DNA of 29,857 nucleotides, taken from a virus. Each line of letters begins with the position of its first letter. The stretch's first letter is position 1. The notes beneath the pieces were generated by a model, which ran no database searches, was not told where the DNA came from, and saw nothing but the letters and a program-made list of their open reading frames with translations. The DNA lies in the IMG/VR virus record IMGVR_UViG_3300037264_005172, positions 1 to 29,857 of that record. The stretch is one strand, 5' to 3'. Made by a program: the position numbers and the translations under genes. Below are positions 1 to 29,857 of the stretch, piece by piece.

Positions 1-921
1 CAAGCATGTACGCAGTTGGTGGCGATTCAACCGCGCCTTGATCGGACGCGAGTTGATCTCCCGCAGATGGCCCATGAAGCCATCACACTCCGACAGGAAC
101 GCTGCGGCCTTCTCGATGGAGAGGCGCGGCGCACGGCGGACGAGGTCGGTGACGAACGACACGCACCAGTCGTCAAATTTGATCGTCATGCGCTCGCGGG
201 CGCGCGTGCGCCGCGCAGGATCGGCCCACATAGCGATCTTTCCGACCGACCGAACGGCGTTGTCAGCGGCGTGCTTCGGAGAGGCGTTGTAGGCGCGGAT
301 GTACTGACCAGAATCGCGCAAGCGATTCAGGGCTGAGGTCTGACGGCGCTTCGCCTCCGAACGGCTGTGCGCGATAAGGGGTGCGCCATGCGCTGCGTGC
401 CACCGCTGGTGATCGGATTCGGACATCAACATGAGGTTGGCAGGCAAGTTGTTTCGACCGTAACAGTCGACGTGGTGAATCACCTTCCCACGCTCATAAA
501 TCGCATCGCCCCACGTCGACTGCCCGACGACCCGATGCGTCGTCTCCCACTTGCGCGGCCCAGGATGAAACACGAGTTCGTATCTTCCGCGGCGTCCACG
601 GCGCCACTCCTTCCGATACAACGGCATCAGACTATCCCCGCCCTTGAGTTCCTGCGCCTCGACATAGGCCCCGTCCCGCATGAGGAATTTGTGATCGGGG
701 GTGCATCGCACCGACTTCCCGTTGTCCAGCATCACCTCGACCATCTCGGCGTTCAGGCGTGTCGGGCCCGCCCACAGCACTTCCCCGGGCACCACCCGTG
801 CGGTCTTCTCGTCCACCGAATAGACCCAGTTCCGCTTCCCCGCCTCGTGCTCCGCCGCCATGTCGCGGACAGAAACCTCGCGCCCGTCCAGAAGCACGAC
901 CTTCGTGTCCCCCGACAGGCA
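1..921 (-). mobile_element. Intein with HNH endonuclease in the portal gene (C-terminal part outside window)
   Basis: The intein begins at a Cys (CLSGDTKVVLLDGREV, splicing block A) directly after the portal sequence FNPL. About 70 residues later comes block B, with the TPDHKF Thr-x-x-His motif. The central region carries an HNH nuclease core: KVIHHVDCYGRNNLPANL followed by a DHQRWH motif, the pattern of HNH homing nucleases (His-His, Asn-Leu, His). A basic helical stretch rich in Arg and Lys follows and may be a DNA-recognition segment. At least 307 intein residues are visible; blocks F and G and the C-terminal junction are off the left edge. Splicing would be needed to make an intact portal. 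That it still splices is inferred from intact blocks A and B only. Confidence 0.88.
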
Positions 922-1848
922 AAGCGGGTTGAACCGCATCGACAGCTTCCCCGTCATCGGGTCGACGAGGCGCCGCTTCTTGAGCATGTCCTTGTACTTG
1001 TTGAGCGCACCGAAGACTTCGTTGCGCGGGATCTGCCCGACATCCACGGTGAAGACGAACCGCGACGGAGCGCGCGAAAGCCTGTAGATCAGCGCCGAGT
1101 CTTCCAGCAGCAGGAGGCGCTTCCACACCCACCGCGCGGGTTCAAGAACGCCGTATCCATACTTCGAGTGCAGGTGCTTGCTCTGGAATCGCATATGGGC
1201 GACCTGCCAGTCCTCGAACACGGCGTCGGTTGCGCTCTGCTGTCTGTTCGGATCGGCGAGCATCTTCTCGAACTCCTGCGGATTGATCGAAAGGCCCGTC
1301 CCCGTGAGCGACTGGATGAACCCGAGCAGCACGCCCTTGTCCTTCTCGATGCGGCGCACCGACGGGGCGGGAAGGTTGTAGAGACCCATAACGCCATCGT
1401 CCGTGACGATGAGCTCTTGATAGAGATTCCCGTATTTACACAAGGAGCGCGTCATCGGCCAGATCTCTTCGTCGATCCGCAGGCGCTTCTCGAACAGGAA
1501 CCGCAACTTGTCCTTGATGTCGCCGACGTCGGCCTCGATCTCCAGCGTCTTGCCCGTCTCGGCATCGGGCTGCGTCGCCTCGTCCGCGAACACATCGAGG
1601 GCGTTCGCCGTCTCGGTGTAGTCGTCCATGTCTTCGTAGTCCACATAGCGGCTCAGGAGATCCGACTCGTTGCGGAGTTGCTCTCCCATTTCGTTGAAGC
1701 CATGCGCGGCGAAGAGGGAGTCTGGCGCGTACTGTCCCTTGGGCTGAAGGCGGAACTCCTGATCGCGCTGCCCGTAGGAGCGAAGGAAGTTCAGGACGCG
1801 GCCCGAGAGGCGCCCGAAAATCCCCCGGATAGAGATGTCGTTGGCCAA
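1..1848 (-). CDS. Portal protein, T4 gp20-like, interrupted by an intein; 3' part outside window
   Basis: This is the start of a portal protein, the dodecameric ring at the capsid vertex through which DNA is packaged. The frame is open for 616 codons and runs off the left edge. Residues 1-309 are portal extein. The stretch RFVFTVDVGQIPRNEV followed by a Lys-rich segment and MTGKLSMRFNPL matches the gp20 family pattern in which a YVDVGNLP-like motif precedes the conserved core. At Cys310 the protein switches abruptly into an intein. The start is TTG: an in-frame TAG lies one codon upstream, the sequence GAGGT precedes it, and the next in-frame ATG is far inside conserved protein. It sits 11 bases after a 92-residue gene and downstream of the terminase, the usual terminase-portal order. 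The C-terminal extein should lie beyond the window. Portal identity is inferred from motifs and position. Confidence 0.85.
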   Translation of the reverse strand, partial: MANDISIRGIFGRLSGRVLNFLRSYGQRDQEFRLQPKGQYAPDSLFAAHGFNEMGEQLRNESDLLSRYVDYEDMDDYTETANALDVFADEATQPDAETGKTLEIEADVGDIKDKLRFLFEKRLRIDEEIWPMTRSLCKYGNLYQELIVTDDGVMGLYNLPAPSVRRIEKDKGVLLGFIQSLTGTGLSINPQEFEKMLADPNRQQSATDAVFEDWQVAHMRFQSKHLHSKYGYGVLEPARWVWKRLLLLEDSALIYRLSRAPSRFVFTVDVGQIPRNEVFGALNKYKDMLKKRRLVDPMTGKLSMRFNPLCLSGDTKVVLLDGREVSVRDMAAEHEAGKRNWVYSVDEKTARVVPGEVLWAGPTRLNAEMVEVMLDNGKSVRCTPDHKFLMRDGAYVEAQELKGGDSLMPLYRKEWRRGRRGRYELVFHPGPRKWETTHRVVGQSTWGDAIYERGKVIHHVDCYGRNNLPANLMLMSESDHQRWHAAHGAPLIAHSRSEAKRRQTSALNRLRDSGQYIRAYNASPKHAADNAVRSVGKIAMWADPARRTRARERMTIKFDDWCVSFVTDLVRRAPRLSIEKAAAFLSECDGFMGHLREINSRPIKARLNRHQLRTCL

Positions 1849-1859
1849 GGTCTACCTCG

Positions 1860-2138
1860 TCAGTCCGCGATGCGTGCGCGGCTCCGCGCGAGGCGGTTCT
1901 CCGCGTCCTTGCGGGCGGCCTGCTCGGCACCTGGCCCGATGTAGAGAACGAGGTTCTCCCCCGCGATGTCGAGGCCGCCCTTCACCTGTCGCCCGATGCT
2001 TGCGAGGGTCGTCTCGCCATAGATGTCGACCAGCGTCGAGCGGTCGTTGGGGTCGGTCACCATCCACACGGTGTCATCCGACTGGATGGAAGCGGTGCCG
2101 CCCCCAGCCCGTTCTTGCAGACTCCCAAGTCGCCTCAT
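1860..2138 (-). CDS. Hypothetical 92-residue protein between terminase and portal
   Basis: A small gene of unknown function between the large terminase and the portal. The ATG was chosen because a near-perfect Shine-Dalgarno (AAAGGAGA) precedes it by a few bases; longer readings run into terminase coding sequence. The product has a Gly/Ser-containing N-terminus, a central segment with many aliphatic residues (WMVTDPNDR, then LVDIYGETTLASIG) that looks like a small folded beta domain, and an Arg/Ala-rich helical tail. There are no Cys residues, membrane segments or recognised catalytic motifs. Position suggests a virion or head-assembly role, but that is inference from context only. Confidence 0.75.
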   Translation of the reverse strand: MRRLGSLQERAGGGTASIQSDDTVWMVTDPNDRSTLVDIYGETTLASIGRQVKGGLDIAGENLVLYIGPGAEQAARKDAENRLARSRARIAD

Positions 2139-2151
2139 ACCCGTCTCCTTT

Positions 2152-2163
2152 GCACGGCCGTGC
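2152..2163. repeat. Palindromic 12-mer GCACGGCCGTGC, copy 1 of 3
   Basis: Perfect palindrome in the 31-base gap between the terminase stop and the start of the 92-residue gene, directly before that gene's Shine-Dalgarno. Including one base each side it reads TGCACGGCCGTGCG, and the same 14-mer occurs twice more in the window. It could be a protein-binding operator or, as RNA, a short hairpin (GCAC stem, GGCC loop) next to the ribosome binding site. Confidence 0.7.
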
Positions 2164-2169
2164 GAGGGG

Positions 2170-5100
2170 TCACGGTACCTGCCGCGCGCCCTTCTGAAGC
2201 GGCAGCGTCGGAACGCGCCCCTTTCCCGAAAGCATCCACGACGGGGCAACGATAGCACCGTTCGAGCCGCCAGCGGACGGGAGTCCGAAGTCCCCAGTCG
2301 TCTGGAAGCCGTGTTCCCAGTCCTCCACAGGGATCATCTGCCCGTCAGGCCCCTCCACGAAATCGCCCGTGGCCGCAGGACTGTCTGGGTCAACGCTGAT
2401 GCCGAGAGATGGCCCCATCGCCTCGGCGGGGAGATTCGCGCGCACGGCAGCGTCGCTGGACGAGAGCGTGTATACACAGGCAGCTACAGCATCTGAAAGA
2501 TCTTTCGCGCCGGCCGAGGGGTGGTCAACTTTCCCCTTCCGCCTGTCGTGTTCCAAGCGCCGCAGCTCGTCCTGCAACGGCGGGTACGGATACAGCAGCA
2601 ACCGATCCTCGTAAAGTGCGGCCTTCAGCAACTCATAGGGAACTGTCGTGCGATCAACCGACACCACCTCGGCGCGATAACCGTTCTGCCGAAGTTGCTG
2701 GAGTCCCTCCGCAGAGTTGTGAGACACGAAGCCGTTGGCGATGTAAGAGGGGTCGTCCTCCACTTGAAGGTCAAACACCTCCGCTTCCGACGGTTCGATG
2801 TGGATGATCTTGGAGAACAGGCGGCGCCCCTTCACAGCGATATGTTTTCGGAGAGCCTCCTGCTTCCGCGAGTACGTGAACCCCACGCGGTTGAGGAACT
2901 TTTCCCGCGCCCCCCGAACGGAGAGGGTGTACTGAAATCCTTCCTTCACGTAACTCTTGGTCTGGCTGCGGTCTATCGTGGTGATGCACGACGCGATTCC
3001 GAAGTCCGTCCGCAGGACGATTTGCACCTGCCGCGCCAAACCGAGGTGCTTGGTCGAAAGAGATACACCACCATCCCTTCGGTTCACGGTACCGTCCGTT
3101 GCGAAGAGACCTCGCAGGAACGCGGCCTTCATCAAGCGGTTGCTACGAAGGATTGCCGTTGGAATAAGGGGCTTCACGAGACTGTTCGCGGCCAGCCACC
3201 GCACCAACCAGCGGGCGTGGATACCAAGGATGCCGCAGTTCCGATCCTTGTGCGGACGAAACTTCGGCCTCACCCCGAACAGACGCTCAAACACGGCACG
3301 GGCGTCGGAGGACTCCTCCTCCGTCACGCTCAGGCGAACAGAGTCCCTACCGATGTCGCCATCCCCCCAAACCAAGCCGAGCCACTCGGCCAGCGACACG
3401 GTCATCGCCATCGGAAACTCGAACGCGGCGATGGCTCCGCGACCCGCGCGCCCCCACCCAAGGAGATTCTTGTCGTTGCGACGCAGCGGATATCCCCCGT
3501 AGTCAGGGTCAACCTCCGTTGGATCATCCACAAGGTGAACGACATCACCGATCTGACATTCGTCCAGCCGACGCCACGCCCACACGGGATTTCTAGTATG
3601 ACCGTACTCCGTCCAATGCTCAGGCCCCCACCCGGCCTGAGCCTCGATGCGGTGCTTGGCCGTTCCCTCGATGATGTGCCCGTCCTCCGTCGTGACGCGC
3701 AGGGTCGGTCGCTTCCCAAACGCCCATCCCTTCAACACACGCCGCGGGCCGACCCGAGACTGCACGATGTCCCCCGCCACAACCTCCTCAACAGGGACGA
3801 GTCCTCGGCCAGTATTCACCAGCGTCCCCTTGGCGAGGCACTGCCACGCATCCATCGAGACATAGAGAATGCGCATCCCGTGCTTGGCGAGATCGTAGAT
3901 GAGGACGCGCACATCGGAGAGGATGATCTCGTCACCAGCCGGGGGCACGATGCGCAGGCAGAAATCCACCTTCACGATGGGCGCACGCTCGATGAAGGTA
4001 GAACCAGACGAGCGATCAGCCCGCTCCATATCCTTGAAGCCGTGAACATGCGCCACGGCAAGCCCCGTCGCATCCCCCGTAAGCGACCCGTCGATGTGCG
4101 CGTGGCGGGGTGCCCGCACGCAGCAGAGCGGCTCGTTCTCTCCGTTCTCGGGATTGCGGCGGACAAGGTACTGCCATCGAAAGGTGGCGACCGTCCCTGC
4201 CTCCCACTCAAGCACCGAGAAGGGATGGATGCGCCCAGGTTCGAGGGCGTCCTCGATCTTCTCGCGGCGCCCGATGAAAGGGGACACGGCGACCGTGGAC
4301 ACGCCGAGGTCGTCGCGGATGGCGTTGTCGAGATCCTTCTCGAAGGAGGAGCGCAGTTCTTCGGGAACCTGGTGGAGCTGCGCACCCTCGAGGTGGCGAT
4401 ACTGATCGGGGTCATCCTTGTCGGAGAGGATGCGCGAGTGGTGCTGCTCGTTCCCGACCAGCACCCAGAACCTCTTTGTCCCAAAGGCGTCGGGCTTCAC
4501 GGCCCATCGGTTGTACTCGCGGATAAACACGCCGCCCTCGCGGCGCGCGTCGCGGATGCGACGCTCGATGAAGTCATTGGTCGTCCGCTTCGACGACACG
4601 AGAAACAGTTTCCCTGGGAGCTTCCCGCCGCGCTGGAGATAGCGCGACTTCATGCGGCGGAGGAGAAGCGTGTAGAGGATCTCGGAGCGGTCGACGAACC
4701 CGAACCGCCGCATGTCCTTCTTCTGCTGCTCCGTCATGCCGCCGAGGAACGCCGACTCGTCCAAAATCCCCCCGAACACGTTGAGACCCAAAACATTGTT
4801 GTTGGTGGCCGCCGCCGGCGCGAGATCGATTCCCTTGGGGAAGCGAATGCTTTCTTTCGTAACCTTCGGTTGAAACTCCCGCACGAAGTACGGAGAGAGG
4901 GCCATCATCTGCGCCATGGACTCGAGGAGGGAGCGCTTGGCGATGTCCACCTTGACCGAAATGGCAACGAGCGAGATGAGCGAGTCGGGCGAGAGGCCCA
5001 TCGCGCGCTGCGGATCGCGGAGACACGAAAGTTCGTAGATGCTGCGGACGGTCGCCAGCTTGGCAAAAAAACTTTTTCCCCATCCGATTGCTCCGGAGAT

Positions 5101-5367
5101 CAAAACCTCGTGGTAATCACCCTCAAACATCTCGACGAGATCGTCCTTCAGCTTCGGATAGAGCGACCTGCCGATGTCCCCCATGTAGTAGTCGTCCTCG
5201 AGCCACTGACGGACGGGCACCACGGAGCGCTCAAAATCCATTCCGAGGACGGGCCCAAGCACCTTCTCGTGCCCCTCCAAGTCCGCCTTCTGCAGGAGGC
5301 GCAGTGCCGCCTCGCGCTCATCGGGCGCGAGGCCCTCTAGGATCGCGGCGTCGTCGGCAGAACTCAC
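2170..5367 (-). CDS. Terminase large subunit (ATPase-nuclease) interrupted by an intein
   Basis: Large terminase, the packaging motor that translocates phage DNA through the portal and cuts it. The ORF encodes 1065 residues; without the 375-residue intein the protein is 690, somewhat long for the family. The ATPase domain shows a Walker A-like SGAIGWGKSFFAK (about residues 91-103) and a Walker B with catalytic acid, VFGGILDESAFL (197-208). The nuclease domain includes DVRVLIYDLAKHGMRILYVSMDAWQ before the intein, and SAEGLQQLRQNGY, a DRTTVPYELLKAALYEDRL segment and KDLSDAVAACVY after it, matching the RNase H-like end of terminases. The GTG start overlaps the upstream stop as GTGA. The last ~70 residues are Gly/Ser/Pro-rich. 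No small terminase is adjacent; a candidate is the gene ending at 15910. Confidence 0.93.
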   Translation of the reverse strand: MSSADDAAILEGLAPDEREAALRLLQKADLEGHEKVLGPVLGMDFERSVVPVRQWLEDDYYMGDIGRSLYPKLKDDLVEMFEGDYHEVLISGAIGWGKSFFAKLATVRSIYELSCLRDPQRAMGLSPDSLISLVAISVKVDIAKRSLLESMAQMMALSPYFVREFQPKVTKESIRFPKGIDLAPAAATNNNVLGLNVFGGILDESAFLGGMTEQQKKDMRRFGFVDRSEILYTLLLRRMKSRYLQRGGKLPGKLFLVSSKRTTNDFIERRIRDARREGGVFIREYNRWAVKPDAFGTKRFWVLVGNEQHHSRILSDKDDPDQYRHLEGAQLHQVPEELRSSFEKDLDNAIRDDLGVSTVAVSPFIGRREKIEDALEPGRIHPFSVLEWEAGTVATFRWQYLVRRNPENGENEPLCCVRAPRHAHIDGSLTGDATGLAVAHVHGFKDMERADRSSGSTFIERAPIVKVDFCLRIVPPAGDEIILSDVRVLIYDLAKHGMRILYVSMDAWQCLAKGTLVNTGRGLVPVEEVVAGDIVQSRVGPRRVLKGWAFGKRPTLRVTTEDGHIIEGTAKHRIEAQAGWGPEHWTEYGHTRNPVWAWRRLDECQIGDVVHLVDDPTEVDPDYGGYPLRRNDKNLLGWGRAGRGAIAAFEFPMAMTVSLAEWLGLVWGDGDIGRDSVRLSVTEEESSDARAVFERLFGVRPKFRPHKDRNCGILGIHARWLVRWLAANSLVKPLIPTAILRSNRLMKAAFLRGLFATDGTVNRRDGGVSLSTKHLGLARQVQIVLRTDFGIASCITTIDRSQTKSYVKEGFQYTLSVRGAREKFLNRVGFTYSRKQEALRKHIAVKGRRLFSKIIHIEPSEAEVFDLQVEDDPSYIANGFVSHNSAEGLQQLRQNGYRAEVVSVDRTTVPYELLKAALYEDRLLLYPYPPLQDELRRLEHDRRKGKVDHPSAGAKDLSDAVAACVYTLSSSDAAVRANLPAEAMGPSLGISVDPDSPAATGDFVEGPDGQMIPVEDWEHGFQTTGDFGLPSAGGSNGAIVAPSWMLSGKGRVPTLPLQKGARQVP
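2716..3840 (-). mobile_element. Intein with LAGLIDADG endonuclease in the large terminase gene
   Basis: A 375-residue in-frame insertion between Gln509 and a Ser of the terminase nuclease domain. It starts at Cys (CLAKGTLVNTGRGLVPVEEV, block A), has block B GTAKHRIEAQ (Thr-x-x-His) and ends with block F/G VFDLQVEDDPSYIANGFVSHN followed by extein Ser. That is a complete Cys1 / His-Asn / Ser+1 splicing set. The middle carries both LAGLIDADG motifs, EWLGLVWGDGDI and FLRGLFATDGTV, each with an intact Gly-Asp or Thr-Asp acid, so the homing nuclease may be active. The insertion site is in a conserved terminase motif (aromatic-Gln then Ser), typical of intein targets. Confidence 0.95.
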
Positions 5368-6302
5368 GGCGCTGGCGCGAGATCCTTGAACCGCTGCGTA
5401 GGCGGTGAATCGGCAACGAACGCGGCCTTCCGCACACGGGGTTCCAGCTTGCCCATCTCAAACTCGTAGTAGGTGTTCGTCGGGGTAAGGCCCGAGCTGG
5501 GCACCAACGGGATTTGCCAGAAGCCTGATGCGTCCGTCTTCGTCTCGAAGAAATCGGGCGTAAGGAGATCACTGGTCGCGGTCACGAACACGGGCCGCGT
5601 ATTGATCTTGACGAGCACGGGAACATCCTTGATCGGCTGCCCGCGGTCATCCACGATGCGGTCAAACACGATGACCATACCCGGCGAGAGCGATGCGAAG
5701 GCCGAAGTAAGGGAGTCCACGCGCGTCGTCGGCGGCTGGCTAGAAGTCTGCGAGGTGAAGTTGACCCCGATGGCGTTGTAGCCGACCTTGAAATATCGAA
5801 TCGTGAGCGGCGTCGCGGGCGGCACGAACACCGTCGCCTGCCCCAAGGTGTCCGTGAAAGCGAGCGCGAGCGGATTGGCGAAGGTCGTGTCGCTCTGAAG
5901 GTAGACCTGCACCGAGACGCCCGAGATGGCCAGCAAGGTCACGGCATCTAGGACGGTCACGGCGACAGGCACGCCACCGAGAACGACGCCAGGGACGACG
6001 GTCAGCGCGACGACGGAGAGGTCATCCACGGCGAAGACGGTGGTCGCGGCGCGATCCCACACGACGGAACCGATGAACGGAGTCGTGAAGGTGCGCTGCG
6101 TGGCGTAGATGCCCGAGGTCGGAGCCAACTCAACAATGCCAGGCACGGAGGTCGGGTTGGACTGGCGCGCAAGGACGGTCGAGCCGTTCGGCGCGTAGAC
6201 GGTAAACCCGATGGCCCCAGGCGTTGCCGCCAATCCCGAATTGGCCGGCCCGAGATCAGCGGTGAGCGGAACCGAACTACCAGCGACGGCGAAGATGGAC
6301 AC
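5364..6302 (-). CDS. Probable virion protein with Ig-like/transthyretin-like beta domains
   Basis: A 312-residue protein of unknown exact function, upstream of the terminase and overlapping its GTG start by 4 bases. It is rich in Val, Thr, Pro and Ala with alternating hydrophobic residues, as expected for all-beta structure. Segments such as GVPVAVTVLDAVTLLAISGVS and GQPIKDVPVLVKINTRPVF followed by TKTDASGFWQIPLVPS resemble carboxypeptidase-regulatory-like or Ig-like repeats (a turn with Asp-x-x-Gly before a beta strand). No signal peptide is obvious. Such domains are common in phage fibre, neck and decoration proteins; a surface role is inferred. The ATG start lies one base downstream of the end of the HAD gene's coding context and has no better alternative. 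Confidence 0.75.
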   Translation of the reverse strand: MSIFAVAGSSVPLTADLGPANSGLAATPGAIGFTVYAPNGSTVLARQSNPTSVPGIVELAPTSGIYATQRTFTTPFIGSVVWDRAATTVFAVDDLSVVALTVVPGVVLGGVPVAVTVLDAVTLLAISGVSVQVYLQSDTTFANPLALAFTDTLGQATVFVPPATPLTIRYFKVGYNAIGVNFTSQTSSQPPTTRVDSLTSAFASLSPGMVIVFDRIVDDRGQPIKDVPVLVKINTRPVFVTATSDLLTPDFFETKTDASGFWQIPLVPSSGLTPTNTYYEFEMGKLEPRVRKAAFVADSPPTQRFKDLAPAP

Positions 6303-6698
6303 CTAAGCAGCCTCCTTCTCACGCAGCCGCTTCAACACATCGGGGAGCGCACTCTCCCACGAACGGAAGTGGACGGCGTTGTTGTCAATGTACAACAGAC
6401 AGGGGCGCTTCCCTCGGTCACCCACATCCACCTCATCGTGAGGGATGTCGTAGTCACGCAAGATGCGGCGCACTTCGTCCATCTTCGCGGTGTTGTCTCC
6501 CCACACAGAAGATGCCCGGGCGCTCCACACGATCACGCGATAGCCCTCGTCCTGGAGGGCTTGCAGAGCGTCCACGGCCCCAGGCAGCGGTTGGAGGTAT
6601 GTATCCGAATCGCGGTCGTTGTCGATGATGGTGTCATCGAGATCGACGCAGACATCGCGGTAGCGTCGGGCTTCGAGCAGGCCAGCGAGGCGCCGCAT
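6303..6698 (-). CDS. HAD-superfamily hydrolase/phosphatase
   Basis: A 131-residue haloacid dehalogenase-fold protein, likely a small Mg-dependent phosphatase acting on a nucleotide or polynucleotide end. Motif I is DLDDT (residues 19-23, nucleophile Asp19 and acid Asp21), motif II is the Ser of VIVWSAR (near 59), a Lys in RGKRPCLLY may serve as motif III, and the IDNN acid (104-107) fits motif IV. The cap is minimal, as in the C0 HAD phosphatases often seen in phages. The start MRRLAGL was preferred over an upstream in-frame start because upstream codons overlap the preceding gene and are Arg-rich and non-conserved-looking. Its position among structural genes is unusual for a metabolic enzyme. 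Substrate unknown. Confidence 0.85.
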   Translation of the reverse strand: MRRLAGLLEARRYRDVCVDLDDTIIDNDRDSDTYLQPLPGAVDALQALQDEGYRVIVWSARASSVWGDNTAKMDEVRRILRDYDIPHDEVDVGDRGKRPCLLYIDNNAVHFRSWESALPDVLKRLREKEAA

Positions 6699-6702
6699 GC
6701 GC

Positions 6703-6954
6703 CTACGGAAGCGCCTGTCCCGTGTACGGCACCCACGGGCCACCGTCGATCCTGACCTGCGACCCTGGCGGGGGCGTTTCCCCGACCCCGCGTGGGCGCT
6801 CCAGCCAAGACTCCCCGCCGCCCGTGGCGACGATACTCGTGACCGACGCGTTGTTCAGCACGCGAAGCTCGGCGAGCGCCTGCAGGGCAAATGTCTGGGT
6901 GCTCTGCCCCGCCACATACGGGGCCGATGGGGCGTACCTGACCCAGACGCCCAT
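6703..6954 (-). CDS. Hypothetical 83-residue protein, probable small virion protein
   Basis: Small gene of unknown function, starting at an ATG that overlaps the preceding stop as TGATG, which fixes the start and suggests translational coupling. The product MGVWVRYAPSAPYVAGQ... has a central helix-like segment (TFALQALAELRVLNNASV) and a C-terminal part with GGPWVPYTGQALP. No catalytic motif, Cys or membrane segment is visible. Its place between two structural-looking genes suggests a virion component. Confidence 0.65.
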   Translation of the reverse strand: MGVWVRYAPSAPYVAGQSTQTFALQALAELRVLNNASVTSIVATGGGESWLERPRGVGETPPPGSQVRIDGGPWVPYTGQALP

Positions 6955-7469
6955 CAAACGCCGACATCCACGAAAGCGTTGTCGAACAGAATCGAGCCCG
7001 TGTAGGTGTCGCCTGGATCCGTGCCACCCCGCGAAACGACGGCAAACATCTGAGCGTTCCCCATGTTCCCCGTGAACAAGGACAAGTCGCACGGTAGCAC
7101 GACTTCCCCGATGGTCGTGGTCACCAGCGTCGAGATGTCAAATGTGTATGGCATGAAGAAGACCGCGACGGAGAGCGGCGGCCCAGGCTCAAAGACGGCC
7201 AGAGCTGCGGTCAACACGACGAACCCCGCCCCAGGTGCCGAGATCTCGAACCGCCACCTGAGGTTCACGATCCCCTTCTTGGCGTATAGGGGCATCGTCG
7301 CGTACCACGAGGCGACTTCCGTGATCGATGGTGCGGGCATAAGTACGCCCGACGAGAACGGAAACGGAGTCCCCGTCGGGTATGCCCCATTGATGGTCGA
7401 CGGCACGAGATCCACGCGGATGGTGCCCGACAGATCAGCCAGATCCCTCGGGACAAAAATCGCGGCCAC
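6954..7469 (-). CDS. Hypothetical beta-rich structural protein, 171 residues
   Basis: Unrecognised protein beginning MAAIFVPRDLADLSGTIRVDLV. The sequence alternates hydrophobic and small polar residues across its length (FVVLTAALAVFEPG, LSVAVFFMPYTFDISTLV, EVVLPCDLSLFTGN), as in a beta-sandwich virion protein. A jelly-roll or fibre-head fold is plausible but not demonstrable here. It overlaps the next gene by one base (TGATG) and follows the exported 174-residue protein gene by 18 bases on its other side. No signal peptide. Confidence 0.7.
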   Translation of the reverse strand: MAAIFVPRDLADLSGTIRVDLVPSTINGAYPTGTPFPFSSGVLMPAPSITEVASWYATMPLYAKKGIVNLRWRFEISAPGAGFVVLTAALAVFEPGPPLSVAVFFMPYTFDISTLVTTTIGEVVLPCDLSLFTGNMGNAQMFAVVSRGGTDPGDTYTGSILFDNAFVDVGV

Positions 7470-7487
7470 GGTCGTCTATCCCCTAGG

Positions 7488-8012
7488 CTACTTCGCCGAC
7501 TTCTCGAGTTTGCCGAGCAGGGTCTCGATCTCCTTCGCGCTCTTCTCTGCCATCCCCTTCGCGGAGTCGGTGACCGCTGTCGTCGCCACGCACTTGCCGT
7601 AACACTCGACCGCCTTCCCGAGCGCAGCCATGTAGTCCGACCTCACCTCGGCGGAAAGCCACACCTTCTCGGTCGCCTTGGCGCTTCGGAGAGATTCCCC
7701 GTGCAGATACCACGCTGTCCCCGTGTTCAGCCAAGCCCACCCTGCGCACTCTCGACAGTTGGGCGAGTCCTTTTCCTGTCCCTTCAGCCCTGTGACCGTC
7801 GAGTGCTCGTGCGCTTCCTTCGCCGCGAACGCTTCCCACGCCTCTGCCCGCGACTGCGTCGTCTCATCTTTCTTCAGGGCCGTGCGCGGCATCGGGGGCT
7901 TCGCCGCCATGTACGCCGCTTCAACGGGATTCGCTGGGTTGCGTTGCGCATCGAACGCCTGCGCCGACGACAGCGCCAGCAGTACCGCTCCGAACATCAC
8001 CAAGATCCTCAT
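7488..8012 (-). CDS. Exported protein of unknown function with signal peptide
   Basis: A 174-residue protein starting MRILVMFGAVLLALSSAQAFDAQ: a short basic N-region, a hydrophobic core and an Ala-x-Ala-type site (AQA|FD), so a Sec signal peptide is likely. The mature part is helical and charged, with four Cys residues, including CREC and ECYGKC segments that could form disulfides or bind a metal. The ATG overlaps the transglycosylase stop (ATGA). Being next to a murein-cleaving enzyme, it could be an inhibitor, spanin-like or periplasmic helper of lysis, but no family is recognised. Confidence 0.75.
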   Translation of the reverse strand: MRILVMFGAVLLALSSAQAFDAQRNPANPVEAAYMAAKPPMPRTALKKDETTQSRAEAWEAFAAKEAHEHSTVTGLKGQEKDSPNCRECAGWAWLNTGTAWYLHGESLRSAKATEKVWLSAEVRSDYMAALGKAVECYGKCVATTAVTDSAKGMAEKSAKEIETLLGKLEKSAK

Positions 8013-9070
8013 GTCTTCTTCCCCCCTTTGACCGCTTGGGCCACGGACTTCGTTGGAAATCGCGTCACGTAGAAATCGTATCGCGTTTTGACCCTGCGGT
8101 AATAGACATCGTCGATGTGGCGCGCCGCCCATCGGTAGTCCTTCGCCGAGAGCTTGGCGAGGAGGGACGCCTTGTCCGTCCCCTTGGGCAGCCAGGAGTT
8201 GTACCGAGTGAGAGCCAGACGGAGGTCGCGGTACCGCTTCAGCTCGGGGACGAAGCTCTTGGCGAACACCTCGGCATTCTTCCAAGGGTCTTTCAGCCGC
8301 TCCAGCGCGACCCCGAGGTGCCACTTCCCGTCGTCGGGGATGATGCCCAAGGACGCGAACCACGCAATCTTCTGCTTGTCCGATGTCCAGGCGGGGATCT
8401 GAATCTGGAAGAGGCCCACATCGTAGAACCACTGGGTGCCTCGCTTGTAGCGCTTGCTGGTCTCCACCGAGTGCAGGCCGCTCTCCGCGTCCATCATAGC
8501 CGCGACGAGGGCCGCAGGATCCACCATCTCCCTGCGGGAGTGTTCTGGGTCGGACAGGATGCCCATGACCTCGGGGTCGTTGAGGAAGTAGCCGCCGACC
8601 AAGGATTCCACCAGGTCGTAGAGGTAATACTGGTGCTTGAAGCAGATCTTGTGGCCCTTTTCCTCCACGATTTCCACGAACCGCCTGCGACGGTTCTCCC
8701 GCTCCAGCTTCGTCCTCGCGTCGAGGAACAGCGCCCGCGTGAAGTTCAGGTCTTGGATCGCCTGCTGGTGGTCGGCCTGGAGGGACGCGTGACCAACCTT
8801 CAGCGTCCCGAACTGCTGCTCGAGGCGTTGAAACTGCCATAGGGGCACCTGCTCGATGTCGGCACGCGTCGAGGGCGTCTGCGGCACGGCGAAGGCCAAA
8901 AGCACCATCCCCACGCAGATGCCGATAGCCGCAAGGCGCCCTGGCACCCGAGCGATGTACCCCCACACGCGCTTGGCGCTCAGCGTCGCACCCCAGGGGC
9001 AGGCACACGGCGCCCCATCCCGCCGCCCCGGCTGTTCCCCGCAGGGCGTTCCTTGACGGCCATCATGCAC
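8009..9070 (-). CDS. Membrane-anchored lytic transglycosylase-like (SLT/goose-lysozyme fold) protein
   Basis: Probable murein-degrading enzyme for lysis or DNA entry. From the GTG used here (353 residues), a single membrane segment (RLAAIGICVGMVLLAFAVP, about 45-63) is followed by a coiled-coil-like stretch (70-140). The catalytic part follows: ALVAAMMDAESGLHSVE with probable catalytic Glu196, GLFQIQIP (219-226, matching the GLxQI motif) and ALTRYNSW (286-293, matching the AxxxYN motif). These three motifs in order define SLT-type lytic transglycosylases. The start is uncertain: the first 34 residues are unusual (two Cys, Arg/Gly-rich), and a GTG at 8968, just before the membrane segment, gives a 319-residue protein. 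The stop overlaps the next gene's ATG. Confidence 0.82.
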   Translation of the reverse strand: MHDGRQGTPCGEQPGRRDGAPCACPWGATLSAKRVWGYIARVPGRLAAIGICVGMVLLAFAVPQTPSTRADIEQVPLWQFQRLEQQFGTLKVGHASLQADHQQAIQDLNFTRALFLDARTKLERENRRRRFVEIVEEKGHKICFKHQYYLYDLVESLVGGYFLNDPEVMGILSDPEHSRREMVDPAALVAAMMDAESGLHSVETSKRYKRGTQWFYDVGLFQIQIPAWTSDKQKIAWFASLGIIPDDGKWHLGVALERLKDPWKNAEVFAKSFVPELKRYRDLRLALTRYNSWLPKGTDKASLLAKLSAKDYRWAARHIDDVYYRRVKTRYDFYVTRFPTKSVAQAVKGGKKT

Positions 9071-9096
9071 GACATCTTACGGGCTTCTCCGCGCAT
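8980..9096 (-). CDS. Possible 38-codon ORF upstream of the transglycosylase
   Basis: A short ORF, MRGEARKMSCMMAVKERP..., with a strong Shine-Dalgarno-like AAGGGGG six bases before its ATG. It overlaps the 5' part of the transglycosylase frame in another phase and stops just upstream of the alternative GTG start at 8968. The peptide is Arg/Gly-rich with no recognisable domain. It may be a coupling leader for the transglycosylase, or the Shine-Dalgarno may simply be chance. Low confidence. Confidence 0.3.
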   Translation of the reverse strand: MRGEARKMSCMMAVKERPAGNSRGGGMGRRVPAPGVRR

Positions 9097-9130
9097 TTGT
9101 AACCCCCTTCCGTCCATAGATGGGCCAGGT

Positions 9131-11107
9131 TCACGCCTTCTGAAGGTACACGATGTCCTTGGTGCCGATCCGCAAGGACACCGCGATAGGGATCGTTTCG
9201 TCCAACAAAATGGCGGCGGTCAATATGTCCAACGACTCGGCCAATCCAATGGATTCAAGCAGGGACACCAGCGTCCCGTGGGACGGGGTCAAATCCTCGT
9301 CCACATCCACGGACTCCGACACGGCCTGAACTGCCCCGAGCAGCGTCGTAACGCTGTCCGAAACCGTCACCGTCTCGTCCAGATGGACGCCCGTGTTCAC
9401 GAACAGCGATTCCGCCAGCGCCACGGACTCGGACAGGGATGGCAGCGCTCGATAGACGAAGGTCTGGTTCTCCGCCGTCCCGATCGTTTCGGACAACCCC
9501 TGCTGCGTCCCGTGCTTGATCGCTTGGTTCTCGAACAGGTCAACCGTCTCAAACAGCAGTGTGTCTCCCTCGGTGTCCACGCTCACGGATTCGGCCAAGG
9601 ACACCGACTCCGAGTTCGGAACGAAGGCGGAGAACTTCTCGGACTTCGCCTCGGTCAAGTCCACCGTCTCCGACAACCCCTGCACCCGCCCAGCCTTCTC
9701 CAACATCGCCTCGGCCAAGGAAACCGCCTCGGGGAGCGCCTCGGCGGTCGCGTGCTTCACGAAATCGGATTCGGAAACGGACACGGATTCGGACACGGAG
9801 ACAACCCCGGACAGGTCGGTCACGAGGGACTCGTCCGTCGTCACCGTCTCGGACAGGGGCACCTTCGGCTTGAAGGTGCTCGCTTCCGCCTCCGCCAGCA
9901 ACACCGTTTCCGCCAAGTCGGGCTTGAACTTTCCTTGGTGAGACACGGCCTCGGACAGGCTGGTCGTCTCAGACAGGGCCTCTTGGGCCGTCGTCTTTTG
10001 GGACGACGATTCCGCCAGCGCCACGGTTTCTTCCAATGGCGGCCTCGCCTTGTACGCAGACGACTCGGCCTCGGACAGCGTGACGGTTTCGGACAATGGA
10101 GTCGGGAATGTCTGCCGAGCTACCCCATCTTCAGCCAGCGGGACAGACTCGGAGATCGTCACCTCCGCCTCGAAGTCGGTCACCAAGGACTCACCCGTTG
10201 GAGTCGTCTCGGCCAACGGAACTACGGCCCCGAGCTTCTCGGACTCCGCCTCTGACAGCGTGACCGTCTCGGCCAAGAACGCCTTCCGCCCAGCCACCTC
10301 CGTCTCGGCCTCGGCCAGCGCCACCGTCTCTGGCAGCGGAACGATCGGCCTGAACATGGTGACCGTGGCCTCCGATACCGTAGTCGTCTCGGACAGCAGA
10401 ATCTTCGGCTTGCCAATCGTCTGCTCCGACTCCGACAGATCGTTCGTCTCGGCCAACGGAACCTTCGGCTTGAAGATGGCTGGGCCGCTCTCCGTCACGG
10501 CGACGGTCTCGGACAGAGCGGACACATACGCGAGTCCGATGTTCTCGGTGAACTCAACCCATGTATCCCCGTCCGCGCCTCCCGTGGCGCCGTCCGTGTC
10601 CATCGTCACGGTTCTGCCGTTCGCCATCGTCACGCCGTTCCCGTCGTCGATGTAGACGCGGACGCCGATTCGATCCCCCGCGCTGAACGCCGTGGATGTC
10701 GGAGTCCTCGTCCAGTTCTGGGCGGCGAGCGTCGTCGTCAGCTCAGCGCGGGACAGGAGCACCGTAGCAACCGTGCTGACGATGGCCCCCGCGTTATCGA
10801 GGCGCAGGATCTCGGCCGTGATCGTGGCGTTCGCTTGGTTTGCGGACTCCCTCGCCCACAGGTTGATCGTGATGGTTCCCGAAATCGTGACCGCCGCGAT
10901 CGGCGGGGACGCCCACGTGCAAACGGTTCCGCCGCCAGTCTTCGTGAACTGCGTCGCGGCGGTCGGCGGCGTCACGGGGCCAGCCATCGTGTTCTTCACA
11001 TAGGCCACTACCCCAGCACCGACCGCCCGCAAAATGTCGTGCATGGCGTCGGAACCAGTCACGGCCCCAGATGTATTCGAGTCCCGGAGGTACAGCTTGG
11101 TCGCCAC
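9131..11107 (-). CDS. Fibre-like structural protein with 23 tandem 20-residue repeats
   Basis: A 658-residue protein in two parts. Residues 1-197 start MATKLYLRDSNTSG and contain beta-rich segments (TISGTITINLWARESANQA, AGDRIGVRVYIDDGNGV) like the virion-binding or jelly-roll domains of phage fibre and decoration proteins. Residues 198-658 are an unbroken array of 20-residue repeats with consensus LSETVxLxEs followed by ten variable residues, often ending in Pro. The array is very acidic, low in aromatics and has no Cys, fitting an elongated extracellular shaft. The start is GTG; the Shine-Dalgarno is weak. It follows a homing endonuclease gene. A fibre or whisker role is inferred from architecture and neighbourhood, not from a recognised family. 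Confidence 0.8.
   Translation of the reverse strand: MATKLYLRDSNTSGAVTGSDAMHDILRAVGAGVVAYVKNTMAGPVTPPTAATQFTKTGGGTVCTWASPPIAAVTISGTITINLWARESANQANATITAEILRLDNAGAIVSTVATVLLSRAELTTTLAAQNWTRTPTSTAFSAGDRIGVRVYIDDGNGVTMANGRTVTMDTDGATGGADGDTWVEFTENIGLAYVSALSETVAVTESGPAIFKPKVPLAETNDLSESEQTIGKPKILLSETTTVSEATVTMFRPIVPLPETVALAEAETEVAGRKAFLAETVTLSEAESEKLGAVVPLAETTPTGESLVTDFEAEVTISESVPLAEDGVARQTFPTPLSETVTLSEAESSAYKARPPLEETVALAESSSQKTTAQEALSETTSLSEAVSHQGKFKPDLAETVLLAEAEASTFKPKVPLSETVTTDESLVTDLSGVVSVSESVSVSESDFVKHATAEALPEAVSLAEAMLEKAGRVQGLSETVDLTEAKSEKFSAFVPNSESVSLAESVSVDTEGDTLLFETVDLFENQAIKHGTQQGLSETIGTAENQTFVYRALPSLSESVALAESLFVNTGVHLDETVTVSDSVTTLLGAVQAVSESVDVDEDLTPSHGTLVSLLESIGLAESLDILTAAILLDETIPIAVSLRIGTKDIVYLQKA
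9134..10516 (-). repeat. Coding tandem repeat, 60-bp period, about 23 units
   Basis: The DNA encoding the LSETVxLxE array repeats with a 60-base period (20 codons). Units are diverged in the variable half but keep the codons for Ser-Glu-Thr/Ser-Val and the second Ser/Ala-Glu. One or two units near the C-terminus appear a residue or two off the exact period. This is a protein repeat, with frame conserved across all units, and not a CRISPR or intergenic repeat. Confidence 0.88.
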
Positions 11108-11145
11108 GGGCTAGACTAGACCGACTTTTCGCCCCACCGCGCCCA

Positions 11146-11892
11146 TCAGTCCGCGATTCTTTCTCGTTCCCTCCGTGCCTTCTGAGAGGCGGAAAGCCGC
11201 GCCCTCGCCTCCAGCGTCCATCCAGACCGCATTCGATCCACGACTTCCGAGGAGCGGGGGACGCCGCGCCTCTTTTCCGCTTCGGCACGCACGGCTTGGC
11301 TCGTCATCCTACTCGCCCCAATCTTCTGTCGAACCCGCTCAGGAAGCGGGATGCCTTTCCGTTGACCCATTTTCGCGGCGCTGATCTTAGCTTTGGTTTC
11401 GTCAGACCGAGGGACGCCGACTTTCAGCGCGGCGATACGCGCTATGTGTTGGGGCGTGTTGGTGTTTCGTCCCTTCATCTTTTTTGACATCGCCGTTTTC
11501 CACTCGTCGGTGTGCTTTGGGTGTGGCTTTCCGAGGTTCGATAGACGCTGCTTCTCACGCTCCTCAACCGTTGGAACATATCCAGCGCGACCACCGCCGC
11601 CGTTCGACAGGTTCACCAGCCGAACTCCAGATGCACGCGCTTCCGAAATGTGCTGCACCTCCAGAGCATCCAATCCCGCCTGATCTTCCGCCTGTCCGCG
11701 AACTAGAATCGTCGGCCGCGATCCGCGCTTCAACACCGAAGCAATCCAGTTCGACAGATACGAACGCCGCCGCAGAGACCAAGGAGATACATGCACCCCC
11801 AGTCTCTTTTTTGGCGGCTGTATAGTCTGCCCGATGTAGCGGAGTTCGTTACTCTCGGGATCGTGCAAACCGTAGATGACTCCGTGAGGCAT
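11146..11892 (-). CDS. Free-standing GIY-YIG homing endonuclease with NUMOD3 motifs
   Basis: A 248-residue homing endonuclease. The N-terminal GIY-YIG nuclease domain shows GVIY (residues 4-7) and RYIG (18-21), then KKRLGVHV, a Glu-containing ALEVQHISEA segment and the family's RLVNLSNGGGG. The C-terminal half carries at least three NUMOD3-type DNA-binding motifs (GKPHPKHTDEWKTAMSKKMKG, GVPRSDETKAKISAAKMG, and a degenerate GVPRSSEVVDRMRSG copy). Enzymes of this type cut an allele lacking the gene and spread by repair. The gene sits exactly between two fibre-like genes: its ATG is immediately before the upstream stop, and 38 bases separate it from the repeat-protein GTG. No intron-like flanks were seen, so it is probably intergenic. 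Confidence 0.92.
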   Translation of the reverse strand: MPHGVIYGLHDPESNELRYIGQTIQPPKKRLGVHVSPWSLRRRSYLSNWIASVLKRGSRPTILVRGQAEDQAGLDALEVQHISEARASGVRLVNLSNGGGGRAGYVPTVEEREKQRLSNLGKPHPKHTDEWKTAMSKKMKGRNTNTPQHIARIAALKVGVPRSDETKAKISAAKMGQRKGIPLPERVRQKIGASRMTSQAVRAEAEKRRGVPRSSEVVDRMRSGWTLEARARLSASQKARRERERIAD

Positions 11893-12465
11893 TTACGTTC
11901 CGAAAGCGACAGAACCATACGAGAGAAGCGTCAGCAAAATGTAGAGGCCAAGTGTGAGGGTATACGTCACCTGAATCGTATCATTCGTCTGAAGCGACCG
12001 CTGCGTGAACAGTAGCTCGTGGTTCATGTTTCCGGCCGACGACGCATCGAACAGGGCTGCCTTCTGGCACGCTTGGGCACCAGTCGCGGTGAATGTCTTG
12101 TCAACGGTTGTCTGGTTGCCCGATCCCGTTGGCAGCGTGACCGTCCCTTGGGCGCGAGACAGGCCGTTGGCGGCGATCTCGGCGGTCAGGGTCGTGTCGG
12201 TGGCGGCGGGGGCTGTCGCGTCGTTGGACAGGGCGATGTAGTTCATCCCGTTGGCCGACAGGCCCGATGTCCCGAAGCACTGCTTGTGGTACTGGACACG
12301 GCCCACATTCAGGATCAGGTTGTGCTGCTTCTCGACGCCGAGGACATCGCCATTGGCGTTGCGGTGGACGACGGCGATCTCGGCCCTCCGAAGCCCGATG
12401 GCCTCGCGCAGGACGGGGACGCGCCAGATCGCTTCCAGCACCGCGTTCTTCAGGAGCTTCTTCAT
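11893..12465 (-). CDS. Probable tail/fibre-associated structural protein
   Basis: A 190-residue protein with a good Shine-Dalgarno (GGAGGG) before its ATG. An N-terminal helix with basic residues (MKKLLKNAVLEAIWRVPVLREAIG) precedes a Gly/Thr/Ala-rich beta domain with MNYIALSNDATAPAATDTTL and LSRAQGTVTLPTGSGNQ, wording typical of phage tail and fibre-associated proteins that I have seen described only as hypothetical structural proteins. After TYTLTLG the protein ends in an odd hydrophobic tail (LYILLTLLSYGSVAFGT) just before the homing endonuclease gene. That tail could be a membrane-seeking C-terminus or a rewritten end caused by the endonuclease insertion. Confidence 0.7.
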   Translation of the reverse strand: MKKLLKNAVLEAIWRVPVLREAIGLRRAEIAVVHRNANGDVLGVEKQHNLILNVGRVQYHKQCFGTSGLSANGMNYIALSNDATAPAATDTTLTAEIAANGLSRAQGTVTLPTGSGNQTTVDKTFTATGAQACQKAALFDASSAGNMNHELLFTQRSLQTNDTIQVTYTLTLGLYILLTLLSYGSVAFGT

Positions 12466-12475
12466 GGCGCCCTCC

Positions 12476-12688
12476 TCATTCGATAACGGTTTCGTAGACG
12501 GTCTGGAACATCGATCTCAAATCGGGAGTTCCGCCAGTACCATCGCACAAAAGCCACATATATGGAACCACCCCCGTGCTGCGGTTGAACAGAGTGATCG
12601 TCCCCCGCTCGGGGCCACCGTTCGACCGTCGGTCGTTCGCGCGTTGCGCCGCCACCATCTTCATGTTGACCGCGCTGATCGGCACCAC
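12476..12688 (-). CDS. Small tail-collar-like protein
   Basis: A 70-residue protein whose second half, TGVVPYMWLLCDGTGGTPDLRSMF, matches the phage tail collar domain signature (Pro...Trp-x-x-Cys-Asp-Gly...Thr-Pro-Asp-Leu-Arg-x-x-Phe). Full collar domains are usually part of longer fibre proteins, so this is a minimal or split copy. Two consecutive GTG codons are possible starts; the first is given. The next gene follows after 10 bases. A role at a fibre tip or collar is inferred from the motif. Confidence 0.7.
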   Translation of the reverse strand: MVPISAVNMKMVAAQRANDRRSNGGPERGTITLFNRSTGVVPYMWLLCDGTGGTPDLRSMFQTVYETVIE

Positions 12689-12690
12689 GG

Positions 12691-13059
12691 CTAGTTGAAC
12701 GCCGACGAGAACACCACGAAATCGCCTTCTTCCACCAACTGCTTCTCCTCGTTCGGGAGTCCAGCGTTCTCGGTGACCTGCAAGGCGTACCGCATCGTGA
12801 GTGGAAGGGGCACGGCGGGGGTGTACGGCGGGATGTGTACTATCACGACCCCATCCGTGGCCGGCGACATCTTCTCGATCTGCGTGGGGTCATCGCTAGA
12901 CAGGTAGAACTCCCGAGATGTATTGGTCACGGCGAACTCTATCTTCGTGGTCGAAGGCGACAAGTCATACGGCTTGGCCGTGATCCCGTTCAGCAGGCGT
13001 ATCGGCACTGGGCTGTTCGTCCCAGTCGAATACTTGATTTCATCCCCGAGCGTCGCCAT
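12691..13059 (-). CDS. Probable baseplate/fibre-associated protein, 122 residues
   Basis: MATLGDEIKYSTGTNSPVPIRLLNGITAKPYDLSPSTTKIEFAVTN... is a beta-rich protein whose layout (strand, Leu-x-Gly, strand, then SSDDPTQIE and a repeated strand set) resembles the N-terminal domain of BppU-like baseplate proteins, which bind fibres to the baseplate. The resemblance is judged by eye and is modest. The start ATG is two bases after the preceding TAG, and the gene is two bases from the collar-like gene, so these are certainly co-transcribed. Confidence 0.7.
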   Translation of the reverse strand: MATLGDEIKYSTGTNSPVPIRLLNGITAKPYDLSPSTTKIEFAVTNTSREFYLSSDDPTQIEKMSPATDGVVIVHIPPYTPAVPLPLTMRYALQVTENAGLPNEEKQLVEEGDFVVFSSAFN

Positions 13060-13061
13060 CC

Positions 13062-13274
13062 CTACGGAGTAGGCGTCCTCGTCGGAGTCCGCGTCGGCGT
13101 CTTGGATGGCGTTGGCGTCGGTGTCTGCGTGATCGTGTATGTCCTCGTGAATGTCCTGGACTGGATGCCTGGTGCGGGCGGAGGAACCGCTGCACCAGAT
13201 GTCCGCGCCAGAATGGACGCCCCGACCACGAAGATGTATGCACCCGCCACGAAAACCTTCGCCCGCATGCTCAT
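13062..13274 (-). CDS. Small exported or membrane-anchored protein with Thr-Pro tail
   Basis: A 70-residue protein with a Shine-Dalgarno (GGAGG) six bases before the ATG. The N-terminus MSMRAKVFVAGAYIFVVGASILA is a hydrophobic segment that could be a signal peptide (cleavage near SGAA) or a membrane anchor. The remainder is a Thr/Pro tail with a TPTPTPSKTPTRTPTRTPTP ending, likely extended and disordered. The same kind of tail closes the exported protein at 15033. No catalytic motif. It may be a periplasmic or surface spacer or spanin-like protein; function unknown. Confidence 0.7.
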   Translation of the reverse strand: MSMRAKVFVAGAYIFVVGASILARTSGAAVPPPAPGIQSRTFTRTYTITQTPTPTPSKTPTRTPTRTPTP

Positions 13275-13284
13275 CGCTCGCCTC

Positions 13285-15030
13285 CTAGAAGTGCTGCTCA
13301 AACGACACAGCGACATTTGCGGGCGCAGCAAGCGCCGAAGTCGTCAGCTCGACCGAGATGGTATCTCCAGCCGCGAATGTCGTCGCGTTCGCGGTGTCCG
13401 TGCAGGTAGTGGCCGCGCCAGTCACCGTGCAGGTCATAATCCCGTTGACCCCGTTCTGCTGAACCGTCACGGTGATCGTTTCGCCAACGCCTGGAGCCGT
13501 CCCCAAGTTCACCCGCAGATTCTTCGCAATCCCGGCGGGTACTGGATGCCGAAGGTCATTTGTCGTCGCTGGGAGATCGCTGCCGAGAAGTGCGTATCGG
13601 GTCAACCCTCCAGCGATCACCCCAGTCGCGCCGAAGCCGTATACCGTCTTGAACGGCTCCTGATACGCGCCGCCGTTGAGCGATGTCTTGAATGTGAGGC
13701 TCGTCGAGTCGAAGTAGATGTCGGCGGTCGAGCCAGCCGAAACGCTCGGTGCGGTTCCTCCAGCGAGTTCCATCGCCGCTGCGACCGCTCCGCTGAGAGG
13801 CGAAACGGCGACCTTCCCAGCCAATCCAGCGGCACCAGCGCCAGCTCCCGCTCCACCCGGATTCAGTTGCACATTCCCGCCGAAGCCATTGGTAGATCCG
13901 CCGGGGGCGTCCCCGCCATCTCCGCCCTGTAGAATCCCGTGGCCTCCGCCACCTGCGGTCTGTCCAGTTGTCCCGGTCGTGTTGCCGCCCTTCGCCGTGT
14001 ACCAAGCGGTGCTCTCCGCCGTCGTTCCGTTTCCGGCAACCGACGCTGGCTGGGCTCCAGAAATCATGCCCCTCGGGACGCTGTTCACATAGAACCGAGC
14101 GACGACCAGAGGGTCGTTCACCGTGTTGACGACAATGCCATCGCTCGCGCCGGTCGCCGCGTTGGTGATGATCCCCCGCGTGTAAAAGTTCAGCCATGAG
14201 AACGAAGGGGTTCCGAGGTTGTAGACCGCGTCCGAGATGGGACGGGCAAAACTGGAACCTGGGGAAAAGACGATATCCGCTCCAGAAGATTCGAGCGTTA
14301 CGTTCGCTGCCCCCTTCAAGAGCGCAAAACTGTTGACGCTCTCAAGTTGGAGAAACCCAACACCGCCGCCAGGGCCACGGGCGACAACGGACACCTGCCC
14401 AGTGCTGTACGCAGAGAGGTTCGAGAAGTCCGTTCCCGCGACCACCTCTGCCGTCCCCGTGTCGCTGAAGACCCGCGCCAACCCAGTCTGGTTCCGCCAG
14501 AGAGATGTACCGTCCTCCGAGAACGCTTCCATCCCGTCGTAGGTCGGCCCCATGAGGATCGTTTCGGTGTTCGCGCTGTTCGGCAGGTAGATCGAGATGT
14601 CCCCGCCGTCCGCCGCGAAATCGAAGTAGTCGGAGCCGCTTTCCTTTCCGAGGATCGCGGTCTTGACTCCGTCCGAGACAAATAGGGATCCGTGCTGGTA
14701 CGCGACACCGCCAAAGGTCTGCGCCTGCCCCGTGTATGTGACTGGGGCCGTTGCCACCGAAGATGCGTAGACCGACCACCCACGATAGTTGGCCGACAGC
14801 GCGCCGCCTGGACGAATCGTAATGGCGTCCTGCGTGACATCGTTCACGGCAGATCCGAGGTGCGTGGCCTGGAACCGACTCGACGATTCCAACCCGACCA
14901 GGAAGTCGGACACAGCCGAAACGTCACCCCCGGTCTTTCTGAAATCCGCTGGAGGGAAGAATGACGCTCCGCCCGCCAACGCCCGATCTGCCGACGCGAC
15001 CAGCAACAGGAGCAAGGAGAGACGCTTCAT
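13285..15030 (-). CDS. Large exported fibre/adhesin-like protein with signal peptide and Gly-rich segment
   Basis: A 581-residue protein that starts with a clear signal peptide (MKRLSLLLLLVASADRALAG). This ATG was preferred over a longer in-frame reading because the upstream codons overlap the preceding gene and are charged. The mature protein is beta-rich: ADGGDISIYLP, then STGQVSVVARGPGGGVGFLQLESV and NLGTPSFSWLNFYTRGII resemble phage neck-fibre or tailspike text. Residues about 348-404 are strongly Gly-rich (GGGGHGILQGGDGGDAPGGS), recalling polyglycine-type adhesin tips. The C-terminal 90 residues form another beta domain with one Cys pair (MTCTVTGAATTC). A signal peptide on a fibre-like phage protein is unusual. 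Function is unknown. Confidence 0.75.
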   Translation of the reverse strand: MKRLSLLLLLVASADRALAGGASFFPPADFRKTGGDVSAVSDFLVGLESSSRFQATHLGSAVNDVTQDAITIRPGGALSANYRGWSVYASSVATAPVTYTGQAQTFGGVAYQHGSLFVSDGVKTAILGKESGSDYFDFAADGGDISIYLPNSANTETILMGPTYDGMEAFSEDGTSLWRNQTGLARVFSDTGTAEVVAGTDFSNLSAYSTGQVSVVARGPGGGVGFLQLESVNSFALLKGAANVTLESSGADIVFSPGSSFARPISDAVYNLGTPSFSWLNFYTRGIITNAATGASDGIVVNTVNDPLVVARFYVNSVPRGMISGAQPASVAGNGTTAESTAWYTAKGGNTTGTTGQTAGGGGHGILQGGDGGDAPGGSTNGFGGNVQLNPGGAGAGAGAAGLAGKVAVSPLSGAVAAAMELAGGTAPSVSAGSTADIYFDSTSLTFKTSLNGGAYQEPFKTVYGFGATGVIAGGLTRYALLGSDLPATTNDLRHPVPAGIAKNLRVNLGTAPGVGETITVTVQQNGVNGIMTCTVTGAATTCTDTANATTFAAGDTISVELTTSALAAPANVAVSFEQHF

Positions 15031-15032
15031 GG

Positions 15033-15413
15033 CTACTTCGACTTCGGAGTGGCCGTCGCGGTCGGTTTCGGAACGGGTGTCCTCGTCGGCATCACGGTGG
15101 GAATGGCCATCGTTGGAACTCCCTTCGCCCCGTAGTCTAGGACGAGAGAGGTCACGCAGAGAGCCATCTCGATCTTGAGCGCGTTCAGCTTCTCCTTCAG
15201 ATCGTAGTACGCGACCGATGGAGTCGGAGACTTGATGTGGGGCCACCGTGCCATCGCCTTCACGCGGGCCTCATGCTCGTCCACTTGGACGGTCACCGTG
15301 GCGACGCGTACCTCCAAGATCTTCTTCTGCTCGTCCATACCTGCAACAGCCAAAGACCACGCGGCCAGCGCCGCGATCACGGTCACGCACAAAATCTTGC
15401 TTGTTCGATTCAT
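15033..15413 (-). CDS. Small exported protein with Thr/Pro-rich tail
   Basis: A 126-residue protein preceded by an excellent Shine-Dalgarno (AGGAGGG). The signal peptide is MNRTSKILCVTVIAALAAWSLAVAG with an Ala-x-Ala-like cleavage site. A helical middle (EQKKILEVRVATVTVQVDEHEAR, then DLKEKLNALKIEMALCV) is followed by a low-complexity TRTPVPKPTATATP tail. The helical part could form a coiled coil. The fibre-like gene starts two bases after its stop. No family recognised; the tail resembles that of the protein at 13062. Confidence 0.72.
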   Translation of the reverse strand: MNRTSKILCVTVIAALAAWSLAVAGMDEQKKILEVRVATVTVQVDEHEARVKAMARWPHIKSPTPSVAYYDLKEKLNALKIEMALCVTSLVLDYGAKGVPTMAIPTVMPTRTPVPKPTATATPKSK

Positions 15414-15421
15414 AATCCCTC

Positions 15422-15913
15422 CTACGGTGCGACCGAGTGCCGTACACGCCAAACTCGAACCGTCTGCGATAGCGGCCCAACCACTCTCCCGTAGATCGCC
15501 GCGCTCGTCGAAAATGTAACGGGCGGAGATCCCGTCACGATGTCCAGCCCAGTCACAGTCGTCACCGTCGAGTCTCCGATGAAAACCGTCGCCGTCGTCG
15601 AACTGAATCCGCCGATGATGATGTGATCTGTCCTCGAATCCGCCGCTGCCAAGATGATCCCGGCTGGCGGGACGACGACCTCCCCTACGAACTCCAAAAC
15701 ATCTGGCTGCTTGATCTTGACGGTAACGGAGGTACCAGGAGCGGTACCAGTAGCCAAGACCACCGTGGTGCCATCTCCGCTGTCCGTTCCCTTGACTGGC
15801 TTGTAGGTCGACGAAACCGTGTCGAACGCCTGCACACGGGCTGTGTCCGCCGCCACGACACAAGAGGGCACGGCGACGATGAGCGCGAGCGCAGCGAGCG
15901 AAAGATTCTTCAC
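15422..15913 (-). CDS. Exported beta-rich protein, 163 residues
   Basis: MKNLSLAALALIVAVPSCVVAADTARVQ is a strong signal peptide; the Cys at position 18 sits in the h-region and a cleavage after VVA is likely, so a lipoprotein is possible but not favoured. The mature part alternates Val/Thr/Gly with conserved-looking turns (GTDSGDGTTVVLATGTAPG, VVPPAGIILAAADSRTD) and is probably a single beta-sandwich. The ATG overlaps the preceding stop as ATGA. It is the first of four consecutive exported proteins. Function unknown. Confidence 0.72.
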   Translation of the reverse strand: MKNLSLAALALIVAVPSCVVAADTARVQAFDTVSSTYKPVKGTDSGDGTTVVLATGTAPGTSVTVKIKQPDVLEFVGEVVVPPAGIILAAADSRTDHIIIGGFSSTTATVFIGDSTVTTVTGLDIVTGSPPVTFSTSAAIYGRVVGPLSQTVRVWRVRHSVAP

Positions 15914-16620
15914 GCCTCACCTCCCTGAGCGACGACCACGGGCGGCAGTTCTGCCGCAGAAGCCGCGTTGCCGTCGATGATACGACGAATGGCGCGCAAA
16001 ACATTCGCTTTCTTGATCGGATCGGACATGACCTGCCGAACGAGCGGGTCTTCCACGCCCTGGATCCCCGAGAGGAGCGTGACCTCGCGGGCAAGCGGGG
16101 ATGGCCCATGCTCGGAGTTGAGACCCGACACGACCTTGATCTTCACCATAGACTCCACGAGACGCCGCGAGCTGTCCACGATCTCGTCGATGGAGCGGAG
16201 GGGCACGAAGACGCCGCCCTTCGCCAAATCCGACTCCATAGAAAGGGCCTTATCGAGGCGCACCCGCTGGACGGTCAAGAGGTCGCAGAGTTGCTCCAGT
16301 TCCTCCGTCATCCCCTCGAAGCGGGCGATGGCTCGCTTCACCGTGAGGGGCTTGTGGACGAGGACGCGCTCGGCGAGGGGAATCTCGTGCGCGACCCACT
16401 TGCGGAGCAGCTTGCCGAGGTCGTCAATGTCGTCGTCGAGACAGAAGCCCGCCTTCTGGATGTGATCAGCGACGCCGTAAGACGGGACGCCCTCGATCAT
16501 CATCTGACGCACCTGCCCGAGGAGTTCCTCGGGCAACTCGTCCTTCAAGCGCGCACCTGGGCCTCGGAGTCCCGCGAGGCCACGGTACGGCTGCTGGGGG
16601 CTATTTTCGCTCGAGGACAT
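15910..16620 (-). CDS. Unknown helical protein, possible small terminase or DNA-binding packaging factor
   Basis: A 236-residue protein. The start MSSSENSPQQ was chosen over an upstream reading because it removes a long overlap with the ParB-like gene, leaving only 20 bases. The N-terminal part (LPEELLGQVRQMMIEGVPSYGVADHIQKAG) reads like a helix-turn-helix, and the rest is a long series of amphipathic helices (RAIARFEGMTEELEQL, SRRLVESMVKIKVVSG) that could form an oligomer. That architecture, a wHTH plus oligomerising helices, fits small terminase subunits, but I recognise no specific family and it lies 10 kb from the large terminase. Confidence 0.65.
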   Translation of the reverse strand: MSSSENSPQQPYRGLAGLRGPGARLKDELPEELLGQVRQMMIEGVPSYGVADHIQKAGFCLDDDIDDLGKLLRKWVAHEIPLAERVLVHKPLTVKRAIARFEGMTEELEQLCDLLTVQRVRLDKALSMESDLAKGGVFVPLRSIDEIVDSSRRLVESMVKIKVVSGLNSEHGPSPLAREVTLLSGIQGVEDPLVRQVMSDPIKKANVLRAIRRIIDGNAASAAELPPVVVAQGGEA

Positions 16621-17464
16621 CTGCGGCGCGCGCCTCCCACCCGTCCATAACCTTCGCCCAGACATCGTTGATATCGACGCCTGCGCGAACCACCTTCTCC
16701 GTCATCGCCTTCATCATATCGTAAACGGCGTCGTTGGCGAGGGTGTAGAGTACCTCGCGCTCGCCGTACCCGAAGGCGACGAAGTTGCTGGTGATCGTGG
16801 AACCGTGCTTCGACAGCACGGAGTTCACCAGCGTCGAGAGGTCGTCCGCCGTCTTGGCCCGCGCCTTCTTATGGTCGAAGTCCTTGAGGACGGACTCCGA
16901 GAGGCCTGCCTGCTTCAGGCCATCGCGCACCTGCTTCAGGAGGACACCCCACGCATCGATGCGGAATCCCATAAACTGGCGCAGCGACTCCTCCCCGTAC
17001 TTGGGGGAGAGGCGCTGCACCGCCGCCGACAGCTTCACCACAGACGGTCGCCCGTGGACGGCGTTGAGACGGCAGGCCGCGAAGAACCGCGCGTCCTCCT
17101 CTTCCCACTGCGGGCCGCGCAGGGTGACGACGGGCACGCGCAGCATCCCCGCCGCCTGCGCCGCACGGAGACGGTGGGCACCGCCGACCACGAGGTAGCG
17201 CCCGTTGGAGATTGGCACGACCTCGAGGGGGTCGATGAACCCCAGCTCGCGGATGCTCTCCTTGAGGAGGGCGAACTCCTCGTCGTCCATCTCGTTGATG
17301 TTTTCGGCCATCGGGTCGAGCAGGAGCGGATCGACCATCTCGAAGCCGATGTCGGTCTGCATCGCCGCGTCCACGGCGGGAGACGAAGGCGGCATCTCGG
17401 GCAAAGGGGCGTCGACGACCGTCGGCGCATCTTCGCACGGCCGTGCAATCGGGGCGGACTCCAC
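16601..17464 (-). CDS. ParB/Srx-like N-terminal domain protein
   Basis: A 287-residue protein with a ParB-like domain at about 43-115: a conserved acidic start (PMAENINEMDDEEFALLKESI), RELGFIDPLEVVP, and the family signature LVVGGAHRLRAAQAAG (91-106). In related domains that His-Arg motif binds CTP or forms a nuclease site. In phages such proteins act as modulators, DNA-binding or nicking factors, or partition proteins. The C-terminal 170 residues are helical and lack a recognised helix-turn-helix, so a true partition role is unproven. The start is GTG, two bases after the preceding stop. A 12-bp palindrome repeated in the window lies inside its 5' coding end. Confidence 0.8.
   Translation of the reverse strand: MESAPIARPCEDAPTVVDAPLPEMPPSSPAVDAAMQTDIGFEMVDPLLLDPMAENINEMDDEEFALLKESIRELGFIDPLEVVPISNGRYLVVGGAHRLRAAQAAGMLRVPVVTLRGPQWEEEDARFFAACRLNAVHGRPSVVKLSAAVQRLSPKYGEESLRQFMGFRIDAWGVLLKQVRDGLKQAGLSESVLKDFDHKKARAKTADDLSTLVNSVLSKHGSTITSNFVAFGYGEREVLYTLANDAVYDMMKAMTEKVVRAGVDINDVWAKVMDGWEARAADVLERK
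17435..17446. repeat. Palindromic 12-mer GCACGGCCGTGC, copy 2 of 3
   Basis: Inside the 5' end of the ParB-like gene, encoding part of IARPC, about 20 bases after its GTG. The 14-mer with flanks is here in the opposite orientation to the other two copies (CGCACGGCCGTGCA on the plus strand). Its position at the gene's 5' end would suit autoregulation by a bound protein, which is inference. Confidence 0.65.
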
Positions 17465-17466
17465 CG

Positions 17467-18129
17467 TCAGCGCTGTCCCAACACGAGTGCGTCGTCGAGG
17501 GCAGCGTCTTCATCGTCGTTTCGATCATCGTCCCCGCCATCGTCCTCGTCTTCGTCTTCGTCCTCCTCGGGGTCGCCTACGATGTCAAGGACGGCCTCCG
17601 CGTCGTTCTTGGCATCTTCCAGACCCTCGATGGCAGCCTCCGCCGCCTCTTGCCCCTCGGGCGGAAGGTGCGGCATAAGCGCCTGCAGGGTGAGGATGTG
17701 GGAATCCGCGAGGGCGGCAACGAGTCCGTAGGCGTGAGCCATTCCCGCGACCGCGAGCTCGGGATCGCGCTCCATCTCCTCAACCTCGGCCTCGACCTCG
17801 GCGGCGTCGACGGGGCCTGGATCCTCCGCCTCAGGTTCGGCGTCCGCCAAGTCCTCTGCGAGACGATCGAGGCGTGCGTCCTCGGGATCCGCCGACGCAA
17901 CATAGACGCGCCTGCGCCCGCCCTTTCGCAGGCGAGCGATGCGCTTTTTGAGGCGCTTCCTGATTCGCTGAAGACGGCGAAAGCGCCCAGTCCGTCGGTA
18001 CTTCCGTCCCGACCGTTTGCGCTTCCCGCGCACCTTGCGATACTGCCGTCGGCGCTTCGCACGAACCCTCGCGGGGACGCGCTTCTTGCGAACCACGCGG
18101 ACGCGCTCGTCGAGTCCTTCCACGGGCAC
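17467..18129 (-). CDS. Polyampholyte protein: Arg/Lys-rich N-terminus, Asp/Glu-rich C-terminus
   Basis: A 220-residue protein of unknown family. Residues 1-75 are extremely basic (VRAKRRRQYRKVRGKRKRSG, RKRLKKRIARLRKGGRRR), suited to nucleic acid binding. Residues 80-165 are acidic helices, and the last 40 contain a run of EDEDEDEDDGGDDD. A protein with both a histone-like and a DNA-mimic end could be a packaged internal protein, a scaffold or an RNA-binding factor. Frame choice rests on GC-rich third positions and on the stop abutting the ParB-like GTG; two other frames are also open in part of this region. The start is GTG with no clear Shine-Dalgarno. Confidence 0.65.
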   Translation of the reverse strand: MPVEGLDERVRVVRKKRVPARVRAKRRRQYRKVRGKRKRSGRKYRRTGRFRRLQRIRKRLKKRIARLRKGGRRRVYVASADPEDARLDRLAEDLADAEPEAEDPGPVDAAEVEAEVEEMERDPELAVAGMAHAYGLVAALADSHILTLQALMPHLPPEGQEAAEAAIEGLEDAKNDAEAVLDIVGDPEEDEDEDEDDGGDDDRNDDEDAALDDALVLGQR

Positions 18130-18237
18130 GAGTGTACCCGAAGCCCCATAGGGCCGCCATACTCGAGGGTCGCCTCTGTGACTTCACGCGCCACGACCGT
18201 GGGGGGCAGTGGCACCAGAGCCTCGGACACGGCGGCC

Positions 18238-21200
18238 CTATGCGGCTACGGGCTGGATCGCTTCCTCCTTGGTAGATGGCTCGACGATGACAGGTGCCGC
18301 AGCGTCCTCTCGCCGCGCAATCTCCCATTCGGCCACCATCGCGGCGCCCTCATCGACGGTCATCACGAGCGCCCCCGATGGCGCATTCGCCGCCTTGTCG
18401 CGCGAGGGCACGAAGTAGATGTGCCTCCCGTCCGAGCGGCGTCGCATAACCATCGTGAGTCCCTGCTCCTCGAGATCGCGCCACGACATTCCGTAGCTGT
18501 GATCCTTCTTCAGCTCGCGCTTCTCCCCCCAAGTCGGCTCGGCCTTCGCCACGGAGACGGTGATCGGCACAATATGGTCGTACACCTCGGCCCCGTGCGC
18601 GAGGCGCCACACACCCGCCTCGTCCACGGTGTCGGGCAACACGATCTGGAACTCGTCGTGGACGAAGTTCTGCATATACCCACCAAGGACACGAACAGCG
18701 GGGCCGAGGCGCGCCATCGCACTCTTGGTGATGTCCGCCTCCCACATCTGGATGCAGTTATGAACCAGAACGCCCTCTACGACGAAATGCGGCTGACCAC
18801 CGCCAAGGATGGTCACATCGTAGCAGTTTCCCTTTCCAGCGGACTCCACACGCAAAACCGTCGTGACGGCACCATCTGGAGTCAAAACGGTACCTTTGCT
18901 GCCGTCGATAAACCGACTGAGGAGTTTCCTCTTCTTCTCGTGCGCGAACCCTACGCGATCCCTAAAGAAGGCGTAGCCCGCCTTCGGAATATGGATTCGG
19001 AAGAACCCGTCGTAAGGAGGGTTCTTGTAGAAGAACACCTTCGCGGGGATTCCCAGGGAAAGGAGCAGAAGATGAACCCCACGGGCTAGACCTTCGCCGA
19101 CAGATGTGAACCCTAGAAACCCACCGTGGTTCCTGCCTCGCACAAAAGTCCCGTCCGTGTCGTACAGCCCTCGAAGCAGCGCCGCACGAACCTCCGCAGG
19201 GGCCGTGAACGCCCATTCGGGAATGGTCTTATTCCTCCGAGACTCACGATCTAGGCCGAGTTCGCGCATCCTCTCGCGGGCAGCCTTGTTGCAAAAACGG
19301 ATGTGTTCCCCCGCACCCCCTGGTGTTGACGATGGCGAACGCCCAATACCCGCCCCTGGAAACACGCGCTTCAACAGACGCTCGATATGGAGGGAGTAGG
19401 AGCGTTCCTTCCGATTCACGGCGACGCGCACCTCGTTGCTTACCCCTCGACAGTAGCTCCCGTCCCCGAGAAGAATACCTGTGACCTCTGCCTCATCCGC
19501 AGAAATGGCGCACTTGCTTCCAGGAGACAAGTGCGGAGAAAGGATGAGAGCGTCTCCTGGCAGGAGGCTGTGGGCTTCCTTCCACCCGAAACCGCCAGCA
19601 GGAGAAAGGATGGCTACTCGATGGTCGGTGGAGCACGTGAACTGCGCTCCAGCGCACACGACGCGAACGAGCGCCTTCTGTCCGACTGGGAAAATCTTTG
19701 CGGGGCAGAACCTCTCCCCGTCGAAGACACGCCCCTGAGCAGCCTCTATCTTCTCGTAGCCGCGATCCGTGGCGATCCGCATACCTTCTAATATACACGT
19801 ATTCAGGGCCACATGGTGAAACTCTGGATCGAGCCATCGCCGCCTGCCAGATGGCAACCTCACCCACCCGCCGTTCTTCTTCGCGTCGCTCTGAAAGCTG
19901 AAGTACGCCTGTCGCACATCGGGATACGCGGCCCGCAGCCCGTCGAGGAACACCTGAGCCTGCTCCACCGTGACGCGGTTCTCGGTACGGTGCTTATTGA
20001 TGGTGTCGGCGAGCGTCTCCGCGCCTGAGCCGAAGACGATGGCAAAGTTCACCGAATCCTCGGTGAGAAGGCCGTTCGTCACCATCAGGCGTTCGGGGGG
20101 TGCGACGAGGTCATACACAGGGGCCGTGCCGCACGGAACGATAGACTCGATCGCGTCAGAGCACACGCCGTTCTCGACGGCCCACTCCACCTCCACGGGC
20201 CACGCACCCCGTGGAATGCACTCCCACAAAGATTCCCCGAAGCGCACGCCCTTCTTTGCGCACAAGGCAACGCGCTCACGGATATGTCCCTGCACGGCAG
20301 GCGTGCGCAACAGCGCGTCCAATCCGCCACGAGACACGGGCACGAACCTCGTGCTCCGAGCATCCTTGTCACGCACAAGCGCCTTAGACAACTTGGAGCG
20401 TTTCTCAGCAGACGCAAACCCGACGACCTCGGAAAAACGCCGCGCCTCGCGCCCGAAAACGCCGACAATCCAGAACGCTCCGTACTTCGGTCGCCGCGTC
20501 ATTTGCACGCACGAGACAATCCCGAGGTTCGCCAACATCGCTTGGACTTGCCGCACCAGGATTTCCGACTTTGAGGTGAGACTCACGGCCACATTCCGAC
20601 AAGCGACCGACCCGTCTCCCTCGAACAATCCGCGCAAAAACTCCGTTTGGAACTCCTTGGGAGCAGCGCGAATCAGGCGCGGAACCCTTTTGTTGGCAGA
20701 GCCATCTCCACAGTCCAGCATGCCCATCCAATGGAAAAAGTCGCGGGAGGTGCAAGATAGGGTGGCGACTCGATTGCCCTTCGCTGTCTTTCCCAGATAG
20801 CGACGCAGGCGGCTTCCGACCAACACCCTCCAACACCTTTCCGCGTCGTCCACGGCCTCCCCTTCAAGCATCCCGATCGTAACAGCGTAGCCCGTACCGT
20901 GGTGGCTACGACTTCCTTCGGAAACATAGTAACCAAGCCACCGTGCGGCTTCGGGAGACAGCGCCGCAGGCAGCGAGACAGGCTTGGAGGAGGTGCGGGC
21001 AGGCAACAACACCTTCGGAAGACCGACTTCGCGCCCGAAGAGGGATGTTCCAATCTTCAAGGGGAGTTCGTCTTTGGGGTGCAAATCAGCAAGAGGCACA
21101 AAATCCATACGACCATCTCGAAAAACCAAGAAGCGATGAGCGGCGGTCGCCGTGAGTACGAAGCCAAGCTTCGTAGTCACCCGATACACGGGCTGCTCCC

Positions 21201-22896
21201 CGCCGTAGTAAACCTGTGTCACATCGCGCACGCCCTCTTTCGACGCCGCCGACAACTTGAACGGCGCGTCTTGGAACTCTCCTGGGCGTTCCCTCGGAAC
21301 CAGCTCGTCCATCCGAAGCAGCCCCGCATCCGTGCAGACCAACGCATCCCCCGTCACGCACTTGGCCATGATCCGTTCCGCCAACCCCAACGCAGTCTGC
21401 GTCTCCCTGTGAATGTCGCGCCCCGCGAGGAACGCTTCGATCATCCTCTTGTCGCGGGCGATGATGGCCGCGATGCGGAGCTGGAGTTGCTCGTAGTCAA
21501 CGAGCCAGAGATTGAACCCTGGCGGGGCGACGAACGCACGCCTGACGCCCGCATCCGCGCTGCGTGGCATCTGCTGGAGGTTTGGTTCTGACTGCGACGT
21601 CCGCCCCGTGTCCGCCCCGAGTTGTCGGATGCTCGGATGGATGCGGCCACCATCGCCCGACTCAGCAAACAGACGGAGCGACCCAAGAAACTCAAGGGAC
21701 TTGGTGAGTTCCTTCCACCGCAGGACGCGAAGGGCAAGAGGATGCCCCGTCCGAGAGAGGGCCTTCTCGTGCGTGGCGACCTGCCTGCTCGGGCCTCCCT
21801 TCGAGAACGCGCCCGCGATCTCCTTCGGTATCGAGACGCCGCGCCGCGCACAGATGTCCTCGAGAACATCGCGTGCGCCACTGAACTCGCGCGATGCGTA
21901 GCTCTCGCGCTCAAACGCAGCGGCGACGCCCTTCGGAATCCCAGGGGAGGACAGCCACTTGGCGACCACGCCAAACAGCGCCTCCCACGCCTTCCCGCCG
22001 CCCGTCATCTCGGTAAGAGGGACTTTCTGCTCCACGAGATACTTGGCGAGATCCCGAGCCTTGGCAAGGTCGCAGGAGAACTCGGAGGCGATGGAGTCGG
22101 CCTCGGCCTTGAGCTTCGCCTCCTGCTCGCGCAGGAAGTCGTGACGCACGGCGCAGCCGCCCTCCTCCATCAGGTTCAACTCTGGCATTGCGGCGTACTC
22201 GAGGTGGGCCGTGGCTTGGAGCGCGGGGTCGTAGTCCTTCATCGACCGCTCCCGAACATCCGCGACCATCTCGCAGTCAGCCATCGCATACTCGGCGACG
22301 AGGTAGGGGTTGGCCTTGGCCATCGCACCGCGCACGCGGATGCTCGTCTTGTGCTCCTTGAACCAGGCGTCGAGGGCGGCCCTGTCCTCGGCGGCGAGAC
22401 CGAACGCGGCCTTGGCGAAGGGCTTGAGCTCGAACGACTCGTACTTCCCCGCGTAGATGATCTGGCAGAGGAGCATCGCGCACCTCGTCCGCGACCAGTC
22501 CACCATCACCCCGTCCTTCGACAGCATGGCGGAGTCGAATCGAGCGTGCCACCAGATGTTCGGGACGGGCAGCGCAAGGACAGCGCGGATGATTTCGAGG
22601 GCCTCGGCCATGTCGGCGTTCTCGAACGGGTCATTCTCGTGAGATGAACCGAATAGGTCACCGTTGATGGCCTCAGGCTTCCACTCGTGGCGCAGCGGGA
22701 CATAAATGGACTGCCGCCGCTCCCCCTTCCGCCAATGGGCGGAGAAGCCGACGATGCGGTCACCATCATGTGCGCGAAGTCCTGTTGTCTCGGTGTCGAG
22801 ATAAAGCATCCCAGACTGCGCCGCCCCCTCGAGGAAGTCGGCGGCCTCCGCCATCGTGCGGACGATCCTGCGGTCGGCCTTCGCGGGGGCGATCAC
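18238..22896 (-). CDS. Family A DNA polymerase with 3'-5' exonuclease, interrupted by two inteins
   Basis: Replicative-type DNA polymerase I homologue; 1552 residues, about 770 after removal of both inteins, close to phage PolA length. Exonuclease motifs: LYLDTETTG (Asp34, Glu36), HARFDSAML, and YAMADCEM. Polymerase motif A is LVDYEQLQLRIAA (about 465-477), motif B is K-SVNFAIVFG split by intein 1, and motif C is NFVHDEFQIVLPD. Compared with E. coli Pol I, the steric-gate Glu710 is Gln and Tyr766 is Phe, while Phe762 is kept. The GTG start overlaps the upstream stop (GTGA). No 5'-nuclease domain is present. Function requires both splicing events. Neighbours suggest a replication and DNA-modification block. 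Confidence 0.95.
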   Translation of the reverse strand: MIAPAKADRRIVRTMAEAADFLEGAAQSGMLYLDTETTGLRAHDGDRIVGFSAHWRKGERRQSIYVPLRHEWKPEAINGDLFGSSHENDPFENADMAEALEIIRAVLALPVPNIWWHARFDSAMLSKDGVMVDWSRTRCAMLLCQIIYAGKYESFELKPFAKAAFGLAAEDRAALDAWFKEHKTSIRVRGAMAKANPYLVAEYAMADCEMVADVRERSMKDYDPALQATAHLEYAAMPELNLMEEGGCAVRHDFLREQEAKLKAEADSIASEFSCDLAKARDLAKYLVEQKVPLTEMTGGGKAWEALFGVVAKWLSSPGIPKGVAAAFERESYASREFSGARDVLEDICARRGVSIPKEIAGAFSKGGPSRQVATHEKALSRTGHPLALRVLRWKELTKSLEFLGSLRLFAESGDGGRIHPSIRQLGADTGRTSQSEPNLQQMPRSADAGVRRAFVAPPGFNLWLVDYEQLQLRIAAIIARDKRMIEAFLAGRDIHRETQTALGLAERIMAKCVTGDALVCTDAGLLRMDELVPRERPGEFQDAPFKLSAASKEGVRDVTQVYYGGEQPVYRVTTKLGFVLTATAAHRFLVFRDGRMDFVPLADLHPKDELPLKIGTSLFGREVGLPKVLLPARTSSKPVSLPAALSPEAARWLGYYVSEGSRSHHGTGYAVTIGMLEGEAVDDAERCWRVLVGSRLRRYLGKTAKGNRVATLSCTSRDFFHWMGMLDCGDGSANKRVPRLIRAAPKEFQTEFLRGLFEGDGSVACRNVAVSLTSKSEILVRQVQAMLANLGIVSCVQMTRRPKYGAFWIVGVFGREARRFSEVVGFASAEKRSKLSKALVRDKDARSTRFVPVSRGGLDALLRTPAVQGHIRERVALCAKKGVRFGESLWECIPRGAWPVEVEWAVENGVCSDAIESIVPCGTAPVYDLVAPPERLMVTNGLLTEDSVNFAIVFGSGAETLADTINKHRTENRVTVEQAQVFLDGLRAAYPDVRQAYFSFQSDAKKNGGWVRLPSGRRRWLDPEFHHVALNTCILEGMRIATDRGYEKIEAAQGRVFDGERFCPAKIFPVGQKALVRVVCAGAQFTCSTDHRVAILSPAGGFGWKEAHSLLPGDALILSPHLSPGSKCAISADEAEVTGILLGDGSYCRGVSNEVRVAVNRKERSYSLHIERLLKRVFPGAGIGRSPSSTPGGAGEHIRFCNKAARERMRELGLDRESRRNKTIPEWAFTAPAEVRAALLRGLYDTDGTFVRGRNHGGFLGFTSVGEGLARGVHLLLLSLGIPAKVFFYKNPPYDGFFRIHIPKAGYAFFRDRVGFAHEKKRKLLSRFIDGSKGTVLTPDGAVTTVLRVESAGKGNCYDVTILGGGQPHFVVEGVLVHNCIQMWEADITKSAMARLGPAVRVLGGYMQNFVHDEFQIVLPDTVDEAGVWRLAHGAEVYDHIVPITVSVAKAEPTWGEKRELKKDHSYGMSWRDLEEQGLTMVMRRRSDGRHIYFVPSRDKAANAPSGALVMTVDEGAAMVAEWEIARREDAAAPVIVEPSTKEEAIQPVAA
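18757..19797 (-). mobile_element. Intein 2 in the DNA polymerase gene, LAGLIDADG type
   Basis: A 347-residue insertion in HVALNT-CIQMWEADI, which aligns with the N845...Q849 segment of E. coli Pol I. Block A starts at Cys (CILEGMRIATDRGYEKIEAAQG). Block B is CSTDHRVAIL, with Ser in place of the usual Thr before x-x-His. LAGLIDADG motifs are VTGILLGDGSY and LLRGLYDTDGTF, both with intact acids. The end is CYDVTILGG... then VEGVLVHN followed by extein Cys, giving a canonical Cys1 / His-Asn / Cys+1 set. By eye the DNA is less GC-rich than the polymerase exteins, which suggests later acquisition. Confidence 0.95.
20056..21360 (-). mobile_element. Intein 1 in the DNA polymerase gene, LAGLIDADG type, atypical Glu-Asp C-terminus
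   Basis: A 435-residue insertion exactly in motif B, between the catalytic Lys of IMAK and SVNFAIVFG. Block A begins at Cys (CVTGDALVCTDAGLLRMDEL); block B is LTATAAHRFLVF. LAGLIDADG motifs are RWLGYYVSEGSR and FLRGLFEGDGSV. The C-terminal block reads VYDLVAPPERLMVTNGLLTED before extein Ser: the usual His-Asn is Glu-Asp. Inteins ending in Asp are known and some splice, but loss of the penultimate His as well is uncommon. The junction is placed by the extein alignment AK-S-VNF, which leaves no other sensible cut. Confidence 0.92.
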
Positions 22897-23159
22897 GCCC
22901 GCGCCTCAGCCCGAGCTTCCCGCACGGCATCGAGCGCCCCGCGCAATTTCCCGACATCCTTCAACTGGTCGACCTTCCTGCGAAACCCGTCGAGGCGCTC
23001 CCGCCACTCATCGTCGGACACCCCGACCAAGTCCCGCAGAATCGCACGACACGACCGCTTCGCGTGCGGCCCCCGAAGCGAGCAGAGATACGCACCATCC
23101 TCCGCACGCTGCCATACGGCAGCGCGGGATCCGTGCTTGCGGCAGGTTCCGACCTTCAC
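22893..23159 (-). CDS. Hypothetical 88-residue protein with N-terminal Cys/His cluster
   Basis: A small protein coupled on both sides by 4-base GTGA overlaps: its GTG start overlaps the preceding gene's stop, and its own stop overlaps the polymerase start. The N-terminus has CRKHGSR, a Cys in YLCSLRG and SCRAIL, which could form a small zinc site (Cys5, Cys26, Cys37 plus His). The rest is helical and charged. Likely nucleic-acid related given the neighbours; no family recognised. Confidence 0.7.
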   Translation of the reverse strand: MKVGTCRKHGSRAAVWQRAEDGAYLCSLRGPHAKRSCRAILRDLVGVSDDEWRERLDGFRRKVDQLKDVGKLRGALDAVREARAEARA

Positions 23160-23572
23160 GCCTTACTCCGCCGCCGCAGCCACGAACGACAGTCGCGGCA
23201 CTTCGGGTCGGGGGCCGCATGGACGATGCACTCTCCACGCATCTCGAGTTGTATTCCCGCACGTGTGTGCATGCACGCGCCGAACACGGCATCGCAGGTT
23301 CCGCAGGAGCGGCCCTTCCTGGCGCACTCGGCGATGGCTTCCTTTTCCAAGTCCGACGGACGGAGCCGCGTCCAGCACGCCTTGCAGTAACCGCGCGACT
23401 TCTTGTTCGTCCACTTCGAGCAGACGATGCACCGCGTTCGCTTCCTGTGCGCAAATCCCTGGTAGTGCATCCGCAACTTGAGGTCGCGCTTCTCCTCCGC
23501 CGTGAGCGGGCGATCCTGCGGCGGGTTCGGCGCGGCGGCTGCGGAGGGGCGCTGCGCCATCGGGCCGATCAT
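23156..23572 (-). CDS. Zinc-finger-like Cys-rich protein, 138 residues
   Basis: Two apparent metal-binding clusters are visible: CIVCSKWTNKKSRGYCKACW (CxxC...CxxC, zinc-ribbon or HNH-like spacing) and a second set with CARKGRSCGTCDAVFGACMH and CRDCRSW. The N-terminus is Ala/Pro-rich and probably disordered. ATG overlaps the QueC-like stop (ATGA). No nuclease signature is complete, so it is best called a zinc-binding DNA/RNA-associated protein of unknown role. Confidence 0.72.
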   Translation of the reverse strand: MIGPMAQRPSAAAAPNPPQDRPLTAEEKRDLKLRMHYQGFAHRKRTRCIVCSKWTNKKSRGYCKACWTRLRPSDLEKEAIAECARKGRSCGTCDAVFGACMHTRAGIQLEMRGECIVHAAPDPKCRDCRSWLRRRSKA

Positions 23573-24219
23573 ACACGGCGAATCCTCCTGCGCTTCCCTG
23601 AAGAGGGCGAACCGTTCTCGCCCTCGCGGCGCTCCACGCAGGAATCACATTTCCCGCACGCCTTCGTCCCCTTTGGATCTTGACACGACCAGCAAAGGTC
23701 GAGCGGAAACTTCCATTCCCGCAAGTTCTTCACGACATCCTTTTTCTCCCACCACTCAAGCGGCGTCTGCAACTCACCGCTGATCCCGTTCAGGGCGGCG
23801 AGGTTTCGGAACGCCCCGTAGAGCCACTCGCGCCGATGCCAGATGGGATCCCACTTGATGTACCCGAGGACGAGATTGTCCGTCGTTCGCATGTACGGCA
23901 CCGCGAGCCCCACCCAAAAGGGATGAAGCACCGAAGGTTGTCCGCCGTTCGCGGCATCCTTCTGTTCCGTGGCGGACGGATCAAGGGGCAGAACCCCCCT
24001 GCCGACGACGCTGACCTCGGAGTGCCAGATGGGGTACCCCTGCTTCCGCATCCACGCGAGGATGCGCGCCCGCTGGCGGCGCTCGTTCGCGGAAGCACCG
24101 ATCTGTTTGTGGGTAAACGAGATGGCAGCGACGGGCACACGCTTCGACGCGGAAACCGCCGCGTGAAGAAGGGCAGCGGTCGAGTCGAGACCGCCCGACC
24201 AACAGACAAGGGCCGACAC
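23569..24219 (-). CDS. QueC-like 7-cyano-7-deazaguanine synthase / PP-loop ATPase
   Basis: A 216-residue PP-loop enzyme. The P-loop is SGGLDST (residues 8-14) at the very N-terminus. The C-terminal zinc site reads CWSCQDPKGTKACGKCDSCVER (Cys179, 188, 191, 194 plus Cys176), matching the QueC family. QueC makes preQ0 from 7-carboxy-7-deazaguanine; in phages preQ0-type bases can be put into DNA to resist host restriction. Other pathway genes (queD, queE, folE, dpdA) are not in this window. The GTG start just before SALVCWSGG is in a TAGTG overlap with the membrane-peptide gene. An upstream in-frame extension is unlikely. Other PP-loop family roles are possible. Confidence 0.85.
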   Translation of the reverse strand: MSALVCWSGGLDSTAALLHAAVSASKRVPVAAISFTHKQIGASANERRQRARILAWMRKQGYPIWHSEVSVVGRGVLPLDPSATEQKDAANGGQPSVLHPFWVGLAVPYMRTTDNLVLGYIKWDPIWHRREWLYGAFRNLAALNGISGELQTPLEWWEKKDVVKNLREWKFPLDLCWSCQDPKGTKACGKCDSCVERREGENGSPSSGKRRRIRRV

Positions 24220-24329
24220 TACTTGCAAACCCCGACGAAGATGCCGAACAACCAAAGGCACACCCAGAGCAATCGGTAGTGGATGCCGTCCAAGAGTTCG
24301 ATGATGCGCTCGGCATTCTGGTCGTTCAC
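24219..24329 (-). CDS. 36-residue single-pass membrane peptide
   Basis: A very short gene with start and stop both locked by overlaps: its GTG overlaps the HD-gene stop as GTGA, and its TAG overlaps the QueC-like start as TAGTG. The product has a charged N-terminal part (VNDQNAERIIELLDG) and one hydrophobic segment (YRLLWVCLWLFGIFVGV) near the C-terminus. Third-position use and perfect coupling favour a real gene. It could be a small membrane-anchored regulator; function unknown. Confidence 0.65.
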   Translation of the reverse strand: MNDQNAERIIELLDGIHYRLLWVCLWLFGIFVGVCK

Positions 24330-24862
24330 AGGAGGTCTTGGCACCGCAGCAGGAACCTCGCTTTCGCTTCTTTGGGCGCCCACGGAGTCACCTTGCGGCG
24401 GAGCGGCTCCTCGGTCAGGCCCCAGTCGAGAGACGGGACATCCTTCAGCAGGTCGCGCCGCTCCGAGGCAAGCAGCGCCTCGTGGACGCGCACCAGCCGC
24501 CGAGGCTCGCGGATCAGCGGCGTGCCCAGCGCCTTCGAGATGGCCCGCAGCCACCGCGCCTCGAGCGGCTTGAACCACGGAATCTGAAGTTTGAACGGGC
24601 GCACGACATCGCCGACATACGCCTCCGCCGCGTCGTGGAGGAGAGCGTTGAGCATGTCCTCGCGGTGGCACTCGTAGCTCAGGAGAACGCTGTGTTGCGC
24701 CACAGAGTAGTGCCGACACACATGGCCACCGAAGCGACACACATGCGAGAGCGCGTGCGCGATGTCTTCAAGTTCCACGACGCGGCGGTCGGGCCGCGTC
24801 GGGTACACACGCCTCCCCGTAAAGGTCTGCATCCAAAGGTTGCTCGCCACAAGGTGCTTCAT
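24326..24862 (-). CDS. HD-domain phosphohydrolase, YfbR-like
   Basis: A 178-residue HD-superfamily enzyme. SVAQHSVLLS (about 53-62) and ALLHDAAEAYVGDVVRP (73-89) give the metal ligands His, His76-Asp77 and Asp85 of YfbR-type 5'-nucleotidases and related phage dNMP hydrolases. It probably removes phosphate from deoxynucleotides, adjusting pools for phage DNA synthesis. The ATG overlaps the ATPase stop (ATGA). The neighbouring QueC-like enzyme suggests a nucleotide-modifying block. Confidence 0.87.
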   Translation of the reverse strand: MKHLVASNLWMQTFTGRRVYPTRPDRRVVELEDIAHALSHVCRFGGHVCRHYSVAQHSVLLSYECHREDMLNALLHDAAEAYVGDVVRPFKLQIPWFKPLEARWLRAISKALGTPLIREPRRLVRVHEALLASERRDLLKDVPSLDWGLTEEPLRRKVTPWAPKEAKARFLLRCQDLL

Positions 24863-26697
24863 CGGGCACCAACGCCCGTCATAAACAGGTCGTCGCTCGC
24901 CCGCACGGTGTCCCCATCTTTCGTGATGATGTCGTTGCGGCGCAGGAAGCCCACATGGGCGCGGAACGCACCTCCCTCCTGGTAGTTCGTCGCCCGCTTC
25001 ACCTCATCGAGGTGGACACCCTTGGGGTACGCGGCGACGATGACATCGAAGACATCCCGTGCGCGGTCGTCCAGCGCCTCGCGCCAAGCGTCGAGGGGGG
25101 CCGCAGAACGGTCGGGAACCCCGCCGACGGCGGCGACCCCCGCATCGGTGATCCGCAGGTCGCGGGCACCGCCCTCGATCATCCCCATCTTTCGGAGCTT
25201 GCCGTAGTTCCCGCGGAACGCCCCCCCGTCCGATGTGTACTTGGAGAGCGCGGCCACCTGCCCCTCAGTGAGGCGCGCGGGGTGTCGGTCGGCCATGGCG
25301 CGAAGGATGCGCAGCATCCCGTCGTTGACGCCCTCGGGCGGATGAACCTGATCGACGGACAGACCATTCGGCCCGACGCGGACGACCGATGACCGCTCGA
25401 CCACCCCAAGCGACAGGGCCGCTACGGGTGCGGTCGGGCGCCACCGCAGCTTGGGCTGCGTCGCAGGAGTTTGCACGGCCGTGCGAAACCCCCTCTTGGC
25501 ATCGTTGATGGCATTCGTCAGCGACCCGAGTTCGAGGACGACCACCTGCTGCGACTGCGCGAGAGCGTCCCGCTGCTTGTCGAGGTACTTGACGGAATCC
25601 TCCAACCGCTTGATGTGCGCCTCGAAGCTGGCAATCTGCGCGTCGGTGAGGATGGGTACCTCGACGATCTTCTCGACGGTCTTCTCCACTGCGGCGACGG
25701 GGGCCTTGTTCCGAAGCTCCCGCTCAAGTTCCGCGACGCGCTGGCGCAGGAGGCGAGGGTCTTCCTGCTTCGCCCGCTCGATGGTCGCGGCCATCCGCAT
25801 CTGATACTTTTCGAGGTCGGGCTTCGCAGCCCCCGCTCGAAGGGGACGCTCGCCCGCCTCCGTCGGCGTGGCGGACGAGTCGAATGTCTCCCGCATACGG
25901 ATACGCGCAGACCCCTCAAACCCAAGCCAGCCTGGAGACACCACCAGCGCGGCGCCCTTCGGGAGCGCGCGCAGCTTCTCGACCATCTCCTTCCACTGTG
26001 CCTTCTCGACATGTTCCCCGAACCAGTCGAGGATCGCGTCCACGGAGCGCGGGCCGACCGTGCGGAAAGCCACCATGCACTCAGCCAACTCAGAAACAGA
26101 CTTGTTCATACGGGCGCTACGCTGCGTAATGAGGCAGACGCCGATCCCGACATTCCGCCCCTCCTCAACCATCCGCTCCACAGCGCCCACGCACCGAGCC
26201 ACATCGGGATTGCCGTGCGGAATCATCTGCGGCGCGAACCGACCCGCCTCATCGATAACCTGCATCAGCGGACGCTTCCGCTCGCCCTGACGCTCGTAGA
26301 GGCGCGAGCAATAGTCGCCCACAAAACGGGTTCGCTCCCCCAGCGACCACATAGAACCGTTCGGCCTGCGGGAAATGTCCACGACGACATCTACATCTTC
26401 GTCCGCCACGAGGTCGGCCACAACCGCGCCGCCCGTGGGTTCGATGGGGATGTCTCCGTGCTTCCCCCCGAGGATCAGCACCTTCAATCCATCGCGCTTG
26501 CCGCTCTTGTCGTAGCGAAGGCCGTACCAGTTTCCGATCGGATCAAGCACGGCGAACCGCCTACCGCACTTGACGAGTTCCTCCACGAGAACACCACCGA
26601 AGTTGGTCTTACCCATACCCTTCCCGCCGTAGACAACGATGGTCTGCGTCACCGCGTCCAACGGCAACACGAGGTCGGGAGAGATGTGGAGCTTCAC
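24859..26697 (-). CDS. HerA/FtsK-like DNA translocase ATPase with duplicated winged-helix-like domains
   Basis: A 612-residue P-loop ATPase. Walker A is YGGKGMGKTNF (residues 23-33), Walker B LMQVIDEAGRF (144-154, Asp149-Glu150), with a conserved LITQRSARMNKSV sensor segment further on, the layout of HerA/DUF87 helicases. Residues 310-400 are charged and coiled-coil-like. The C-terminus has two related domains, with GGAFRGNYGKLRKMGMI and GGAFRAHVGFLRRNDII as matching motifs, read as winged-helix DNA-binding repeats. HerA proteins usually form hexamers and pair with NurA nucleases; no NurA is visible. Start GTG in a GTGA overlap; the long upstream in-frame extension belongs to another gene's frame. 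Confidence 0.85.
   Translation of the reverse strand: MKLHISPDLVLPLDAVTQTIVVYGGKGMGKTNFGGVLVEELVKCGRRFAVLDPIGNWYGLRYDKSGKRDGLKVLILGGKHGDIPIEPTGGAVVADLVADEDVDVVVDISRRPNGSMWSLGERTRFVGDYCSRLYERQGERKRPLMQVIDEAGRFAPQMIPHGNPDVARCVGAVERMVEEGRNVGIGVCLITQRSARMNKSVSELAECMVAFRTVGPRSVDAILDWFGEHVEKAQWKEMVEKLRALPKGAALVVSPGWLGFEGSARIRMRETFDSSATPTEAGERPLRAGAAKPDLEKYQMRMAATIERAKQEDPRLLRQRVAELERELRNKAPVAAVEKTVEKIVEVPILTDAQIASFEAHIKRLEDSVKYLDKQRDALAQSQQVVVLELGSLTNAINDAKRGFRTAVQTPATQPKLRWRPTAPVAALSLGVVERSSVVRVGPNGLSVDQVHPPEGVNDGMLRILRAMADRHPARLTEGQVAALSKYTSDGGAFRGNYGKLRKMGMIEGGARDLRITDAGVAAVGGVPDRSAAPLDAWREALDDRARDVFDVIVAAYPKGVHLDEVKRATNYQEGGAFRAHVGFLRRNDIITKDGDTVRASDDLFMTGVGAR
25473..25484. repeat. Palindromic 12-mer GCACGGCCGTGC, copy 3 of 3
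   Basis: Inside the ATPase gene, encoding part of FRTAVQ. The flanks match copy 1 (TGCACGGCCGTGCG on the plus strand). No promoter or gene boundary is near, so if it is functional it is more likely a protein-binding or DNA-organisation site than a simple operator. Confidence 0.6.
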
Positions 26698-27002
26698 GAC
26701 GCGGCAACCACCTTCGTCAGCGCCGCCTCTCCCTCGCCATCCACGGCCTGATAAGTTGCACGAAAAATCGCGTCCTTGACGGGATAACACTCCGCCGCGA
26801 TCCCTTTCACGATCCAGTCCCCGAGGGACGCGATGTGTCCGCCCTCGAGGGTTGCGATGTGGAACGCCCTCGGGTTGGGCAACGGCGGCTCACCAGGGGC
26901 GCGCTGTGCGCGCTGCCCGATGAACGCCTCGATCTCCGCGAGGTTGGTGCCGTCGTACCGCACGGCGTCGATGGTGACAGGTAGCTTACGGAACTTGGCC
27001 AT
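26694..27002 (-). CDS. Small conserved-type phage protein
   Basis: A 102-residue protein with the layout MAKFRKLPVTIDAVRYDG ... FHIATLEGGHIASLGDWIVKGIAAECYPVKDAIFRATYQ. This pattern (KKPVxVEAVxxxG at the start, then a TLEG segment, GDWIIKGxxGExYPCKPxIFxxTY) is a common small phage protein of unknown function found in many tailed phages, usually among early or middle genes. The ATG has no strong Shine-Dalgarno. The TGA overlaps the ATPase GTG. Function unknown despite wide occurrence. Confidence 0.82.
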   Translation of the reverse strand: MAKFRKLPVTIDAVRYDGTNLAEIEAFIGQRAQRAPGEPPLPNPRAFHIATLEGGHIASLGDWIVKGIAAECYPVKDAIFRATYQAVDGEGEAALTKVVAAS

Positions 27003-27010
27003 TCGTCCCC

Positions 27011-27406
27011 CTAGTTGATGCGGTTTCCCGAGATCGTCGGCGGCACCACTCCTGGCGGAAGCGGCGCACCCTCGGGACGGTGCCCGAGGGCGAGCAATTC
27101 GATGAGCAGGAGATCGACGGCATCGTACTTCATCCCCTCGACGCACTTCTGCCCCGCGCGCGTCAGGGAACACTCGGAGGCGTGCGCCTCAGATGCCAAG
27201 TGCAAAGACAGCCGCGCCGCGAAGAGGACAGCCCCGCGCGATGCCGATGTCCGCAGGCTCGTGTGTCCGCCCTTGGACACGGCAAAGACGATGAGACCCT
27301 CTTCTGCGGGTACATCTTCCTTCGACCCGTCTTGGTCGACGATGACGACCTTCTTCACCTTCGGGCCATCAGCGTCGCCCACGGAAGGATTCTTCTCTGT
27401 GGCCAC
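27011..27406 (-). CDS. Hypothetical 131-residue protein
   Basis: Unrecognised. The N-terminus is polar and charged (MATEKNPSVGDADGPKVKK), then a likely beta segment (VVIVDQDGSKEDV), a hydrophobic GLIVFAVSKG stretch, and a helical AVLFAARLSLHLASEAHA. Two Cys residues (ECSLTRAGQKC) and the following VDLLLIELLALGHRP complete it. Start is GTG one base after the TAG of the L,D-transpeptidase-like gene. It may be a regulator or small virion protein; no motif supports either. Confidence 0.65.
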   Translation of the reverse strand: MATEKNPSVGDADGPKVKKVVIVDQDGSKEDVPAEEGLIVFAVSKGGHTSLRTSASRGAVLFAARLSLHLASEAHASECSLTRAGQKCVEGMKYDAVDLLLIELLALGHRPEGAPLPPGVVPPTISGNRIN

Positions 27407-27407
27407 G

Positions 27408-27848
27408 CTAATCCCCGATCACAACGGTCGTCCCGACGGGGACACGGTCGTACAGCCATTCGATGTCCTCGTTGAAGAGGCGCACACACCCGTCCGACAC
27501 GCGAGTCCCAATCAAGAGGGGTTCGTTGGTGCCGTGGATGGAGATGCGGCGCCCAGCCCCGATGCGCGTGTCGAGGACGAGGATGCGCGTCCCATACTTC
27601 GAGTCGGCCTTCCGCCGCGTGAGATCCTCGCGCTCGACGACGCGGAAGGTGCCTCGCGGCGTGAGACTCCACGAAGCACGGCCCCGCCGACCGACCCCAC
27701 ACCACGCCGACCGCTGGCGGGGCCACGGCGTATTGCCGCCGTCGACCCAGTAGAGACGGAAGCCGCGCAAGGACACGGCCACCGCAGGGGCGCTGGCCAC
27801 GACCGCTGTCTGCACGGCAGCGGGAGGCGTCGGGGGCGCAATAAACAT
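27408..27848 (-). CDS. L,D-transpeptidase (YkuD-fold) family protein
   Basis: A 146-residue protein whose C-terminal half is a compact YkuD domain: a [16 protein letters not shown] segment (His105-Gly-Thr), then [12 protein letters not shown] with the SxGC(V)R motif and the catalytic Cys at 121, and VGTTVVIGD. In bacteria these enzymes form or remodel 3-3 peptidoglycan cross-links. A phage copy could modify the host wall during infection, or act as a virion-linked murein enzyme. There is no clear signal peptide, but Pro/Ala/Val-rich residues 1-27 precede the domain. The ATG overlaps the stop of a 14-codon leader; a TTG three bases upstream is an alternative. Confidence 0.85.
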
Positions 27849-27892
27849 CAAATAACCACACCCTCAGACAGCCGCGTTTCGAGTTTCGTCAT
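27848..27892 (-). CDS. 14-codon leader ORF coupled to the L,D-transpeptidase gene
   Basis: A mini-[17 protein letters not shown] then TGA, with a strong Shine-Dalgarno (GGAGG) six bases before its ATG and a stop that overlaps the transpeptidase start as TGATG. The predicted promoter is immediately upstream. It is too short to be a folded protein; the likely role is to couple translation of the downstream gene. That is inference; no attenuator structure is visible. Confidence 0.5.
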
Positions 27893-27908
27893 CTGTACCT
27901 CCGAGCGC

Positions 27909-27937
27909 ACCGTATCACGCGCACTTACACCTTGCAA
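27909..27937 (-). promoter_or_regulatory. Predicted sigma70-like promoter before the leader ORF
   Basis: On the minus strand: -35 TTGCAA, 17-base spacer, extended -10 TGA-TACGGT. Matches are moderate (4/6 and 3/6) but the spacing is ideal and a TGn extension is present. The expected start would leave a very short leader of about ten bases with the GGAGG immediately at the 5' end. The -35 lies in one of two direct repeats. Confidence 0.5.
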
Positions 27938-27964
27938 GTATGTCGTAGGATTCACCGTGCAAGT
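27925..27964 (-). repeat. Two 15-bp imperfect direct repeats at the promoter
   Basis: On the minus strand ACTTGCACGGTGAAT (27950-27964) and ACTTGCAAGGTGTAA (27925-27939) start 25 bases apart, with 12 of 15 positions identical. The second covers the predicted -35. Direct repeats spaced about two and a half helical turns near a promoter are typical of operator or iteron sites, but no cognate protein is known here. Confidence 0.5.
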
Positions 27965-27972
27965 GCGCGCGC

Positions 27973-28380
27973 CTACGACCGCTGCACACGCACACACACG
28001 CTCGGGGAGCGACGACCCCAAGTCGCGGACTCGACCTGCGCCGTGAATCTTCCGCGACTAAACCCCGGGGCCTCAAAGGTCGGAAGGTCGCGCCCGAACA
28101 CCACGCGAGGACGCGACCCCGCAAACGGCGGCGGTGCCAAGTCTGGGATTCGGATACGCACAAACACGCTTGGGCGCCCCTTCGGCCAGCGGTACTGGCG
28201 CCGACGATGACGCACATACCCCCCGCCAAGATTGATCGGGTCTATCCACGCAAGGGCGTTGGTAACCGCGTCTCGCAGCTTCCAATCGACTTGGTTCTTC
28301 CACTCGCGCACGAACTCGTCCTTGACGCGCCCGATGTCGGCCCCTGGCACGGACTTCCGCCGCACGACCACCGCAGGCAC
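27973..28380 (-). CDS. Hypothetical basic protein, 135 residues
   Basis: Unrecognised. The start is GTG, two bases after the preceding stop. The first half (VKDEFVREWKNQVDWKLRDAVTNAL) is a predicted helix; the middle is basic and aromatic (YVRHRRRQYRWPKGRPSVFV) and followed by beta-like text (RIRIPDLAPPPF). The last 25 residues are Ser/Arg-rich and might be less conserved. Layout resembles the 146-residue upstream gene (helical, then Arg/Trp-rich, then a beta segment), so the two may be distant duplicates; this is weak. Confidence 0.55.
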   Translation of the reverse strand: MPAVVVRRKSVPGADIGRVKDEFVREWKNQVDWKLRDAVTNALAWIDPINLGGGYVRHRRRQYRWPKGRPSVFVRIRIPDLAPPPFAGSRPRVVFGRDLPTFEAPGFSRGRFTAQVESATWGRRSPSVCVRVQRS

Positions 28381-28382
28381 AG

Positions 28383-28823
28383 CTAGCTACCCGTAGTCGT
28401 CGCTGCGGCGAGCCTGCAGAGAAATCGAATGCACGCACGGTCGGGCCCGCGGCGCTCGCTCCACGAAGCACGGATAGGAGACACCTCATACATATTGAAA
28501 AACCGCCGCCACCCGCCGGCCAAGGTGACGGTCGTGCGCGAACGGGACAGCATCGGCTTCTCGATGGATGCCCACACCAACACGGCTCCATCCCGCAGAC
28601 GGTATCCGTGGCGCCAGCAGCGACGCTGCGCCACCTCTGCCGCATCCTTTGAGACGCGATCCACCTCGGCGTCAAGGCGCGCGCGCCACTCGGAAGTCAC
28701 AGACTCTTGGGCGGCGCGCCACTTTCCCGCGTCCGCGACGGCAACCCTACGCACTTCCATAAACGGCACGCGCACCTCCGTGCGGCCAACCAGCACCCCA
28801 CACCGAGGGCGGAGGGTTCCCAT
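28383..28823 (-). CDS. Hypothetical 146-residue protein, first gene after a promoter
   Basis: Unrecognised, and the first gene downstream of the strongest predicted promoter in the window. The helix-rich part ADAGKWRAAQESVTSEWRARL... is followed by a basic segment (QRRCWRHGYRLRDGAVLVWA) and a beta-like TVTLAGGWRRFFNMYEV. GGGGGAG lies just before the ATG, closer than ideal, so an internal start at MEVRRVAV is possible. Early-gene position suggests a host-takeover or anti-defence protein, which is inference. Confidence 0.6.
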   Translation of the reverse strand: MGTLRPRCGVLVGRTEVRVPFMEVRRVAVADAGKWRAAQESVTSEWRARLDAEVDRVSKDAAEVAQRRCWRHGYRLRDGAVLVWASIEKPMLSRSRTTVTLAGGWRRFFNMYEVSPIRASWSERRGPDRACIRFLCRLAAATTTGS

Positions 28824-28895
28824 GGCTCCCCCGCCCCCGTTGGACGCACCCCCGTGGGGGCGCGACGGCGCCGTGTGGGAAAGCGTCGCAAAGAC

Positions 28896-28924
28896 ACACT
28901 AGCACGGTTGAGTAACCAAGTCAA
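28896..28924 (-). promoter_or_regulatory. Predicted sigma70-like promoter with extended -10
   Basis: On the minus strand: -35 TTGACT (5/6 to consensus), 17-base spacer, extended -10 TGC-TAGTGT (3/6 in the hexamer). It lies in the 110-base gap between the micro-gene ending at 28934 and the ATG at 28823, the largest gene-free gap near the right end, and points into the leftward gene series. Expected transcription start about 28889, giving a leader of about 66 bases that is GC-rich and contains a CCCCC/GGGGG inverted repeat. Confidence 0.65.
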
Positions 28925-28933
28925 CCTGCACGA

Positions 28934-29146
28934 TCAGGGCAGGCGCTTCTCTCCTGCGCGCCTCTCCGCCCGTATCTCCCACCGCTTCGCTTCGGCGGCG
29001 TCGTTGAAGGCGCGGATGTGCGCCACCTCGGTCGCCCACTTCGGATCCGCGACGGGCGGCAGCGCGTGATGCCTGTAAGCCTTGCGAGCATCCTCGATGT
29101 CTAGCAAGCGCGGGCCACACTCACGCTCCACCTCCCGTGCTGGCAT
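28934..29146 (-). CDS. Micro-gene 1, 70 residues, MPAREVERE N-terminus
   Basis: Unrecognised small protein. The ATG is in a TGATG overlap with the previous stop. It starts MPAREVERECGPRLLDIEDA, then a helical, charged tail with ATEVAHIRAFNDAAEAKRW. No zinc motif (one Cys). The nine N-terminal codons match those of two other micro-genes at this end. Likely an early or accessory gene; function unknown. Confidence 0.65.
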   Translation of the reverse strand: MPAREVERECGPRLLDIEDARKAYRHHALPPVADPKWATEVAHIRAFNDAAEAKRWEIRAERRAGEKRLP

Positions 29147-29373
29147 CACGGCATCTTCGCCCAGAATGTCCTCCCGTCCAAGCCATCCACCAACAAAGTG
29201 CCGCACTTCGGACACGGTCGATCCCGCGCCCACCGCTTCGGAAAGATCAGCGTGCATCCAGCGCACCAGGTCGCCGCCGCCATCGCCGCGACGCTCTCGG
29301 CGGGGCTGCGCCGCACGAATGGCTCTCGCAGAATGACACGGAGGGCCTCGCGCTCCACAACTGCAACACCCAC
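29146..29373 (-). CDS. Micro-gene 2, 75-residue zinc-ribbon-like protein
   Basis: Starts at a GTG preceded by GGAGG; the reading MGVAVVEREALRV is a diverged form of the shared MPAREVERE start. The second half has CAGC (37-40) and CPKC (54-57), a compact two-CxxC zinc ribbon of about 20 residues, flanked by basic residues (FPKRWARDRP). Such miniature ribbons bind DNA, RNA or protein. Its stop overlaps the next ATG (TGATG). Confidence 0.6.
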   Translation of the reverse strand: MGVAVVEREALRVILREPFVRRSPAESVAAMAAATWCAGCTLIFPKRWARDRPCPKCGTLLVDGLDGRTFWAKMP

Positions 29374-29374
29374 A

Positions 29375-29587
29375 CTACGCCTCCAGCGTCCTGAGGCGGC
29401 GGCGGGCGCGGGCGTCGTCCCGCCTCTCCTGCAACCGCTGGAGGATTTTCTTGTGCGCCCGCACGGCAGGCAGCACGGACATGTCGATCCACAGGTCAAA
29501 CCAGTCGTCCTCGTGCGCCCTCTCGCGGCAGAACCAGAACAGGTCGCCCGACACCGTGCGCTCCCGCTCGACCACGCGCGCGGGCAT
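29375..29587 (-). CDS. Micro-gene 3, 70 residues, MPARVVERE N-terminus
   Basis: MPARVVERERTVSGDLFWFCRERAHEDDWFDLWIDM followed by a basic helical tail (QRLQERRDDARARRRLRTLEA). Aromatic-rich middle, one Cys, no recognised motif. The ATG overlaps the previous stop (TGATG); a GTG one codon earlier is also possible. Function unknown. Confidence 0.62.
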   Translation of the reverse strand: MPARVVERERTVSGDLFWFCRERAHEDDWFDLWIDMSVLPAVRAHKKILQRLQERRDDARARRRLRTLEA

Positions 29588-29793
29588 CACACACGCCCAT
29601 CGGAGGCGCGGCGATCCGCGCGGGCGAGGATGTCCAGTATCGAATCCTCACAACACACACACCTGCCCGAACGGTGGTTATCCCTGTCCACCCTCCCGCA
29701 CGCACGGCACCACTCCATATGCCTCACCACGATGATGGTGATGCCATCCGCCGCGCGCATTTCCACCTCCCGATCCACCTCACGCGCAGGCAT
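29587..29793 (-). CDS. Micro-gene 4, 68-residue Cys-rich protein
   Basis: MPAREVDREVEMRAADGITIIVV then CRAC (29-32) and CVCC (45-48), a CxxC pair set with about 12 residues between, again a minimal zinc site. GGGGAGGC precedes the ATG. A second, internal ATG (MRAADG) has an even better Shine-Dalgarno formed by the shared signature's own codons, so the true start is open. The ATG overlaps the stop of the truncated gene at the window edge. Confidence 0.6.
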   Translation of the reverse strand: MPAREVDREVEMRAADGITIIVVRHMEWCRACGRVDRDNHRSGRCVCCEDSILDILARADRRASDGRV

Positions 29794-29857
29794 CACGCCT
29801 CCCCGCCAAAGGAAAAATAGTATGCGTAGCAACGGGCACAAACGGAAGCCATCCTGC
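29793..29857 (-). CDS. 3' end of a further small gene, cut by the window edge
   Basis: The frame ending in ...MASVCARCYAYYFSFGGEA then TGA overlaps the start of micro-gene 4 as TGATG, so a coupled upstream gene is likely. Only about 21 codons are in the window, including a CARC motif (CxxC). Whether the ATG seen here is the real start or the gene begins outside cannot be told. Confidence 0.4.
   Translation of the reverse strand, partial: RMASVCARCYAYYFSFGGEA

Follow-up and report, generated by a model that had tools for sequence, protein, structure and literature searches.

How does a single stretch of phage DNA come to carry four inteins and a free-standing homing endonuclease gene? The window analysed here is the whole of virus record IMGVR_UViG_3300037264_005172, 29,857 bases, most likely derived from a larger phage genome. 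Its main genes lie on the minus strand, as do all five homing elements, which are open and in frame. An earlier note had read four inteins and a GIY-YIG gene here, and searches with Pfam, NCBIfam and PHROGs find all five where it placed them. Likewise, the three nuclease families that it named are recovered: HNH in the portal intein, LAGLIDADG in the intein of the large terminase (TerL) and in both inteins of the family A DNA polymerase (PolA), and a probable GIY-YIG/NUMOD3 type in the fibre region. Its statement that every large conserved gene is invaded was too strong, since inteins are absent from the HerA-like ATPase and ParB-like genes. We consider it highly probable that selfish homing elements, whose splicing, endonuclease activity and homing we infer, invaded a large tailed phage in repeated and independent events.

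All four inteins are in-frame insertions at precise points of conserved proteins, as alignments with intein-free relatives show, and every site is contiguous in such relatives, which bears out the claim of insertion at conserved sites. The portal N-extein (922..1848, minus strand, 309 aa) is T4 gp20-like (Pfam Portal_T4, 1.7e-28; PHROG 213 portal, 1.5e-26) and up to 50% identical to portals of relatives. Next to it lie the first 307 aa of an HNH-type intein (1..921, minus strand) with Cys1, a TPDH block B and matches to Pfam Intein_splicing (5.1e-11), HNH_3 (PF13392, 6.6e-8) and NCBIfam intein_Nterm (2.2e-11); the HNH motif reads IHHVD...NN..NL...H. The window ends inside this intein, whose C-terminal part, with blocks F and G, is off the contig. 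The insertion follows RFNPL|, and aligned intein-free relatives run on as NPL|SQDEDIFLPV or similar. Contig L021 holds a complete intein at this site, 39% identical, which has blocks F and G and ends VCN|S; L242 and L254 provide cases at or adjoining it.

The TerL N-extein (3841..5367, minus strand, 509 aa) aligns over its full length with phage large terminases, and the C-extein (2170..2715, minus strand), which carries the nuclease motifs DHPSAGAKDLSDA, aligns with intein-free ones. Between them lies a LAGLIDADG intein of 375 aa (2716..3840, minus strand) with Cys1, TAKH and a terminal SHN|S (Pfam LAGLIDADG_3, PF14528, 1.7e-14; NCBIfam intein_Cterm, 1.9e-7). It interrupts the nuclease domain at DAWQ|SAEG, and MDAWQ|SAEG is uninterrupted in Vibrio phage vB_VcaS_HC and Rhizobium phage RHph_Y1_11. 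The same site, DxxQ|S, is occupied in contig L008 by an HNH intein, whereas the window's is LAGLIDADG. That L008 TerL intein is 33% identical to the window's portal intein, a kinship suggesting that intein lineages jump between genes.

PolA is interrupted twice. Its exonuclease domain and N-extein (21361..22896, minus strand; DNA_pol_A, 6.8e-36, and DNA_pol_A_exo1) are followed by intein 1 (20056..21360, minus strand, LAGLIDADG, 435 aa), inserted at AK|SVNF, after the O-helix lysine of motif B, and ending in Glu-Asp. A middle extein of 86 aa (19798..20055, minus strand), reaching from motif B to before the Q-helix, leads to intein 2 (18757..19797, minus strand, LAGLIDADG, 347 aa), inserted in the Q-helix motif at NT|CIQ and ending VHN|C. 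The C-extein with motif C (VHDE) closes the gene (18238..18756, minus strand); both it and the middle extein were delimited by alignment with intein-free relatives, with which the spliced polymerase aligns contiguously. In the inteins Pfam LAGLIDADG_3 (PF14528) matches at 9e-30 in two stretches and NCBIfam intein_Nterm at 1.9e-7. AK|SANFGLLYG is uninterrupted in 80/80 related marine polymerases, and NT|PIQG or a close variant in 79 of the 80, the last sequence ending early. A recent duplication as the origin of the two PolA inteins was rejected; their mutual alignment spans 107 residues only, at 36% identity. When the interrupted PolA was compared with 50,697 annotated phage records, none of the 40 best rows, as ordered by the product of coverage and identity, covered more than 29% of it in a single place.

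Cys1 is present in all four inteins. Block B reads TPDH (portal), TAKH (TerL), TAAH (PolA 1) and STDH (PolA 2), the last with Ser for Thr. TerL (SHN|S) and PolA 2 (VHN|C) have class 1 blocks F and G, with a His-Asn end and Ser/Thr/Cys at +1, and each of the three LAGLIDADG inteins keeps two acidic motifs (the pairs SEG/GDG, GDG/TDG and GDG/TDG). The earlier note would have given up its reading had the insertions lacked blocks A, B, F and G, missed conserved sites or come from misassembly; that refutation fails, with the reservation that the contig does not reach blocks F and G of the portal intein and that block G of PolA intein 1 is atypical. All five elements are lower in GC3 than most host genes: the inteins have values of 0.64, 0.70, 0.75 and 0.79 and the GIY-YIG gene 0.63, against 0.79-0.87 for most host genes, the TerL C-extein (0.71) being an exception.

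The end of PolA intein 1 deserves separate treatment. Its blocks F and G (VYDL...NGLLTED|S) align gap-free with Glu-Asp in place of His-Asn and with Ser at +1, and block F contains no His. We collected 46 complete inteins, 45 of which end in Asn (36 in His-Asn); PolA intein 1 alone ends in Asp. The Glu-Asp codons are GAG GAT, and at least three base changes separate His-Asn from Glu-Asp, so one read error is no explanation. With no His at the penultimate position or in block F and no Asn at the end, the intein may splice poorly. Inteins that end in Asp are able to splice. The splicing of such inteins has been a subject of study (Amitai 2004). PolA intein 1 would splice via Asp cyclisation, probably slowly. 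An AlphaFold2 model built on an alignment of 12 inteins (mean pLDDT 79, pTM 0.82) has as its best PDB match the TliVMA intein, which contains a homing endonuclease (7qss, TM 0.71). TliVMA and PI-PkoII (PDB 7qss, 2cw7) likewise combine a splicing domain with a two-motif LAGLIDADG nuclease; unlike PolA intein 1 with its Glu-Asp end they come from archaeal hosts, and identity to it is 16-17%.

The same features could mean that intein 1 is dead or decaying and does not splice, in which case the phage PolA copy would be inactive or bypassed by another polymerase. Its departure from the Asn ending of nearly all collected inteins, together with the loss of the assisting block F His, speaks for such decay. 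Nevertheless, the PolA frame is open over 1,552 codons, the exteins and both LAGLIDADG motifs of intein 1 are intact, a single read error could not give Glu-Asp, and Asp-ended inteins have been studied for splicing. We therefore regard a dead intein as unlikely and slow splicing as the better reading.

The window belongs to a group of uncharacterised large tailed phages whose contigs in IMG/VR reach 194 kb. Scans of IMG/VR with single proteins returned few relatives, and alignment-based scans were required; a scan with the TerL alignment gave 80 loci, whose TerL is at most 47% identical to the window's. Many of these loci have the same order on one strand, with pol upstream of terL and portal. 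A search of genome contigs returned distant TerL relatives only, several from Pseudomonadota bins or strains, and for this reason we name no host.

Aligning the PolA, TerL and portal proteins of relatives to intein-free profiles located the insertion sites of the group; its inteins are concentrated in the catalytic motifs of PolA, TerL, portal, ribonucleotide reductase, helicases and others. PolA is hit at GRYS|S.PNLQ, motif A DY|SQIELR, the O-helix AK|x.NFG, NFGL|CFGMG and the Q-helix N|TPVQG, which lies one residue before the window's NT|C. The O-helix site is used twice, in the window and in contig G056, where another intein with a canonical THN|C end fills it. PolA intein 1 is nearer to the motif A intein of contig G092 (29%) than to this same-site intein (24%). 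Across the 80 related-polymerase loci no other intein ended in Asp, and the O-helix AK|x site was not occupied a third time. TerL sites comprise two positions in the P-loop, Walker B DE|xNF, and nuclease DxxQ|S and DHP.G|SKD, with DxxQ|S occupied in the window and L008; about ten sites were found in the portal, the window's NPL|S among them.

With N- and C-terminal intein profiles, which were trained on the group itself and hence favour it, the terL neighbourhoods of the group (records partly redundant) show 72 inteins in 897 kb, whereas the portal neighbourhoods of relatives outside the group yield 2 in 859 kb and marine polA neighbourhoods none in 653 kb. An independent Pfam model points the same way, matching 20/50 group records and 3/42 outside records, one of those three having internal stops. 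The richest record, G092 (145 kb), holds 16 inteins in nine genes when read gene by gene: three in PolA, one in TerL, two in the portal, three in ribonucleotide reductase, two in an SF2 helicase, two in a papain-like peptidase, and one each in a DnaB-like helicase, a UvrD-like helicase and a RecA-like protein, the last cut by the end of the stretch examined. Gene names beyond PolA, TerL and portal are motif readings by eye. At least eight inteins lie on G056 (98 kb), and a load such as the window's, four in 30 kb, is in keeping with the group. The earlier note had called the density far above the usual; this is an overstatement given crAss-like Zeta phages, huge phage LR756508 and the 145-kb relative with 16 inteins.

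How the inteins are distributed within the group bears on their origin. A TerL extein tree was computed from 64 dereplicated loci by a quick search; it has some long branches and places the window with L190 at 81% SH-aLRT. Leaving three truncated rows out of the count, 17 of 61 loci carry a TerL intein. Presence and absence require at least 15 changes on the tree, and no more were needed in 57% of 500 label shuffles. The closest differing pair, L200 and L214, has 96.5% identical TerL, with a P-loop intein in L214 alone. L022 and L008 (TerL 86% identical) carry inteins at different TerL sites, and a portal intein is found in L022 and is absent from L008. Scattered presence, together with sisters that differ in site, is the mark that selfish homing leaves when turnover is fast.

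Repeated, independent invasion would work as follows. PolA, TerL and portal would be translated with the inteins inside, three full-length LAGLIDADG and one HNH. Class 1 self-excision would proceed from attack by Cys1 through a branch on Ser/Cys +1 to cyclisation of the last residue, releasing working proteins. The intein nuclease domains would cut intein-free alleles of co-infecting phages and repair would copy the intein; the GIY-YIG gene would spread likewise, without splicing. Gain and loss in the group would be rapid enough to wipe out phylogenetic signal. Catalytic motifs may be chosen because no DNA target is better conserved and because imprecise loss of an intein is hardest there. Invasion of this kind would account for how the elements are built, for their conserved sites and mixed nuclease types, and for both their composition and their scattered distribution.

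The earlier note had speculated that the inteins gate replication and packaging together, kept as coordinated conditional switches through which temperature, redox or pH frees polymerase, TerL and portal at once. All of them do interrupt catalytic motifs of essential genes, a change of the penultimate residue alters the splicing rate of a mycobacteriophage intein (PMC5050341), and mycobacterial DnaB has a condition-sensitive intein pair (PMC6195587). However, coordinated conditional splicing predicts conserved co-inheritance, which the scattered distribution does not support: relatives have other inteins or none at the same sites, intein presence on the TerL tree is not distinguishable from random, and the window's four inteins differ in set and termini. 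We judge such switching very improbable. Chimeric assembly of unrelated reads can practically be dismissed: the record was assembled from reads and has one end inside an intein, but its junctions are codon-exact and coincide with, or lie next to, the sites of inteins in independent contigs, and G092 and G093, contigs of two metagenomes, have matching sets of intein matches.

Phage inteins have been described before in TerL, portal and PolA, several to a genome and within active centres (PMC5050341, PMC7886860, Eldridge PolA). Mycobacteriophage TerL inteins (TerL1-a to -e, TerL6, Pham3880; PMC5050341) are likewise homing-endonuclease inteins of large terminases, with several sites near functional motifs and a variable penultimate residue, as in the window's group. 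They all lie in the ATPase domain, whereas the window's is in the nuclease domain at DAWQ|S and its relatives use the P-loop, Walker B and two nuclease sites. Core genes of crAss-like Delta and Zeta phages are similarly dense in homing elements, and Delta TerL typically has an intein (PMC7886860). Zeta phages have up to 14 introns and 3 inteins per genome, mostly group I introns (PMC7886860); the window, in contrast, has inteins and a free-standing endonuclease only, with no Rfam intron. In LR756508 (484 kb, unannotated) six Intein_splicing matches fall within 28.6 kb. Three inteins lie in its portal gene, one of which is a homologue (42%) of the portal intein in the window, although the portal sites are others and the genome is much larger. 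Bacillus phage Eldridge also has a LAGLIDADG-like intein in a family A polymerase, at TGTA|TSRLASQSPNLQ and not at the O- or Q-helix as in the window.

Each element is thus of a known kind, and the load at group level may be new; no phage with 16 inteins came up in a literature search that took in few subscription papers. On balance we lean towards the view that this undescribed group comprises the most intein-loaded phages known, with several PolA and TerL catalytic motifs hit and a turnover that outpaces phage divergence, to which the window adds a Glu-Asp O-helix intein, a natural cyclisation variant. The group bears on the question of what lets inteins accumulate in some phage lineages and spares their near relatives. 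It offers dozens of same-gene comparisons, and its near-identical terminases that differ by intein or site make gain, loss and intein competition measurable. Inteins in several PolA catalytic motifs, together with the Asp-ended natural variant, are useful for splicing chemistry. Annotators should take note that core genes bearing inteins can easily be overlooked or broken up.

The free-standing gene at 11146..11892 (minus strand), which carries NUMOD3 motifs and probably encodes a GIY-YIG homing endonuclease, is matched by NUMOD3 (4.6e-6), PHROG 314 homing endonuclease (1e-10) and TIGR01453 (4e-4). The Pfam GIY-YIG domain match (E 0.005) is below the cut-off, and VIY...YIG, Arg, Glu and Asn are visible in the sequence. 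An Rfam search across the window returned no intron, and we therefore do not read the gene as intron-borne. It begins right behind the stop of the fibre gene at 11893-12465, and the flanking fibre genes have GC3 values of 0.81 and 0.84, compared with its own 0.63.

Inteins also crowd the genomes of two relatives of the window. The 145-kb contig IMGVR_UViG_3300017971_000207 (L280, L299 and L300) carries 16 of them, and among their hosts, as read by eye from sequence motifs, are a papain-like peptidase, one of whose inteins sits directly ahead of the apparent catalytic Cys, a helicase whose two inteins sit at the DECH and SAT motifs, and a single ribonucleotide reductase (RNR) with three inteins. 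The 98-kb contig IMGVR_UViG_3300012982_000018 (L281 and L301-L304) has inteins in several genes: PolA (two), RNR, a DnaB-like helicase, a gp25-like baseplate protein, the portal, a prohead protease/scaffold-like protein, and a ParB-like protein similar to that of the window. In huge phage LR756508.1, an unannotated portal gene (145925-148297; L010) contains three inteins, each at a separate site.

Motif A of the window PolA (21361-22896, minus strand; LVDYEQLQLRIAA) reads DYEQLQLR, with Gln at the glutamate position, whereas relatives retain the glutamate (DYSQIELR). In E. coli Pol I the corresponding glutamate is Glu710, which acts as the steric gate against ribonucleotides.

Adjoining QueC-like (23569-24261; QueC Pfam, 2.3e-15) and HD-domain-like (24326-24862) proteins are possibly nucleotide or DNA-modification functions. 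A HerA/FtsK-like ATPase (24859-26790; PHROG terminase similarity, 2e-14), whose gene is free of inteins, may be a second DNA-translocation motor.

The 658-aa fibre-like protein (9131-11107) is built from many degenerate repeats around 'xLxETVxLxE' and no Pfam matches. ARAGORN called a tRNA-Arg at 12359-12448 (plus strand), antisense within a fibre gene, which is probably a false call. Finally, positions 27408-27851 encode an L,D-transpeptidase (YkuD) domain protein, an uncommon phage cargo.

Follow-up and report, generated by a model that had tools for sequence, protein, structure and literature searches.

An intein with a rare Glu-Asp ending inside motif B of a viral family A DNA polymerase

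The polymerase gene and its surroundings

The stretch of DNA analysed here, referred to as the window, is the 29,857-base virus record IMGVR_UViG_3300037264_005172. On its minus strand, at 18238-22896, it carries an open reading frame of 1552 codons, free of stops and frameshifts, that encodes the precursor of a family A DNA polymerase containing two inteins. Pfam assigns DNA_pol_A (6.8e-36), LAGLIDADG_3 (9e-30) and Intein_splicing (6.9e-9) to this frame, and the top NCBIfam models are PRK14975 and DNA polymerase I. NCBIfam models for DpoZ, the aminoadenine polymerase, match the frame as well, but their values of 3e-20 and 2e-15 fall well short of the models' cut-offs.

All parts of the precursor are encoded on the minus strand. 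The N-extein (residues 1-512; 21361-22896) ends with the catalytic lysine of motif B, Lys512 (codon 21361-21363), and is followed by intein 1 (435 amino acids; 20056-21360), which is supported by Pfam and NCBIfam, translation, tblastn, phmmer, Foldseek and alignment. A middle extein of 86 amino acids (SVNFAIVFG...LNT; 19798-20055), defined by alignment with intein-free polymerases, separates it from intein 2 (347 amino acids; 18757-19797), and the C-extein with the motif C sequence VHDE (18238-18756) closes the precursor. Intein 2 is inserted just before the motif CIQMWEAD (PxQG-equivalent), its final VHN, with a canonical His-Asn, directly preceding the Cys+1.

In alignment, the polymerase retains the motif A Asp, the motif B Arg, Lys and Phe and the motif C His-Asp-Glu, the pattern to be expected of a gene that still yields a functional enzyme. 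Whether that enzyme would be fully active is less sure, since motif A reads DYEQLQLR, with Gln in place of Glu, and motif B contains FG rather than YG (Tyr to Phe). The third-position GC content of intein 1 is 0.70, compared to 0.80-0.83 in the exteins, which fits a mobile insert and says nothing about splicing.

Elsewhere in the window, a third intein (2716-3840; DAWQ/C...SHN/SAEG) lies within an open reading frame on the minus strand (2170-5367) that we read as terminase-nuclease-like, no family model having matched its exteins. Three inteins are thus found within 30 kb, and the two other than intein 1 (18757-19797 and 2716-3840) end with His-Asn. Other virus records are rich in inteins too, with six intein N-terminal matches in a record of 98 kb (L015) and seven in one of 218 kb (L082). 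PHROGs matches further identified a QueC-like gene (23569-24261), a ParB-like nuclease gene (16601-17464) and a separate homing endonuclease gene (11146-11892), all on the minus strand.

Catalytic residues and splice junction of intein 1

Intein 1 is an open translation of 435 amino acids (20056-21360, minus strand) running from Cys1 to Asp435 (CVTGDALVC...VYDLVAPPERLMVTNGLLTED). It contains two LAGLIDADG motifs, AARWLGYYVSEG (20917-20949) and EFLRGLFEGDG (20611-20643), both with their acidic residue kept, and is predicted to encode a homing endonuclease. A Foldseek search with the predicted structure returned intein-endonuclease structures first (TliVMA best with 8.4e-21, then PI-PfuI and PI-PkoII). 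In the AlphaFold model (mean pLDDT 67.1), residues 427-451 score below 50, so that the C-terminal block is too weakly predicted for a judgement of active-site geometry.

The residues for all splicing steps but the last are intact. These are the step 1 nucleophile Cys1 (21358-21360; translation and alignment with other inteins), the block B TxxH motif Thr72-Ala-Ala-His75 (21136-21147), of which His75 is invariant in all nine alignment rows, Asp417 at position F:4 of block F (20110-20112), and Ser+1 (20053-20055), which opens the C-extein and is the nucleophile of step 2. Conversely, three C-terminal residues are replaced. Position F:13, where His is usual, is occupied by Arg424 (20089-20091), and block G (20056-20076) reads Asn-Gly-Leu-Leu-Thr-Glu434-Asp435, placing Glu at G:6 and Asp at G:7 instead of His and Asn. 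The initial annotation had described a polymerase intein ending with NGLLTED before an extein Ser, with both terminal positions departing from His-Asn, and this is confirmed by the translation, the DNA (aac ggc ctt ctc acc gag gat tcg) and the alignment; the third change, from His to Arg424 at F:13, had been overlooked. It had also named a sequencing error at the Glu-Asp codons as a possible refutation. At least three substitutions separate the codons for His-Asn (CAY AAY) from GAG GAT, and by eye neither of the two other frames of the printed DNA offers a His-Asn, so that a single-base error cannot explain the ending, and a sequencing error or frameshift as its source was rejected.

Intein 1 sits exactly between the motif B catalytic Lys512 and the Ser of Ser-Val-Asn-Phe, in agreement with the initial reading that it parts this lysine from the downstream NF. 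In a phmmer comparison with Taq polymerase, the match stops in the N-extein and restarts at S948, which corresponds to the Thr of TINFGVLYG (Taq chain residue 372). After both inteins had been cut out by script, the window polymerase was aligned with eight intein-free viral polymerases, and the Lys512-Ser joint proved free of gaps, with no residue extra or missing; two of the aligned polymerases read GKS-VNFAI and AKS-VNFAI across this point, the same residues as those flanking intein 1. A scan of IMG/VR with the intein-blind pattern VNFAI-x-[FY]G yielded 35 stretches, sorted manually into 21 insert-free polymerase frames with Lys-x-Val-Asn-Phe, two polymerase-like frames lacking the Lys and 12 non-polymerase stretches. 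This flush alignment makes Glu-Asp part of the intein and Ser the +1 residue. A different, canonical junction, which comparison with intein-free polymerases might have revealed, was rejected, as the alignments with Taq and with the uninterrupted polymerases leave neither a gap nor an extra residue. An unspliced precursor would carry 435 extra residues within motif B, and without splicing the host enzyme should be inactive.

In its overall make-up intein 1 corresponds to class 1. It combines Cys1 and the block B Thr-x-x-His, where class 1 has Cys or Ser at position 1, with one of the allowed residues (Cys, Ser or Thr) at +1, Ser being fixed by the alignment, and with Asp at F:4, the commonest residue there; it is an in-frame insert whose excision restores a conserved host motif, motif B. 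It departs from class 1 at G:7, with Asp435 for the terminal Asn, a variant that, like Gln, is accepted in a review of inteins (PMC4031507), and at G:6 and F:13, where His is common, not universal, and Glu434 and Arg424 are found. Class 3, defined by a Trp-Cys-Thr set without a nucleophile at position 1, was rejected, as Cys1 is present, F:4 is Asp, block B has no Trp and only the block G Thr of the set occurs. A type B bacterial intein-like domain, defined by a lack of similarity to intein block G, was rejected as well, given the conserved block G NGLLT, the Ser+1 and the motif B site.

Relatives and rarity of the ending

A tblastn search with intein 1 against 50,697 phage records matched 67 records, all below 60% identity, with full-length relatives; the phage inteins matched share about 20-28% identity with intein 1, and the eight records examined at the C-terminus all end with His-Asn. 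The same search against plasmids gave one record. Peptide-pattern scans returned no loci with the intein as query and three with the whole open reading frame. A His-Asn pattern scan recovered seven viral inteins at the identical Lys/(Ser, Thr or Cys) site (L015, L016 and L018-L022), while its eighth stretch (L017) held no such frame, and an N-terminal pattern added a further viral polymerase intein at this site (L082). All eight of these inteins share the insertion site of intein 1 and, unlike it, end with His-Asn. The nearest to intein 1 by identity are L020 (30%) and L021 (28%). A tree built from 20 splicing domains had low resolution, with eight of 17 inner branches open and two starred, and gave no firm sister for intein 1. 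One of the site inteins, L022 (IMGVR_UViG_3300013357_000095), starts with Ala and carries the Trp-Cys-Thr set; judged by these residues it looks class 3-like, in which case two splicing classes would occur at this one polymerase site.

Related inteins with the Glu-Asp ending, a search proposed in the initial annotation, were looked for in IMG/VR and in genome contigs and none was found. With a degenerate pattern in which Glu-Asp precedes [Ser/Thr/Cys]-x-Asn-Phe, IMG/VR gave no match and genome contigs gave eight, all by chance and none in a polymerase or intein; patterns for Asp endings at the site gave eight plus one stretches in IMG/VR, again none a polymerase or intein. These ending patterns require exact matches and fixed codons, by which diverged sites are missed. 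A tblastn search with the 87-residue junction peptide gave, among the matches listed, nothing better than an E-value of about 1, these matches lying in DNA polymerase genes. A match in Gordonia phage Archimedes was rejected as an intein carrier, the annotated Pol I of about 664 amino acids leaving no room for such an intein. Since the eight site inteins end with His-Asn and the comparable Asp scans were empty, the Glu-Asp ending would most simply be a derived state, and with no relative found to share it, there is no sign of selection keeping it. A search of the open-access literature brought up no report of an intein ending with Glu-Asp at this polymerase site, which is weak evidence as subscription papers mostly lie outside that scope.

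To place the ending among inteins in general, C-termini were surveyed with a profile of blocks F to G that leaves off the final two residues and was seeded without the window intein, the following residues then being read. The loci were drawn from 398 and 395 genomes searched for intein N-termini, from virus records and from earlier matches. The search of 395 genomes gave 97 matches, of which 30 entered as loci and 60 as further regions, seven being left out; some N-terminal matches had no readable C-terminus and duplicates were merged. The seven viral polymerase inteins in the survey had come in through the His-Asn pattern, and because that pattern could only find His-Asn they are no independent evidence for this ending. 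From the 113 rows of the survey table two were dropped, one a chance frame (L063) and the other a Hint domain (L145). The remaining 111 C-termini comprised 106 His-Asn, three Ser-Asn, one Gly-Gln and one Glu-Asp, the latter being the window intein, which is the only one to lack His at both G:6 and F:13. The three Ser-Asn inteins retain the F:13 His and the Gly-Gln intein has a His one residue off at the fixed offset used; F:13 was scored as non-His in 49 of the 106 His-Asn inteins, an approximate figure because of this fixed-offset reading.

The Gly-Gln ending belongs to a bacterial ribonucleotide reductase intein (L052, G393:C22; NGLVT-GQ/CGEQPL, before Cys+1) which, like the window intein, departs from His-Asn at both G:6 and G:7; it differs from the latter in its host protein, in the residues concerned and in the His adjoining the F:13 position. 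The dropped Hint domain (G785:C130) ends with Gly-Asp, has Val at +1 and is probably no true intein but an intein-like domain. The Glu-Asp ending is a genuine, well-placed and rare variant; the mobile intein that bears it is otherwise ordinary and no novel type of element. Variant-ended inteins are known as a general idea, and it is the combination at F:13, G:6 and G:7 that looks rare.

A probable splicing route without His-Asn and its alternatives

An Asp-ended Carboxydothermus intein reportedly splices with its Asp and fails with Asn. The Carboxydothermus RIR1 intein is said to end with Asp, and the RIR1 intein of Chilo iridescent virus and the Pol II intein of Pyrococcus abyssi with Gln, and cases of both kinds reportedly splice. 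The window intein resembles these three in that its terminal residue is not Asn, its terminal Asp matching the one reported for the Carboxydothermus RIR1 intein; unlike them, it also lacks the G:6 and F:13 His and resides in a phage-type family A polymerase.

In canonical class 1 inteins, the G:7 Asn acts with help from the G:6 His and often from the F:13 His. Inteins ending with Glu, Gln or Asp do splice, some inteins can do without the F:13 and G:6 His, and other C-terminal cleavage mechanisms are considered possible for Asp and Gln endings, according to the review (PMC4031507). In the mycobacteriophage Bethlehem RDF intein, a class 1 intein which has Gly at G:6, splicing is complete and a change to His slows it greatly, so a departure at a single position is tolerated and even tuned; like the window intein, it is a phage intein with a non-His G:6. 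The G:6 residues named in the section on this position are Gly, Lys and Ser, not Glu, with the terminal Asn treated as kept (PMC5050341).

The reading we prefer, at a probability of roughly 0.6, is that intein 1 belongs to class 1, is mobile and carries an endonuclease, occupies a site in motif B of family A polymerases that phage inteins use repeatedly, and probably still splices through an Asp-dependent last step. Cys1 would form the thioester, assisted by Thr72 and His75, whereupon Ser+1 would receive the N-extein to give the branched ester. The C-terminal bond would then be cut with the terminal Asp435 instead of by Asn cyclization, either through attack of the Asp via an anhydride-like intermediate or by Asp/Glu-assisted hydrolysis, and an acyl shift would finally join Lys512 to the Ser, by which motif B would be restored. 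Arg424 and Glu434 occupy the positions of the two assisting His residues and, as a guess, could be partner replacements that orient or protonate the scissile bond. The complete Hint and LAGLIDADG architecture found by Pfam, NCBIfam, tblastn and Foldseek supports this reading, as do the open frame, the flush junction, the retained polymerase motifs, the conserved residues for the other steps, the further viral inteins at the site and the published splicing of variant-ended inteins, while the loss of all three C-terminal catalytic residues, as decay would give, and the failure to find a relative with the same ending count against it. A stronger version, in which the site has been rebuilt rather than lost, with Arg, Glu and Asp in place of His, His and Asn and a cut that needs neither assisting His nor Asn cyclization, possibly gating the viral replicase in response to pH or ions, is tentative and rather doubtful.

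A splicing-dead or mainly cleaving intein is possible. The C-terminal splice site may have decayed, leaving cleavage at the N-junction or the precursor only, in a lineage with a crippled polymerase or one relying on another polymerase. The replacement of all three usual C-terminal cleavage residues, an ending that the pattern scans of IMG/VR and genome contigs found in no relative, and the altered motif A and motif B of the exteins would all suit such decay. We nevertheless consider it unlikely, as the 1552 codons have remained open, the residues for the other steps, the LAGLIDADG acids and the polymerase motifs are all intact and the gene's other intein, intein 2, ends canonically; decay is not expected to spare everything except the last step.

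Slow or condition-dependent splicing, in which a His-free, acid-rich C-terminal site delays maturation of the polymerase and acts as a switch on replication, is quite improbable, and control of the polymerase by intein 1 is speculation. The insertion between the catalytic Lys and the remainder of motif B would suit such a switch, as would the strong G:6 dependence of phage intein splicing, in the study of which tuned splicing in phages has been argued for (PMC5050341). The site alone, however, implies no control, because inteins of other phages share it with ordinary endings. A sequencing or assembly artefact or a different canonical junction is very improbable. The Glu-Asp intein was seen in one copy on a single virus contig, which would suit such an error, but the number of substitutions needed, the other reading frames and an alignment that leaves no space for another junction stand against it.

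Returning to the preferred reading of a splicing intein, the earlier claim, by which a variant mechanism and control over the polymerase are the only options, holds in part: of the readings, a variant last step fits best, but to admit only these two options is too strong and nothing shows control. The Glu-Asp intein could yield a slow or acid-tuned splicing tool. There is continuing debate on how the C-terminal bond is cleaved when Asn and both assisting His are missing, and a natural intein in which all three are replaced, at a place where the unspliced host enzyme should be inactive, makes this question directly testable.
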